Assembly: GCA_017381865.1 (NCBI GenBank)
Contig: JAFOBJ010000030.1
Location: 1 to 54,999 of the forward strand
Direction of reading: 5' to 3'
DNA: 54,999 nucleotides
Source of the DNA: Bacteroidales bacterium
GTDB lineage: Bacteria; Bacteroidota; Bacteroidia; Bacteroidales; F082
The notes beneath the pieces were generated by a model. It had not been told where the DNA came from, made no database searches, and worked only from the letters and a program-made list of their open reading frames with translations. The translations under genes and the position numbers were made by a program. Of the stretch, positions 1 through 54,999 are shown one piece after another. The stretch's first letter is position 1; every line of letters starts with the position of its first letter.

Positions 1-174
1 CCACAAGAACAACAACAAGAACAACAGCAACCACAGCAACAACAGCAAATGTCAAAAGCAGACGCAGAACGTATGCTAAAATCTCTTGAAAATCAAGAGA
101 AAGAAACACTGGAGGATATAAATGACAAAAAAGCTGCACAAATGCAAAAAAGAAAATCTCTAAAAGATTGGTAG
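1..174 (+). CDS. batC: BatC-like protein, C-terminal end (cut by window edge)
   Basis: This is the last 57 codons of a gene that starts before the window, read in frame 1 and ending in TAG at 172-174. It opens with a Gln/Pro-rich stretch (about 16 residues, nearly all Q, E or P). A basic and acidic tail follows with the pattern MSKADAERMLKSLENQEK. That tail is typical of the C-terminus of BatC, a tetratricopeptide protein of the Bacteroidetes aerotolerance (Bat) operon. The identification rests on this tail and on batD and batE following immediately. The TPR domain itself is outside the window. The TAG stop shows that TAG is used as a normal terminator in this genome. Confidence 0.75.
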   Translation, partial: PQEQQQEQQQPQQQQQMSKADAERMLKSLENQEKETLEDINDKKAAQMQKRKSLKDW

Positions 175-189
175 TATTAAATAAGATTT

Positions 190-197
190 TATTTTTG
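190..197 (+). promoter_or_regulatory. Bacteroidetes -7 box (TATTTTTG) before batD
   Basis: Exact match to the Bacteroidetes -7 consensus TAnnTTTG, 18 bases before the batD ATG and just after the batC stop. It could be an internal promoter of the bat operon. No clear -33 TTTG was seen at the ideal distance. Confidence 0.4.
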
Positions 198-215
198 CAA
201 ACTAAATTTTAAACG

Positions 216-2051
216 ATGAAGACTAAATTATTATACATAATATTATTCTGTTTTGCTTCGATATATTCACTTGAAGCTCAATCAGATATATCATTCAAAA
301 CTATTTGCAAGAAACAAGTTTCCGTAGGAGAACAATTTCAGGTTTCATACGAATTAAACAGCGATGGAAAAGATTTCAGAGCACCTAATTTCACAAACTT
401 TGAAATAATCGGCGGACCATTCACTTCAACAAGCTCTAGTGTTCAAATCATAAATGGTTCTGTCACAAGAGCTAACACACAGACTTTTTCCTATCATCTT
501 AGAGCGATAAAAGAAGGAACTTACACAATACCTTCGGCATCAATCACTGTCGACAAAAAGAAAATCACAAGTGAACCATGCGAAATTGTTGTCGTTGCAT
601 CAGCAACTGGCTCAAGCACTTATAGCGGAAACTCCGACAACACAAAAACCAATATCACTGCAAAAGAAGTTTTCCTTAAAGCGACGCCTAATAAAAAGAA
701 AGTGTATCAAGGAGAACAAATCCTGTTAACATACAACATTTATTACACCATACCAATTTCTCAATTATCTGTATCAAAATCACCTTCATATTCTGGATTT
801 TGGACCAAAGATATCACTGAAAACGATGGCTCTTTACAACAATCTTCAACCATCATTGACGGACAACAATACAATGTTGCAACTATAAAAGAAATAGTTT
901 TATTCCCACAAAAATCAGGAGACCTTATCATTGACCCATTAGATCTCACATGCGTGGCACAAATCAGGCAACAACGCAATCGTTCTCATGGCTATGATCC
1001 TTTCGATGATTTCTTTGGCGATGTAATGGGCAGTTCTTATACAAACGTCAGAAAAGACATCAAATCTCAACCTATTACAATTGAAGTCGAACCTTTGCCA
1101 AGCGCAAATAAACCAAGCAGTTTCAAAGGCGCAGTCGGACAATTTACATTTACATCAAAGATTGACAAAAACGAGTTAAAAGCCAATGAAGCATTCACTT
1201 TAACTCTGACAGTATCAGGCAAAGGCAACATTGAATTATTAGAATTGCCAAAGCCAGTATTTCCTCCAGACTTTGAAGTATACGATCCAAAAATAAGTAC
1301 AACGATAAAAAACAATGCTTTAGGAATATACGGAAGCAAAAAAGCAGAATACATTATAATCCCAAGAGTATCAGGTGATTTTGCATTAGAAAATATTGAA
1401 TTTTCTTACTTCAATCCATCATTAAAACGATACGAGACATTAAAATCTGACATTCACAACATTCAGGTTCATAAAGACACAAACACTTCTAGTTCTGTCA
1501 TTTACACTCCAGGACAGGCCGACATCAAATACTTAGGAAACGACATTCACCACATCAATGTAAACAATAACATCCTAAGTATCACTGGCTCAACATTTTT
1601 CATGTCGCCAATTTACATTGTCATTATTGTAGTAATGATATTAACATTTGCAATAACTTTGATAATTTACAAAAAAGTTAACAAATTAAATAAAAACAAA
1701 GCATTAGTCAAGAACAAGCAAGCTACCAAAATAGCCAAGAAGCGTCTCAAAAATGCACATAATTATTTAATTACCAACAATCAAACCAGTTTCTACGAAG
1801 AATTTTCACAAGCTTTATGGGGATATATTTCAGACAAGTTAAACATATCTCGCTCACAACTTTCAATGGATAGTGTAAAAGAATTCATGCTAAGCAAAGA
1901 TGTATCTGAAGATATTGTAAATGAATTTGTTGACTTATTAAACAATTGTGAATTTGCACGATTTGCACCTGGAGATCCAAGCAAGAAAATGGATGAATTA
2001 TATCAAAAAGGCATTGAATTGATAACCAAGGCAGAAAAACTTTTAAAATAA
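216..2051 (+). CDS. batD: BatD protein (aerotolerance operon)
   Basis: A 611-aa envelope protein of the BatD family, a partner of the von Willebrand-type BatA/BatB proteins in the Bat operon linked to oxygen and stress tolerance. An N-terminal signal peptide (about residues 1-21, ending EAQ) is followed by a long beta-rich periplasmic region. One transmembrane helix lies near residues 464-487 (SPIYIVIIVVMILTFA), with a basic, helical cytoplasmic tail after it. Length and architecture match BatD (oxygen tolerance family). It sits 41 nt after batC and 5 nt before batE, so the three are co-transcribed. The molecular function of BatD is not established even in studied species. Confidence 0.88.
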   Translation: MKTKLLYIILFCFASIYSLEAQSDISFKTICKKQVSVGEQFQVSYELNSDGKDFRAPNFTNFEIIGGPFTSTSSSVQIINGSVTRANTQTFSYHLRAIKEGTYTIPSASITVDKKKITSEPCEIVVVASATGSSTYSGNSDNTKTNITAKEVFLKATPNKKKVYQGEQILLTYNIYYTIPISQLSVSKSPSYSGFWTKDITENDGSLQQSSTIIDGQQYNVATIKEIVLFPQKSGDLIIDPLDLTCVAQIRQQRNRSHGYDPFDDFFGDVMGSSYTNVRKDIKSQPITIEVEPLPSANKPSSFKGAVGQFTFTSKIDKNELKANEAFTLTLTVSGKGNIELLELPKPVFPPDFEVYDPKISTTIKNNALGIYGSKKAEYIIIPRVSGDFALENIEFSYFNPSLKRYETLKSDIHNIQVHKDTNTSSSVIYTPGQADIKYLGNDIHHINVNNNILSITGSTFFMSPIYIVIIVVMILTFAITLIIYKKVNKLNKNKALVKNKQATKIAKKRLKNAHNYLITNNQTSFYEEFSQALWGYISDKLNISRSQLSMDSVKEFMLSKDVSEDIVNEFVDLLNNCEFARFAPGDPSKKMDELYQKGIELITKAEKLLK

Positions 2052-2056
2052 AAGAA

Positions 2057-2836
2057 ATGAAAGCAATTACACACATAATAACAAGATTCGTTTTATTATT
2101 CATCATTGGATTTTCCTTGTTTTTTGATGCAAAAGCTCAAAAACCAGAAGAATTATTAACAAAGGCGAATTCTTTATATAACGAAAACTCATTTGACTCA
2201 GCCTTAGTCGTTTACAAAAACATCATCGACCAAGGTTATTCATCAGCCACATTGTACTATAACATTGGCAACACTTATTACAAGTTAAGGAATTATCCTT
2301 TAGCGATATATTATTATGAAAAATCATTAAAGTTAGAACCTAATAATGCTGACACTCAACACAATATCGAAATAGCCCAATTATTTTTAACAGACAAAAT
2401 AGAAGCTGTACCAGAACTATTCATCAAAACCTGGTGGAATAATTTAAGCAATTTATTTACAATAAACACATGGGCTGTCATTACCTTAATATTAATAGGG
2501 ATTTCACTTATGTGCATATTTTTCTACATAACAGCGAAAACCAAAGTCTTCAAGAAAAGTATGTTTTTCTTGGGAATATTGACGGTGATGCTTACTATCT
2601 GCAGTTTTAGCATCTCTGCAAAAAAACACAACTACATAAGCTCTCATAATGAGGGCATTATAATAACGCCTACCATCACAATAAAAAGTTCGCCATCAAC
2701 ATCAGGTGTTGATTTATTTGTCCTTCATGAAGGATCAAAAGTCAAGATTTTAGATAACACAGATGGATGGGAAAAAATAAAAATTGCTAATGGCAGTACA
2801 GGATGGTTACCAGCATCAGCTGTTATAAAATATTAA
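2057..2836 (+). CDS. batE: BatE: TPR and SH3-domain membrane protein
   Basis: A 259-aa protein, last gene of the bat operon. It has a signal peptide (about 1-27, ending DAKAQ), TPR repeats at about 28-110 (SATLYYNIGNTYYKLRNYPL is a clear TPR helix pair) and two transmembrane helices near 138-158 and 166-188. A C-terminal bacterial SH3-like domain at about 203-259 contains the pattern GWEKIKIANGSTGWLP. This TPR-TM-TM-SH3 layout is that of BatE. It probably scaffolds Bat proteins at the inner membrane with the SH3 domain in the periplasm. The start lies 5 nt after the batD stop, and an intrinsic terminator follows at 2873-2906. Confidence 0.87.
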   Translation: MKAITHIITRFVLLFIIGFSLFFDAKAQKPEELLTKANSLYNENSFDSALVVYKNIIDQGYSSATLYYNIGNTYYKLRNYPLAIYYYEKSLKLEPNNADTQHNIEIAQLFLTDKIEAVPELFIKTWWNNLSNLFTINTWAVITLILIGISLMCIFFYITAKTKVFKKSMFFLGILTVMLTICSFSISAKKHNYISSHNEGIIITPTITIKSSPSTSGVDLFVLHEGSKVKILDNTDGWEKIKIANGSTGWLPASAVIKY

Positions 2837-2872
2837 GCAAAAAAACATTTGCAAAACCATTGTTAATTATAC

Positions 2873-2906
2873 AATCACTTGTGATTATCAAGTGATTATT
2901 TTTTTA
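2873..2906 (+). terminator. Intrinsic terminator of the bat operon
   Basis: A 9-bp perfect stem (AATCACTTG with CAAGTGATT, 2873-2881 and 2889-2897) with a 7-nt loop, followed by a T-run at 2899-2905. It lies 37 nt after batE. Confidence 0.8.
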
Positions 2907-3031
2907 TTATTATCAAAAAGGGAAAATATTATTTTTTTCTAAAAATAACTTGCGGGAAATCAAAAATTATAGTAATTTAGCACCCTTAAATAGTGAAATT
3001 AAATTAGTAATAAATATCTAAATTAGGTGAT

Positions 3032-5989
3032 ATGAAAAAAAGATTTTTACCAATTAGTTTGCTTTTGACAATCATTCTCTTAGCGCAAACAAGTTTTGTA
3101 GTTAATGCAAACAGCGACTCTGGAAAATACACTCCAAGAGCTGCTGAGCAAGCTACTGCACAATCATTTATGAGAAGCATCCGTGCAAACCAAGAGACAG
3201 GTTTAATTGATCCAGCATGGTTAGTTACATCAGTTAATTCACAATCAAGAACTGCTAGTGAATTAAATTGGTCATCATTAGGTCCTGACAATTACGGTTC
3301 ATTAACAAGAGGCATTATTTATGACAAGAATGATGCTACAGGCAACACACTTTACATTGGAACAATGGGTGGCGGTCTCTTCCAATCAACAAATGGTGGT
3401 ATCACATGGAAAACAGTGAGCAAAAATATGATGGTCAGCTGTTTAGCTCAAACAGAAGATGGTTCTATCTACGTTGGTACTGGTGACGGTCGTAGTGCAC
3501 ACAAAAACAATGGTTTATCAGACCTCAATTATGAAACAAGCTTCGTTGGTTGCGGTTTGTATGAATTAAAATCAGACAAAATCATCGAAGGAACTGAAAA
3601 CTGGGATTTCGTTAATGACATTGCTGTAAGCGGAAATAAAGTTTATGCAGCTACAAGCGAAGGTCTTTATCAATATGAAAACAACACATTAACATCTCTC
3701 ATCGACACAGTTGCTTACAATGTTGAAGTTACACCTAACGGAACAGTATTAGCTGTTGTTGGAACAGATGTTTTCCTTATCAAAGATGGCAACAAAGAAC
3801 TTTTAACAACAAACGAAGCTGGCAAATTGCCTATCACAGATACTTATAAAGTTATTGCTGTATCTCCATCAGATAACAACTACATGTATGTAAGTTACTT
3901 ATCAAAGAACAATGCTGGTACAGGCAACATTTATATGACAAGCGACCAAGGCGCAACATGGCAAGTTGCATACACATCAACAGAAATGTACAACATTTAT
4001 GGAACTCGCGGTTTATATGACAATGCAATGGTTGTTTATCCAAATAACCCTAGAAAACTTTTAATCGGTGGTCTTAACTTATGGGTTATGAGAGACGAAT
4101 TCGGTGAAGGTATCTTCAGAATGGAATGTATCTCTGATGGCAGTGGTTTCCAAATCTCACAATCAGCTGGTACTTTCTTCTACAACTACAAATACATCCA
4201 CACAGGTATCCAATCTATTACATTCAATCCTAACAATCCAAATGAATTCTTTGTAGGTTCAGAAGGTGGTGTTTTCAAAGGTTCTTACACAAGCAATGGT
4301 TACTTATATGAAGGTGCAAACCGTTACTTCGAAACACCAGAAAACCACACATCAGTAGCAAGAATGTTCAGCGTTGCTTTCTCTGGCGAAAATAACTATA
4401 CATTAGGTGGTAGCCTCGATCACGGAACAATTAAGGTTTTAGGCGATGCTAACATAAACAATGAAACAACAGGTACAGCAATCTTCCCTAACGACAACGC
4501 TACAACAGATGCTGCTGCTACATACGGTGCTTTCGACTTCACTAAAGCTGGCGGTCCTTGCGCTATGTCAACAATCGATACTAATATCATGTTTGTCACA
4601 GCAACTGGTGCATACTATATCAATGGTGCAAATACTCCTATCTTCAGAACAGATAAAGCTGGTATAGACTACGATAAAGAAAATTTCTCATACTCAGCAA
4701 CATACAAAAAGTCTTTCTTCAACAACTCAAATGCTTTCAGAACACCTATAGCATTTTTCGAAAATTATAACGATACAAAATCAGTTGACTCAGCTAAAGT
4801 ATTCCACGCTGTAAGAGATTATAGCAAAGGTGATGTCATTACACTCAATAGTAAGAATGCTAACTATCCTTTCAATTATACATTAACAGAAGACTTGAAA
4901 CAAGGTGACTCTATTGATGATGCTAGCGACATTATCTCTTCTACTTTATTAGTAGCTGTTGAAGGCAAATTATTAATGACAAGAGATGCTTTAAAAACTA
5001 GCAAAAAACTTGCAGAATTCGATAAAGATGAAAAACTCAAAATGGAAGGCTGGTGGACAATAGCAACAATATCAGGCATTCCAAATGCTCTCACAATCTC
5101 AGCTGATGGTGATGTAGCTTACGTTGGTACAGTTAAAGGCAACCTCTACAGAATCGAAGGTATTTCAAATGCTGTAACACAAGACTTAGCAACAGTTGAT
5201 TCAGTATTAGTTATCACAAAAGAAGAAATTGATGCAACAGTATTCAACGGCAGAGCTATCACAAGCATTGCTATAGATCCAAAAGATTCTAAAAACGTTA
5301 TCGTAACATTAGGTAACTATGGTAATGACGATTATGTATTCCATGCAACAGACGGAAAAACATTCGAATCAGTACAAAATGACTTACCTAAAGTTCCTGC
5401 TTACTCAAGCTTAATCGAAAGCACAACAGGTCTCGTAATGATTGGTACAGAAAATGGTATATACACATCTGAAGACATGAAAACATGGACAGCAGACAAA
5501 GCTGTTGCTAACGTTCCAGTTATGGACATTAAACAACAATTGTTAGAAAACCATGATAGAATTATAACTTATGTAGTTGACGAAATGGGTGAAGTATCAG
5601 TATCAGGCAATTACCCTGGAATTTCAAACAACGCTGTTGTTTACATCGCTACATACGGTAGAGGTATTTACAAATGCGAAGACTTCGTACAAAATGATGG
5701 CGAAAGCATCATTGAAAATCCTACATCAGCAAGTTCATTAGAAATGAGCATCTATCCTAACCCTGTTGTAAGCGAAGCTACAATCAACTTCAACGTTGAA
5801 GAAACAGCTGCTGTTTCATACCAAATCTATGACTTATCAGGTCGCATGGTACAAAACGCAACATTAGGAAATTACGGTCAAGGTTCACACTCTGTTAACT
5901 TCAACGTAAACGGTTTAACAACTGGTTCATACATCGTTAAAGTTCAAGCAGGTTCTGCAACTAAAACAACTAAGATCTTAGTTTACTAA
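3032..5989 (+). CDS. Large secreted beta-propeller protein with T9SS type A sorting domain
   Basis: A 985-aa secreted protein. It has a signal peptide (about 1-26, MKKRFLPISLLLTIILLAQT). The body shows repeated BNR/sortilin-like propeller motifs, such as GGLFQSTNGGITWKTVSKN near 110 and SDQGATWQV near 310. The last ~80 residues form a T9SS type A sorting domain (MSIYPNPVVSEATINFN, YDLSGRMVQN, GSYIVKVQAG). Sec and then the type IX system should carry it to the cell surface. Its ligand or substrate is unknown; related propellers occur in adhesins and glycoside-binding proteins. Codon choice looks strongly biased (ACA Thr, GGT Gly, TTA Leu), which suggests high expression. Terminators on both sides (2873-2906 and 6011-6041) make it a single-gene unit. 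Confidence 0.85.
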   Translation: MKKRFLPISLLLTIILLAQTSFVVNANSDSGKYTPRAAEQATAQSFMRSIRANQETGLIDPAWLVTSVNSQSRTASELNWSSLGPDNYGSLTRGIIYDKNDATGNTLYIGTMGGGLFQSTNGGITWKTVSKNMMVSCLAQTEDGSIYVGTGDGRSAHKNNGLSDLNYETSFVGCGLYELKSDKIIEGTENWDFVNDIAVSGNKVYAATSEGLYQYENNTLTSLIDTVAYNVEVTPNGTVLAVVGTDVFLIKDGNKELLTTNEAGKLPITDTYKVIAVSPSDNNYMYVSYLSKNNAGTGNIYMTSDQGATWQVAYTSTEMYNIYGTRGLYDNAMVVYPNNPRKLLIGGLNLWVMRDEFGEGIFRMECISDGSGFQISQSAGTFFYNYKYIHTGIQSITFNPNNPNEFFVGSEGGVFKGSYTSNGYLYEGANRYFETPENHTSVARMFSVAFSGENNYTLGGSLDHGTIKVLGDANINNETTGTAIFPNDNATTDAAATYGAFDFTKAGGPCAMSTIDTNIMFVTATGAYYINGANTPIFRTDKAGIDYDKENFSYSATYKKSFFNNSNAFRTPIAFFENYNDTKSVDSAKVFHAVRDYSKGDVITLNSKNANYPFNYTLTEDLKQGDSIDDASDIISSTLLVAVEGKLLMTRDALKTSKKLAEFDKDEKLKMEGWWTIATISGIPNALTISADGDVAYVGTVKGNLYRIEGISNAVTQDLATVDSVLVITKEEIDATVFNGRAITSIAIDPKDSKNVIVTLGNYGNDDYVFHATDGKTFESVQNDLPKVPAYSSLIESTTGLVMIGTENGIYTSEDMKTWTADKAVANVPVMDIKQQLLENHDRIITYVVDEMGEVSVSGNYPGISNNAVVYIATYGRGIYKCEDFVQNDGESIIENPTSASSLEMSIYPNPVVSEATINFNVEETAAVSYQIYDLSGRMVQNATLGNYGQGSHSVNFNVNGLTTGSYIVKVQAGSATKTTKILVY

Positions 5990-6010
5990 TCAAGTACAAC
6001 ATAAAACGAA

Positions 6011-6041
6011 AAGAGCATCGAAAATTCGGTGCTCTTTTTTT
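6011..6041 (+). terminator. Intrinsic terminator of the T9SS propeller gene
   Basis: Stem AAGAGCATCGA with TCGGTGCTCTT (one G-T pair) around an AAAT loop, followed by seven T. It starts 22 nt after the stop codon. Confidence 0.85.
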
Positions 6042-6061
6042 GTTCATTAATGTGAATGTTG

Positions 6062-6190
6062 TTAGAATGGTTTTTCTATCTTATGATATTGAGATTCACC
6101 ATAAGCTGGACATGGTACACATGTTCTACACGAAGACAAAACTACAGTCAAGAAAACTGCGACTAACAATAGATAAAACAACTTTTTCAT
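6062..6190 (-). CDS. Small (42-aa) lipoprotein
   Basis: A short ORF read on the minus strand from ATG at 6190-6188 to TAA at 6064-6062. Its N-terminus MKKLFYLLLVAVFLTVVLSS is a classical lipoprotein signal ending in a lipobox (L-S-S-C, lipidated Cys 21). The mature peptide has only 22 residues, CRTCVPCPAYGESQYHK plus a short tail, with three cysteines in a CxxCxxC pattern. It is convergent with the upstream T9SS gene and divergent from ung. Tiny Cys-rich lipoproteins of this kind are common in Bacteroidota but have no assigned function. A coding origin is supported by the exact signal-peptide grammar rather than by length. Confidence 0.65.
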   Translation of the reverse strand: MKKLFYLLLVAVFLTVVLSSCRTCVPCPAYGESQYHKIEKPF

Positions 6191-6282
6191 TATAATAAGA
6201 TTTAATTAATATTTCATGATTTCATGATACAAATTAACGTTTTTTTATCGATATTTGTACATGATTTTTAAAATTAATTTTG

Positions 6283-6963
6283 ATGACATCTGTAAGAAAA
6301 CCCGATATTGAAGAACAATGGTATGCGGCTCTACGAAATGAATTCGAAGCACCATATTTTGCTGATATAAAGTCATTTCTTATTGAAGAGAAAAAACAAC
6401 ATATCGTATTTCCTCCATCACCTTTAATTTTCAATGCTTTCAACCTCACTCCTTTCGATGATGTTAAAGTAGTGATATTAGGACAAGACCCATATCATAA
6501 TGTCGGACAAGCTCACGGCTTGGCATTTTCTGTTCCAGACAATATACAAAAACCACCAAGCCTTATAAACATCTTCAAAGAATTGAATCAAGACTTGGGA
6601 CTGCCAATTCCTGCGCACGGCAACTTGGAGAAATGGGCTAAAGAAGGCGTCTTATTGCTCAACGCCTCTTTGACAGTAAGAGCTCATATGGCGGCATCGC
6701 ACGCCAAAATAGGCTGGCAGCGATTCACCGATGCCGCCATCAAAGCACTCTCTGATAATAGAGAAAACCTAGTCTTCATACTCTGGGGCAACTACGCCAT
6801 CGCTAAAGAAAACCTCATCGACCATAACAAACACCTCATACTGAAAACTGTCCACCCTTCCCCACTCTCCGCTTCACGAGGATTCTTCGGTTGTAAGCAT
6901 TTTTCAAAAACGAATGAATACCTTATAAAAAATAATATAAAACCTATAGATTGGAGTCTTTGA
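6283..6963 (+). CDS. ung: Uracil-DNA glycosylase, family 1
   Basis: Family 1 UDG (about 226 aa, close to the usual 220-230), which removes uracil from DNA in the first step of base excision repair. The water-activating motif is VVILGQDPYHN, with the catalytic Asp in QDPYH. The C-terminal substrate loop is HPSPLSASRGFFG, and AHGLAFSVP is also conserved. The frame is open one codon upstream to a TTG at 6280, but the ATG at 6283 is the more likely start. The stop codon overlaps the first base of a 7-nt repeat tract (6963-7047). It is probably a single gene. Confidence 0.95.
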   Translation: MTSVRKPDIEEQWYAALRNEFEAPYFADIKSFLIEEKKQHIVFPPSPLIFNAFNLTPFDDVKVVILGQDPYHNVGQAHGLAFSVPDNIQKPPSLINIFKELNQDLGLPIPAHGNLEKWAKEGVLLLNASLTVRAHMAASHAKIGWQRFTDAAIKALSDNRENLVFILWGNYAIAKENLIDHNKHLILKTVHPSPLSASRGFFGCKHFSKTNEYLIKNNIKPIDWSL

Positions 6964-7047
6964 AAGACTAAAGACTAAAGACTAAAGACTAAAGACTAAA
7001 GACCAAAGATTAAAGATTAAAGATTAAAGGCTAAAAGCTAAGGATAA
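6963..7047. repeat. 7-nt tandem word tract AAAGACT
   Basis: About 12 degenerate tandem copies of a heptamer: AAAGACT at the left, drifting through AAAGATT to AAAGGCT and AAAAGCT at the right. It begins on the last base of the ung stop codon. A reverse-complement relative is at 25951-25974. It belongs to the family of period 7-8 word tracts found in many spacers here. Confidence 0.9.
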
Positions 7048-7129
7048 AAAATAGAATTAATAAAAATATTAACATAAAAATTGGGCAATGACTGTCGGCT
7101 GTAGTCTGTTGTCCGTCGACTTAAATAAA

Positions 7130-7708
7130 ATGAAAAAATTAGTATTTGCAACACATAATGTTCATAAATTGGAAGAGCTTCGTGCTATCATAAAGAATTT
7201 TGATATCGTTGGTTTAACCGATATTAATTGCCATGAAGAAATCGTTGAAGACGCCGACACTTTAGACGGCAATGCTAAAATCAAGGCTGACTTCGTGACA
7301 AACAATTTCCATATCGACTGTTTCGCTGATGACACTGGTTTGGAAGTAGACGCTCTTGACGGCGCTCCTGGCGTTTATTCAGCTCGCTACGCTGGCGAAG
7401 GTTGTTCATACCAAGATAATGTTAATAAACTTTTAGAAGCCTTAGAAGGCGTCGAAAACCGCAGGGCTCGCTTCAGAACTGTCATCGCTCTTAACCTTAA
7501 CGGCGAACAGCATTTCTTTGAAGGTAAAGTGGAAGGCGTCATCACCAAAGAACAACACGGCGAAAAAGGCTTCGGCTACGACCCTATCTTCCTCCCAGAC
7601 GGATTTGACCAGACTTTCGCAGAGATGTCGATGGAAGTGAAAAACGAGATTTCTCACAGAGGAAGAGCGACTAAGAAACTTATAGAATTCTTAATTCATA
7701 ATGCATAA
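7130..7708 (+). CDS. rdgB: Non-canonical purine NTP pyrophosphatase (RdgB/HAM1)
   Basis: A HAM1/RdgB family enzyme (192 aa), which hydrolyses ITP, dITP and XTP to monophosphates to keep deaminated purines out of nucleic acids. Family signatures are the N-terminal FATHNVHKLEEL (nucleotide-binding T/SxN), the acidic core FADDTGLEVDALDGAPGVYS and the C-terminal GFGYDPIFLPDG and SHRGRA. The open frame extends to 7088, but those 14 extra codons are a spacer word tract (GTCTGTTGTCCGTCGACTT) with no homology to the family. The ATG at 7130 gives the canonical start MKKLVFATHN. It probably acts alongside ung, another guardian against deaminated bases. Confidence 0.94.
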   Translation: MKKLVFATHNVHKLEELRAIIKNFDIVGLTDINCHEEIVEDADTLDGNAKIKADFVTNNFHIDCFADDTGLEVDALDGAPGVYSARYAGEGCSYQDNVNKLLEALEGVENRRARFRTVIALNLNGEQHFFEGKVEGVITKEQHGEKGFGYDPIFLPDGFDQTFAEMSMEVKNEISHRGRATKKLIEFLIHNA

Positions 7709-7718
7709 TGCATAATTA

Positions 7719-7778
7719 TGTAGAGAGGTGTCAATTACACAATAAAAATTAACAATATGTAATTGCTGCGTCTCTGTA
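7719..7778. repeat. GTAGAGACG-family hairpin, copy 1
   Basis: Imperfect inverted repeat. The left arm 7719-7738 starts TGTAGAGAGGTGTCAATTAC; the right arm 7759-7778 reads GTAATTGCTGCGTCTCTGTA. Related hairpins are at 13691-13749, 16398-16456 and 53861-53917. Confidence 0.75.
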
Positions 7779-7810
7779 ATGAGGAATATTTTCATAACAT
7801 TTCATAATCT

Positions 7811-7869
7811 CTCGCAGAAACGCAAAGTATCGCAAAGTAATTCTCTGTGGCTCTTTGCGTCTCTGCGAG
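7811..7869. repeat. 17-bp inverted repeat of the CTTTGCGTCTCTGCGAG word
   Basis: The left arm 7811-7827 and right arm 7853-7869 are reverse complements with a single mismatch. Further copies of the same word lie near 8075-8095 and 15141-15170, so this is a recurrent repeat family, not a unique terminator. Confidence 0.8.
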
Positions 7870-7940
7870 AAGGAAAATCACTTCGAAAAGCTCAGCATCT
7901 TTGTTCAAAGCCCGCAGCTCGTTGCTCATCGCCGCCAATG

Positions 7941-8013
7941 CGTTAGGGATTGGAGCGGCATCCTTTTGGAGCGCAGCGGAAAAAGATATAGCGGAAAGCC
8001 CGACGGCAATAGC
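7941..8013 (+). other. Candidate structured intergenic element, GC-richer than surroundings
   Basis: This block contains GATTGGAGCGGCATCCTTTT, a short middle, then AAAAAGATATAGCGGAAAGC and a CCCG end. The halves can pair (CCTTTT with AAAAAG), and each side carries an AGCGG box. From memory, very similar paired boxes recur in spacers of many Bacteroidota, so it may be a conserved RNA or repeat element. The identity is not proven; Rfam entries for Bacteroidetes intergenic RNAs would be the place to test it. Confidence 0.4.
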
Positions 8014-8131
8014 CGGAACGCCCAGATAAAGTTGATAGTTAATAGTTAATAGTTGCTGGAAATTAATTTTGCGATACTCTGCGTCTCTGCGAGATAATTT
8101 ATGATTAGTGTTTATTCGTGCTAATTCGTGG

Positions 8132-8164
8132 ACAAAAAAAAAGACGCCACAGTGTGACGTCTCT
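8132..8164 (-). terminator. Intrinsic terminator of alaS
   Basis: Read on the minus strand: a stem (about GACGTCACAC with GTGGCGTC) followed by a run of T (A-run 8134-8142 on the plus strand). It lies just after the alaS stop at 8171 and shares the GAGACG end of the hairpin family. Confidence 0.7.
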
Positions 8165-8170
8165 AGATTA

Positions 8171-10792
8171 TCAATTGTTAATTTTAGATTTCAAGATTTC
8201 CATTGCCTTGTCGATGCCGTCGACGTTTTTGCCACCTGCTGTAGCAAGTGTCTTCTGACCGCCGCCACCGCCTTGGATTTCCTTAGCAGCTTCTCTAATC
8301 ATCGCGCCAGCATCCCACTTGCGTTCGTCAACGAGTGACTGTGGAATCATAACGCATAACGCTGGTTTCGCTTCGAAGATACCGCCCATGAGAAGGATTG
8401 CTTCTGCGTCGATGTCTTTAACGGCTGTAGCAATAGTTCTCATCTGATTTACGTCAGCTTCAACGCGAGCAACGACCAACTTACGACCTTCGAAATCAAC
8501 AGCTGCGTTGTAGATATTGCGTGCTTCAGCGACAGCTTTTTCTTGCATCATCTGTTCAACTTTCTTTTGTAACATCTGATTTTGTGCGCTGAGGTTTTCA
8601 ATTGCCTTAATCAAGTCGCCTGATGTCTTGACGATTTCTTTAATCTTAGCGATTTGTTCCAATTGATTGTCGAGATAACACATCACGTCGTCGCCTGTGA
8701 CAGCTTCGATACGACGTACGCCAGCAGCGATTGCGCCTTCAGATAAAATCTTGAATGAACCGATGCGACCTGTTGAAGCGATATGTGTACCGCCGCAAAG
8801 CTCGACTGAATATTCCTTATCGAAAGCAACGACTCTCACATGGTCGCCGTATTTTTCGCCGAACAATGCCATAGCACCCATGTTCTTAGCTTCTTCAATA
8901 GGAACGTTTTCAAATGTATTATTTAAAATATCTTCTCTAATCTTTTCGTTGACGATTTTTTCAACTTGCTTGATTTCTTCGTCTGTCATCTTTGAGAAAT
9001 GGCTGAAGTCGAAACGAAGTCTTTCGTCATTTACCAAAGAACCTTTTTGCTCAACGTGATTACCCAAGACTTGACGTAATGCAGCGTGCATCAAGTGAGT
9101 TGTTGTGTGGTTAGCTTCGATTTTTCTTCTTCTCTTAACATCGATTGTTGCAACGAAGTCAGCCTCTGGTTCTTGAGGAATCATATCAGTGATATGGATG
9201 ATAAGGTCGTTTTCTTTAACTGTATTCAAAACCTTAACGACTTCATTTTCTGATGTGAGAGTACCGACGTCACCAACTTGACCACCCATTTCAGCGTAGA
9301 AAGGAGTTTGGTCTAAAACGATTTCATAATGTTTCTTATTCTTAGCAACGACTTCTCTGTAACGCATGATTTTAGAAGTTGTTGTCAATTCGTTATAGCC
9401 TTTGAATTCAGTTGCTTTGTCGTCTTCAACTACCACGATCCAGTCGCCTGATGATTTCTCAGCAGCTTTACGAGAGCGGTTCTTTTGTTCTTCGAGGTTT
9501 GCCTTGAAGCCTTCCATATCGACAGTAAGACCTTTTTCTTCTGCCATGAGGTTTGTCAAGTCAACAGGGAAACCGTAAGTGTCGAACAATTCGAAAGCGA
9601 AAGCGCCGTCGATGACTTTTGACTCTGGATTTTGTTCAACGTAAGACTCGAAACGACGGATACCTTGTGACAATGTTCTCAAGAATGAAGCTTCTTCTTC
9701 TTTGATAACCTTAGCGACGAGTTCTTGTTGTGACTTCAACTCTGGATATTGTTCGCCCATTTCTTGAACGAGAACAGGGAGAATTCTGTAAACAAATGGT
9801 TCTGTGAAACCTAAGAATGTGTATCCATAACGTACGGCACGACGTAAGACGCGGCGGATTACATAACCAGCGCCGTTGTTTGAAGGGAGCTGACCGTCGG
9901 CGACAGCGAAGCTGACAGCACGGAGGTGGTCGGCGATAACACGCATTGCGATATCGACCATTTCTTCTTTACCGTAAGCCTTGCCTGAGAGTTCAGCGAC
10001 TTTGTCGATTAAAGGAGTGAAGACGTCGGTGTCGTAGTTTGACTTTTTATTTTGGATGACGCGGACGAGACGTTCGAATCCCATACCTGTGTCGATGTGT
10101 TTCGCTGCGAGGTTCACAAGGCTACCGTTAGCCATACGGTTGAACTGCATGAAAACGAGGTTCCATATTTCAATGACTTCTGGATTGTCTTTGTTGACGA
10201 GTTCTTTACCGTCGACGAGTTTGCGTTGTTCTTCATCGCGGATGTCGATGTGGATTTCAGAACATGGACCGCAAGGACCTTGGTCGCCCATTTCCCAGAA
10301 GTTGTCTTTCTTGCTTCCGTAAATGATTCTTGACTCGTCGATATGTTCTTTCCAGTATTCGAAAGCTTCGTTATCAGCTTGAAGGTTATCTTTTTCGTCG
10401 CCGCCGAAAACTGTGACATATAATTTATTCTTGTCTATTTTCAATACTTCTGTGAGGAATTCCCATGCCCAAGCGATAGCTTCTTTCTTGAAATAATCGC
10501 CGAATGACCAGTTGCCCATCATCTCGAACATAGTGTGGTGATAAGTGTCGCGACCTACTTCTTCAAGGTCGTTGTGCTTACCAGATACGCGGAGACATTT
10601 TTGGATGTCGGCAACTCTGTTTGACTTATATTGAGCATTGCCCAAGAAAACGTCTTTAAACTGGTTCATACCTGCATTGGTAAACATCAATGTAGGGTCA
10701 TTTTTAACAACGATAGGAGCTGAAGCCACTACAAGGTGTTGTTTTGATTCAAAAAAATTCAAGAAACTGCTACGAATTTCACTTGCTTTCAT
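8171..10792 (-). CDS. alaS: Alanyl-tRNA synthetase
   Basis: Full-length class II alanyl-tRNA synthetase (873 aa, usual length 870-880). The N-terminal catalytic core starts MKASEIRSSFLNFFESKQH and carries class II motifs (TNAGMNQFKDVFLG; FEMMGNWSFGDYFKKEA). The editing domain has the zinc-binding HTTTH near residue 560 and CGGTH near 665, which clear Ser- and Gly-tRNA(Ala). The C-terminal coiled-coil and C-Ala domain end in a Gly-rich segment (EIQGGGGGQ) at about 840-845. It is divergent from the M23 peptidase gene, with a 114-base shared promoter region, and is followed by its own terminator. Confidence 0.97.
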   Translation of the reverse strand: MKASEIRSSFLNFFESKQHLVVASAPIVVKNDPTLMFTNAGMNQFKDVFLGNAQYKSNRVADIQKCLRVSGKHNDLEEVGRDTYHHTMFEMMGNWSFGDYFKKEAIAWAWEFLTEVLKIDKNKLYVTVFGGDEKDNLQADNEAFEYWKEHIDESRIIYGSKKDNFWEMGDQGPCGPCSEIHIDIRDEEQRKLVDGKELVNKDNPEVIEIWNLVFMQFNRMANGSLVNLAAKHIDTGMGFERLVRVIQNKKSNYDTDVFTPLIDKVAELSGKAYGKEEMVDIAMRVIADHLRAVSFAVADGQLPSNNGAGYVIRRVLRRAVRYGYTFLGFTEPFVYRILPVLVQEMGEQYPELKSQQELVAKVIKEEEASFLRTLSQGIRRFESYVEQNPESKVIDGAFAFELFDTYGFPVDLTNLMAEEKGLTVDMEGFKANLEEQKNRSRKAAEKSSGDWIVVVEDDKATEFKGYNELTTTSKIMRYREVVAKNKKHYEIVLDQTPFYAEMGGQVGDVGTLTSENEVVKVLNTVKENDLIIHITDMIPQEPEADFVATIDVKRRRKIEANHTTTHLMHAALRQVLGNHVEQKGSLVNDERLRFDFSHFSKMTDEEIKQVEKIVNEKIREDILNNTFENVPIEEAKNMGAMALFGEKYGDHVRVVAFDKEYSVELCGGTHIASTGRIGSFKILSEGAIAAGVRRIEAVTGDDVMCYLDNQLEQIAKIKEIVKTSGDLIKAIENLSAQNQMLQKKVEQMMQEKAVAEARNIYNAAVDFEGRKLVVARVEADVNQMRTIATAVKDIDAEAILLMGGIFEAKPALCVMIPQSLVDERKWDAGAMIREAAKEIQGGGGGQKTLATAGGKNVDGIDKAMEILKSKINN

Positions 10793-10832
10793 ATATAATA
10801 ATGTGTTTAAATTTATTCAAAAAACTTTTTTG

Positions 10833-10840
10833 CAAATTTA
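10833..10840 (-). promoter_or_regulatory. -7 box (TAAATTTG) for alaS
   Basis: Exact TAnnTTTG match on the minus strand, 40 bases before the alaS ATG and 14 bases from the opposite-strand box of the M23 gene. Confidence 0.5.
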
Positions 10841-10854
10841 GTTCAAAAAAATAT

Positions 10855-10862
10855 TATTTTTG
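10855..10862 (+). promoter_or_regulatory. -7 box (TATTTTTG) for the M23 peptidase gene
   Basis: Exact TAnnTTTG match, 44 bases before the ATG at 10907. With the alaS box it forms a compact divergent promoter pair. Confidence 0.55.
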
Positions 10863-10906
10863 CAGAATTGATGGAATATTTTTCATTTAATTTCAATTTT
10901 TAAACA

Positions 10907-11878
10907 ATGGCAAGAAAGAAATATATCTTCAACCCACAAACACTTGAATATGAAGAATATAAGACTTCGAGAAAGAAGAAATTCTGGAGCGTTGTCTTAT
11001 ATCTTTTATCAACAAGTGTGACAGCATTTGTCATTGTGATTTTAATTCAAAATTTCTTTGGTTCTCCAACAGAAAGAATGCAAAGTCGTGAGATTGAATA
11101 TCTTAAATTACAATATGATATTATGAACGACAAAATAGACAATCTCGACTTGTTGTTAGCAGAATTAGAGGACCGAGACGACAACATTTACCGAATGATT
11201 TTTGAAGCCGAACCTATTCCATCATCAGTACGAAAAGCCGGTTATGGCGGTTCCAACCGTTATATGGTCTTAGATGGCTACGTCAATTCTGATATGGTTA
11301 TCAACACTGCAAAACGCATCGACGTTCTTTCAAGCCAGTTATACGTTCAGTCAAAATCATTTGACGAGATTTACGATATGGCTAAAAACAAGTCAGAAAT
11401 GCTCAGCTGTATTCCTGCCATTATGCCAGTGAAGGGAACCGATATCTACAGAATATCATCACATTACGGACATCGCACCGACCCATTTTATAAGGTGACA
11501 AAATTCCATGGTGGCATCGACTTCAGTGGACCTGTAGGAACTTGCATCTATGCTACCGGCGACGGCGTTGTGTCGAAGGTGGAGAAAAATAAAAGCGGCT
11601 ACGGCAACAATATCATCATCGACCATGGTTATGGTTACAAGACACGTTATGCTCACCTTCACTCATTCTCTGTAAAGAAAGGCGACAAAGTCAAGAGAGG
11701 TCAGGAAATTGGCAAGATGGGTAACACTGGAAAGTCGACAGCTCCTCACCTTCATTACGAAGTCATAAAAAACAACAAGGCTATCAACCCGATTAATTTC
11801 TTTTATAACGATATAACACCTGAAGAATACGACAAGATTCTTGAATTGTCGCAACATCCTTCACAAACAATGGACTGA
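10907..11878 (+). CDS. M23 family (LytM) membrane-anchored metallopeptidase
   Basis: A 323-aa murein-hydrolase-type protein. A short basic cytoplasmic N-terminus (MARKKYIFNPQTLEYEEYK) precedes one transmembrane helix at about 25-50. A helical region with likely coiled coil follows (about 60-110), then a C-terminal LytM domain. The zinc ligands are visible: HGGIDF (His and Asp near 202 and 206) and HLHYE near 281-283, with RYAHLHS also present. All ligands are there, so it may be an active endopeptidase rather than a degenerate activator. The conserved N-terminus (IFNPQTLEYE) is seen in Bacteroidetes homologues. It lies 2 nt upstream of a MerR-type gene and is almost certainly co-transcribed with it. 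Confidence 0.92.
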   Translation: MARKKYIFNPQTLEYEEYKTSRKKKFWSVVLYLLSTSVTAFVIVILIQNFFGSPTERMQSREIEYLKLQYDIMNDKIDNLDLLLAELEDRDDNIYRMIFEAEPIPSSVRKAGYGGSNRYMVLDGYVNSDMVINTAKRIDVLSSQLYVQSKSFDEIYDMAKNKSEMLSCIPAIMPVKGTDIYRISSHYGHRTDPFYKVTKFHGGIDFSGPVGTCIYATGDGVVSKVEKNKSGYGNNIIIDHGYGYKTRYAHLHSFSVKKGDKVKRGQEIGKMGNTGKSTAPHLHYEVIKNNKAINPINFFYNDITPEEYDKILELSQHPSQTMD

Positions 11879-11880
11879 TT

Positions 11881-12228
11881 ATGAGCGAAGAGAAATACGA
11901 GAAATTATATTACCGCATTGGTGAAGTAGCCGAGATGTTCAACGTGAACGCATCTCTCATTCGTTATTGGGAAAGCGAATTTTCTGTCCTTAGACCTCGT
12001 AAAAGCACCAAAGGCAACCGCATGTTCACCCAACGCGACCTTCGTTATCTCCGTATGATTTACCAACTCGTGAAGGTTCAGGGATACACCTTACAAGGTG
12101 CTAAAGATGCTCTCAAAAAAGACTTCGACCAACTCGAAAGAAAGACCACAGTCCTAATGACATTGGAAAAGACAAAGAAATTCTTGTTGGAATTAGATAA
12201 GGAGTTGGAGAAGAAAGAAACTAAATAA
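11881..12228 (+). CDS. MerR-family transcriptional regulator (short form)
   Basis: A 115-aa protein made almost only of a MerR-type winged helix-turn-helix (about 11-80: YRIGEVAEMFNVNASLIRYW, then RYLRMIYQLVKVQGYTLQGA) plus a short helical tail for dimerisation. There is no effector-binding domain or cysteine cluster, so a small-molecule or metal sensing role is not supported. It starts 2 nt after the M23 peptidase stop. The M23-MerR pair next to alaS is a recurrent Bacteroidetes arrangement. It may regulate cell-envelope genes, but the target cannot be read from sequence. Confidence 0.88.
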   Translation: MSEEKYEKLYYRIGEVAEMFNVNASLIRYWESEFSVLRPRKSTKGNRMFTQRDLRYLRMIYQLVKVQGYTLQGAKDALKKDFDQLERKTTVLMTLEKTKKFLLELDKELEKKETK

Positions 12229-12440
12229 ACTCCGCTATCTTTCAATCCACTAATCTTCACGAAACCTCACGAATATTTTTTTTTCGTGTCTGTGTTGTGT
12301 TTTTTCGTGAATTGTCTATTTTCAATTTTACGTTTTCAATTTTAAATTGCAGTTCACCTATTGTCTGTCGTTCCTACGGAGCTATCAAAGTTCTTAGTTC
12401 TTCATCACATTTTTATAAAAAAGTTCTCTTTATATCTAAA
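12229..12440. repeat. Word tracts in the spacer before the ATPase gene
   Basis: This stretch contains CACTAATCTTCACGAAACC, an ATTTTTTTTTCGTGTCTGTG segment, CCTATTGTCTGTCGTTCC, and AGTTCTTAGTTCTTCATC. All resemble word families found elsewhere in the window (8101-8133, 46567-46838, 15121-15145, 52150-52250). No gene is seen. Confidence 0.6.
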
Positions 12441-12447
12441 ACTTTTA

Positions 12448-12455
12448 TATCTTTG
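12448..12455 (+). promoter_or_regulatory. -7 box (TATCTTTG) before the DUF4143 ATPase
   Basis: Exact TAnnTTTG match, 15 bases before the ATG at 12471. It supports that ATG over the longer open frame starting at 12297, most of which lies upstream of this promoter. Confidence 0.6.
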
Positions 12456-12470
12456 CATAAAGTTTTAAAT

Positions 12471-13661
12471 ATGAAGAGAATTAATAGAGAATCTTATACC
12501 AAAAGAATTTTAGATTTATTAGGTAAAAATGAAGTCATTGTTCTGACTGGTCACAGAAGAGCTGGCAAAAGTTGTATTTTAGAATGTCTTAAAGATTTGC
12601 TTCATGATAGCGGAAACATGATGTATCTGGACATGGAAGATCCTGATAACGCATCAATTACTACTTTTGAACATTTAAACGCATGGATTAAAGAACATAT
12701 CTCTAACGACAAACGCAATTACATATTGATTGACGAAATTCAGGAAATCAAGGAATTTGAAAAGACATTAAGGTATTGGATAAAACAAGATAAAATTGAT
12801 ATTATAGTGACAGGTTCAAATGCCATGATGCTTTCAAGTGATATTGCATCAGTATTTGCTGGTCGATATATTAGAGTTCATATACATAGTTTAAGTTATT
12901 CTGAATACTTACAATTCAATTCTTTACAATCATCTGATGACTCTTTATTATCATATTTATATTGGGGAGGACTGCCATTTTTAAGCAACATATCAGCAGA
13001 TGACATCCGTAGCAAGACAGACTATTTAGGCAGTATTTACGATACCATTTTTGTAAAAGACATAGTGACAAGGAAACAAATTCGAAATGTTAATTTAGTT
13101 GACAATCTGGCTCATTTTATTGCTGATAACAATGGCAAACTATTCTCTGCCAATAGCATTGCAAAATATTTAAAAGGTAAAGATAATGCTGTATCTTCTA
13201 ATACGATAGCTGAATATATGGACACACTTTGTGCTACATATATGATAGATAAAGTAAAACGTTACGACATCAAAGGCAAGAAACTATTTGAACAACAAGA
13301 CAAATTTTATTTTGAAGACCTTGGTTTGAGAAATTATCTTTGTAGAGACAAGCGTCTCGTTGATATTGAAAAAGTTCTGGAAAACGCAGTGTATCTTAAA
13401 TTAAAACAAGAAGGATATGAAGTATATGTCGGACAACTCGATGGAAAAGAGATAGATTTCGTTGCACGCCGAGGAGACGAAACAATATATTATCAAGTTA
13501 CATTACGCATTTCAAATGAAGAGACATACGAAAGAGAATTTGGCAACTTAAAATTAATCAAGGACAACTATCCTAAATATGTAATAACAATGGACCCATT
13601 ATCATCAATGATTAATGATGAAGGCATAAAAGCAATACAAGCCAAGGATTTTTTAGCATAA
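12471..13661 (+). CDS. AAA ATPase with DUF4143 domain
   Basis: A 396-aa protein of the AAA_14 / DUF4143 type. The Walker A motif is GHRRAGKS near residues 27-34 and Walker B is YILIDEIQE near 84-92. A sensor-like VTGSNA precedes the LSYSEYL segment typical of this family. The C-terminal half contains a nuclease-like fold pattern (GKEIDFVARRG followed by YYQVTLRIS), the DUF4143 core. Such proteins are abundant in gut Bacteroidales and archaea. Roles in mobile-element biology or DNA processing have been suggested but none is established. The open frame extends 58 codons upstream through word repeats, but the promoter at 12448 and the family N-terminus favour 12471. It appears to be a single gene. 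Confidence 0.88.
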   Translation: MKRINRESYTKRILDLLGKNEVIVLTGHRRAGKSCILECLKDLLHDSGNMMYLDMEDPDNASITTFEHLNAWIKEHISNDKRNYILIDEIQEIKEFEKTLRYWIKQDKIDIIVTGSNAMMLSSDIASVFAGRYIRVHIHSLSYSEYLQFNSLQSSDDSLLSYLYWGGLPFLSNISADDIRSKTDYLGSIYDTIFVKDIVTRKQIRNVNLVDNLAHFIADNNGKLFSANSIAKYLKGKDNAVSSNTIAEYMDTLCATYMIDKVKRYDIKGKKLFEQQDKFYFEDLGLRNYLCRDKRLVDIEKVLENAVYLKLKQEGYEVYVGQLDGKEIDFVARRGDETIYYQVTLRISNEETYEREFGNLKLIKDNYPKYVITMDPLSSMINDEGIKAIQAKDFLA

Positions 13662-13690
13662 AAAATTCCTCATACCCTTAATTCCTAACT

Positions 13691-13749
13691 GAAAAGACGT
13701 GTCAATGTGTGTTTATTTTTTTTGCAGGATACATTGACGCGTCTCTACA
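13691..13749. repeat. GTAGAGACG-family hairpin, copy 2
   Basis: Left arm AAGACGTGTCAATGT (about 13694-13708) and right arm ACATTGACGCGTCTCTACA (13731-13749), nearly perfect with one G-T pair. The loop is T-rich. It sits between convergent genes. Confidence 0.8.
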
Positions 13750-13767
13750 ATATTTTCAGTTTTCAAT

Positions 13768-13802
13768 TAAAAAAAAGGTGTCACCCTTATCAGAGCAACA
13801 CC
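13768..13802 (-). terminator. Intrinsic terminator of the Fib_succ_major lipoprotein gene
   Basis: On the minus strand GGTGTTGCTCT pairs with AGGGTGACACC across a GATA loop (11 pairs including G-T pairs). It is followed by an uninterrupted run of eight T (A-run 13769-13776 on the plus strand). Confidence 0.75.
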
Positions 13803-13842
13803 CCAATTATGCATTATGAATTATGAATTGATGTAATCGCTT

Positions 13843-14787
13843 TTATTCTAAGACTGGGCGCACCGATCGACCGAAGTCACGGAAGTTGTGGTACATGTCG
13901 AGAATGAAGCTATTGAAGCTGAGGCCGTACGCGTTGCTGCTATAGCTTTCGCTAGGCGTAGAACTCTGATAGCTACCGCTGCTTCCAGCGTAGTCGAGCC
14001 ACGACCCGCTGCGAAAACCAGCAGCAGGAAGGAAGATGCTGTTACCGTTAGGACCTTCTACATTACAGCCCTTAACTCCGTTCTGCGTTGTCAATGTCCA
14101 AGTACAGTTGTCTAACAATTCTTCTTGTTCTGCTTTTGTAGGCATTCTCCAGTCGCCACCCCAGTTGGCACGTGCCGCATCGTATTGTGATGTAAGATTG
14201 CCTTCGCCATCTATATATCCCTGTGATTGTAACTGCAAAATGCTAAGTCCGTATGTTGAGTTGTTGTCTGAATAGTATGTTTCTTTTGTTCTTGTCTCTC
14301 CCCATGCAAAATAGTCTCCGTATTCTTCTGGCGCATTTGCTCCAACATTGCATGTTGCCCATTTCAAACCAGATGGCAAACCGAGGTCAACGTATCCATG
14401 GCCATCTATCTCGTTAATTTCTTCTTCCAATGTTGTAAAACTTAACTCGTCGCCATAACTCGTTCCAGCTTCATTTGTTGCGTATGCTCTTACATAATAT
14501 TGCGTATTTGGCACGAGGTCTGTGAAAACGACATCATAACTTCCAAGTCCGCCATCTACGTCTTTTACGCGATAGTCTAAAATTGTAGGTGTTCCATCTG
14601 TGCTCCAGCAAACACCACGTTCGGTAACATCAGCTCCGCCGTCGGCTGTAACCTGGCCTACTACCTTGGCTGTGGTTTCTGTGACTTCTCCAACAGATTT
14701 TGTTGTTACCGTTGGCTTCTCCGCTTCTGGCTTACATGAGAATAATATCATCGTAAGCGCAACTAAAAATAATGATAGCTTTTTCAT
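13843..14787 (-). CDS. Lipoprotein with Ig-like and Fibrobacter major paralogous domains
   Basis: A 314-aa predicted surface lipoprotein. The signal MKKLSLFLVALTMILFSC ends in a lipobox with Cys 18. An extracellular beta-sandwich of the Bacteroidetes Ig/FN3-like type follows at about 25-118 (TETTAKVVGQVTADGGADVT, ERGVCWSTDGTPT). The C-terminal half is a Fibrobacter succinogenes major paralogous domain (YVDLGLPSGLKWATCNVGA, FAWGETRTKETY, WRMPTKAEQEELL, SVRPVL at the end). The open frame continues 17 codons upstream through a GCTGTGGGCTGTGAGCC word tract, but the lipoprotein signal fixes the start at 14787. Function unknown; these proteins are expanded in gut Bacteroidetes. A terminator follows at 13768-13802. 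Confidence 0.85.
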   Translation of the reverse strand: MKKLSLFLVALTMILFSCKPEAEKPTVTTKSVGEVTETTAKVVGQVTADGGADVTERGVCWSTDGTPTILDYRVKDVDGGLGSYDVVFTDLVPNTQYYVRAYATNEAGTSYGDELSFTTLEEEINEIDGHGYVDLGLPSGLKWATCNVGANAPEEYGDYFAWGETRTKETYYSDNNSTYGLSILQLQSQGYIDGEGNLTSQYDAARANWGGDWRMPTKAEQEELLDNCTWTLTTQNGVKGCNVEGPNGNSIFLPAAGFRSGSWLDYAGSSGSYQSSTPSESYSSNAYGLSFNSFILDMYHNFRDFGRSVRPVLE

Positions 14788-15359
14788 AATGTGTTTATTT
14801 AATGGATTAGATTTCTTTTGCTGTGGGCTGTGAGCCATGAGCTTTGTTTGTTACAATACACCATCGCAAAGCATGACGACACACTTTGTAAAATTTTGTT
14901 AAATAAGAATTATGTGAATTGAATTTTGGCGTTTTACTCAGCAGCCAATGGGGGGGGTAATTGTAATGTATGTCAACACGTTACAAAAACAGCATTTGTT
15001 TAAGCACTCTTCTTTCATATTTAAAATCACGCTTGACATTACATTTCGTTTGAGATTGCTAATATAGATTTTTTTTTAAAACTAAGAACCTTGAACTAAG
15101 AGCTAAGAAATTTTTTAATGTCAACAGACAACGGACAATAGGCTCTGCGTTTCTTTGCGTCTTTGCGAGAAAAGACCTTAATTTCTGTCGCACCTACGGC
15201 GCTATGATTTATCGTAAACATCATTTTGCAGGGGTTTCGTGCTTCGCACTCCACCGCCTGCCTAGGAACTGTCGTCCCTAACGGGACTTTTTTCAGTTGA
15301 AACTGAAAACTGAAAGTTTCAACTAATTGCTAACTGCTGACAGCTGATTGCTGACAGCC
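14788..15359. other. Repeat-rich spacer without genes
   Basis: A 572-base gene-free stretch. It holds a GCTGTGGGCTGTGAGCC tract (14819-14842), an uninterrupted run of eight G (14950-14957) and an AACTAAGAACCTTGAACTA tract (15081-15110). Next come CAACAGACAACGGACAATAG plus TTTGCGTCTTTGCGAG words (15121-15172), a terminator-like hairpin (15274-15293), a 10-bp inverted repeat (15295-15324) and a GCTGACAGCTGATT tract (15327-15358). No protein-coding signal was seen. Confidence 0.75.
15274..15293 (+). terminator. Terminator-like hairpin in a spacer
   Basis: GTCCC TAAC GGGAC followed by six T. No plus-strand gene precedes it, so it is either a dispersed repeat with terminator form or serves an unseen transcript. 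Confidence 0.4.
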
Positions 15360-16385
15360 TCAATTCCTCATCAAATAATTTCTCACATAATCCATCACTC
15401 CATCTTCCAAAGATGTGAATTCTTTATCGTATCCTGCTTCTCTCAGTTTCGTCATATTCGCTTCTGTGAAGTATTGGTATTTGTCTCTGATATCTTCTGG
15501 AATGTCGATAAACTCGATATTGACATCCTTTCCCATCGCCTTGAAAGTATTAGCAGCCAAATCATAAAAACTACGAGCCTTGCTTGTACCGAGATTGTAT
15601 AAACCACTTTTTAGGCTGTGGGCTGCGGGCTGTGAGCTGTGAGCTTCCATGGACAACGTCTTGTTGTCTTGTTGTCTTGTTGTCTTGTTATCTATCATGA
15701 AAATAATAACGCTCGCAATATCTTTCACATAAATGAAATCGCGCAACTGTTGTCCGTCTTTAAAGTCTGGGCGATGTGAACGAAAGAGCTTCACCTTTCC
15801 TGTAGCATTTATCTGATTGAATGAATGGAAAATGACAGACGCCATTCTTCCTTTGTGATATTCATTTGGTCCGTAGACGTTGAAAAACTTAAGTCCTGCC
15901 CAGAATGGAGGCTGCTTCTCTTGTTTCAAAATCCACTTATCGACTTCGTTCTTAGAGCGGCCGTAAGGATTAAGCGGCTGCAATTTTTCCACGACTTCAT
16001 AACTGTCGTCATAGCCTAATTCGCCGTTTCCATAAGTGGCAGCAGATGATGCATAAACCAAAGGTATCTGATATTCGGCGCATAAAGCAAACATCGTCTC
16101 GGTATAATCGACATTCAACTTTTGAAATATATTCCAGTCGAATTCTGTTGTGTCGGTGCGAGCTCCGAGGTGAACGACGAAATCTACTTCTTCATGATTT
16201 TCCTTAAACCAGTCAAAGAAAGTATTTCTGTCAACTAAAGACTTATATTTCAAGTCGATATAATTTCTCTCTTTTTCTTTCTTTGAAAAATCATCGACAA
16301 GAATCAAATCGTTATATCCTTTTTGATTAAGTTCCGCAGCTACTACACTGCCGATAAAACCCGCTGCACCTGTTACAACTATCAT
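15360..16385 (-). CDS. rfaD: ADP-L-glycero-D-manno-heptose-6-epimerase with in-frame repeat insertion
   Basis: A 341-aa extended short-chain dehydrogenase that epimerises ADP-heptose for LPS core synthesis. Visible are the Rossmann motif GAAGFIGS (6-13), YASSAATYG (111-119), the catalytic Y141-x3-K145 pair (YGRSK) and the family-specific KDGQQLRDFIYVKD. Normal length is about 310-320. The extra ~27 residues at 233-259 (NKTTRQQDNKTLSMEAHSS and on to HSLK) are encoded by tandem CTTGTTGT and GCTGTGG/GCTGTGA words at 15612-15693. They fall between the IIFMID helix and GLYNLGTSKA, a surface loop region, so activity may be kept. A hairpin separates the gene from the upstream rluD-like gene. Confidence 0.9.
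   Translation of the reverse strand: MIVVTGAAGFIGSVVAAELNQKGYNDLILVDDFSKKEKERNYIDLKYKSLVDRNTFFDWFKENHEEVDFVVHLGARTDTTEFDWNIFQKLNVDYTETMFALCAEYQIPLVYASSAATYGNGELGYDDSYEVVEKLQPLNPYGRSKNEVDKWILKQEKQPPFWAGLKFFNVYGPNEYHKGRMASVIFHSFNQINATGKVKLFRSHRPDFKDGQQLRDFIYVKDIASVIIFMIDNKTTRQQDNKTLSMEAHSSQPAAHSLKSGLYNLGTSKARSFYDLAANTFKAMGKDVNIEFIDIPEDIRDKYQYFTEANMTKLREAGYDKEFTSLEDGVMDYVRNYLMRN
15612..15693. repeat. Word tract inside rfaD (periods 7 and 8)
   Basis: Four GCTGTGG-type heptamers (about 15615-15645), then after a 15-base link about four copies of CTTGTTGT (15659-15690). Both word families also occur in spacers (14819-14842; 49199-49230). Here they are translated in frame. Confidence 0.85.
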
Positions 16386-16397
16386 ATTATATTTTTT

Positions 16398-16456
16398 TGT
16401 AGAGACGTGTCAACAAACATCTTTTATATTTTACAGTATTGTTGACGCGTCTTTAC
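16398..16456. repeat. GTAGAGACG-family hairpin, copy 3
   Basis: The left arm TGTAGAGACGTGTCAAC (16398-16414) pairs with GTTGACGCGTCTTTAC (16441-16456) across a 26-base loop. It lies between rfaD and the RluA-family gene. Confidence 0.8.
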
Positions 16457-16458
16457 TA

Positions 16459-17544
16459 TTATTCATTTCGTGTCTTAATATAGTTACGCCATTTTTCCAA
16501 AACTGCCACCATATCGTTTGGGAGTTCTGAATCGAAATACATTTCTTTTCCTGTCGTTGGATGCACGAAACCTAAGATTTTGGCGTGCAGGCAATGACGT
16601 GGAATTTCTCTGAAGCAGTTTTCTATAAACTGACGGTATTTCGAGAAGGTTGTACCTTTTATAATAGTGTCGCCGCCGTAGAGATAGTCGTTAAACAACG
16701 GATGTCCAATATGTTGGAAATGCACGCGTATCTGGTGTGTTCTTCCTGTCTCGAGACGACATTCGACCAAAGTGACGTAATTAAAATGTTCAAGGACTTT
16801 ATAATGTGTCACAGCCGACTTACCTTGCGAGCCGTCAGGATAAACAGCCATCGCGACTCTGTCTTTAGTGCTACGACCGATATGGCCTTCTATAGTTCCT
16901 TCTTCGTCTGCAAAGTCACCCCAGACGAGAGCTTGATAACGGCGTGTTATGCTGTGTTCAAAGAATTGTTTCGCCAAAACTGTCTGCGCTGTCTCGTTTT
17001 TAGCAATAATCATCAGACCTGTGGTGTCTTTATCGATACGATGCACGAGATAACCGAAACCGTTTTCAACTTTTTGATTTGTATTTTTAAAATGATATGC
17101 GAGAGCATTCAACAAAGTTCCGTCAAAACTACCATGACCTGGATGAACGACGAGACCTGCTTGTTTGTTGATAATGATGACATCATCATCTTCGTAAACA
17201 ACTTCCAATGGAATATTTTCCGGCGTGATGACGATTTCGCGTGGTGGAAATGAAAGAACGATTGTAACAACATCATTAGGTTTCACCTTATAATTTTGCT
17301 TTACGGAAACGCCGTTCACGAGAATACTTCCAGCTTTAGCGGCATTTTGTATTCTGTTACGCGATACGTTTTCCATGCGATTTTGCAAAAACTTATCAAT
17401 TCGCACCAACGATTGTCCAGGATCTGCAACTATACGAAAATGTTCAAAAAGTTCCGTATTTTCTTCATTATCATCGTCTTGATATTTCCCGATGAAATCT
17501 TGTTTCTTTTCTTCTTCTTTTATATCCTCAAATCTGTCCGTCAT
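16459..17544 (-). CDS. RluA-family (RluD-like) 23S rRNA pseudouridine synthase
   Basis: A 361-aa pseudouridine synthase. An acidic N-terminal extension (about 1-38) precedes an S4 RNA-binding domain at about 46-95 (VRIDKFLQNRMENVSRNRI). The RluA/RluD catalytic core carries the signature HRIDKDTTGLMIIAK with catalytic Asp 171. Other family motifs are INKQAGLVVHPGHG and ETGRTHQIRVHF. The S4 domain and length fit RluD, which modifies helix 69 of 23S rRNA, but RluC-like specificity cannot be excluded. It starts 2 nt after the stop of the upstream T9SS gene and is part of the PASTA - T9SS - rluD operon. Confidence 0.92.
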   Translation of the reverse strand: MTDRFEDIKEEEKKQDFIGKYQDDDNEENTELFEHFRIVADPGQSLVRIDKFLQNRMENVSRNRIQNAAKAGSILVNGVSVKQNYKVKPNDVVTIVLSFPPREIVITPENIPLEVVYEDDDVIIINKQAGLVVHPGHGSFDGTLLNALAYHFKNTNQKVENGFGYLVHRIDKDTTGLMIIAKNETAQTVLAKQFFEHSITRRYQALVWGDFADEEGTIEGHIGRSTKDRVAMAVYPDGSQGKSAVTHYKVLEHFNYVTLVECRLETGRTHQIRVHFQHIGHPLFNDYLYGGDTIIKGTTFSKYRQFIENCFREIPRHCLHAKILGFVHPTTGKEMYFDSELPNDMVAVLEKWRNYIKTRNE

Positions 17545-17546
17545 AA

Positions 17547-19433
17547 TTATCTGGAAATCATAAATTTTTCTGTAAATATCTTACCTTCTTCCGTCACGAC
17601 TCTTATCATATAAAGTCCATTTGGCAAGTCGCTAATATCCAATTTCACATCATTTGCAAAACATTTTTTCAAACGTCCTGTCATGTCAAATATCATTATT
17701 TCTTCACAAGATTGTGATTCTAACTCACTGATATTTATCTCATTTTTCGATGGATTAGGATAAAGTCCGAGTCTTGTTTTTTGTGTATGATTTTCTTCTT
17801 TGATATAAGTCATATCGTTACCCAAAACTGGTCGTATCATCAAAGAACCTTTCATACTGCTGTTTTCCCAGCCATAACCAACGTCATAAAAATTATATTG
17901 GCTATTATCTTTAGATGCGTCAAAACCAATATTGATGCTTTCTTTTTCGTGCTGCATTATTCCGACGTAGATTATTCCATTGACTTTCAATATCTTATCA
18001 AAAGGATAATATGCAAATTTATAAATCTCATCATCATCCCATATAGGTCTCTGATTTTCAAGACGATAAATTTCATTACCTGGTTTACCGTTATTATTAT
18101 TCCAAACAACTATATCGAAGAAATCATAATTAGCATCTTTGTGAGTTCTGTTGAAAAGAAGATAAACGCCCGACAATGTATCTGGCATTGAAATACTGAA
18201 TTGCGATGCGAAACAAGACTCTCCAGGAACCACACCGTAGCCTCTTTCTGGAATTCCGTCATCGTAAGCATAATAATTTTTAAACGACTGCAAACCGTAC
18301 AATGTATCGCCTTTTGCATTAGATGTCGCCTCATCTACGCTGATAATATTTGTGATACGATAAGTAGCGGTATCAATTTTATCATTCATATCGAAGAGGA
18401 AATTCTTGAGATGAGGGCAAGCCTGTGTTGCGTTGTCGCCATTGCAATTTTGGAAACCATTCGTTGCAAAAGGAGAAACATTACACCACTTGCTGCTATA
18501 ATCAAAGCTCCATTCTGTTGCTACATTTTCAACATGCAAAGTGTATTCAACACTCGCTCCTACCGAATCGAGATTAGCGATATACATATTATAATCTGTC
18601 ACCATCGCAACTGTAGGATTGCTGACATATTGTCTATAAGGCATTGATTGATAACGTTTTAAAAGTGACGGCATTTTCTCAGAGAATGTCACCAAAGGAA
18701 ATGTCGTGTCATCAAATGTTCTGTTTTTATTTAAATAAACAAAATCGATATTCCAATTATCAACATTACTTCTGTCGTTAGGATACATTGTTGACGGAAC
18801 ACTTCCATAGTTATAAAAAAGTATAACTATCTCATTTTCAAAATATTTATCATCAACAATAGGAATCATCACTTGTTTAAAATAATTACCTTCATTAGCT
18901 ATCAAAAACGAATCCAAGGATATGCCAGCTGCGCTCCATATATGATTCCACACAAAAACAGTATCAGTATGACAGCCTATCATAAGCACAAGAGAATCTG
19001 ATGTTTCAGGAGCGTCGCCATTACCTTGTGGCTGATAATAAAAACTAAAATAAACAGAATCTGCAGGCGTAATGCCTTTAAGACTTATCGGATTGGAAAT
19101 CAACGAATCTGCAATAAAAGGAGAGCTACTCGCATTGGAATAGACTTTTCCTGTCACATCTAAAATATCAAGTGTTGCAGCATTGTAGTTAGTTGGAAAA
19201 ACAGGGAAACCAGAATTAACAAGAACATCATTGCTTTGCCATTTGGAAACATCTGGATAGACGTCGCTTTCAGTAAAATCATCAAAGAAAGGAAGTTGAA
19301 TAGCACTACTCCTACCCCTCAAATCTTGACGTCTATCAACGGTTTTTGTTTCGTAAGAGAATCCGCTGAGATATTCCTGCGCCGAGCAATTTAATCCAAT
19401 TAAAAGTATTATTATCAATAATTTATTTCTCAT
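17547..19433 (-). CDS. Secreted protein with T9SS type A sorting domain
   Basis: A secreted protein of 628 aa. The open frame begins 20 codons earlier inside the PASTA gene (a Lys/Arg-rich stretch), but the signal peptide MRNKLLIIILLIGLNCSAQ fixes the start at 19433, 1 nt after the PASTA stop. The mature region is rich in beta structure with no recognised enzyme motif: jelly-roll-like segments (LPFFDDFTESDVYPDVSKWQ) and a GYGVVPGESCFASQFSI region. The last ~75 residues are a type A sorting domain (LGLYPNPSKNEINIS, IFDMTGRLKK, LPNGLYMIRV). It is tightly packed between PASTA and rluD-like genes (1-2 nt gaps), an unusual place for surface cargo. Confidence 0.82.
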   Translation of the reverse strand: MRNKLLIIILLIGLNCSAQEYLSGFSYETKTVDRRQDLRGRSSAIQLPFFDDFTESDVYPDVSKWQSNDVLVNSGFPVFPTNYNAATLDILDVTGKVYSNASSSPFIADSLISNPISLKGITPADSVYFSFYYQPQGNGDAPETSDSLVLMIGCHTDTVFVWNHIWSAAGISLDSFLIANEGNYFKQVMIPIVDDKYFENEIVILFYNYGSVPSTMYPNDRSNVDNWNIDFVYLNKNRTFDDTTFPLVTFSEKMPSLLKRYQSMPYRQYVSNPTVAMVTDYNMYIANLDSVGASVEYTLHVENVATEWSFDYSSKWCNVSPFATNGFQNCNGDNATQACPHLKNFLFDMNDKIDTATYRITNIISVDEATSNAKGDTLYGLQSFKNYYAYDDGIPERGYGVVPGESCFASQFSISMPDTLSGVYLLFNRTHKDANYDFFDIVVWNNNNGKPGNEIYRLENQRPIWDDDEIYKFAYYPFDKILKVNGIIYVGIMQHEKESINIGFDASKDNSQYNFYDVGYGWENSSMKGSLMIRPVLGNDMTYIKEENHTQKTRLGLYPNPSKNEINISELESQSCEEIMIFDMTGRLKKCFANDVKLDISDLPNGLYMIRVVTEEGKIFTEKFMISR

Positions 19434-19434
19434 A

Positions 19435-20499
19435 CTATTTCTTTTTCTTCTTAGCCTTTTCAGTTTCTCGTAATTCTTTTTTACTGATAGCATCTCTGTA
19501 AACAGAGTCTATATCAATCGTATCTTCTTGATATACATATTTAAAGAATGCTTTACTATAAGCAATATTCTTATCATATTCACGATTTATCGAATCATAC
19601 AAGAAGCGACGATTATTTATTATATAATCAAAACTATCTGTAACGTATTTAATTGTGTGTTCTGGAAGTTTTTTCTTTTTCATGACTGTGAGTGCAGAAT
19701 CTTTTCTAAGCAACTCTCTTTCAAACGAATTGAAATCAAAATTAGTTTCGGAACGATACCACACATCGACTTTAGAACCAAGTTTCACAAGAGTTTCAAT
19801 ATCGTAAACTGGTTTCATTTTGAACACTCTATATGTCTTATCATCATCTTCGTCCATATGATATTCTCTGCCAATGTTCAGAGAGGCTTCATGCAAAATA
19901 TTTTTAACATCTGACTTTTTAACAGCCAACAAATTTGGCAAATGCGTTCTTACATCATCTCTTCCGTAACCAACTTTCAGTTTTATTGCGCTGCCTTTCA
20001 CCAATTCTGTTCCTGGCTCAATCGTCTCATCTTTAAACATTTGCGCCACGACAGCATTCTTAGCAAAATGGTCAACAAATTCAAGTTCACTAACATTCAA
20101 TCCATTAGCTCTTAAAATAACCATTGCTTGGCGTAAAGACAAATTCTTCAAATTAGGCATAACAACCTTTTCTGGAGCTTCAGAAACCTTGACATAATAC
20201 AAGTTACGTCCTTTTTTAACATTAGAATTTGGCAATGGATCTTGTTGATATATAGAGCCTTCTGGCAAAGTTTTCGTATATACACTATCCAACATGATAA
20301 AATTAAAATCGTCAGCATATGTTTCAAGGACAGAATCACAATTTAACCCAACAAAATCAGGCACCACGATTTCTTCTCCATGACGAGTATATCCTTTCAA
20401 TGAGAAAAATGCCACTTCTATTATAATGATTACCAATGCTATAGCAATTATCAAATTTATATAAAATGCCCTTTGAGTTAAAAAATTGAAGGCTTTCAT
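19435..20499 (-). CDS. PASTA-domain membrane protein
   Basis: A 354-aa single-pass protein: short cytoplasmic N-terminus, one transmembrane helix at about 14-34 (INLIIAIALVIIIIEVAFFS), then three PASTA repeats between about 40 and 250. PASTA signs are VPDFVGLNCDSVLETY, SIYQQDPLPNSNVKKG, MPNLKNLSLRQAMVILRANG and LPNLLAVKKSDVKNIL. A charged helical tail ends in a Lys-rich stretch. There is no kinase or penicillin-binding domain, so this is the stand-alone PASTA protein typical of Bacteroidetes, probably sensing or binding peptidoglycan. It is divergent from ddl, with overlapping promoters, which ties it to wall precursor synthesis. Confidence 0.88.
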   Translation of the reverse strand: MKAFNFLTQRAFYINLIIAIALVIIIIEVAFFSLKGYTRHGEEIVVPDFVGLNCDSVLETYADDFNFIMLDSVYTKTLPEGSIYQQDPLPNSNVKKGRNLYYVKVSEAPEKVVMPNLKNLSLRQAMVILRANGLNVSELEFVDHFAKNAVVAQMFKDETIEPGTELVKGSAIKLKVGYGRDDVRTHLPNLLAVKKSDVKNILHEASLNIGREYHMDEDDDKTYRVFKMKPVYDIETLVKLGSKVDVWYRSETNFDFNSFERELLRKDSALTVMKKKKLPEHTIKYVTDSFDYIINNRRFLYDSINREYDKNIAYSKAFFKYVYQEDTIDIDSVYRDAISKKELRETEKAKKKKK

Positions 20500-20541
20500 T
20501 TATTTTTACTTTTTAATGTTTAACAATAACGACGTTTTTAT

Positions 20542-20549
20542 TATTTTTG
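20542..20549 (+). promoter_or_regulatory. -7 box (TATTTTTG) for ddl
   Basis: Exact TAnnTTTG match 45 bases before the ddl ATG. It is 6 bases from the opposite-strand box for the PASTA operon. Confidence 0.5.
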
Positions 20550-20555
20550 GTGCGA

Positions 20556-20563
20556 CAAAGATA
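20556..20563 (-). promoter_or_regulatory. -7 box (TATCTTTG) for the PASTA operon
   Basis: Exact TAnnTTTG match on the minus strand (CAAAGATA on the plus strand), 56 bases before the PASTA start. It is so close to the ddl box that the two directions probably compete. Confidence 0.55.
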
Positions 20564-20594
20564 ACGATTTTAATTTTTTTATCGAAATAATATT

Positions 20595-21566
20595 ATGAGA
20601 AAGATTGCAATTATTTGTGGAGGTTACTCCGGTGAATACGAAATTTCAATAAACAGTGCTAAAGTTGTCAAAAGACATTTAGATTCAGCAGTTTACGACT
20701 CTTATATCATCGTCATAAAAAAAGGTGAATGGTATTGTTTAACCGAAGATGAACAACATATTCCTGTCGACAAAAACGATTTCTCAATAAATATTAACGG
20801 TAATAAAATAACTTTCGATGCCGTATTCAATGCAGTTCACGGCATTCCTGGCGAAAACGGTGAGATTTTAGGATATTTTGAAATGTTAAATATTCCTTAC
20901 ACTTCATCTAATTTCACGACTTGCGCATTGACATTCAACAAAGATTTGACCAAGCATTTGGCTGCAGCTCACGGCGCAACAGTATCGCCTTCTATAACCA
21001 TCAACAAAGGTGAAGTCATTGATAAAAAAGACATTATAGAAGAATTAGGATTACCATTATTTGTAAAACCAACTTGCAATGGCTCAAGCGTTGGCGTAAG
21101 TAAAGTCAATACCGAAGAAGATTTTGACAAAGCTGTCGAAACAGCTTTCAATGCTGGCAATCAGATTATGTGCGAAAAATTTGTAAAAGGTCGCGAACTT
21201 GCTTGTAGCGTCATTGAACATAAAGGTAAAATGATGGTTTTACCTTTGACAGAAATTGTAAGTAAAAACGAATTCTTCGATTATGAAGCGAAATACACAA
21301 GCGGAAAATCTGACGAGATAACACCTGCCGCATTGGATGAATTGGAAGAAATAGAAGTAAAAGCAACATCAGCAATGCTTTACGAGAGATTCGGATGCAA
21401 AGGTTTTGCTCGTTTCGACTATATTCTCAACGAAGAAGGCTTGTTCTTCATTGAAGTCAACATCGTACCTGGAATGTCGGAAGCCAGCATCATGCCTAAA
21501 CAAGCTGCAGAAATGGGAATTCCATTAAGCCGACTCTTCGGAATGACATTGGAAAACATATTGTGA
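20595..21566 (+). CDS. ddl: D-alanine--D-alanine ligase
   Basis: A 323-aa ATP-grasp enzyme that joins two D-Ala for peptidoglycan precursors. The N-terminal GGYSGEYEISINSAK carries the Ser/Glu of the D-Ala site, NAVHGIPGENGEILGYFEML is the conserved first-domain motif, and the ATP-grasp segment has FVKPTCNGSSVGVSKV. The C-terminal metal and product site is FIEVNIVPGMSEASIMPKQA. In NIVPGM the Asn of the common NTxPGM motif is kept and Thr is replaced by Ile, a common variant. It is divergent from the PASTA gene; the next plus-strand gene (permease) starts 95 nt downstream after a repeat spacer. Confidence 0.94.
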   Translation: MRKIAIICGGYSGEYEISINSAKVVKRHLDSAVYDSYIIVIKKGEWYCLTEDEQHIPVDKNDFSININGNKITFDAVFNAVHGIPGENGEILGYFEMLNIPYTSSNFTTCALTFNKDLTKHLAAAHGATVSPSITINKGEVIDKKDIIEELGLPLFVKPTCNGSSVGVSKVNTEEDFDKAVETAFNAGNQIMCEKFVKGRELACSVIEHKGKMMVLPLTEIVSKNEFFDYEAKYTSGKSDEITPAALDELEEIEVKATSAMLYERFGCKGFARFDYILNEEGLFFIEVNIVPGMSEASIMPKQAAEMGIPLSRLFGMTLENIL

Positions 21567-21590
21567 ATTGAGTAACTGAGGAATTAGAAT

Positions 21591-21645
21591 CACTGAGCTT
21601 GTCGAAGTGCCACACTTCATAACTTCATAACTTCATAACTTTATA
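21591..21645. repeat. REP-like palindrome and 8-nt tract between ddl and the permease gene
   Basis: CACTGAGCTTGTCGAAGTG (21591-21609) is a small palindrome of a type widely dispersed in bacterial spacers. It is followed by tandem ACTTCATA octamers (three exact copies, 21614-21637) and a fourth degenerate copy. Confidence 0.75.
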
Positions 21646-21661
21646 TACTAATAGACTTTAA

Positions 21662-22777
21662 ATGAATAAAATCAAGGACTTCATAAAACCCATTGCTGGA
21701 ATTCTGGTTGTCGGCTTGTTAATATATTTCTTTTCCGACATATTTTTGTATTTCGCTATTGCCATTATTCTGTCAATGTTGGGACGTCCTTTATGTGAGT
21801 CTATCAAGAAATTCCACATCAAAAAATTTCATCTCGGTGATTCTATTTCATCAGTCTTGACAATGCTGGCATTGTTCTTAATATTTTCACTTATATTCTT
21901 GATAATAATACCTTTAGTAAATAAAGAAATTTCAATATTATCAGAAATAGACACTGACGCCATTGTAGAATATTTTGAAAAACCTCTGGAAAACATTTAT
22001 AATTTCCTCATACAATATAACATCATACGTCCTGAAGAAAACATTCTTAATATGGTGGAAAACAAATTATATTCCATCGTTAATTGGGACAATTTCAGCA
22101 GCATACTCGGAGGTGTCATTTCAAAGACAAGTTCATTGGTAATAGGAACATTTTCAACTATATTTTTGACGTTCTTCCTTTTACGCGACCCTAATATCAT
22201 ACACAACATCTTCATGGCAATCACTCCCGACAATCAGACATTGCGTATGAAAAGCATACTTCACGACTCAAGAGTTATGCTTACAAGATATATCTTCGGA
22301 TTGATTTCAGAAGTTCTTTGTATGATGATATTGATTTTCATAGGCTTATCTATATTCGACATCAAAAGCGCATTGATAATAGCAGTTATCGGCGGTCTTA
22401 TGAACATCATACCTTATCTCGGACCTTTGATGGGATGCGCCGTTGGAGTTGTGATTGGCATCATCTCAAATCTTGGTATCGGTTGCTACAATTTAATATT
22501 ACCTAACACATTAGAAATCATGGGTGTATTTATCGTAGCCAATCTTATCGACAATTTTGTTTTACAACCTACTATATATTCCAAAAGTGTATTCGCTCAC
22601 CCGATAGAAATATTTTTAGTCATATTGATGGCTGGTAATATTGGCGGTGTTGTTGGAATGATAATCGCAATACCATCATACACACTTATCAGAATTGTTG
22701 CGAAACAATTGTTAAGCGAGTTTAAATTCATCGAATTACTCACAAAGAAACTCGAAGTAAAAGAAAATAAAGATTGA
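21662..22777 (+). CDS. AI-2E/PerM family membrane transporter
   Basis: A 371-aa polytopic inner-membrane protein with about seven or eight hydrophobic helices. Early ones include IAGILVVGLLIYFFSDIFLY and SVLTMLALFLIFSLIFLIII. The soluble middle segment (about 95-155) and the conserved C-terminal core (IAVIGGLMNIIPYLGPLMG; NLIDNFVLQPTIYSKSV; HPIEIFLVILMAG) define the AI-2E/PerM (formerly UPF0118) family. Members have been described as autoinducer-2 exporters or ion antiporters, so the substrate here cannot be assigned. Its TGA stop abuts the stop of the opposite-strand LUD gene with no base between them. Confidence 0.9.
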   Translation: MNKIKDFIKPIAGILVVGLLIYFFSDIFLYFAIAIILSMLGRPLCESIKKFHIKKFHLGDSISSVLTMLALFLIFSLIFLIIIPLVNKEISILSEIDTDAIVEYFEKPLENIYNFLIQYNIIRPEENILNMVENKLYSIVNWDNFSSILGGVISKTSSLVIGTFSTIFLTFFLLRDPNIIHNIFMAITPDNQTLRMKSILHDSRVMLTRYIFGLISEVLCMMILIFIGLSIFDIKSALIIAVIGGLMNIIPYLGPLMGCAVGVVIGIISNLGIGCYNLILPNTLEIMGVFIVANLIDNFVLQPTIYSKSVFAHPIEIFLVILMAGNIGGVVGMIIAIPSYTLIRIVAKQLLSEFKFIELLTKKLEVKENKD

Positions 22778-23443
22778 TTATTCCACTAAGAAAAGAGCTA
22801 TTTGCTTGCAACCAAAGGCTCCCATTACGAGAGTGTTACCGATATCGGTGCTTCGGCTTGCGCCACTGATGATTGTCATTCCAGAAGGCTGGTTATCACC
22901 ATATTTAACTTTCATAAATGCAAAAGCATCTTTCATTTTAGCCACAAATTGAGATGGGCGTGCCAATACCAAAAGAGTGTCGGCACAAGAATATGCAGCT
23001 CTTGAACCTGCTGTGGCCTCCGATACTAAAATGCTACCTGTCTGTGCTATAAGACATTCACAATCAATTATACTGACATTTTTCTTACGTTCCAAGTTAT
23101 TATAATCATCATAAAACGTAATGTCAGTGTCTGCAAAAATTTCCTTTATCAAAGGACTTGTTGTAAGCAATGGATTCCAATTATTTTCAACAACGAATTG
23201 TTGCATAGCTTCTTTGAAATGCTCAACCTCTTCGAAATACATAAAGATGCCACCATTCCCCTTGAAGCGTTCTATAAATGTAAATTCATTGCCATCATCT
23301 TCCTTAAAAGGAACCCAAGTGTCATCTTGAAGGTTTATGTCAGAAAAATGATTCTCATCTTTCTCCAAGATGGCACTTCGAACCTTGGCAAGAATCTGCT
23401 CCTTGTTGGTACAATCTTTATTATATCCGAAAGGAAAATTCAT
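22778..23443 (-). CDS. LUD-domain (LutC/YkgG-like) protein
   Basis: A 221-aa LUD-domain protein, the family of LutC/YkgG lactate-utilisation subunits. Support comes from the central ECLIAQTGSILVSEATAGSR, the ALLVLARPSQ-like segment (TLLVLARPSQFVAKMKD) and the C-terminal ISGASRSTDIGNTLVMGAFG, the family signature. No lutA or lutB genes are nearby. The gene is instead third in an rsfS-ftsH-LUD operon (15 nt after ftsH), an arrangement repeated in Bacteroidetes. A role in lactate oxidation is therefore doubtful here, and its function in this setting is unknown. Confidence 0.87.
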   Translation of the reverse strand: MNFPFGYNKDCTNKEQILAKVRSAILEKDENHFSDINLQDDTWVPFKEDDGNEFTFIERFKGNGGIFMYFEEVEHFKEAMQQFVVENNWNPLLTTSPLIKEIFADTDITFYDDYNNLERKKNVSIIDCECLIAQTGSILVSEATAGSRAAYSCADTLLVLARPSQFVAKMKDAFAFMKVKYGDNQPSGMTIISGASRSTDIGNTLVMGAFGCKQIALFLVE

Positions 23444-23458
23444 TGCTTTTTATAATTT

Positions 23459-25510
23459 TTAATTTTGACTTTCTTCTGTGTTAATATTTTTTGTGTTTTC
23501 TTCTGACACATTGTCACTGCTGTCACTATTCTTGTCAGACTGTTGTCCGTCGTCTGTTGTCTTTTGACTTTCTTTTGGAAAATCTATTTCTTCCTTAACC
23601 CAAGGACGTTTACCAAATATCATTTCTAGGTCATCGCCGAAAACGACTTCTTTATCAATGAGTTTATTTGCGAGTTGAGTTAATCCATCTAAATTTTCGC
23701 CCAATATTCTGAGTGCTTCTTGATAAGCGCTTTCGATAAGTTTACTTACCTGCTCATCTATAATTTCCGCAGTCTTATCACTGAATGGTTTTGTCAAAGC
23801 ATAATCTTGCTGACCTGTTGAATCATAGTAACTTCTGTTACCGATTCTTTCGTCGAGGCCATAATATGCCACCATTGCTGTTGCTTGTTTAGTAACCTTT
23901 TCAAGATCGCTGAGAGCACCGGTAGAAATATGACCAAACACCAATTGTTCTGCAGCTCTACCGCCCAATGTAGCAATCATCTCGTGATACATTTGCTCTT
24001 TTGTAGTAATCTGACGTTCATTTGGCAAATACCAAGCTGCGCCGAGAGCTTTACCACGAGGAACAATTGTGACTTTTACAAGCGGATGAGCAAATTCCAA
24101 GAGCCAACTTGTCGTGGCATGTCCTGCTTCATGGAAAGCTATAACTTTTTTCTCAGAATCTGTTATGACTTTATTTTTCTTTTCCAAGCCACCTACGATA
24201 CGGTCGATTGCATCAAGGAAGTCTTGTTTTTCAATAGCGTCTTTACTACGACGTGCTGCCATAAGAGCCGCTTCGTTACATACGTTAGCGATGTCGGCAC
24301 CAGAAAATCCTGGAGTTTGTTTTGCCAAAAACTCAACACTCACATCATCAGCTAATTTAAGCTTACGCATATGAACTTCAAATATTTCCTTACGACCTAT
24401 TAAATCTGGAAGTTCTACATAAATCTGACGGTCGAAACGGCCTGCACGCATGAGAGCCTTATCAAGAATATCAGCGCGGTTTGTTGCTGCAATAACGATG
24501 ACTCCTGAATTTGTACCGAAACCATCCATCTCTGTAAGAAGTTGATTAAGAGTACTTTCTCTTTCATCATTACCGCCACTCATCGGACTCTTGCTACGAG
24601 CACGACCTATTGCGTCAATCTCATCGATAAATATGATACTTGGTGATTTTTCTTTTGCTTGCTTGAATAAATCTCTCACTCTTGAAGCACCAACACCAAC
24701 GAACATTTCAACGAAATCAGAACCAGAAATACTGAAGAATGGAACGTTAGCTTCGCCAGCAACAGACTTGGCTAACAATGTCTTACCTGTACCTGGAGGG
24801 CCTACCAACAAAACACCTTTAGGAATTTTACCACCCAGACGTGTATATTTCTTAGGATTTTTTAAGAAGTCAACAACTTCAACGACTTCTTCTTTTGCTT
24901 CTTCCAATCCAGCTACATCTTTGAATGTAACTTTCACATCAGATTCGTTATCATAAAGTTTGGCTTGTGACTTACCGATATTGAATATTTGTCCGCCACC
25001 ACCAGGACCGTTTCCTCGTCCCATCATTCTGATTATCAAAAACCAAAAACCGAATATCAACAATAGCGGGAATATCCAGGAGAAAATTTCGGAACCCCAA
25101 TTATGACGTTTCACCATATGAGGATAAACTGGATTCTCGAAACCTTCCTGGGCTTCTTCTATATCTTGTTCAAAACGCTCAACCGAACCTATACGGAGAG
25201 TATAGTTTGGCGACAAAGAAAAGGCACCTGACTTGTCGTTTGGAAAGTACTTATTCAAGCCATCTTCATTAAGATAAATCTCAGCAACTTCTCCATTGAC
25301 CAAGTCAATTTTTTCTACGTCTTTGTCACGAAGCAATGTAATCAATTTGCCTTTGTCTATTTCTTCTGCTGATTTTGTGCCGCCAAACACTGTTGAAGCG
25401 ATAAACACAACTGCTAAGATTCCATAAATCCAAAGGAAATTAAATCCTTTCTTTGGTTTGTTGTTTTTGTTGTTGTTTGAAAAATTTCCTGACGAATTAT
25501 TATTCTCCAT
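23459..25510 (-). CDS. ftsH: ATP-dependent zinc metalloprotease FtsH
   Basis: A 683-aa membrane-bound AAA protease for quality control of membrane and regulatory proteins. An Asn-rich N-terminus leads to TM1 at about 25-43, a periplasmic domain, and TM2 at about 143-161. The AAA domain has Walker A GPPGTGKT (237-244), Walker [12 protein letters not shown] and the second region of homology [20 protein letters not shown]. The zinc protease motif HEAGH lies near 461. The C-terminal tail past about residue 645 is low-complexity ([19 protein letters not shown]) and is partly encoded by the GTCTGTTGTC word seen in spacers. It sits between rsfS (29 nt) and LUD (15 nt). Confidence 0.96.
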
Positions 25511-25539
25511 TGAATTAGTTGTTTTTAAATGCGTTAAAA

Positions 25540-25911
25540 TTAATCTTCGTATGAAGTCCTTTCAGCGTCAGCCCATAAAGCTTCTAATTTATAGAACTCA
25601 CGTTTTGGCTCCAAGAAGACATGAACTACTACGTCGATGTAGTCTATCAAAATCCATTCCGCATTTTCAAAACCTTCGTAATGATAAGGCTTCACTTGAT
25701 GATTGTCGCGAAGATCATCAAGAATTTTATCAGCGATAGCTGAAACCTGTGTCTTTGATTGTGCATGGCAGATGACGAAATAATCTGTCACTGATGAATA
25801 TATGTCTCTTAAATCTAATGAAACAACGTCTTTTGCTTTAAGTTCTTGCATAGCTTCAACAACAGCTGCTACTACATTTTCAGGATTCTCTGACTCGTGT
25901 CTTACTCTCAT
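25540..25911 (-). CDS. rsfS: Ribosome silencing factor RsfS
   Basis: A RsfS/YbeB/Iojap family protein (123 aa from the chosen start) that binds ribosomal protein L14 and blocks subunit joining in starved cells. Family motifs are KAKDVVSLDLRDIYSSVTDY, FVICHAQSKTQVSAIADKI, YHYEGFENAEWILIDYIDVV and VHVFLEPKREFYKLEALWAD. The open frame extends 9 codons upstream, but the ATG at 25911 follows a -7 box at 25936-25943 and fits family length. It is the first gene of the rsfS-ftsH-LUD operon. Confidence 0.92.
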   Translation of the reverse strand: MRVRHESENPENVVAAVVEAMQELKAKDVVSLDLRDIYSSVTDYFVICHAQSKTQVSAIADKILDDLRDNHQVKPYHYEGFENAEWILIDYIDVVVHVFLEPKREFYKLEALWADAERTSYED

Positions 25912-25935
25912 GATTCTTAATAAATTTAATTTGTG

Positions 25936-25943
25936 CAAAGATA
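25936..25943 (-). promoter_or_regulatory. -7 box (TATCTTTG) of the rsfS-ftsH-LUD operon
   Basis: Exact TAnnTTTG match on the minus strand, 24 bases before the chosen rsfS ATG. It would place transcription start just before that ATG. Confidence 0.6.
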
Positions 25944-25950
25944 ATAAAAA

Positions 25951-26070
25951 GACTAAAGTCTAAAGTCTAATGACAAAAGTTTTTTTTAGCTTTGAGCAAT
26001 GAGCTTTGAGCAATGATATAAACTACTTTAAACTTTCAACAACTCTAAACTATACACTATAAACTTTCAA
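25951..26070. repeat. Word tracts in the rsfS-birA divergent spacer
   Basis: GACTAAAGTCTAAAGTCTAA (period 7) is followed by two copies of AGCTTTGAGCAATG (period 14, a doubled heptamer), then a degenerate TAAACTTTCAAC tract. It resembles tracts at 6963, 28393 and 43402. Confidence 0.75.
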
Positions 26071-26078
26071 CTTTTTCT

Positions 26079-26086
26079 TATCTTTG
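26079..26086 (+). promoter_or_regulatory. -7 box (TATCTTTG) for birA, 4 bases from the ATG
   Basis: Exact TAnnTTTG match ending only 4 bases before the birA ATG at 26091. If used at normal spacing, transcription would begin at or next to the start codon, giving a leaderless or near-leaderless mRNA. Confidence 0.6.
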
Positions 26087-26090
26087 CCTC

Positions 26091-26846
26091 ATGAAAATCA
26101 CTCGTTTTAAAACATTAGAATCAACTAACGCTTACCTTCAAAATCTTCTTAACGAAGGCGTTGATATTGTCGACAACATCGTAGTCACTGACTTTCAGAC
26201 TTCAGGCAAAGGTCAAGGCAAAAACGTATGGCAAAGCGAAGACGGCAAGAACCTGCTTTTCAGCATCGCTCTCGATATGAGTTTCCTAAAAGCAGAAAAC
26301 CAATTCCTCTTGACGCAGATGATTTCCGTTGCTATGATTAATGTTTTAAAGAAATATCTTCCGGAAGAATCACTATTCATCAAATGGCCTAACGACATTT
26401 ATTTCAACAGCAAGAAAATCGCTGGCATTTTGATAAAAAACGAAATCAAAGGAATGATGATGGGAACTTCTATCATCGGAATCGGTCTGAATGTAAATCA
26501 GACATCTTTTGATGATAATCTCCCTAATCCAATTTCTATGAAGATGATAACGGGAAATGATTTTAACTTGGAAACTATCTTAAATGACATTTGCCTTGAG
26601 CTACGAGCTATCAGTCAACAATCAATGGTCAATGGTCAACAGTCAATGGTCAACAGTCAATGGTCAACAGTCAATGGTTACATAAAACATCTATATCGTT
26701 ACCAGCAATGGGCTTCCTACGAACACGAAGGCGTTGTTAAAGAAATGATGATTATCGGCTACGACCAATTCGGACGACTTTTATTAAAAGAAAAAAACGA
26801 CCGAGAAGTCGTTTGCGATTTGAAAGAAATATCTTTTAAAGTGTAG
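26091..26846 (+). CDS. birA: Biotin--[acetyl-CoA carboxylase] ligase with in-frame repeat insertion
   Basis: A 251-aa monofunctional biotin protein ligase that attaches biotin to carboxylase carrier domains. It lacks the N-terminal DNA-binding domain of E. coli BirA, so it is not a repressor. Core motifs are the substrate loop QTSGKGQGKNVWQS (a GRGRxGR variant), KWPNDIYFNSKKIAGILIKN and IIGIGLNVNQ. At about residues 174-196 the chain reads QQSMVNG, QQSMVNS, QWSTVNG, three 7-residue units that come from nine 7-nt words (26611-26679) read through three frames. The word also occurs in spacers. The insert lies after the catalytic core, before the C-terminal SH3-like part, and may be tolerated. 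The gene ends in TAG. Confidence 0.9.
   Translation: MKITRFKTLESTNAYLQNLLNEGVDIVDNIVVTDFQTSGKGQGKNVWQSEDGKNLLFSIALDMSFLKAENQFLLTQMISVAMINVLKKYLPEESLFIKWPNDIYFNSKKIAGILIKNEIKGMMMGTSIIGIGLNVNQTSFDDNLPNPISMKMITGNDFNLETILNDICLELRAISQQSMVNGQQSMVNSQWSTVNGYIKHLYRYQQWASYEHEGVVKEMMIIGYDQFGRLLLKEKNDREVVCDLKEISFKV
26611..26679. repeat. 7-nt word tract inside birA
   Basis: Tandem heptamers alternating AGTCAAC and GGTCAAT-type words, about nine copies. Seven-nt period with three-nt codons gives a 21-nt, 7-residue protein period. Relatives are at 33974-34014 and 53821-53858 and in part at 43925-43962. Confidence 0.9.
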
Positions 26847-27093
26847 AGTTTATAGTAGTTCTTTAGTATATACCGAGATTCTGCAATGGTCGTGATGCCA
26901 TCATCTGCATAAGCGGATTGGTGGGGGGTGCACTAACTCAAATACGTTTAGTAAAATAGGCGGCATGTTATTCATGTCGCCTATATACTCGAATAAATCT
27001 TTGTCAGATTTTTTGTTTTTAGCCCAATTACTCCTTGAAAACCATAATTTAATCTTGGTGACTCGGCATCTTGGTGACTTAGAGTCCTTAAAA
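26847..27093. other. birA-pyrE convergent spacer with a hairpin
   Basis: It contains a run GGTGGGGGG (26927-26935) and a 10-pair hairpin with one G-T pair, AGGCGGCATG with CATGTCGCCT (26958-26982), that has no adequate T-run. A TTGGTGACTCGGCATCTTGG word tract lies at 27053-27085. A short minus-strand frame at about 26870-26940 reads like a protein C-terminus (NPLMQMMASRPLQNLGIY) but has no start, so it is only a possible remnant. Confidence 0.5.
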
Positions 27094-27741
27094 TTACATT
27101 CTTGCGTCGCTCCAAGCTTGTGGATTTGACTTCCATTCTAATAAAGAAGCTAAATCTTCTTCTCTAATGTAATCTTCTTCAGCTGCCTTTTGAATCAAAG
27201 CGTTGTAGTTTGTCAAAGTGAACAATTCGCATTTGTTGTTCTTGAAGTTTTCTGCAGCAACGTCCATTCCGTAAGTGAAGATAGCGAGCATACCTTTGAT
27301 AACAGCACCTTTTTCACGCAAAGCCTCAACTGCATTCAAGCTTGATTTGCCAGTTGAAACCAAGTCTTCAATAATAACAACAGACTGACCGCTATTAATT
27401 ATACCTTCGACTTGATTGTTCATGCCGTGAGATTTCTTCTCTGAGCGTACATATACGAAAGGTAATCCTAATTCTTGTGCTACTAAAGCTCCTTGTGGAA
27501 TACCACCTGTGGCAACACCTGCAATAACATCTGGTTTGCCAAACTTATCTAAACACATTTTAACGAATCCTTCACGGATAAAAGTCCTTACTTGTGGATA
27601 TGACAATGTCACGCGATTGTCACAATAGATTGGACTTTTCAATCCTGATGCCCATGTAAAAGGATTTGCAGGATTCAATTTTATTGCTTTAATTTGCAAA
27701 AGGAAACTGGCAAGTGCCATTGATGTTTCTTGTTCGTTCAT
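27094..27741 (-). CDS. pyrE: Orotate phosphoribosyltransferase
   Basis: A 215-aa enzyme that makes OMP from orotate and PRPP in de novo UMP synthesis. The PRPP-binding motif is VVIIEDLVSTGKSS (about 121-134). Family segments KSPIYCDNRVTLSYP, GVATGGIPQGALVA and YVRSEKKSHGMNNQVEG, with the catalytic Lys cluster, are intact. The open frame extends 28 codons upstream, but the ATG at 27741 gives the usual length and lies just after a perfect -7 box (27766-27773). It is divergent from the NUDIX gene with a 27-base gap, so the two control regions overlap. Confidence 0.95.
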   Translation of the reverse strand: MNEQETSMALASFLLQIKAIKLNPANPFTWASGLKSPIYCDNRVTLSYPQVRTFIREGFVKMCLDKFGKPDVIAGVATGGIPQGALVAQELGLPFVYVRSEKKSHGMNNQVEGIINSGQSVVIIEDLVSTGKSSLNAVEALREKGAVIKGMLAIFTYGMDVAAENFKNNKCELFTLTNYNALIQKAAEEDYIREEDLASLLEWKSNPQAWSDARM

Positions 27742-27765
27742 AAAATTAACCTTTAAATTTTTTGG

Positions 27766-27773
27766 CAAATGTA
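27766..27773 (-). promoter_or_regulatory. -7 box (TACATTTG) for pyrE, overlapping the NUDIX start codon
   Basis: Exact TAnnTTTG match on the minus strand, 24 bases before pyrE. The ATG of the divergent NUDIX gene (27769-27771) lies inside this box. Confidence 0.6.
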
Positions 27774-28389
27774 TAGACTTTTTTGCAATAATAAGATGCT
27801 TGTCTGCATAAATTTTTTTGAACATTTTTTAGATGCCACTATCGACAGCGACAAACTTTCATCACAACTATTTGATAATACGTTCAATAAAGTAAAAAAC
27901 TGGTTAGAAAACGGCGAAGAAAACCTTTATATTGACGATGTAGACAACGACATTTTAGCAGCTGTTTTTAAGAAAATATTTCATTTTGCGCCAGCAGCAG
28001 GAGGACTAGTCCTTATTAATAAGTCGATAGTTGCGATAGAAAGGAACGGAAGAATGGATTTACCTAAAGGCCACATCGAAAAAAACGAACAAACCGACAT
28101 TGCTGCAATGCGCGAAGTGGAAGAAGAAACCGCAATCTCAAACTTGTCAATAATAAAACAATTACCATCATCACATCATTGCTATCTTCTTAATGGACAA
28201 TGGACTTTAAAGAAAACATCGTGGTTTCTGATGAAATCAGACGATGAATTCAAGCCGAAGCCTCAAGAAGAAGAAGGCATCTCGAATGTATTTCTCTTGA
28301 ACAAAGATAATGTTAATTGTTTTTTAGAAAACACATACCCTTCCATCCGACTCGCATTGGAAGAAGACATTTTAAAAACACTAAATTAA
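27769..28389 (+). CDS. NUDIX hydrolase
   Basis: A 206-aa NUDIX protein with an N-terminal extension of about 75 residues before the NUDIX fold. The NUDIX box is intact at 101-123: G, then E107, then REVEEET with the catalytic REVEEE core. The N-terminus MYRLFCNNKMLVCINF resembles the start of Bacteroidetes NUDIX proteins of this type, which supports the ATG at 27769 over a second ATG at 27796, even though 27769 falls in the pyrE promoter. The substrate (nucleoside diphosphate derivative) cannot be told from sequence. coaD follows 60 nt downstream. Confidence 0.85.
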   Translation: MYRLFCNNKMLVCINFFEHFLDATIDSDKLSSQLFDNTFNKVKNWLENGEENLYIDDVDNDILAAVFKKIFHFAPAAGGLVLINKSIVAIERNGRMDLPKGHIEKNEQTDIAAMREVEEETAISNLSIIKQLPSSHHCYLLNGQWTLKKTSWFLMKSDDEFKPKPQEEEGISNVFLLNKDNVNCFLENTYPSIRLALEEDILKTLN

Positions 28390-28449
28390 GACATGAGCAT
28401 CGAGCAACGAGTTATGAGCATTGCTCACGACTCACAACAAAAAACAACT

Positions 28450-28908
28450 ATGAAAAAAGCTGTATTTTCGGGTTCGTTCGACCCTATAACAAAAGGACAT
28501 GAAGATATAATATTAAGAGCCTTGCCTCTTTTTGATGAAATAATCGTTGCTATTGGCGTTAACATAATGAAAAAAAATTCATTCACATTAGAACAACGTC
28601 TTCAATGGATTAAAGATACTTTTGCCGATTATCCTAAAGTAAAAGCAACACATTATGAAGGACTTACCGTAGACTTTTGCAAAGAAAACGGAGCCAATTA
28701 CATTATCAGAGGACTCCGCGGAAGCATCGATTTGGAATATGAAAGCACAATAGCTGAGGCCAACAAAAAAATAAATCCTGAAATTGAAACGATATTTTTC
28801 ATGACAGACCCATCTTTACGTTGCGTGTCATCAACTGTGGTAAGAGATTTGTTGAAACATAATTATCCTGTTGACGAATTCGTTCCGAAACAAGTCAAAT
28901 TCAATTGA
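28450..28908 (+). CDS. coaD: Phosphopantetheine adenylyltransferase
   Basis: A 152-aa enzyme of coenzyme A synthesis that transfers AMP from ATP to 4'-phosphopantetheine. Nucleotidyltransferase motifs are SGSFDPITKGHEDII (with the T/HxGH His 17) and the C-terminal CVSSTVVRDL (ISSxxxR). Also present are ANYIIRGLRGSIDLEYES and MTDPSLRCVSS. The open frame begins 19 codons earlier in a GAGCATCGAGCAACGAG word tract; the ATG at 28450 gives the canonical start MKKAVFSGSFDP. It follows the NUDIX gene by 60 nt and is likely co-transcribed. Confidence 0.95.
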   Translation: MKKAVFSGSFDPITKGHEDIILRALPLFDEIIVAIGVNIMKKNSFTLEQRLQWIKDTFADYPKVKATHYEGLTVDFCKENGANYIIRGLRGSIDLEYESTIAEANKKINPEIETIFFMTDPSLRCVSSTVVRDLLKHNYPVDEFVPKQVKFN

Positions 28909-28960
28909 CAATTAACATTTAAGGTTTATAATATTTTTTAAAGCATAACGTTATTCTGAC

Positions 28961-30364
28961 ATGAAAAAAAACGTATTCTTATTATCATTGATTTTCTTGT
29001 TGTTAAGCAGCAATGTGTTTTCTCAAAACATAAAAATAAAAGGTAAAATCCAGAAATCTGGACCTAAATCAGAAGCATTAGTTCGTCTGATAACTTTTAA
29101 CGATATGTTAACATTTGAGCAAACCACTATTTTTGAAACCAAATCTGACAACGAAGGAAATTTCACAATAGAAGCTAATATTGACAATATAACTTTGGCG
29201 CAAATAGCTGTAAATCTTGAACGTGTCGACATTTTATTAAAACCAGATTCCAATTATGAAGTTGAGATAAACATTCCTGAACAAGAAAAAAATGTCTCAT
29301 ATTTCGAACACAAAACTCCGACTATAAAAATTGTAGAAAGCAATGACGATGACCTTTATTATCAATATTATATGTCTGAAATGATTATTGATGATTTTCT
29401 GTTAAATAATTTCAATCAATTATACAGAAGTCGTAAGATTTCGCTTTTAGACAGCCTTGATGTTGAAATAGAAAGAAACATCGGCAAATTAAAATCAGAT
29501 TTTGTAAAAAACAATTTACGTTATCGTAAGGCGACAATGCAGATGGTAGTTAATAATGACAATGGCAAAAAAGTTATAAATCAATATTTTAGCAAGCAAA
29601 ACATTCTTTATTCACAACCAGCTTATATGAATTTATTTCAAGAAGTCTTTGCCAATTATTTGTCTTCAGCACAATTCCAGCCATCAGAATTAAGACGCCA
29701 ACTTTATTCAGGACATGACAATTTCTTAAAATATATTAAGGGAAATGATGCCTTTTTGGCAGAAAATCAAGATTTGGCAGAACTAATTATCGCTTGGGAT
29801 TTAAAAAGATTATATTACGAATTTCCTGACGATAAAAAACAGGTCATTGACTGCCTAAATGCTATTTCACAAAACACTAAGAATCAGAAGAATAAAGCTA
29901 TTATAAACGACATTTTAAAACAAATCAAAAGATTATCATTCAACAGCGAAGCACCTGCATTTTCTTTAACAAATAAAGATGGTAAAAATGTCAATTCATC
30001 TGATTTTAAAGACAATATGGTTCTTATTCAATTTGTCAATCAAACATCTTCAATGACAGATCATCAATTCAACACTTTAAAAGAACTTTCACAACAATGG
30101 AACGATACTATTCAGATTGTGACTATTGCCACAAAAGAATGTTTCAACGATTTCAAACAAATGTTTGATAATAAAGGATATAAGTGGCATTTACTTAATC
30201 TTGGCGATGACATTCTTCTTCTTGAAAAGTATCAAATTAGGACATTCCCTGATTATATAATTTTAGGCAAAAATAACAAGATTGGCATGGCTCCAGCGCC
30301 ATCACCTGATCAATATCTCGACTTTCATGTCAGAAGATTGTACAAATATTATAAAAATAAGTAA
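28961..30364 (+). CDS. TlpA-like thioredoxin-fold secreted protein lacking the CXXC site
   Basis: A 467-aa exported protein. The signal peptide is about 1-21 (LLLSSNVFSQ). An N-terminal beta-sandwich like DUF4369 follows (KIKGKIQKSGPKSEALVRL) and then a helical middle region. The C-terminal thioredoxin-like domain (about 325-467) starts APAFSLTNKDGKNVNSSDF, the usual opening of AhpC/TSA-TlpA domains. Where WCxxC is expected the chain reads QFVNQTSSMTDHQF (near 356), so both redox cysteines are missing. The cis-Pro loop (RTFPDYIIL) is kept. It therefore cannot be a disulfide oxidoreductase of the normal kind; a binding or structural role is more likely. It stands between coaD and secA. Confidence 0.8.
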   Translation: MKKNVFLLSLIFLLLSSNVFSQNIKIKGKIQKSGPKSEALVRLITFNDMLTFEQTTIFETKSDNEGNFTIEANIDNITLAQIAVNLERVDILLKPDSNYEVEINIPEQEKNVSYFEHKTPTIKIVESNDDDLYYQYYMSEMIIDDFLLNNFNQLYRSRKISLLDSLDVEIERNIGKLKSDFVKNNLRYRKATMQMVVNNDNGKKVINQYFSKQNILYSQPAYMNLFQEVFANYLSSAQFQPSELRRQLYSGHDNFLKYIKGNDAFLAENQDLAELIIAWDLKRLYYEFPDDKKQVIDCLNAISQNTKNQKNKAIINDILKQIKRLSFNSEAPAFSLTNKDGKNVNSSDFKDNMVLIQFVNQTSSMTDHQFNTLKELSQQWNDTIQIVTIATKECFNDFKQMFDNKGYKWHLLNLGDDILLLEKYQIRTFPDYIILGKNNKIGMAPAPSPDQYLDFHVRRLYKYYKNK

Positions 30365-30373
30365 AAAAATAGT

Positions 30374-30381
30374 TATTTTTG
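30374..30381 (+). promoter_or_regulatory. -7 box (TATTTTTG) upstream of secA
   Basis: Exact TAnnTTTG match, 118 bases before the secA ATG. The leader would contain a 40-nt AGTAACTT tract. Confidence 0.5.
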
Positions 30382-30452
30382 CACAACATTTGATGAAAGG
30401 ATTTTTGGAATTCTGAAATTCTGGATTTTAGTTTGCAGAGATTTAAACTCTC

Positions 30453-30492
30453 AGTAACTTAGCAACTTAGTAACTTAGTAACTTAGTAACTT
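30453..30492. repeat. 8-nt word tract AGTAACTT in the secA leader
   Basis: Five tandem octamers, four identical and one with a single change (AGCAACTT). The tract ends 7 bases before the secA ATG at 30500. Confidence 0.92.
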
Positions 30493-30499
30493 TAAAAAT

Positions 30500-33400
30500 A
30501 TGGGATTTTTCGCTAAACTATTCGGAAACAAAGCAACACGCGACAACAAAGCCTTGCAGCCGATTTTAAACAAAGCATTAGAAGCTTACGAAAATATTAA
30601 AACTTTAGATATAGATGCTCTTCGTCATAAAACAGTCGAGTTTAAGGAATATATCAACAACTATATTGCTGAAGATGAAGCACGTATCAAGGAACTAAAA
30701 ATCAAAGCAGAAACCGAAGACCTTGACCTTGAAAAGAAAAACGAGATTTTCGAGCAAGTTGACAAATTAGAGAAGCAGCAACTGGAAAAGATAGAAGAAG
30801 CTCTCAACAACATTCTCCCAGAAGCTTTTGCAGTTTTGAAAGAAACAGCCAAACGTTTCAAAGAAAATGAAGTCGTCGAAGCAACAGCTACAGATTTAGA
30901 CCGTGAGCTTGCTTCAAAATTCAATCACATTAACGTTGAAGGCGATAAAGTTTACTACGACAACAGTTGGGTTGCTGGTGGTAACACAATTACTTGGGAC
31001 ATGGTCCCTTATAATGTTCAAATCCTCGGTGGTACAGTATTACATCAAGGTAAGATTGCAGAGATGGCAACTGGTGAAGGTAAGACTTTAGTCGCTACTT
31101 TCCCTGTATATCTCAATGCTTTGGCAGGTCGCGGCGTTCATGTCGTTACCGTCAACGATTACCTCGCAAAACGTGACTCTGAATGGATGGGAACTATTTA
31201 CGAATTCCTTGGTTTGACTGTAGATTGCATTGACAAACATGAGCCTAATTCACAAGCACGTCGTAATGCTTATCTTGCAGACATCACTTATGGTACGAAC
31301 AACGAATTCGGTTTTGACTACCTTCGTGACAATATGACAGGAAATCCTGAAGAACTTGTTCAACGCAAGCACCACTTTGCTATTGTCGACGAGGTTGACT
31401 CTGTTTTGATTGACGATGCTCGTACACCTTTAATTATATCAGGTCCTACTCCACGCGGCGACCACCAAGAATTCGACCTCTTAAAATCTGACGTCGTCAA
31501 ACTTTATGAAGCACAAAAACGCCTCGTGACATTATGTCTTGCAGAAGCTAAAAAAATATTAACAGACCCTAATGCTACACAAGAGCAAAAAAATCATGGT
31601 GCAAACCAATTATTCCGTGCTTACAGAGGTCTTCCAAAAAACAATGCTTTAATTAAATTCTTGAGTGAAGAAGGCATGAAAGCTTTGATGCAAAAAACAG
31701 AAGGCTTCTATCTTCAAGAACAACAAAAGAATATGCACATCATCGACGATGAACTTTATTTCGTCATCGATGAGAAATTACATAGCGTCGACCTTACTGA
31801 AAAAGGTATCGATGAACTCACAAAAGCCTACAACGATTCTTCATTCTTCATCTTACCTGACGTAGGAAGTGAAATCGCCGAACTCGAACGTAGCGGTCTT
31901 TCAGACGATGAAAAAGTGATGAAGAAGTCAGAATTGCTACGCAACTTCTCAGAAAAATCAGAACGTTTACACACTGTACAACAACTTCTTAAAGCTTATA
32001 CCTTGTTTGAAAAAGATGTCGATTATGTCATCATGGACAACAAGATTAAGATCGTTGACGAGCAAACAGGTCGTATCATGGAAGGTCGTCGTTGGTCTGA
32101 TGGTTTACATCAAGCTGTTGAAGCAAAAGAAAACGTTCAGGTTGAAGCTGCAACTCAGACATATGCTACAATCACATTACAGAACTACTTCCGTATGTAC
32201 CACAAACTTGCGGGTATGACAGGTACTGCCGAGACAGAAGCCGGTGAGTTTTGGGACATTTATAAATTAGACGTTGTTGTAATTCCAACTAATAAACCTA
32301 TAGCTCGTATTGATGCTGAAGATTTGATTTACAAGACAAAACGTGAAAAATACAATGCTGTCATTGATAAAATTCAAGAATTTGTCAGCGATGGACGTCC
32401 TGTTTTGGTTGGTACGACTTCAGTTGAAGTATCAGAACTTCTTTCTAAATTATTGACTCGTAGAGGCATCAAACACAATGTTTTGAATGCTAAGTTACAT
32501 GCCAAGGAAGCTCAAATCGTTAAAGACGCTGGTCAAGCTGGTACAGTAACAATCGCCACTAACATGGCTGGTCGTGGTACCGACATCAAGTTGGGACCTG
32601 GCGTAAAAGAAGCAGGCGGTCTTGCAATTATTGGTACAGAACGTCACGAGTCACGTCGTGTCGACCGTCAGTTACGCGGTCGTTCAGGTCGTCAAGGCGA
32701 TAATGGTAGCTCTCAATTCTTCGTTTCTCTCGAAGACGACCTTATGCGTATGTTCGGTTCCGACAGAATCGCACCTCTTATGGACAGACTCGGACTTCAA
32801 GAAGGTGAAGTAATCCAGCACTCAATGATTACAAAACAAATCGAGAAAGCTCAGAAGAAAGTTGAAGAGAACCACTTCGGAACTCGTAAACATCTCCTTG
32901 AATATGACGACGTTATGAACTCACAGCGTGAGGCTATTTACGAAAAGAGACGTCATGCTTTGTTCGGAGAACGCCTTTCTATCGATATCAATAACATGAT
33001 GTATGATCTCGGAGAATCATTGATAGAAAAATTCAAAGAAGTATCTGATTATGAAGGATTAAAGTTAGAAATTCTTTCAACAATGGGTATCGACCTTCCA
33101 TTTGAAGAAGATGAATTCAAACGTTCTAAAATAGATGTCCTCGCCGATCAGTTATTCGACAAAGCTCTTGAAGTATACAATAACAAGACTCGTATCATCG
33201 GAGAAAAGACATTGCCTATTATAGAAAATGTTCATAACAACACCCAATATGAAAACATATTGATTCCATTCACCGATGGCAAGAGAAGCATGAATGTTAT
33301 TGTAAATCTTAAAAAAGCCGTCGAAAACGGAGCTAAGGAAATTTCCTTGTCTGTAGAAAAATTCATCACTTTAGGCATCATCGACGAGTCTTGGAAAGAA

Positions 33401-33784
33401 CACTTGCGTGAATTAGATGAATTGAAACATTCTGTACAAAATGCTCATTATGAACAAAAAGACCCTCTCTTGATTTACAAGTTCGAGTCATTCAATTTGT
33501 TCAAGCAAATGATTCAGAAAATCAACACCGATGTTATTTCATTCTTGATGCGTGCCAATGTTCCAATGCAAGACGGAAGTCAAGTTAGAGAACAAAGAGC
33601 TAAAGCTATCGACAGAAGCAAATTGAAAGAACAACGCAACGATTTGTTGTCACAAGCTCATAGCAACACACAAGAACGTCAGGTTACACAACCAATACAT
33701 GTAGAAAAGAAAATCGGAAGAAACGAACCTTGTCCATGTGGCAGCGGAAAGAAATATAAGAATTGCCACGGAAAAGATGAATAA
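30500..33784 (+). CDS. secA: Protein translocase ATPase SecA
   Basis: A 1094-aa SecA, the motor of the SecYEG translocon. It is longer than the ~900-aa E. coli protein, as usual in Bacteroidetes, with an added charged helical segment at about 45-125. Motor motifs are [17 protein letters not shown] (Walker A near 192), [20 protein letters not shown] (Walker B), [13 protein letters not shown] and [12 protein letters not shown]. The C-terminus carries an intact zinc SEC-C motif ([14 protein letters not shown], near 1077-1090) for SecB or ribosome contact. It has its own promoter and is closed by a terminator at 33854-33889. It supplies the first step for all the T9SS cargo in this window. Confidence 0.97.
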
Positions 33785-33853
33785 TAATTAAATTTAAAGT
33801 TGAAAACAGAGAATTTAAAATTATAATTAACAGTTAATGTTAAAAATATTGGG

Positions 33854-33889
33854 AGTGCTGCAAATAATTTTTGTAGCACTCTTTTTTTC
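33854..33889 (+). terminator. Intrinsic terminator of secA
   Basis: The stem GAGTGCTGCAAA pairs with TTTGTAGCACTC (one G-T pair) across TAATT, followed by seven T. Confidence 0.85.
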
Positions 33890-33925
33890 TAAAAAAATCA
33901 TTCTCCTCTTCAACAAAATTATTAT

Positions 33926-33933
33926 AACTTTGT
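33926..33933 (+). promoter_or_regulatory. -7 box (TAACTTTG) for the patatin gene
   Basis: Exact TAnnTTTG match between the secA terminator and the patatin gene, 82 bases before the preferred ATG at 34016. Confidence 0.55.
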
Positions 33934-33973
33934 AAAGTAAACCAAAATGGTTTAATGGTTAAAATTTAAAGTT

Positions 33974-34014
33974 ATGGTCAACAGTCAATGGTCAACAGTC
34001 AACAGTCAATGGTC
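33974..34014. repeat. 7-nt word tract before the patatin gene
   Basis: Tandem heptamers of the GTCAACA / GTCAATG family, about six copies, ending beside the ATG at 34016. They create an open frame reading VNSQW and STVNSQW in the leader. Confidence 0.88.
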
Positions 34015-34015
34015 G

Positions 34016-36244
34016 ATGGCAAAGGTTCGCAGCTCTTTGCTTACGATTTTTGTCTTTTGCCTTTTGTCCTTTGCCTTTTGTCATAACGCTATGGCGCAAC
34101 AAGCCAACGATTCTTTAATGAGACCTCGTGTTGGTGTTGTATTGAGTGGCGGCGGTGCCAAAGGATTCGCCCATATCGGAGCTATTAAAGTTATAGAAGA
34201 AGCGGGATTACCAATAGATTTCATTGCAGGAACCAGTATGGGCAGCATCATTGGCGGACTTTACGCCATTGGTTATTCTCCTGAAACAATGATACGACTT
34301 ATCAAGGAACAAAATTGGGATATGATAATGTCGGATGCCATTCCTTTAAAATACATTTCCATCGACGACAAAATACTAGACAGACACTATCTTGCGACAT
34401 TCCCGTTCAGAAACAAAAAGATACAAATGAAGTCATCCATTTACGATGGTGGCATGATAAACCTTTTGCTGGCACGACTCACCTCCCCTGCTTATAAGAT
34501 AAAAGACTTCAATAAATTGTCGATACCATTTTTGTGTGTTGCTACAAACATTGAAAATGCCGAAGCATACGAAATGACAAGAGGCAACCTGCAACGTTCA
34601 ATAAGAGCTTCAATGTCAATACCTTTCTATTTCTCTCCAATTGAAATTGATGGTCGTTTGCTTGTTGACGGCGGATTAAGAAACAACTTCCCTGTTCCTA
34701 ATGCAAGAGAAAAAGGCGTGGATATTATAATAGGTGTTGATGTACAACGTAATTTCCATACTAAAGACGAAATTACTTCCATGGCAATAATAATGGATCA
34801 GATTATCGCAATGTCTGACATTGACGCATATACAAGAGCGAAAAAAGATGCCGACATCTATATAAAGCCAGATCTCACAAAATATGGCATGATGGATTTC
34901 AATTCTTACGACACTATTATTGCACTTGGCGAAAATGCTGCACGAGAATATCTTCCACAATTAAAACTTCTCGCAGACTCTATAAAAAACATTCAAGATT
35001 ATAAAATAGAACGACCTAATGTAGAACCACTTGATTCAATATATGTAGTAACGTTGAAAATCAATGGAGTAAATGAGGAAAATGCCAACTTCATAAGAAA
35101 GTCTATCGGCAAAAGCTACCCATCGAAAATAGCGATTCACGATATTGAGTCGGCTATTATGAGCATCTATGCGACAGGATATTATAAAGATATTTGGTAT
35201 GATCTCGTTCCAGCCACTAAAGGTGCTAACTTAGTGATTCACTGCAAAGAAAAAGAAGAAGAATCAGTATCAATAGCAGCTCATTACGACACTGATTATG
35301 GCATTGGAATATTAGCGAACATAACACTTAAAAACATTCTAAGTTTTCCTAGACGCTCAACATTGTCAGCCGACATCAACATTGCTGAAGATCCATATTT
35401 TAAGCTCCGTTTACATTCAGGATTGTCTCAGAAATTCAAATATGGAATTGACATGTCGGCAATAAGCCTTTTTATGAACCAATATTACGACAAGACCATC
35501 AATAATTCCTATAGTGTTCAAGACAACAAGATAGATTTATTTGTGGAATACATGCCTACTTTGGTACAACAATTCAGAATTGGCATCGTCGGTAATTATG
35601 TTCATCTCAGGGATAATCTTATCCACATTGTTGGTCCAAACCACTACGACTTCATCACTCATGCATATTTTAATTATCATATTGATAATGAAGACTCTCC
35701 AAGTTTTGCTTCAAGAGGATGGAAATTAAACATCAATGGTAAGTACATAATTCCAGTTGCAAAACTCAGCGACGGCATGCAGGCAGGACATTCCATTATA
35801 TTAAGGGCAGACTTAGACGGAGCCATTGCGATAAAGAAAAAACATTCACTGAAATTAGGAGCTACCATCGGTTCTTCTATTACAATAAACGAGCCTCCTT
35901 TAAGTTATCGTTTCTTTGTAGGAGGTCAGTCGCATATGAAATATTTCGACAACATAATATCCTTTGAAGGATTGAGATTCACACAGTTATATGGCGACCA
36001 CATAGCTATAGGAAAAATATCGTGGCAATATAATTTTTACGGAAATTTGTATGCTATTGCAAACTTCAACGGAGGATATATAACCAGCAATTATAGTGAA
36101 TGGTTTAATAGTGAAAGTTTTGTATTCGGCGGAGGTTTGACATTAGGAATGAAAACGATGGCTGGTCCTATTGAAGTCAGCATAATGGGTTCCAACAGAT
36201 GTTCCAGTGTAATCGGATTTTTTAACATAGGTTATTGGTTTTAA
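34016..36244 (+). CDS. Patatin-like phospholipase with BamA-like barrel
   Basis: A 742-aa protein pairing an N-terminal patatin lipase with a C-terminal outer-membrane barrel, the PlpD-like arrangement. It has a signal peptide (about 1-28, ending NAMAQ). The lipase motifs are the oxyanion GGGAKG near 45, the nucleophile GTSMG near 72 and the catalytic Asp in DGGLRNNFP near 218. A POTRA-like region at about 340-410 leads to 16-strand BamA/Omp85-type segments, ending in Trp-Phe, as barrel proteins do. The open frame begins at 33974 with 14 codons of word tract; the ATG at 34016 starts the real signal peptide. It probably acts on outer-membrane or secreted lipids. Confidence 0.88.
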   Translation: MAKVRSSLLTIFVFCLLSFAFCHNAMAQQANDSLMRPRVGVVLSGGGAKGFAHIGAIKVIEEAGLPIDFIAGTSMGSIIGGLYAIGYSPETMIRLIKEQNWDMIMSDAIPLKYISIDDKILDRHYLATFPFRNKKIQMKSSIYDGGMINLLLARLTSPAYKIKDFNKLSIPFLCVATNIENAEAYEMTRGNLQRSIRASMSIPFYFSPIEIDGRLLVDGGLRNNFPVPNAREKGVDIIIGVDVQRNFHTKDEITSMAIIMDQIIAMSDIDAYTRAKKDADIYIKPDLTKYGMMDFNSYDTIIALGENAAREYLPQLKLLADSIKNIQDYKIERPNVEPLDSIYVVTLKINGVNEENANFIRKSIGKSYPSKIAIHDIESAIMSIYATGYYKDIWYDLVPATKGANLVIHCKEKEEESVSIAAHYDTDYGIGILANITLKNILSFPRRSTLSADINIAEDPYFKLRLHSGLSQKFKYGIDMSAISLFMNQYYDKTINNSYSVQDNKIDLFVEYMPTLVQQFRIGIVGNYVHLRDNLIHIVGPNHYDFITHAYFNYHIDNEDSPSFASRGWKLNINGKYIIPVAKLSDGMQAGHSIILRADLDGAIAIKKKHSLKLGATIGSSITINEPPLSYRFFVGGQSHMKYFDNIISFEGLRFTQLYGDHIAIGKISWQYNFYGNLYAIANFNGGYITSNYSEWFNSESFVFGGGLTLGMKTMAGPIEVSIMGSNRCSSVIGFFNIGYWF

Positions 36245-36280
36245 TTAAATATTAACATTAATTATATAAACTCAAGTGAT

Positions 36281-36985
36281 ATGAAATACAGAAGAGTACT
36301 TTTAAAATTGAGCGGTGAAGCTCTTATGGGTGAGCAACAATACGGCATTGACCCAGAACGTCTTAACGATTATGCAGAAGAAATAGCAGAAGCTGCTAAA
36401 CAAGCACAGATTGCCATCGTTATTGGCGGCGGCAATATTTTCCGTGGCTTGCAAGGCGCAAGCAAAGGCATGGACAGAATACAAGGCGACTACATGGGCA
36501 TGCTCGCCACTGTCATCAACAGCATGGCATTACAATCGACATTACAATCTAAAGGTGTGAAAACAGCTTTATTATCAGGCGTTTTCATCGATCGCATAGC
36601 AGATTCTATGAGCAGTGCAAAAGCAATAAAACTCCTTGAAGAAGGCAATGTAGTCATCATTGGCGGAGGATCAGGAAATCCATTCTTCACAACAGATACG
36701 GCATCAGCATTGAGAGCCGTTGAAGTAAGAGCAGACATCATCTTAAAAGGAACACGCGTTGATGGCATCTACACCGCCGACCCTGAAAAAGACCCAACAG
36801 CAACAAAATTCGAACACATCACATACGACGAAGCTTACAACAAAAACCTTAAAGTCATGGACCTCACGGCATTTACCTTGTGTAAAGAAAACAACATGCC
36901 GATGTATGTCTTCGACATGAACACAAAAGGTAATTTGTTAAAAGTCCTTAACGGCGAAGAAATTGGAACTTTAGTAACAAAATAA
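36281..36985 (+). CDS. pyrH: UMP kinase
   Basis: A 234-aa bacterial UMP kinase (amino-acid-kinase fold) that makes UDP. Motifs are LLKLSGEALMG (phosphate-binding Lys), VIGGGNIFRG, GDYMGMLATVINSMALQ (UMP site), IIGGGSGNPFFTTDTA and DGIYTADPEKDP. With pyrE in the same window it covers two steps of pyrimidine synthesis. It lies 36 nt after the patatin gene and 6 nt before the GT39-like gene. Confidence 0.96.
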   Translation: MKYRRVLLKLSGEALMGEQQYGIDPERLNDYAEEIAEAAKQAQIAIVIGGGNIFRGLQGASKGMDRIQGDYMGMLATVINSMALQSTLQSKGVKTALLSGVFIDRIADSMSSAKAIKLLEEGNVVIIGGGSGNPFFTTDTASALRAVEVRADIILKGTRVDGIYTADPEKDPTATKFEHITYDEAYNKNLKVMDLTAFTLCKENNMPMYVFDMNTKGNLLKVLNGEEIGTLVTK

Positions 36986-36991
36986 ATTGTT

Positions 36992-38845
36992 TTGAAAAAA
37001 GAAACACTATCTATCACCGATAAGGTCTTCTTGTCGGTGATATTATTGATTGCAACAATCTTACGTTTATGGAACCTCGACTCAGTGCCGTTCATGCACG
37101 ATGAGTTCAGCGCACTCTACAGAACGAATTTCGATTCGTTCCAACAACTGATTAGAGATGGAATAATAGCAGACGCACATCCTGCTGGCGTGCAGATATT
37201 CTTGTATTATATGGTCAAGATTGTTGGATGGAATGAATTCTGGCTTAAATTACCATTCGCTTTGATGGGTATTGCTTCCGTATTTCTAGTATTTAAAATA
37301 GGGCAGCAATGGTTCAACGCCAAAGTCGGTTTATTAAGTGCTAGCATCGTGACAGTTAGCGAGTTATTCATTTTCTATAGTCAGTTGATACGACCTTATT
37401 CTCCTGGATTATTTTTTGTTCTGCTTTTCGTTTTCTTTTGGAACAAAATATTATTCATAGAAAAAAATCCATCAATTCCAACATGTATTGGTTTTGCATT
37501 AGCAGCATTTCTTTCATCGCAAATGCATAATTTCTCGCTAGCACAAGCCGGATTGATTTGGTTCTCAGGCATTTTCTTCTTGGATAGAAACAACAAACCA
37601 CAAATAAAGGCATACATTTTCAGTAGTTTAGGAGCATTATTAATGTTTTTGCCTACATCATACATATTTTATTATCAGTTATTTGTAAGAGGCGGCATCG
37701 GAGGATGGCTCGGCATGCCTGAAAATACATTCATCATCGACTTTTTCAAATACACGCTCAACTATTCCTGGCTTTTTATATTCGCCTTCTTAATTTTGGC
37801 GACACTTCCATTTTTAACAAATAAAGCTTTAAAAGACAATAAATTAAAACTCAGAATAACAGCAATATTGTGGTTTTTAATACCATTTGCGGTAGCATTA
37901 TTATACTCAAAATTCAAAGAACCAATATTACAATTCAGCACTTTAATATTCGGAGCTCCTTTCTTAATAATTGTAATGTTTTCTTTTTATAACGACTTAA
38001 AAATCACTGTAAAAGAAGAAATTACAATAATATTAGCCATTTTACTGATCGGCATAACTACACTTATCACAGATCGACAATATTACAAACAAGTTTACAA
38101 TCAAGGCTTTGACCAAATCGCTGCGCAGATGAAGAAAAATCAGGAGCAATATGGTGACAGCATCACTTTTTTATCTTACAGCAATATGTCGTTCATGACA
38201 AAATTCTATCAAGACAAAGAAAATATACGCAACAATTATTTCTTCGATAAAAAATCAGAACTTAATGATTTCAAAGAATTTACATCAAATATAGATACAA
38301 AATACATCGGTATTGGATTGTCAGATCATTCAAATATTTTATGGGAATTATCAGCTTTAGCATATTATCCAGAAATTATTGAAGATAAACAGTGGTTCAA
38401 CACAAAATATCTTCTTTTAGCAAAAGACGGCAATCAGTTGCCAGCCATTATTAAAGACGTAGAAATGCAAGACGAATGGGGATGTTCTTGTGTTATGAAA
38501 CCAACCAACAGTGACGATTTTCACAATATTGGATTCATTGCAGAGATACAAGCCATTGATACTGTTACGGATATTGTTTTGGTCACTGAAATAAGAGACA
38601 TTCAAAGCGATTCACTTTTATTATGGCTTGGTGAAGATAATGATTCAAAAGCAATAATGCCAGGCGAAACATATTACTTGACCAACGGTTTCTATTTAGA
38701 TTCTAAGAAATATGACAAAGAAAATGTTAAAATAAAAGTTTACATATGGAATAAAAGCAAGGACATTGTTATGATAAAAAATATTTTTTGTTATAAATCT
38801 AAAAAGGAACCTTATTTTTTAGGATTATATGAACCACTTAACTGA
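36992..38845 (+). CDS. GT39/ArnT-like multi-pass glycosyltransferase
   Basis: A 617-aa membrane protein beginning with a TTG codon 6 nt after pyrH; no ATG occurs before residue 35. About ten hydrophobic helices fill residues 10-370 (VFLSVILLIATILRLW; FVLLFVFFW; ITIILAILLIGITTLIT). The first loop carries MHDEFSALYRT, the acidic DE motif of the protein-mannosyltransferase / ArnT fold (GT39/GT83 type). A hydrophilic beta-rich C-terminal domain lies at about 400-617. It probably moves a sugar from a lipid carrier onto a protein or lipid outside the inner membrane. Donor and acceptor are unknown. It separates pyrH from frr, which are normally adjacent. Confidence 0.75.
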   Translation: MKKETLSITDKVFLSVILLIATILRLWNLDSVPFMHDEFSALYRTNFDSFQQLIRDGIIADAHPAGVQIFLYYMVKIVGWNEFWLKLPFALMGIASVFLVFKIGQQWFNAKVGLLSASIVTVSELFIFYSQLIRPYSPGLFFVLLFVFFWNKILFIEKNPSIPTCIGFALAAFLSSQMHNFSLAQAGLIWFSGIFFLDRNNKPQIKAYIFSSLGALLMFLPTSYIFYYQLFVRGGIGGWLGMPENTFIIDFFKYTLNYSWLFIFAFLILATLPFLTNKALKDNKLKLRITAILWFLIPFAVALLYSKFKEPILQFSTLIFGAPFLIIVMFSFYNDLKITVKEEITIILAILLIGITTLITDRQYYKQVYNQGFDQIAAQMKKNQEQYGDSITFLSYSNMSFMTKFYQDKENIRNNYFFDKKSELNDFKEFTSNIDTKYIGIGLSDHSNILWELSALAYYPEIIEDKQWFNTKYLLLAKDGNQLPAIIKDVEMQDEWGCSCVMKPTNSDDFHNIGFIAEIQAIDTVTDIVLVTEIRDIQSDSLLLWLGEDNDSKAIMPGETYYLTNGFYLDSKKYDKENVKIKVYIWNKSKDIVMIKNIFCYKSKKEPYFLGLYEPLN

Positions 38846-38863
38846 AAAATTTTTATTTTTGTG

Positions 38864-38871
38864 CTGTAAAA
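38864..38871 (+). promoter_or_regulatory. -7 box (TATTTTTG) for frr
   Basis: Exact TAnnTTTG match, 10 bases before the frr ATG, implying a very short leader. Confidence 0.55.
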
Positions 38872-38881
38872 TGATATAATT

Positions 38882-39445
38882 ATGACAGAAGAATCTCAAT
38901 TTATCTTAGATGAAACTACTGAAACCATGGAAAACACCATGAAACACATGGACTTGGAATTTCAGAAGATTAGAGCAGGCAAAGCAAGCCCTGCTATGTT
39001 GCAAGGTGTTAAAGTTGAATATTACGGAACTGTTGTACCTATCGAACAAACTTCAAATATCGGAACTCCTGACCCACGTCAGATTATCGTTCAACCTTTC
39101 GATAAAAATTCTATCTCAGCTATTGAAAAAGCTATCTTGAACGCCAATTTAGGCTTCAATCCTAAAAACGAAGGCGAGTTCTTACGCATTCTCGTTCCTC
39201 CATTGACAGAAGAACGTCGTAAAGAATTGGCAAAACGCGCTAAAACAGTGGCTGAAGAAACCAAAGTCGGTATCCGCAACATCCGTCGTAATTCTAATGA
39301 TGACGCCAAGAAACTTAAAGACGAAGGCGTTTCTGAAGACGAAGTGAAATTAATTACAGACAAAATCCAAGAAATCACAGACAAATATGTTAAAAAAGTT
39401 GATGAACTCTGTGATTTAAAAGTTAAAGATATTTTAACAGTTTAA
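38882..39445 (+). CDS. frr: Ribosome recycling factor
   Basis: A 187-aa RRF (usual 185) that splits post-termination ribosomes together with EF-G. Conserved segments are KIRAGKASPAMLQGVKVEYY, PDPRQIIVQPFDK, LRILVPPLTEERRKELAKRA and VGIRNIRRNSNDDAKKLKDE. It has its own -7 box 10 bases upstream and a strong terminator just after its stop, so it can be expressed apart from the preceding glycosyltransferase gene. Confidence 0.96.
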   Translation: MTEESQFILDETTETMENTMKHMDLEFQKIRAGKASPAMLQGVKVEYYGTVVPIEQTSNIGTPDPRQIIVQPFDKNSISAIEKAILNANLGFNPKNEGEFLRILVPPLTEERRKELAKRAKTVAEETKVGIRNIRRNSNDDAKKLKDEGVSEDEVKLITDKIQEITDKYVKKVDELCDLKVKDILTV

Positions 39446-39449
39446 GTGA

Positions 39450-39474
39450 AAGCGACCTTAGGGTCGCTTTTTTT
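39450..39474 (+). terminator. Intrinsic terminator of frr
   Basis: AAGCGACC TTA GGGTCGCTT stem, then a T-run to 39474. It begins 4 nt after the frr stop. Confidence 0.9.
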
Positions 39475-39519
39475 GAACTAAGAACTAAGAACTAAGAACT
39501 ATGACCGCTGATAGCTGAT
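39475..39519. repeat. Word tract at the left junction of the phage fragment
   Basis: GAACTAA heptamers followed by CTGATAG heptamers. The tape-measure coding sequence stops matching at the edge of this tract (about 39519). Confidence 0.75.
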
Positions 39520-39875
39520 AGCTTGTAACTCTCAACAGAAGAAGCTGCATCAGTGCCGAATGTTTTGGCAGTATCACGAGCATAACTTTCAATTTCTTTC
39601 AGCTTGTCTCCCGTGACACCAGCAATAGCGGATAAGTCCATCAAGGAGGTGTTTAAGGCAATGCCAGGTTGGATAGCAGAGGAGAAAACATCTCTAAAAG
39701 ATCGGATTGTTTGAGTTATTTGTTGAAATGCAAATAAACTTTCACCAACATCTTTTAAAGATGAAGTTGCTTCCTTAGCTTCTTTACTTACATTAGCTAT
39801 ATTTTTAGCAATATTAATAGTAGCATCTGTCGCATTTCCGAAAATGTTAAAATTTATGTTGACAGTTTGATTCAT
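39492..39875 (-). pseudogene. Phage tail tape-measure protein, truncated N-terminal fragment
   Basis: A 127-codon minus-strand frame starting MNQTVNINFNIFGNATDATI. The heptad-rich segment (NIAKNIANVSKEAKEATSS) and the core SLMDLSAIAGVTGDKLKEIE, ARDTAKTFGTDA and SVESYKL are typical of TP901-type tape-measure proteins, which normally run to many hundreds of residues. After SYKL the frame enters the word tract and ends 8 codons later. Only about the first 119 residues remain, so the gene is broken. Upstream lies the chaperone pair expected just before a tape-measure gene, which supports the call. Confidence 0.75.
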
Positions 39876-39881
39876 ATTGTA

Positions 39882-39889
39882 TATATTTG
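39882..39889 (+). promoter_or_regulatory. -7 box (TATATTTG) before a small ORF
   Basis: Exact TAnnTTTG match, 16 bases before the ATG of a 24-codon ORF. The region is AT-rich, so chance occurrence is possible. Confidence 0.3.
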
Positions 39890-39905
39890 CAGAAAATTAT
39901 TAAGT

Positions 39906-39980
39906 ATGATTCTTGGAGTATTGATATTAATGAGTCTTATTTTTTTCTATGTTGAAGTTGTAAGAGACTGGTTTAAATAA
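39906..39980 (+). CDS. Possible 24-aa membrane peptide
   Basis: An ATG-to-TAA frame encoding MILGVLILMSLIFFYVEVVR followed by DWFK: one hydrophobic helix and a charged end. It runs opposite to the phage genes, between the tape-measure start and the tail chaperone, and has a consensus -7 box at a reasonable distance. Small single-helix peptides occur in toxin-antitoxin and phage settings, but nothing here proves function. Confidence 0.3.
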   Translation: MILGVLILMSLIFFYVEVVRDWFK

Positions 39981-39986
39981 ACCTTA

Positions 39987-40312
39987 TCATCCCATCTTTC
40001 CCTCTCTCTTCCTTATATCAGCCAGTTGCTTGAACTTTTCAGCCCATTCTTCATCAGTCAGTTCGCTTGGGTCTATATGCAGATAGTATTCGAGCATAGT
40101 ATCGACATAGCCGACAAAGTTATGCTCGAGACTACCATCCGCTTTTTCTAAAGCTCCCCCACCTCTGTCTTCTTGACACTTATGAGTTTCTCGACCAGAG
40201 CAGAAGCACCCATCAGGTATTCGGCTTCCTTGATGAAAGTGTCATCGCCACCGATACGGCACGATTTCAATACCATTTCAATCATCGCAAGAGGATCGTC
40301 CTGAAGTCTCAT
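39987..40312 (-). pseudogene. Phage tail assembly chaperone (G/GT-type) remnant with likely -1 frameshift
   Basis: Two overlapping minus-strand frames. The first runs from ATG at 40312 to TAG at 40148-40150 (54 aa, MRLQDDPLAMIEMVLKSCRI at the start). The second, in the -1 frame, continues through GALEKADGSLEHNFVGYVDT to TGA at 39987-39989. They meet at a five-G run (40156-40160). The layout, a short first ORF extended by -1 frameshift directly upstream of the tape-measure gene, is that of siphophage tail chaperones such as lambda G/GT. The N-terminus is probably lost: the frame is open only 7 codons above the ATG before entering a word tract. Similarity to a named family was not tested. Confidence 0.55.
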
Positions 40313-40320
40313 CGCATAGC

Positions 40321-40350
40321 TGAAAACTGACAGCTAATTTTCAGTTTTCA
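40321..40350. repeat. 9-bp inverted repeat at the right junction of the phage fragment
   Basis: TGAAAACTG (40321-40329) and CAGTTTTCA (40342-40350) are perfect reverse complements enclosing ACAGCTAATTTT. They belong to the CTGACAGCT / CTGAAAACT word family also seen at 15295-15358. Confidence 0.75.
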
Positions 40351-40377
40351 AATTCCCAATTCTGTGGTCTTTTTTAT

Positions 40378-40385
40378 TATCTTTG
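40378..40385 (+). promoter_or_regulatory. -7 box (TATCTTTG) for subtilase 1
   Basis: Exact TAnnTTTG match, 19 bases before the ATG at 40405 and just right of the phage fragment. Confidence 0.6.
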
Positions 40386-40404
40386 CGAACATAAAATAAG
40401 TTAT

Positions 40405-43401
40405 ATGAGAAAGTTAGTTTTTACATTATTAGTCATTCTTTCATTTTGTAATTTAGGTCTCACACAAAACACCATCGAGCCTAGATTACATGAAATTTTA
40501 AATCAAAAAGGCGATGAGATGATAAGTGTTAACATCATCTTAAAATCGCAAATGAATTTTAACAAATTAAGAAACAGAGCGGAAAACATCACTGATAAAG
40601 ATGTAAAACGCAATGTATTAGTTGGTGAACTTAAAAATTTCGCAGAGAAAGAACAACAAGAAATATTGTCGATTCTCAATGCTGAGCAAAGAAGCAACAA
40701 AGTAGAAAATGTAAGTAGCCATTGGCTTGCGAATTACATCAATTGCACTACGACACGCGATGTGATTTATCAATTAGCTCAACATCCTGATGTTCTTCTC
40801 ATCGGATATAACGAAGAAAAAGTCTTGATTAGCAACAACTATTCAGAAAGAGCTGAAGGCGTAAGTGGCATGACAGAAAATATTACCAAGGTCAATGCCG
40901 ACGATATCTGGACTATGGGTTATACTGGCGAAGGCATTATCGTAGCCGTCATCGACTCTGGTGTCAACTACAAACACGTTGACGTTGCCGACCACTTATG
41001 GGACGGTGGAGCAGAATTCCCATATCACGGCTACAACACATATGACGGCAACAACAACCCAATGGACAAATTCGGTCACGGTTCACATTGTGCGGGAACC
41101 ATCTGCGGCGACGGCACTTCCGGCACTAAAACAGGCATTGCTCCTAATGCGACTTTGATGTGCGTCAAAAGTGTCAGCGACGAAGGAACAGGAACTGCGC
41201 ACAATATCAACAGCGGTATGGAATGGGCTGTAGAACACAATGCCGATGTGTTAAGCATGTCGTTAGGTGTCACAATGCCAGACCCTTCTGAAAAAGTAAT
41301 GTTACGTCGCAGTTGTGTGACAGCCTTAGAATTAGGCGTTGTTGCAGCTGTTGCAGCAGGCAACTATGGTGGCAACGAATATATGATGATAAAACCTATT
41401 CCAGAAAACGTCATCATTCCTGGCGGCTGTCCTCCTCCATGGTTAAGCCCAGAACAAGAAGCCAATGCCGGAGGATTGTCATGCGTCGTCTCTGTAGGCG
41501 CCGTCGATTACAACGACAATCCAGCTGATTTCTCTTCAAACGGTCCTGTCACATGGGAAAACTCAGAATTCAACGACTATGTATATAATAACGGAGAATC
41601 AATCGGTCTCATTCGCCCTGACATCTGTGCGCCAGGCGTATCAATCATTTCCCTCGACTATTCTTCAAACATCGGTCACACTTCAATGAACGGCACTTCA
41701 ATGGCAACACCATGCGTTGCTGGAATCATGTGTCTCATGCTAGAAAAAGACCCAAGCCTCACCCCTGCCGACATCTGCAGAATATTAGAAACAACAAGTG
41801 TAAAACTAACTGAAACAAAAAGCAATAAGACAGGTACAGGTCGCGTCGACGCTTTGGCAGCGATGAATGCAATAGATAACGGCAAATTCAACTTCGTAAA
41901 ATGTGCTATCAATGATAAAAACGGCAATGACAACCAAAACATCAATGCCGGCGAAAACGTAAATATCAATATCACTTTCAATAATGCTTACGAAGAAAAC
42001 TTCAGCAATGTGAAAGCTGTCTTGAGAAACAAAAACAAATCTGTCACAATAACAGATTCTATCGCTCAAATTGAAAATATCAATGCCAATGAAAATATTA
42101 CGATAGAAAATGTGTTTGCAGTGACATTAGATGAAAACGTTGCTGCAAAGACATTACTTGCATTCGATGTTTATTTCTACAACGAAAACGACGAGCAAAT
42201 CGCATATCTGAGAGCTCCAGCTTACGTTTGCGGCTCTGATATCCAGTTTTCTTCTTTCATCATCAAAAACGACAACAACGGCAACGGATTACTCGAAGCT
42301 GGCGAAACAGCAGACCTCGGCATCGTTTTGAATAATATCGGCAATGAAATTGCAGTCGGATTAAAAGGCGTTATCTCAACAACAAACAGCAAACTAACTA
42401 TAAACACTTCTGAAGCTGAATTCAACAGCATCGGCGAAAACGCATCAGCAGTGGCTTTATTCAACGTTACATTAGCAGAAAATGCTGGCGACAACTTCAA
42501 ACTTCCTATCGAGATAAATGTCAGCGACGCTTTCAACAACACTTACAAATTTGAAGGCACTTACAAGAAAGCTTGTGAAATATCATTCGAGCTTTATGAC
42601 ACTAGCGGCGACGGCTGGAACAAAGCTGCTTTAGTTGTTAAATACAGCGATGGCACTCCTGACGAAGCATTCACAATCCTCGATGGCAAAACAAAGACAT
42701 ATAAACGTAAAATCGCAAATGATGTTGAAGTGACATTAGAATGGGTAAAAGGCTCTTGGGACTTAGAAAACAGCTTTATCATCAAAAATGAAAACGGCAA
42801 CGTCATATATCAAGACGGAGGATTCCTTAACAACGGATTCATCTATTCTTGGATTAACAATTGTTCTTGCCTCAACAACAGCTTCGACATGTGCGAGCCT
42901 ATCGATAACCTCAAAGCCGACGTAAACAAAAACAGCGTTATCTTGACATGGACAGTCTCTAACGACCAAGAATTTATCAAATACGAAATATATCGTGACA
43001 CAAAATATTTAGGAGAAACTGACGGTTTGTCATTCGTAGACAGCAACATAGAACATAACAGAGCATTCTCTTACACTTACAGCGTGAGACCTGTTTACGA
43101 AGATTGCAACGGTTCTTTCAAAAGCATACTAGCTCAATGGGGCGTAAATGTTAACGAATATTCACATAATGCAAACGTCAATATCTATCCAAATCCTGCA
43201 AACGACAAAATTTATATCGTAGCAGAAACGGAAATCGAAGACGTTGTCGTTTATGATGTTTACGGAAGACTACAAGACTACAAGACTACAAGACTACAAG
43301 GTAGTGTAACAGTTGATGTAACTAAATTAAACGCTGGAATTTATTTCATTAAGATTAATACAAACGAAGGTAATATAGTTAAAAGAATTATTAAGCAATA
43401 A
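40405..43401 (+). CDS. Subtilisin-like (S8) secreted protease with T9SS sorting domain
   Basis: A 998-aa surface serine protease. It has a signal peptide (about 1-20) and a propeptide at about 21-150. The S8 catalytic domain has Asp 184 (VAVIDSGVNY), His 225 (GHGSHCAGTICGDG) and Ser 432 (NGTSMATPCVAG). Two beta-sandwich regions follow (ENDGNGNGLLEAGE-like repeats), then a TSGDGWNKAALVVKY domain, a fibronectin-like domain and a T9SS type A sorting domain (VNIYPNPANDKIY, YDVYGR, LNAGIYFIKI). Four exact copies of GACTACAA (43268-43299) run through the sorting domain at about residues 955-965. The gene has its own promoter. It is a close paralogue of the next gene. Confidence 0.92.
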   Translation: MRKLVFTLLVILSFCNLGLTQNTIEPRLHEILNQKGDEMISVNIILKSQMNFNKLRNRAENITDKDVKRNVLVGELKNFAEKEQQEILSILNAEQRSNKVENVSSHWLANYINCTTTRDVIYQLAQHPDVLLIGYNEEKVLISNNYSERAEGVSGMTENITKVNADDIWTMGYTGEGIIVAVIDSGVNYKHVDVADHLWDGGAEFPYHGYNTYDGNNNPMDKFGHGSHCAGTICGDGTSGTKTGIAPNATLMCVKSVSDEGTGTAHNINSGMEWAVEHNADVLSMSLGVTMPDPSEKVMLRRSCVTALELGVVAAVAAGNYGGNEYMMIKPIPENVIIPGGCPPPWLSPEQEANAGGLSCVVSVGAVDYNDNPADFSSNGPVTWENSEFNDYVYNNGESIGLIRPDICAPGVSIISLDYSSNIGHTSMNGTSMATPCVAGIMCLMLEKDPSLTPADICRILETTSVKLTETKSNKTGTGRVDALAAMNAIDNGKFNFVKCAINDKNGNDNQNINAGENVNINITFNNAYEENFSNVKAVLRNKNKSVTITDSIAQIENINANENITIENVFAVTLDENVAAKTLLAFDVYFYNENDEQIAYLRAPAYVCGSDIQFSSFIIKNDNNGNGLLEAGETADLGIVLNNIGNEIAVGLKGVISTTNSKLTINTSEAEFNSIGENASAVALFNVTLAENAGDNFKLPIEINVSDAFNNTYKFEGTYKKACEISFELYDTSGDGWNKAALVVKYSDGTPDEAFTILDGKTKTYKRKIANDVEVTLEWVKGSWDLENSFIIKNENGNVIYQDGGFLNNGFIYSWINNCSCLNNSFDMCEPIDNLKADVNKNSVILTWTVSNDQEFIKYEIYRDTKYLGETDGLSFVDSNIEHNRAFSYTYSVRPVYEDCNGSFKSILAQWGVNVNEYSHNANVNIYPNPANDKIYIVAETEIEDVVVYDVYGRLQDYKTTRLQGSVTVDVTKLNAGIYFIKINTNEGNIVKRIIKQ
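43268..43299. repeat. 8-nt tandem repeat (4 copies) inside the subtilase 1 sorting domain
   Basis: Four perfect copies of GACTACAA. The unit is not a multiple of three, so any change of one or two copies would shift the reading frame before the end of the sorting domain. Confidence 0.95.
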
Positions 43402-43488
43402 GCCTTGAGTTATGAGTTATGAGCAGTTGTTAATTGTCAATTATTAATTGCTCACGGCTCAAAGCTCGCTGCTCAAAGCAAAAAAATT
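43402..43488. repeat. Word tracts between the two subtilase genes
   Basis: TTGAGTTATGAGTTATGAGC (heptamer TGAGTTA), an AATTGTCAATTATTAATTG segment, and CTCACGGCTCAAAGCTCGCT with GCTCAAAGC (heptamer family GCTCAAA). There is no clear promoter before subtilase 2. Confidence 0.75.
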
Positions 43489-46482
43489 ATGAAAAAGACA
43501 TCAATCCTCACATTACTTCTCCTCTTCTTATGTAATATAGGATTTTCACAAAGCACCATCGATCCTAGATTACAATAGGTTTTAAATCAAAAAAGCGATG
43601 AGATGATTCCAATTAACATCATTTTCAAATCGCAGGCAGACATCAAAAAACTTCAAACTCGCGCAGCGCAAACTCTCGACAAGAAAGTAAGACGCGATAT
43701 TCTCGTTGACGAACTCAAACTTTTTTCTGAAGAAAAACAACAAGAAGTTTTGTCAATACTTAAAGCTGAGACAAGAAGCTATAAAGTAAACAACATCAAG
43801 ACACATTGGCTTTCAAATGCCATCAGCTGCAATGCCGACCGCAATGTCATTTATCTTCTTGCAGAACATCCTGACATCGCAATTATAGGTTATGACGAAA
43901 TGATGAAAATGATCATTGACGAAGACCAACAATCAACAGACGGCAGTCAACAGTCAAGAACTGAAGACGTTGACATGACCGACAATGTTCTTATGGTCAA
44001 TGCTAATAAAGTCTGGGAAATGGGTTTCACTGGCAAAGGCGTTCTCGTTGCAGTCATCGACTCTGGTGTCAACTATAACCACGCTGACATTAAAGACCAT
44101 TTATGGGACGGTGGCGCACAATATCCATATCATGGTTATAACACTGTTAACGACAACTACGACACTATGGACAGATATGGTCACGGCACACACTGCGCTG
44201 GTACTATCTGCGGCGACGGCACATCAGGTCTTCTCACTGGCATGGCTCCAGATGCAACATTGATGTGCGTTAAAGCCCTCGATGACTATGGTTCAGGCAG
44301 CACAAGCAGCATCAACTTAGCTATGCAGTTCGCCATTGAAAACCATGCTGACATTTTGAGTATGTCGTTAGGCATCTTGGCACCAAGTCCAGCCAACAAA
44401 ATAATGTTACGCAACACATGTGTCAATGCGTTAGAACTTGGCGTAGTAGCATCTGTAGCAGCAGGTAACTTCGGTAATAATTCAACTCCACAAATGCAGG
44501 TTCCAAACAACATCTTGGCTCCTGCCAGCTGTCCTCCACCATGGTTACACCCTGACCAACAAGTCAACCCTGGAGGTTTATCATGCGTCGTGTCTGTCGG
44601 CGCCGTCGATTATTTTGAAAACAAATATGAAAACGGTTCTAAAGGCCCTGTCACCTGGACTGACACTCATTTCAACGACTATCCTTTAGGTGGCGATAAA
44701 ATAGGCCTCATCCGTCCTGACGTTTGCGCTCCTGGAGTCGGCGTGAAGTCGCTCGACCACGACAGCAACAACGGATACAACTTAAAGACCGGCACTTCAA
44801 TGGCAGCTCCTTGCGTGGCTGGCGTGATGGCTCTTATGTTGGAAAAAAACAACAACATCACTCCTGCAGAAATCTGCATGATATTAGAGACAACATCAAA
44901 AAGACTTACTGAGAAAAAAGACAACTTCTTCGGAACTGGCCTCATCGACGCTTTCAAAGCAATAACAAGTATGAGAACTGGCGATTTAGAGCCAACTATC
45001 GTCTCAATAAATGATAGCGACTTCAATAATAACGGTCAACTCAACGCAGGCGAAACAGTGAAGTTAAGCGTCAATATTCACAACGATTCTGAAATAGAAT
45101 ATAATAACATACATGCTAACATATCTTGCAAAAATGAATCAGTGACAATAACAGATTCTAACGCTATCATCGAGAGCATCTCGGCTAATGGCGACCTCGT
45201 TCTTACTGACGAATTTGAGATTTCTGTCAGCAAAGACATCGACTATGAATCTTCAATATATCTTGAATTGAATATCTATGATGCAAGTTCGACAAACATA
45301 GCATCTGCATTTTTAACAATAGATGTTAAGGACAATGACTTAGAATTCGCTTCTTTCATAGTTAAGAATGATGACAACGGAAATGGCGCATTAGAAGCTG
45401 GCGAGACTGCAGATCTTGGAATCATCCTCAATAATATTGGCAACGAAATTGCCGTCAAAGTTAAAGGAACTTTGACAAGCAGCAGCAACGAAGTCACAAT
45501 AAATCAAGCTGAAGCTGAATTCAGTTCCATCGGAGCTAATTCTTCTGGCGTCGCTTTCTTCAACGTAACATTATCAGGAAACGTTGGCACAAATATGAAT
45601 ATTCCTTTCGTATTGAACACATCTGACTTATTAGAAAAAGAATATGAATTTACATATAACTACGCCAACCCTTGTACTTATATCTTCCAGCTTATGGATT
45701 CATATTCTGACGGTTGGAATGGCGCCGCTCTATTGGTAAAATACGACAACGGAAAACCAACAGATACCTTGACAATAAAATCTGGTGGCTTTGAAGAAAG
45801 ACGCATCAGCATCGAATCTAATGTTGAAGTCACACTCGAATGGATGGGTAAAGATGAATATGACAAGGAATGCAGCTTCTCTATAATGACAGAATATTAC
45901 ACAGCTGTATATTTCAGTCCTACTTTATCTCCATCAACATCATTCCTATTCTCTTGGAACAACGACTGTTCTTGCAAAAATGAATATCAAGAATTATGTG
46001 ATGCAGTAAAAGAACTCAAGGCAGAACAAACAGAAAATAATATTGTTTTGAGCTGGACAACAGGCGAAGAACAGATGGCGACAGCTTTTGAAATCTACCG
46101 TGGAACCAAATTCTTGGGAACAACAGAAGAGACAACATTCACTGACGACAACTCAACAAACGGCGAATATGTCTATAGCGTAAGAGCAATCTACGAAAAT
46201 TGCAATGGTTTGTTCAGCGATGTCACTGTCAAAAAAAATGTTGCTATTGGCGAAACTTGCTTAATAAATGCTTCTATTTTCCCTAACCCATCGAAAGATA
46301 ATTTCACTATTATCTGTGACGACATGACTTATGTAACAGTATATAATGTCGTTGGAAGTAAGATTATGGAATCTAATGTTGACGGTCAAATATACGTCAT
46401 CAATGGCCTTAAATCTGGTGTTTATTTTGTCGACATCAAAACCACTGAAGGAAATACAGTTAAGAGAGTCGTGAAACTTTAA
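43489..46482 (+). pseudogene. Second subtilisin-like T9SS protease with an in-frame TAG at codon 30
   Basis: A paralogue of the preceding gene with the same domain order and nearly the same length (997 codons, counting the TAG). The signal peptide MKKTSILTLLLLFLCNIGFS is followed by STIDPRLQ, a TAG at 43576-43578, then VLNQKSDEM. Subtilase 1 has RLHEILNQKGDEM there, so TAG replaces a Glu codon (GAG to TAG). After the stop the frame is fully open to 46482, with Asp 191, His 232 and Ser 437 (NGTS replaced by TGTSMAAP) and a sorting domain (ASIFPNPSKDNFTI). Translation from ATG 43603 would lack the signal peptide and could not be exported. It is either a young pseudogene or is made by readthrough. 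Confidence 0.85.
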
Positions 46483-46506
46483 TGATAAGACATTTAGTCA
46501 CCAAGA

Positions 46507-46550
46507 CACCGAGTCACCAAGGAAATTAAAAACCTGGAGGCTCGGTGTTT
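46507..46550 (+). terminator. Possible terminator after subtilase 2, built from a repeat word
   Basis: CACCGAG (46507-46513) pairs with CTCGGTG (46541-46547), with partial inner pairing, followed by TTTTAG, a weak T-run. The left arm is the CACCAAGACACCGAGTC word seen near 27053 and 53917. Confidence 0.5.
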
Positions 46551-46566
46551 TAGCATCTAATAACTA

Positions 46567-46838
46567 GTTTTATCCACTAATAAACACTAATCTTTCACTA
46601 AACTTTCGTGGTGTTTCGTGCTATTTCGTGGATAGTTTTATCCACTAATAAACACTAATCTTTCACTAAATTTTCGTGGTGTTTCATGTTATTTCGTGGA
46701 TAGTTTTATCCACTAATAAACACTAATCTTTCACTAAATTTTCGTGGTGTTTCGTGTTATTTCGTGGATAGTTTTATCCACTAATAAACACTAATCTTTC
46801 ACTAAATTTTCGTGGTGTTTCGTGCTATTTCGCGGATA
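46567..46838. repeat. 68-bp tandem repeat, four copies
   Basis: Units begin GTTTTATCCACTAATAAACA at 46567, 46635, 46703 and 46771, and a partial fifth begins at 46839. Units differ by one or two substitutions. Inside each unit are CACTAAT and TTTCGTG sub-words like those at 8101-8133 and 12240-12310. The 46483-46841 spacer holds nothing else but the terminator-like hairpin. The partial unit touches the MoxR stop codon region. Confidence 0.97.
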
Positions 46839-46841
46839 GTT

Positions 46842-47807
46842 TTATTTATTATTTAATTCGTGGATTATCTTCTCAATGCTGATTCCTTCTGCTTCAGCGG
46901 TATAATTTCTCACGAGACGATGGCGTAAGATAGGAAGCGCAACTTCTTGCACGTCTTCGATATCTGGCGACAACTTGCCTTTCAATAAAGCATTTGCCTT
47001 CGCTCCTATTATCAAATATTGCGATGCTCGCGGACCCGCCCCCCAGCTGAGATATTTGTTGCTCCATTCGTGAGCGCGAGCCGTATTTGGTCGCGTGCTC
47101 GATACCAAGCCAACCGCATATTCATAAACATTATCAGCGACAGGAACTCGACGAACGAGGTTTTGAAAATAAACAATCTCCTCCGCTGTCATCACAGGAT
47201 TGACGTCTGTCACTTTAGCTGATGTAGTGTTTTTCACGACTTCGATTTCTTCTTCATAAGAAGGATAATCAAGTTGAAGATTGAACATAAAACGGTCAAG
47301 CTGGGCCTCTGGAAGCGGATATGTTCCCTCTTGTTCAATCGGATTTTGTGTCGCTAAAACAAAGAAGGGCTCTTGTAATTTGTATGTCTTTCCAGACACC
47401 GTGACGTGTTTTTCCTGCATCGCTTCAAGAAGAGCTGCCTGTGTCTTAGGCGGCGTTCTGTTAATCTCGTCAGCTAATATTATATTAGAAAACACAGGTC
47501 CTTTGATAAACTTAAACTGACGTGTATCGTCGATGATTTCCGTTCCGAGTATGTCAGACGGCATAAGGTCGGGAGTGAACTGAATTCGGTTAAAAGAAAG
47601 ACCGAGAGCACGACCGATAGTGCTTACTAACAATGTTTTGGCGAGACCAGGCACACCAACCAACAAAACGTGGCCCTGACAAAATACAGATAATATTGTA
47701 TTGTGAATGATTTCGTTTTGTCCAATTATGACCTTCGAAATCTCATTTTTCAATTGTTCATATTTTTGCACAAGTGCCTTAGCACCTTCTACATCTGACT
47801 GATACAT
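46842..47807 (-). CDS. MoxR-type AAA ATPase
   Basis: A 321-aa MoxR-family AAA+ chaperone. Walker A GVPGLAKT is at 51-58, Walker B is IILADEINRTPPKTQAALLE, the sensor is VLATQNPIEQEGTYPLPEAQ and the arginine finger region is LDRFMFNL. MoxR proteins usually work with a DUF58 and VWA-domain partner to mature enzyme or surface complexes, and in Bacteroidetes often head the bat operon. Here no DUF58 gene follows; the next gene on this strand is absent and a repeat array takes its place. It may act on the Bat proteins encoded at the left end or on the upstream PPIases. It lies 20 nt after the SurA-like gene, so it is likely the last gene of that operon. Confidence 0.92.
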   Translation of the reverse strand: MYQSDVEGAKALVQKYEQLKNEISKVIIGQNEIIHNTILSVFCQGHVLLVGVPGLAKTLLVSTIGRALGLSFNRIQFTPDLMPSDILGTEIIDDTRQFKFIKGPVFSNIILADEINRTPPKTQAALLEAMQEKHVTVSGKTYKLQEPFFVLATQNPIEQEGTYPLPEAQLDRFMFNLQLDYPSYEEEIEVVKNTTSAKVTDVNPVMTAEEIVYFQNLVRRVPVADNVYEYAVGLVSSTRPNTARAHEWSNKYLSWGAGPRASQYLIIGAKANALLKGKLSPDIEDVQEVALPILRHRLVRNYTAEAEGISIEKIIHELNNK

Positions 47808-47827
47808 CTTATTTCGATTTTTGATTA

Positions 47828-49192
47828 TTATTCAACAAAATTCCATTCAAACCTAAAGTCGCAGTCTTTAAAGTCGTCGCAGACTCTGATATAAGCCTTG
47901 CCAGATTTTGATGAAATCCAGTCGTTTATTATCTCTTCACGTTTCTTCTGCATCGCCATATCGCGGATAAGAGTGTAGTCATCTTTCAGGTTTGCCTTAT
48001 GTGGTTCTGTCTTCTTTTTCAAATATATCAAACGACAAGCATCCTTGTTATCGGCAGTCTTCATCGAGACTGGAACGCTGATGTCACCGACTTTCATTTT
48101 ATTAACAACGACTGAAACTTGTTGGTCAAGTTCTGATGCGTCGAACAATGTTCCGCCTGTCATAGGATTTACTAGGATTCCGCCATTGACTTTATCTTTT
48201 TCGTCACTAAAACGGCGTACTGCCTCGTCGAATGTAAGACTATCATTATGAATGAGCGTTGCTATAGAATCCAATTCGTTATATGCTTCTTGCAATGCTT
48301 CTGCTGCCACTTTCACCGTGAGCAAGATATGACGCACATTAACGAAATCGCCACGACGTTCTATCATCTGAATGATATGAAAACCGAATTCTGTCTCAAC
48401 GACTTCCGATATTTCGCCATCGCGCAAGTTAAACGCAGCTGCTTCAAATTCTGGTGCAAACTCACCTCTTCCTGTAAATCCTAACTCACCGCCTTTCTTA
48501 GCAGAACCTGGATCTTCAGAATAAAGCAAAGCCAATGTTGAAAAACGCTCGCCACCTAAAATACGTTTACGCAACTTATATAGTCTGTCCTTAACTTCTA
48601 ATTTCTGCTCTAAAGTAATTGGAGGATTCTTGACAAGATGTGCTATCTCATACTTTGAATTAACCATCGGAATGCTATCTTTCGAAATGCTGTTATAAAG
48701 CTTCTTCACTTCCGACGGCGTCACTTCTACATTCGACAAAATTGATTGCTCAACCTGCTGAACCAACATATTATCTTTTCTGACACGGAACAATTCTTCC
48801 CTGATTTCCGGCATTGTCTTCTTATAATATCTCTCTAGATTCTCTTGTGAACCTACCTGAGAAATCAAATAGCTTATCCAACGATCAACATCTGCATTAA
48901 CCTGATCATCAGTTACTGTGATACTATCCATTTCTGCTTGATTAAGCATAAGCTTCTGAAACATCAAATCTTCAAGAATTTCACAACGAATCGTGCTGGC
49001 ACTTCCTTTGATACCGCCTTGTAATCTGTATTCCAAATATCTGGCTTCAACATCTGATTGAAGTATGATATTCTGTCCTACCACAGCAACCACTCTGTCT
49101 ATCACTTGCGCCTCTTGAGCCTTCGATGGCATTGCAATCACAAAAAATAATATCGCAAAAAATGCTGCAATCTTATCACTATTTCTTCTCAT
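47828..49192 (-). CDS. SurA-like periplasmic peptidyl-prolyl isomerase
   Basis: A 454-aa exported chaperone with a signal peptide (about 1-25, IAMPSKAQ), a SurA N-terminal chaperone domain at about 30-165 (VVAVVGQNIILQSDVEARYL) and two parvulin domains. Parvulin marks are EIAHLVKNPP and AKKGGELGFTGRGEFAPEFE, then VETEFGFHIIQMIERRG, and the second begins VRHILLTVKV. It fits SurA, which escorts outer-membrane proteins to the Bam complex. It is third in a run of three periplasmic folding factors (50091-52100, 49235-50080, this one). A 42-base gap before it contains a CTTGTTGTCTTGTTATC tract. Confidence 0.9.
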   Translation of the reverse strand: MRRNSDKIAAFFAILFFVIAMPSKAQEAQVIDRVVAVVGQNIILQSDVEARYLEYRLQGGIKGSASTIRCEILEDLMFQKLMLNQAEMDSITVTDDQVNADVDRWISYLISQVGSQENLERYYKKTMPEIREELFRVRKDNMLVQQVEQSILSNVEVTPSEVKKLYNSISKDSIPMVNSKYEIAHLVKNPPITLEQKLEVKDRLYKLRKRILGGERFSTLALLYSEDPGSAKKGGELGFTGRGEFAPEFEAAAFNLRDGEISEVVETEFGFHIIQMIERRGDFVNVRHILLTVKVAAEALQEAYNELDSIATLIHNDSLTFDEAVRRFSDEKDKVNGGILVNPMTGGTLFDASELDQQVSVVVNKMKVGDISVPVSMKTADNKDACRLIYLKKKTEPHKANLKDDYTLIRDMAMQKKREEIINDWISSKSGKAYIRVCDDFKDCDFRFEWNFVE

Positions 49193-49234
49193 ATCATTAA
49201 CTTGTTGTCTTGTTATCTTATAGTTTTGTTGTCT

Positions 49235-50080
49235 TTAAAAAACATCAAAAGCCTTATCTTGAATTGCTTTTGCCTGTAAATCTTTATATAAACTTTCTAA
49301 TAACTCTTTCTTTCTGTTATTCAAGATGATATACTTTATTCTATCAGTTTCCATCTCGCATGGAGATTCATCTCCGACGAGTCTGTAGCTGCAAATTTTT
49401 ACCAAAGTATATATTTCATCATCATTGACAATGAAAAATTTCTTATCGTTCAAGAAAGACTTATTATCTTTTATTTTCAAATCATAAGTGTCGATTACTT
49501 CATCAAAGTTACGCCATTCTTTGATGTTAAAATCATAATTAAGCGCATATTGATTTGCCAATGAAGTTAATGAATCGACCATTAAGGAATCGTAATCGCG
49601 GAACAATTTTGTAAAAACCCATTTCTTTTTACTATCGTTAGGAAGAGAAACAGATGCTAGCTGAACAATGTCGCGATTCAATCTAAACTCAGCGCTGTTG
49701 TTATTGTAATAATCATAAATCTGGTCTTCAGTGACTTCTGTATCAAGTTTTTGGTTTATCAGTTCTGTCTCGTATTTATTTATTACCAAAGAGTTACGAT
49801 ACTCTTCCAATCTCTTCGAGAAATCCAGTTGTTCTGGAGTAAGATTATTTTCCGCCTGACGTATCAGCAGCTGGTTATGAACCCATTTATCGATGTAAAC
49901 CTTCGCTCTCACAACACTATCGTGATAGCTGATACCTTCATAAACGATATTCTCCAGATCAGTCTTATATAGTTTCTTTCCATAAACAGAGACAACTACT
50001 TCGCCTTTGTCTTCGATTTTCTTTCCTTGACATGCGGAAAAAAACAATGTAAAAATAAGACTGATCCAGAGTAAACGCAT
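49235..50080 (-). CDS. SurA-N-like lipoprotein without a parvulin domain
   Basis: A 281-aa predicted lipoprotein: MRLLWISLIFTLFFSAC has a lipobox ending in Cys 17. The mature chain resembles the N-terminal chaperone half of SurA/PpiD (VVVSVYGKKLYKTDLENIV, then DKWVHNQLLIRQAENNL), followed by long helices and a mixed segment, but no recognisable parvulin catalytic motif. It sits between two true PPIase genes with gaps of 10 and 42 nt, so it is probably a co-chaperone in the same outer-membrane protein folding pathway. No closer family could be named. Confidence 0.78.
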   Translation of the reverse strand: MRLLWISLIFTLFFSACQGKKIEDKGEVVVSVYGKKLYKTDLENIVYEGISYHDSVVRAKVYIDKWVHNQLLIRQAENNLTPEQLDFSKRLEEYRNSLVINKYETELINQKLDTEVTEDQIYDYYNNNSAEFRLNRDIVQLASVSLPNDSKKKWVFTKLFRDYDSLMVDSLTSLANQYALNYDFNIKEWRNFDEVIDTYDLKIKDNKSFLNDKKFFIVNDDEIYTLVKICSYRLVGDESPCEMETDRIKYIILNNRKKELLESLYKDLQAKAIQDKAFDVF

Positions 50081-50090
50081 TTGTATTTTC

Positions 50091-52100
50091 TTAATAGTTA
50101 TTTCTAACTTTTCCTAAAATCTTTTGATTTACCTTTACAGGATATTTTTCTCTAAGTTGTTGTAACCAAAGAGTTTCCAATTCTGTTTGATAGCCTGATG
50201 TAACCAAACCTTTTGCTTCTTTGAACGACTTAGGTTCTGCTGGACGAACTTCAACGATCTTTATTATTTGTGTTGTATTATCGACAGTTGATTCGAATAC
50301 TTGTAATTCGCCTTCGTTCCATGCCATTGCATCAATGTTGACATTATCGCCTTTTTGATAGAATGAGAAACGTGCTGTTGCTTTTATATCATTGTCTTTC
50401 AAATAAGAACGAACTGAATCTATTGTGACGTCGCCGCTGAGGAAAGATGTAATTTCTTCAACATTTTCTTTGTTGTTCGACATCACCACTATGGCTCTGA
50501 CGCGGTCATTCCACATATAATTGTTCTTATTTCTTTCGTAATATTCTTTCAATCCGACTGTATCTTCAACAGCTTTGTTCCACACTTGTTCTTCCATCAA
50601 TGAGAACAGCAATATTCCATCGTGATATTCTTGCACTAAAGTCTTGAATTCTGGATATTTTTCTTCGAGGCAAGCATCTTCGTAAGCGAATACTTTTTCC
50701 TTCAAGAATGCGTCATAAAGGTCATAAGCGTATGCTGAAGATGATAAGAATCCTTGTCTTCTTTGATGACCGACGATATAATCAACGAATTCTTCCAATT
50801 TGCATGATTCTTTGCCAATTGTAAATATAACTTTCTTAGAATCAATTTCTTCTGGCTGATACATTCCCATTGCCAATGTGCTGTCGATAGAAACAATAAA
50901 CTCATCTTTAACTTTAGTATTTTCCTTGAAGTTATTATCCTTCATGATGCGTTTCATTGCAATATCTTCGCTTATCTTACCGCGCATGTCTCTTTCAACT
51001 CTTTCTTCCAATCTTGCTTTTTCTGTTTCAAAATCAGCTGGAGGTGTGTTGGCAACAAGTCTGATAATGTGATAACCGAAACTTGTTTTGACTGGTTCTG
51101 AGATTTCTCCCATTTTAAGACTTTTCACTGCTGTGATGAATTCTGGAACTATCTGATTGACTCTGAATGGACTGAGAATTCCATTATTAGTGATTGTTCC
51201 TCTATCTTCTGAATATTTTCTTACGAAATCTGACCATTGGCTTTGGTCTTTCATAAGTTCATTATAGATATTGTAAGCCTTGTTTTTCAAGATTGAATCA
51301 GCTTTGGTTGGATCGCTAGGATCTGCGACCAAGAAGATATGAGCAGCTCTTACGACGCCTAATGCTGGAGTTTTGCTGTTCACTTTGATGATATGATAGC
51401 CGAAGTCTGAACGTATTGGCATTGACACTTCGCCTATTTCTGTGGTATAAACGCCTGTCTCAAATGGATATACCATATCGAAAGCTGAGAAATAGCCCAA
51501 TTCGCCGCGATTGCCAACGTAAGCTTTTCTTACACCAGGAATCTCTTCCATATCGCGTGCTGATGGGTCGTCTGACATTTCCATTGCAACAGCTGAGAAG
51601 TCTTCTCCTTTCAATACACGTTCACGGATTGACATCGCCTTGTTGTAAGCAGCGAGTGTGTCTGCAGGCAACGCCTTTGCATCACATTTGATGAGGATAT
51701 GAGCAGCATTCATGTCGTACTGCATTCTTTCATAAGCTTCCTTCACCAATTCTTCAGTAATGTCGTCATTAGAAAAATATGGCTTTGCCAATTGGTTACG
51801 ATAGTTTTTCAACTCCTTAACGAAAGAAGGAACTGTATCCATCTGAAGATCTTCAGCTTCTGTTACTTTTAATTTAAAATCAATGTATAAATTAAGATAT
51901 TCATCAATATCTTTCTTATCGATGACGTCTGTCTTTACATTGTTTTTTTCGTATGTATCCATGAATTCCTTTGCGGAAATCTCTTTGTCACCTATAGTGA
52001 TCAATGTCTTTTTAGCGTAAGACTGAGCTGATAAAAGTGATGGCATCATCATGAAGCATAATGCGATGAGCCATGTTTTGAGTGTTTGTTTTCTTATCAT
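50091..52100 (-). CDS. PpiD/SurA-type periplasmic PPIase with two parvulin domains
   Basis: A 669-aa exported protein with a signal peptide (about 1-25, MPSLLSAQ), an N-terminal chaperone segment (ITIGDKEISAKEFMDTYEKN) and two parvulin domains at about 130-235 and 240-350. The first has AAHILIKCDAKALPADTL and FGYHIIKVNSK; the second has AAHIFLVADPSDPTKADS and FGYHIIRLVAN. A long C-terminal helical region of about 300 residues follows. It is first in the operon with the lipoprotein and the SurA-like gene. The likely role is folding of outer-membrane and secreted proteins. No consensus -7 box was seen in the 52101-52257 spacer. Confidence 0.9.
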   Translation of the reverse strand: MIRKQTLKTWLIALCFMMMPSLLSAQSYAKKTLITIGDKEISAKEFMDTYEKNNVKTDVIDKKDIDEYLNLYIDFKLKVTEAEDLQMDTVPSFVKELKNYRNQLAKPYFSNDDITEELVKEAYERMQYDMNAAHILIKCDAKALPADTLAAYNKAMSIRERVLKGEDFSAVAMEMSDDPSARDMEEIPGVRKAYVGNRGELGYFSAFDMVYPFETGVYTTEIGEVSMPIRSDFGYHIIKVNSKTPALGVVRAAHIFLVADPSDPTKADSILKNKAYNIYNELMKDQSQWSDFVRKYSEDRGTITNNGILSPFRVNQIVPEFITAVKSLKMGEISEPVKTSFGYHIIRLVANTPPADFETEKARLEERVERDMRGKISEDIAMKRIMKDNNFKENTKVKDEFIVSIDSTLAMGMYQPEEIDSKKVIFTIGKESCKLEEFVDYIVGHQRRQGFLSSSAYAYDLYDAFLKEKVFAYEDACLEEKYPEFKTLVQEYHDGILLFSLMEEQVWNKAVEDTVGLKEYYERNKNNYMWNDRVRAIVVMSNNKENVEEITSFLSGDVTIDSVRSYLKDNDIKATARFSFYQKGDNVNIDAMAWNEGELQVFESTVDNTTQIIKIVEVRPAEPKSFKEAKGLVTSGYQTELETLWLQQLREKYPVKVNQKILGKVRNNY

Positions 52101-52149
52101 ATTCTTTTCATTATTTAGAAAATAACGAGAATTTTGAAACTATATTATG

Positions 52150-52250
52150 TTGAACTAAGAACTAAGAACTAAGAACTTTAAGCTTTGAACTTTGAACCCT
52201 GAACCAAAAAAATAAAAGTTCTTAGTTCAGGGTTCAATAGCCTTAGTTCA
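52150..52250. repeat. Inverted word tracts after guaB
   Basis: GAACTAA heptamers and CTTTGAA words on the left, with TTTGAACCCTGAAC facing GTTCAGGGTTCAA on the right (13-bp arms about 52187-52232). This can form a large hairpin and may act as the guaB terminator. Confidence 0.7.
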
Positions 52251-52257
52251 AATGCTA

Positions 52258-53730
52258 TTATGCTTTTGTGCTATAGTTTGGTGATTCTGCTGTGATTGTG
52301 ATATCGTGTGGATGGCTTTCGCGCATACCTGAAGCAGTAATCTTAATGAATTGAGCCTTTTGTAAGTCGCTGATTGTTTTTGAGCCCGTGTAGCCCATAC
52401 CAGCGCGGAGACCGCCGACTAATTGATAAACGACTTCTGAGAGACTGCCTTTGTAAGGAACGCGACCTACGATGCCTTCTGGAACGAGTTTCTTGATGTC
52501 GTCTTCCATGTCTTGGAAGTAACGGTCTTTAGAACCATTTTGCATAGCTTCGAGAGAACCCATGCCGCGGTATGTCTTGAATTTTCTACCTTCGAAGATG
52601 ATTGTGTCGCCTGGAGATTCGTCAACGCCAGCGAATAATGAGCCAGCCATGATTGATGAAGCACCTGCTGCGATAGCTTTCACGATGTCGCCTGTGTAAC
52701 GGATACCGCCGTCAGCGATGACAGGAATGCCTGTGCCTTGGAGAGCTTGTGAAACGTTGTAAACTGCTGTAAGCTGTGGAACGCCGATACCAGCGATGAT
52801 ACGTGTTGTACAGATTGAACCTGGTCCGATACCTACTTTAATAGCGTCGATGCCAGTCTTAGCGAGTTCGCGAGCTGCGTCAGCTGTAGCGATGTTACCG
52901 ACAACGATGTCGATGTTTTTAAATCTGCTGCGTAATTCCTTAGCAACGTTGATAACGTTTTGTGAGTGTCCGTGAGCTGTGTCGATGTTGATAGCGTCGA
53001 CGCCTGCTGCTACCAATGCTTCTGCTCTTTCGATTGTGTTAGCTGCGATACCTACAGAAGCAGCAACGCGCAAACGACCGAGAGAGTCCTTGCTTGCATT
53101 TGGACGAGCCTTGATTTTAATGATGTCTTTATATGTGATAAGACCGATGAGGTGATTGTCTTTGTCGACAACTGGCAACTTCTCGATACGATGTTTTTGG
53201 AGAATCTCAGCTGCTGTTGCGAAGTCGGTGAATTCTGTTGTAGTAACGAGATTTTCTTTTGTCATGACTTCGTAGATAGGACGTTTCATGTCTTGAACGA
53301 AACGTAAGTCACGGTTTGTAACGATACCGACTAAAATGTTATTTGCGTCGACTACAGGAATACCGCCGATGTGGTTTTCGTTCATCATGCGAAGTGCTTC
53401 GCCTACCATAGCGTTTTCTCTGATAGTCACAGGGTCGATGATCATGCCGTTTTCAGCACGTTTAACTTTGCGAACCTCTGCAGCTTGACGTTCGATAGTC
53501 ATGTTCTTGTGAAGAACACCGATACCGCCTTCTTGTGCGATTGCAATTGCCATAGCAGCTTCTGTAACTGTATCCATACCAGCTGTTACGATAGGTATGT
53601 TAATCTTAATGTTACGAGAGAAATTGGTACTTAAATTGGTATCTCTTGGGATGATATTGCTGTATGCAGGAACTAACAAAACGTCATCGTAAGTGAGACC
53701 GCCTTCGATAAATTTTACTGAATCTGACAT
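52258..53730 (-). CDS. guaB: Inosine-5'-monophosphate dehydrogenase
   Basis: A 490-aa IMPDH, the NAD-dependent step from IMP to XMP for guanine nucleotides. The opening is [19 protein letters not shown]. Two CBS domains lie at about 95-210 ([34 protein letters not shown]). The catalytic loop [11 protein letters not shown] has Cys near 306. Next come [20 protein letters not shown] and the flap with KDRYFQ. It is a single gene with a -7 box upstream. Confidence 0.96.
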
Positions 53731-53771
53731 AATTATTATTTTTTTGAAAATTATAAACTATATAAATTGGG

Positions 53772-53779
53772 CAAAGATA
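53772..53779 (-). promoter_or_regulatory. -7 box (TATCTTTG) for guaB
   Basis: Exact TAnnTTTG match on the minus strand, 41 bases before the guaB ATG. Confidence 0.55.
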
Positions 53780-53786
53780 AGAAAAA

Positions 53787-53858
53787 ACTTTGAACTAAGA
53801 ACTCCGAACCTTGAACTTTTTTTGACCGTTGACTTTTGACTGTTGACCATTGACCAAA
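53787..53858. repeat. Word tracts upstream of guaB
   Basis: CTTTGAACTAAGAACTCCGA words followed by GTTGACTTTTGACTGTTGAC heptamers, the reverse complement of the word inside birA and before the patatin gene. Confidence 0.8.
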
Positions 53859-53860
53859 AA

Positions 53861-53917
53861 GAAAGACGCATCAATTACACCTTGTTCATTTCATCGGTGT
53901 AATTGACACGTCTCTAC
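53861..53917. repeat. GTAGAGACG-family hairpin, copy 4
   Basis: Left arm AAGACGCATCAATTACACC (53863-53881), right arm GGTGTAATTGACACGTCTCT (53896-53915) plus AC. Nearly perfect pairing over 19 bases with a 14-base loop. Confidence 0.85.
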
Positions 53918-53949
53918 TTGGTGTCTTGGCGACTTAGTGTCTTGGAGTC

Positions 53950-54537
53950 TTATAATCTCACCGACAAAGAAAGTCCCGTGTTATCAAATGTATAACCGAA
54001 TTTTGTATTGACGATAGATGATGTTCTTCCGTAAAACAAACCAAGTGACACTCTTTCACTTATATCAAAATCAACTTCAAACATTCCACCAAGACAGGCC
54101 GCCAGATACATATTCGTATAAGGAACATAATTACCAGCATAGCTATAGCTGTATTTTGTCTGCGCATGATTTACTAAACCTCCCGTAAGCGAAAGTTTAA
54201 GATTCATAAAATCGAAGCATTTGACTTTTCCTCTCACGCCTATTTGCAAAGCATTGCTATAATACATCGGATCTACAAAAGGATCAATATCTTGATAACC
54301 ATTATATGTCGTAAATGCTGCTACAACATCCAAGTTGTTTATCAAACCATAAGCATACCTCATATCGAAGCTCATTCCTTTTACAAGATTTTCCACTGAA
54401 GGAAATGAAGTAGCATCACTGATAGAAAGTCCAGTCTTGACTTCCAAATAATGTGCGCCTTTGTTAGTTTTTTCAGACTGCGCCATAGCTAATGCAGGCA
54501 CTACCGCCAACACCAACAACAATAAATATCTTTTCAT
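53950..54537 (-). CDS. Outer-membrane beta-barrel protein
   Basis: A 195-aa exported protein. MKRYLLLLVLAVVPALAMAQ is a signal peptide and fixes the start at 54537; the frame extends 9 codons further upstream. The mature part alternates polar and hydrophobic residues in strand-like segments (HYLEVKTGLSISDAT; DMRYAYGLINNLDVVAAFTT; RVSLGLFYGRTSSIV) and ends FDNTGLSLSVRL, a typical C-terminal barrel strand. It is probably an 8-strand OmpA/OmpW-like barrel of unknown function. A TTGGTGTCTTGGCGACTTAG tract sits just downstream of its stop. Confidence 0.75.
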   Translation of the reverse strand: MKRYLLLLVLAVVPALAMAQSEKTNKGAHYLEVKTGLSISDATSFPSVENLVKGMSFDMRYAYGLINNLDVVAAFTTYNGYQDIDPFVDPMYYSNALQIGVRGKVKCFDFMNLKLSLTGGLVNHAQTKYSYSYAGNYVPYTNMYLAACLGGMFEVDFDISERVSLGLFYGRTSSIVNTKFGYTFDNTGLSLSVRL

Positions 54538-54602
54538 GATTTTAATGTTTAATGAATTTAACAAATAATTATCATGCTGATAACGGAAGATATTGTATTG
54601 TA

Positions 54603-54645
54603 TTGTATTTTTTTACTATTGACTATTGACCATCGACCGTTGCAT
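54603..54645. repeat. Word tract between the barrel gene and the BRO-like gene
   Basis: TTGACTATTGACCATCGACC, heptamers of the GTTGACC/ATTGACT family already seen at 53821 and in birA, preceded by TTGTATTGTATTG pentamers (54592-54608). Confidence 0.7.
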
Positions 54646-54649
54646 ATTC

Positions 54650-54999
54650 TTAATCTTCTCTATCACCAATATGAATAATCGTATCCTTAGCATTTAACGG
54701 ACTAATTATGGCTTTTCCTGTTTTTTCCTCAAGTTCAACTCTAGCATTTTTTGCAACAGTTCCTCCATCTATTGCATTTCTGACATGATCACCAAAGTTA
54801 ATAGGATTATTTGATTCAGATATTTCTTTAGTTGAGAGTTCTGCAAGCATATTCAAAACAAGCTCTTTATTTGTCATATTATCTCTTAGGTTTTCTTTTT
54901 TCAAACCTTTAAATTGCTTGTACTCTTTTGCTGTTTTTCCAGCCCATGTTTTATAAATCACATCTGTCAAAGTCGCAAACTGAACACCCTCTTTTAATC
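54650..54999 (-). CDS. BRO/antirepressor-like (DinD-type) protein, C-terminal part cut by window edge
   Basis: A minus-strand frame open through the right edge (codons run on from 54999). The internal TTG at 54970 is not a credible start, because the frame continues LKEGVQFATLTDVIYK above it. The visible 116 residues carry WAGKTAKEYKQFKGLKKENL, RDNMTNKELVLNMLAE and EEKTGKAIISPLNAKD. From memory this pattern belongs to the C-terminal half of phage BRO/antirepressor or DNA-damage-inducible D-like proteins in Bacteroides. The N-terminal Bro-N/KilA-type domain would be outside the window. It may mark another mobile-element remnant or a damage-response gene. Confidence 0.55.
   Translation of the reverse strand, partial: LKEGVQFATLTDVIYKTWAGKTAKEYKQFKGLKKENLRDNMTNKELVLNMLAELSTKEISESNNPINFGDHVRNAIDGGTVAKNARVELEEKTGKAIISPLNAKDTIIHIGDRED

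What the first reader, a model, noticed from the sequence alone, without database searches (positions are those of the whole stretch)
6963..54645. Window-wide family of period 7-8 word tracts in spacers
At least ten spacers hold degenerate tandem tracts of 7- or 8-nt words. About ten word families recur: AAAGACT, GAACTAA, GTCAATG, GCTGTGA, CTGACAG, AGTAACTT, ACTTCATA, CTTGTTGT, TTTGCGTC, TTGGTGAC. Some words occur in both orientations within one spacer and pair into hairpins (7811-7869, 15295-15324, 40321-40350, 52187-52232). Copies drift gradually along a tract, as if made by local slippage or templated extension. No transposase or classical repeat class explains them. A dedicated mechanism (terminal-transferase-like synthesis, repeat-primed repair or rolling slippage) is possible.
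Basis: partly seen in the sequence, partly recalled or inferred. Interest (0 to 1): 0.75.

Follow-up and report, generated by a model that had tools for sequence, protein, structure and literature searches.

The report
Dispersed 7- and 8-base repeat tracts
A group of uncultured gut-type Bacteroidales carries many short tracts of repeated 7- or 8-base words in gene spacers, at gene ends and even in some protein loops; the words are shared across the genome, and a given place can keep a tract while its word changes between species, which is an unusual form of a known class of bacterial simple-sequence repeats.

Summary
The window has 18 tracts of period 7, 8 or 14; shuffles have none. A 254-kb sample of the same genome has 122, against 12 of other periods. 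Four of the window's tracts lie inside three genes, not in spacers.

Congeners (75-91% DNA identity) show how tracts evolve. At one site they differ by whole 7-base units. Elsewhere the place keeps a tract but the word, even the period, often differs: 19 of 74 orthologous pairs have words within one mismatch, against 264 of 2296 non-orthologous comparisons, so words are inherited in part and turn over fast. One imperfect 32-mer has 24 copies in this genome, mostly with unrelated flanks, so tracts also spread. A tract follows the 3' end of 25 of 33 Flavo-1 RNA elements, against 6 of 33 at the 5' side.

Best reading: a clade-specific burst of known heptamer/octamer simple-sequence repeats, spreading by ectopic copying, changing by slippage and drift, kept where harmless or useful. 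Reverse transcriptase and Y1 transposase show no association; mutS1 is present throughout. New variant of a known kind.

The parts
6963..7041 (+). AAAGACT x ~11 (7-nt), starting at the stop codon of the UDG-family gene 6280-6963
   Evidence: orthologous site holds AAGACAAC (8-nt) in G080, a GGCTAAT-to-GACTAAA drifting tract in G063, GACAACAG-type words in G072 and G064
7686..7717 (+). AATTCAT-type tract over the stop codon of the Ham1-family gene 7088-7708
   Evidence: G064 has the dispersed 32-mer at the same stop
7926..8009 (+). Flavo-1 RNA element (RF01705)
   Evidence: 42.7 bits against cut-off 42; 35 hits in this genome
8030..8054 (+). AGTTAAT tract, 3' tail of the Flavo-1 element
13806..13829 (-). 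AATTCAT-type tract 13 nt 3' of the stop of the gene 13843-14838
15614..15693 (-). GCTGTGA (7-nt) and GTCTTGTT (8-nt) tracts, in-frame insert in a loop of the NAD-dependent epimerase 15360-16385
   Evidence: seven congeners have tracts at the same loop (three of six scored against the window are within one mismatch of a window word), one has another repeat, one an insert without a tract, three the short loop
21614..21645 (.). ACTTCATA (8-nt) tract 16 nt before the start at 21662
   Evidence: orthologous spacer has CTGTAGA (G063), GACTCGGT (G062) or no tract (G076, G080, G064)
25948..26074 (.). three tracts (AAAGTCT, AGCTTTGAGCAATG, AACTATA) between genes 25540-25938 and 26091-26846
   Evidence: G076 and G064 have GACAACA-type words there, G063 and G062 no tract
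26614..26678 (+). GTCAATG/GTCAACA tract, in-frame in the biotin/lipoate protein ligase 26091-26846
   Evidence: five congeners have other words or combinations at the same loop
30450..30492 (+). AGTAACTT (8-nt) tract just before the SecA start at 30500
   Evidence: no tract in the four congeners compared
33977..34082 (+). GTCAACA and TTTTGTCCTTTGCC tracts at the 5' end of the patatin/Omp85 frame; the called start at 33974 is at the edge of the tract and may not be the true start
39475..39523 (-). GAACTAA tract over the stop of the frame 39492-39875, next to a terminator-like hairpin of the convergent gene
43266..43300 (+). AAGACTAC (8-nt) tract in the Por-secretion tail of gene 40405-43401
   Evidence: same place in a tandem set of five Por-tail paralogues on another contig (L090)
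52152..52205 (.). GAACTAA/GAACTTT/GAACCCT drifting tract
53822..53856 (.). TTGACCG/TTGACTG/TTGACCA tract
53916..53952 (-). ACTTAGTG/TCTTGGAG tract (16-nt unit in Tandem Repeats Finder) reaching the stop of the gene 53950-54564; below my own threshold
7811..7869 (.). hairpin made of TTTGCGTC / GACGCAAA words
   Evidence: -31.2 kcal/mol, z -8.3

Best explanation
These are long simple-sequence repeats with 7- or 8-nt units that have multiplied in one clade of a Bacteroidales genus. SHOWN: (a) the excess is confined to periods 7, 8 and 14; (b) words are shared among unrelated loci, and one imperfect 32-mer is present in 24 exact copies; (c) at one orthologous site tracts differ by whole units; (d) an orthologous place often keeps a tract while the word and even the period differ, although orthologous words are more alike than words of other places; (e) tracts sit at stop codons, at a fixed short distance 3' of Flavo-1 RNA elements, in spacers, and in-frame in enzyme loops. 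INFERRED: short stretches of tract DNA are at times copied from locus to locus by ectopic recombination or template switching at short homologies; each tract then grows and shrinks by replication slippage, drifts by point mutation, and can be overwritten; selection removes copies except where an insert is harmless, or possibly useful as an RNA 3' end.
For: Periods. Word sharing: identical words in 6.5% of own-own pairs of 7-mers against 0.39% after letter permutation, 8-mers 5.1% against 0.16%; own-sister 3.0% and 1.5% against 0.33% and 0.11%. The 32-mer: 24 copies in G000, 19 more in six sister species, none in the other 92 of 99 genomes searched, none for the reversed control; of 351 pairs among 27 copies, 333 have unrelated flanks on both sides, 17 share one flank (14 of them a Flavo-1 element), 1 both. 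Imperfect 28-mers shared between loci: 30 pairs against at most 18 in 40 unit-permuted sets. Unit changes: G076 -1, G078 -1, G009 +1 unit at the L157 site. Change of word at a kept place: tract in both in 13 spacer comparisons with the window, word within one mismatch in 2; with the two enzyme loops added, 5 of 24; orthologous Flavo-1 with GTTACTGA in G000 and AAGACAAC in G080, flanks 89% and 84% identical. Placement: 71% of tract bases lie outside called genes, which leave 11% of the sequence; 33% of 103 non-coding tracts lie within 10 nt of a stop against 13% of random intergenic placements, 7% against 14.5% for starts.
Against: Orthologous tracts are more alike than non-orthologous ones (mean local score 0.425 against 0.247; words within one mismatch 19 of 74 against 264 of 2296), so part of the word change is gradual drift in place, which needs no copying. 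Shared variant patterns beyond the AATTATG family are not clearly above the permutation controls (7-mers other than AATTATG: 2 pairs of 28-mers, null maximum 3; 8-mers: 6, unit-permuted maximum 5, column-permuted maximum 7), and in the AATTATG family the excess shows at 28 nt (22 pairs, maximum 13) but not against unit permutation at 21 nt (77, maximum 78) or 24 nt (57, maximum 58). Within-species homogeneity is modest: 20.4% against 12.9% at one mismatch (0 of 500 permutations reach it), not significant for identical words (71 of 500). No insertion boundary or target duplication was seen. Words as different as GTTACTGA and AAGACAAC offer little homology for gene conversion. Ectopic copying was not observed directly.
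Confidence: 0.45

Rival explanations
1. Purely local origin: every tract arises and turns over in place by slippage and drift from resident seeds, and shared words reflect only sequence preference of the polymerase (7-8 nt as its contact length, the idea of Mrazek and colleagues as cited in PMC4679880).
For: Whole-unit differences; mismatch grows with distance between units; orthologous words are more alike than others, and several sites share a seed, such as AAAGAC at 6963; period 7/8 excess also in unrelated, patchily distributed Bacteroidota loci with other words.
Against: 24 exact copies of one imperfect 32-mer, mostly at unrelated loci; word sharing 17- to 32-fold above letter permutation within the genome but only 3-fold (7-mers) or absent (8-mers, 0 of 972) with distant Bacteroidota; tails of an orthologous Flavo-1 with very different words.
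Confidence: 0.27
2. Selected RNA 3'-end element: a 7/8-nt periodic, unstructured, oriented tract is wanted after stop codons and after Flavo-1 RNA (landing pad for an RNA-binding protein, nuclease or termination factor), and the exact word matters little.
For: Tract in 25 of 33 Flavo-1 3' flanks against 6 of 33 5' flanks and 291 of 1240 random intergenic stretches; linker 4-7 nt in 18 of the 26 tails with a tract within 90 nt, and fixed orientation (tetramers AGTT 39:3, CATA 27:0, repeated within tracts); tail kept while its word changes; 17 of 27 copies of the 32-mer are oriented the same way at a stop codon, 1 the other way; the two tracts folded are less structured than most of their shuffles.
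Against: Many tracts lie elsewhere, including in-frame loops; stop-adjacent tracts have more G than C in sense (660 against 340), against Rho utilisation sites; where the stop lies in the tract, orientation is partly forced because the frame ends at the tract's first stop; 76 of 220 tracts are stop-adjacent.
Confidence: 0.18
3. Dedicated synthesis: a reverse transcriptase, primase or terminal-transferase-like enzyme adds repeat tails at RNA-linked DNA ends, much as non-LTR retroelements carry short tandem 3' tails (the comparison is from memory).
For: Geometry of the Flavo-1 tail; Flavo-1 expansion limited to the clade that is tract-rich.
Against: RVT_1 hits are absent from this genome, G078, G080 and G027 (79-91% complete); a tail can change under an inherited element, so it is not simply fixed at insertion. 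Primases and transferases were not searched.
Confidence: 0.05
4. Assembly or binning artefact.
For: The genomes are draft assemblies, and several contigs begin or end inside a tract (L089, L091, L105, L108).
Against: Same tract, same site, plus or minus one unit in four separate assemblies; in-frame maintenance in two enzymes across congeners.
Confidence: 0.02

Closest known systems
Long simple-sequence repeats with heptanucleotide units (Mrazek et al. 2007; not held; seen only as cited in PMC4679880 and PMC4692102)
   Same: Tandem units of 5-11 nt with 7 the commonest; patchy across taxa; polymerase slippage proposed
   Different: Here 7 and 8 are of similar frequency, 20 word clusters of each length coexist in this genome and its sisters, and words often differ at orthologous places
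GGGAATC / GGGGATT heptamer repeats of Xanthomonas and Nostoc (Rehm et al. 2015, PMC4692102; passages and section 13 read)
   Same: Genome-wide heptamers, over-represented in non-coding DNA; [quoted passage not shown] places kept between species with length and sequence variation
   Different: One G-rich word type per genome that can form quadruplexes (there also within 50 bp upstream on the non-coding strand); here many mostly AT-rich words, and octamers as well
TAACTGA direct repeats of Beggiatoaceae, Cyanobacteria and a few Bacteroidetes (MacGregor 2015, PMC4679880; abstract and three sections read)
   Same: Intergenic heptamers including Bacteroidetes; indels mostly in 7-nt steps; mixtures with other heptamers in Microcystis
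   Different: One main word, in BOGUAY mostly just upstream of start codons; here starts are avoided and stops preferred
Dispersed elements of four tandem heptamers or octamers in Geobacter metallireducens (PMC2700814; passages read)
   Same: Short dispersed tracts of four or five heptamer or octamer units, 16 to 49 sequences per class, some within genes
   Different: Read there as regulator-binding sites or regulatory RNA elements; no word replacement reported in the passages read
Flavo-1 RNA motif, RF01705 (Weinberg et al. 2010, PMC2864571; table row read)
   Same: The window element passes the family cut-off
   Different: The 7/8-nt 3' tail and the 6 to 42 hits per genome in this clade are not mentioned in the passages I read; PMC9723704 (one passage) reports Flavo-1 hits in sense and antisense without clear function

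Membership tests
Long simple-sequence repeats (7/8-nt units) | Tandem short units in excess of composition-matched expectation | tested here: met
Long simple-sequence repeats (7/8-nt units) | Length change by whole units | tested here: met
   one site in four species; five paralogues in L090 keep the same length
Long simple-sequence repeats (7/8-nt units) | Enrichment outside coding sequence | tested here: met
   37 of 140 tracts still lie mostly in called ORFs
REP/RAYT elements | Palindromic unit with a Y1 transposase associated | tested here: not met
   the two tracts folded are unstructured; Y1_Tnp in 6 of 11 rich and 7 of 14 poor genomes
MITE | Terminal inverted repeats and target duplication | tested here: inconclusive
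   flanks of 27 copies of the 32-mer were inspected by eye: no shared ends beyond AATT and no duplication evident; three alignable orthologues of the L155 site lack the 32-mer but give no clean empty site
Non-LTR retroelement / SINE with tandem 3' tail | Defined element with a short tandem tail at its 3' end | tested here: met
   Flavo-1: 25 of 33
Non-LTR retroelement / SINE with tandem 3' tail | A reverse transcriptase available in the genome | tested here: not met
   no RVT_1 hit in G000, G078, G080, G027; genomes 79-91% complete; the other seven genomes of the clade have one or more
Phase-variation contingency loci | Tract length switches expression of the adjacent gene | not testable with these tools
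   needs strain or read-level data
Quadruplex-forming heptamers (Xanthomonas type) | G runs of 3 or more in the tandem unit | tested here: not met
   of the 18 seven-base clusters listed only GGCTGTG (5 tracts) and GGGTCAT (1) give GGG in tandem, 6 of 131 tracts; none of the 18 listed eight-base clusters does

The most novel reading that the evidence does not exclude
The clade has an active process tied to RNA 3' ends (stop codons and Flavo-1 RNA) that keeps laying down oriented 7/8-nt periodic tracts and overwrites their words in place, so that period and position are maintained while the sequence is free. Flavo-1 with its tail would then be a bacterial analogue of a tailed short interspersed element, working without a recognisable reverse transcriptase.
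Probability: 0.1. Interest if true: 0.88.

Novelty: new variant of a known kind. Interest (0 to 1): 0.57.

Why it matters
Why bacterial simple repeats favour seven- and eight-base units is an old open question. This clade offers ten congeners with 75-91% DNA identity at a reference locus in which tracts can be compared place by place (by extrapolation of 4.5 per 10 kb, several hundred per genome), separating slippage, copying between loci and replacement. It also gives the unexplained Flavo-1 RNA a new, testable feature: a repeat tail whose presence can be kept while its word changes.

Tried and rejected
Cyanobacterial STRR repeats: my first guess from memory; dropped because the host is a Bacteroidales metagenome-assembled genome.

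Rho utilisation sites as the function of stop-adjacent tracts: rejected, sense strands have more G than C.

Transition-dominated copying: an early note of mine said that transitions dominate; the count is 343 transitions to 283 transversions between neighbouring units, only a mild excess.

Complete word replacement at every site: my first reading (2 of 13). The check shows that orthologous words are more alike than others, so the claim was softened, and confidence was moved from the copying reading (0.5 to 0.45) to the local one (0.2 to 0.27); the 3'-end rival went from 0.2 to 0.18 and the novel case from 0.12 to 0.1.

Orientation at stop codons as evidence of function: partly circular, because a frame that runs into a tract ends at the tract's first stop; 7 copies of the 32-mer have the stop before the tract, all in one orientation (my count from the listing).

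Driver genes: reverse transcriptase, Y1 transposase, loss of mutS1; none separates tract-rich from tract-poor genomes. Other genes were not scanned.

Flavo-1 as a general driver: eight distant or less related loci (133 kb), six of them the tract-rich ones L028, L038, L054, L067, L075 and L082, hold no Flavo-1 hit over the cut-off, so tracts can exist without it nearby.

Strong species-specific homogenisation: only modest.

Covariation in the GAGACG..CGTCTC hairpins: weak, own genome 63 of 80 arm positions paired against 51 when arms are swapped, n = 8; sisters 38 of 60 against 30, n = 6.

Literature: eight searches of the open PMC library listed no report that I recognised of word replacement at fixed sites in Bacteroidales or of repeat tails on Flavo-1; I read abstracts, passages or single sections of five papers; most subscription papers are not held.


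Full report
WHAT WAS CHECKED. The window is contig C21 of a 2.12-Mb, 79%-complete assembly in 99 contigs. Gene content (BatD, a Por secretion tail) and the best named matches of its alanyl-tRNA synthetase (Bacteroidales isolate RGIG7249, 97% amino-acid identity, water-buffalo caecum; Lentimicrobiaceae isolate SIG105, 87%) place it in Bacteroidales.

My lag scan finds 18 tracts of period 7, 8 or 14 in the window and none in five Markov-1 shuffles. In 254,331 bases from 20 other contigs there are 122 such tracts (64, 50 and 8) against 12 of all other periods, and none of period 7/8/14 in three shuffles. The contigs were chosen by number; none was among those hit by the 21-mer. Tandem Repeats Finder agrees. 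The four hairpins of the finding fold.

NOT ONLY SPACERS. Called genes leave 11% of the sequence, which holds 71% of tract bases; 37 of 140 tracts are nevertheless mostly inside called ORFs. Two window cases are well supported by homologues: a loop of an NAD-dependent epimerase (15614-15693) and a loop of a biotin/lipoate protein ligase (26614-26678). At the epimerase loop seven congeners carry in-frame tracts, G071 a different repeat, G027 an insert without a tract, and G026, G117 and G099 the short loop; at the ligase loop all five congeners compared carry tracts.

SHARED VOCABULARY. The 131 seven-base and 89 eight-base tracts of the sampled DNA of this genome (309 kb with the window) and its sisters (242 kb) fall into 20 clusters each, led by AATTATG (38), GTCAACA (17), AGTTAGG (13), AAGACTAC (21) and AGAATCTG (10). 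Two tracts from different own contigs have the same 7-mer word in 6.5% of pairs against 0.39% after permuting letters, and the same 8-mer in 5.1% against 0.16%; against distant Bacteroidota the excess is small (7-mers 0.66% against 0.22%; 8-mers none of 972). The imperfect 32-mer AATTATGAATTATGCATTATGAATTATGAATT has 24 exact copies in this genome, 7 in G064, 3 each in G072 and G080, 2 each in G009, G076 and G063, and none in the other 92 of 99 genomes searched; the reversed control has none. All 24 own copies and 3 of the 7 from G064 were read. In 17 of 27 the copy begins within -16 to +6 nt of the stop codon of an upstream gene in one orientation, in 1 in the other; 6 lie directly 3' of a Flavo-1 element; 3 are elsewhere (counted from the listing). 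Of 351 pairs of copies, 333 have no related flank within 60 nt, 17 share one flank and 1 both; 15 of these 18 pairs are among the six Flavo-1 copies. Shared imperfect 28-mers exceed permutation overall (30 pairs, null maximum 18), but this comes from the AATTATG family (22 pairs, null maximum 13), and in that family the excess over unit permutation is lost at 21 and 24 nt; for other words it is not clear at 28 nt.

HOW SITES CHANGE. At the L157 site G076, G078 and G009 share the tract with -1, -1 and +1 unit relative to G000; G062, G071 and G072 have other words at the same place and G080 has none. Over the window's spacers, tract in both: 13 comparisons; window only: 11; sister only: 15; neither: 67 (odds ratio 5.3, Fisher p 0.001, comparisons not independent). 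The word is within one mismatch in 2 of 13. A wider check with all species pairs and the two enzyme loops gives 74 orthologous pairs: words within one mismatch in 19 (26%) against 264 of 2296 non-orthologous comparisons (11.5%), mean normalised local alignment score 0.425 against 0.247, score 0.6 or more in 24% against 4%. So orthologous tracts keep a trace of common descent, while about three quarters of pairs no longer align well; several sites share a seed at one end (AAAGAC at 6963, AAAAGTC at 25948) and differ further along. Some spacers carry no tract in any genome compared, for example 10792-10906 (185-192 nt in eleven genomes) and 20499-20594 (166-171 nt in nine, 203 in G062). Five tandem Por-tail paralogues keep the same length of the AAGACTAC tract with point changes only, while a 6-nt repeat beside it varies in length.

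THE FLAVO-1 LINK. RF01705 hits (E <= 0.001) number 35 in G000, 42 in G009, 42 in G078, 36 in G080, 35 in G064, 33 in G063, 25 in G076, 9 in G072, 8 in G027, 6 each in G062 and G071, and 1 each in G061 and G069; the other 86 of 99 have none (at most 42 candidates were scored per genome, so high counts are lower bounds). The first eleven are the window's genome and the ten closest to it at the alanyl-tRNA synthetase locus (75-91% DNA identity). Their tract density in the fetched stretches is 2.0 to 6.0 per 10 kb in eight, 4 tracts in 33 kb in G027 (one of two stretches), none in a 4.4-kb stretch of G080 and none in the 5.2 kb held for G078. Twenty-three stretches of other congeners, 453 kb, have 19 tracts in all, about one-tenth of the own density of 4.5 per 10 kb. 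Of 33 Flavo-1 copies, 20 were picked from the listed hits, spread over eleven genomes and without sight of their flanks, and 13 were met in loci taken for other reasons. A 7/8-nt tract of score >=10 lies within 75 nt 3' in 25, 5' in 6, and in 291 of 1240 random intergenic stretches; at score >=12 the counts are 22, 3 and 238; periods 5, 6, 9 and 10 give none on the 3' side. In 26 tails with a tract within 90 nt it begins 4-7 nt after the GCC end in 18. At one locus Flavo-1 is orthologous in G000 and G080 (flanks 89% identical over 558 nt and 84% over 440 nt), yet the tail is GTTACTGA in one and AAGACAAC in the other. This is one clear case; it shows that a tail can change under an inherited element.

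WHAT DOES NOT DRIVE IT. RVT_1 is found in 56 of 99 congeners but not in G000, G078, G080 or G027. Y1_Tnp: 6 of 11 rich and 7 of 14 other genomes. mutS1: 25 of 25 (24 over the cut-off; one match runs off a contig end).

INTERPRETATION. The tracts belong to the known class of long simple-sequence repeats with 7/8-nt units. Slippage is shown; dispersal is shown for one 32-mer and inferred for other words; change of word at a kept place is shown, in part gradual and in part complete, and its mechanism is not known. Whether placement at stop codons and behind Flavo-1 reflects tolerance or use as RNA 3' ends cannot be decided from sequence. The closest published case, heptamers in Xanthomonas and Nostoc, has the same stop-codon preference (PMC4692102, section 13) and keeps places between species (passage), which argues for a general phenomenon; many words, octamers as common as heptamers, in-frame loops and Flavo-1 tails are what this clade adds.

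LIMITS. The congeners compared are draft assemblies, several of them incomplete; gene calls are simple ORF calls; orthologous comparisons share history and are not independent; about 290 kb (14%) of the own genome was analysed besides the window; no strain-level data were available.

Noticed in passing
window 7926-8009 and 35 Rfam hits in the genome: Flavo-1 RNA (RF01705) is a dispersed multi-copy element in eleven related genomes; two of the other 88 congeners have one hit each.
   Followed up: yes
window 13690-13760, 16386-16458, 53862-53920; loci L102, L106, L119, L124: Dispersed hairpin GAGACGYGTCAAY..RTTGACGCGTCTC whose inner stem varies between copies; about 0.25 per 10 kb in this clade against 0.02 in other congeners; support for covariation is weak.
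   Followed up: partly
window 46565-46845: Four tandem copies of a 68-nt unit made of 10-nt words (TTTCGTGGTA, ACACTAATCT).
   Followed up: no
L090 7312-20000: Tandem set of Por-tail proteins whose C-terminal tails are much more alike than the stretches before them, suggesting gene conversion of the sorting tail; each carries the AAGACTAC tract in the tail.
   Followed up: partly
L028, L038, L054, L067, L075, L082: Unrelated Bacteroidota loci are also rich in 7/8-nt tracts with their own words, e.g. CACTTGTC in L054.
   Followed up: partly
window 7811-7869, 8080-8100, 15145-15175: TCTTTGCGTCTCTGCGAG-type words, another dispersed spacer repeat with a strong hairpin at the first place.
   Followed up: no
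window 10792-10906 and 20499-20594: Spacers of nearly constant length without tracts in the congeners compared (one G062 copy of the second is longer), perhaps promoter regions under selection.
   Followed up: no
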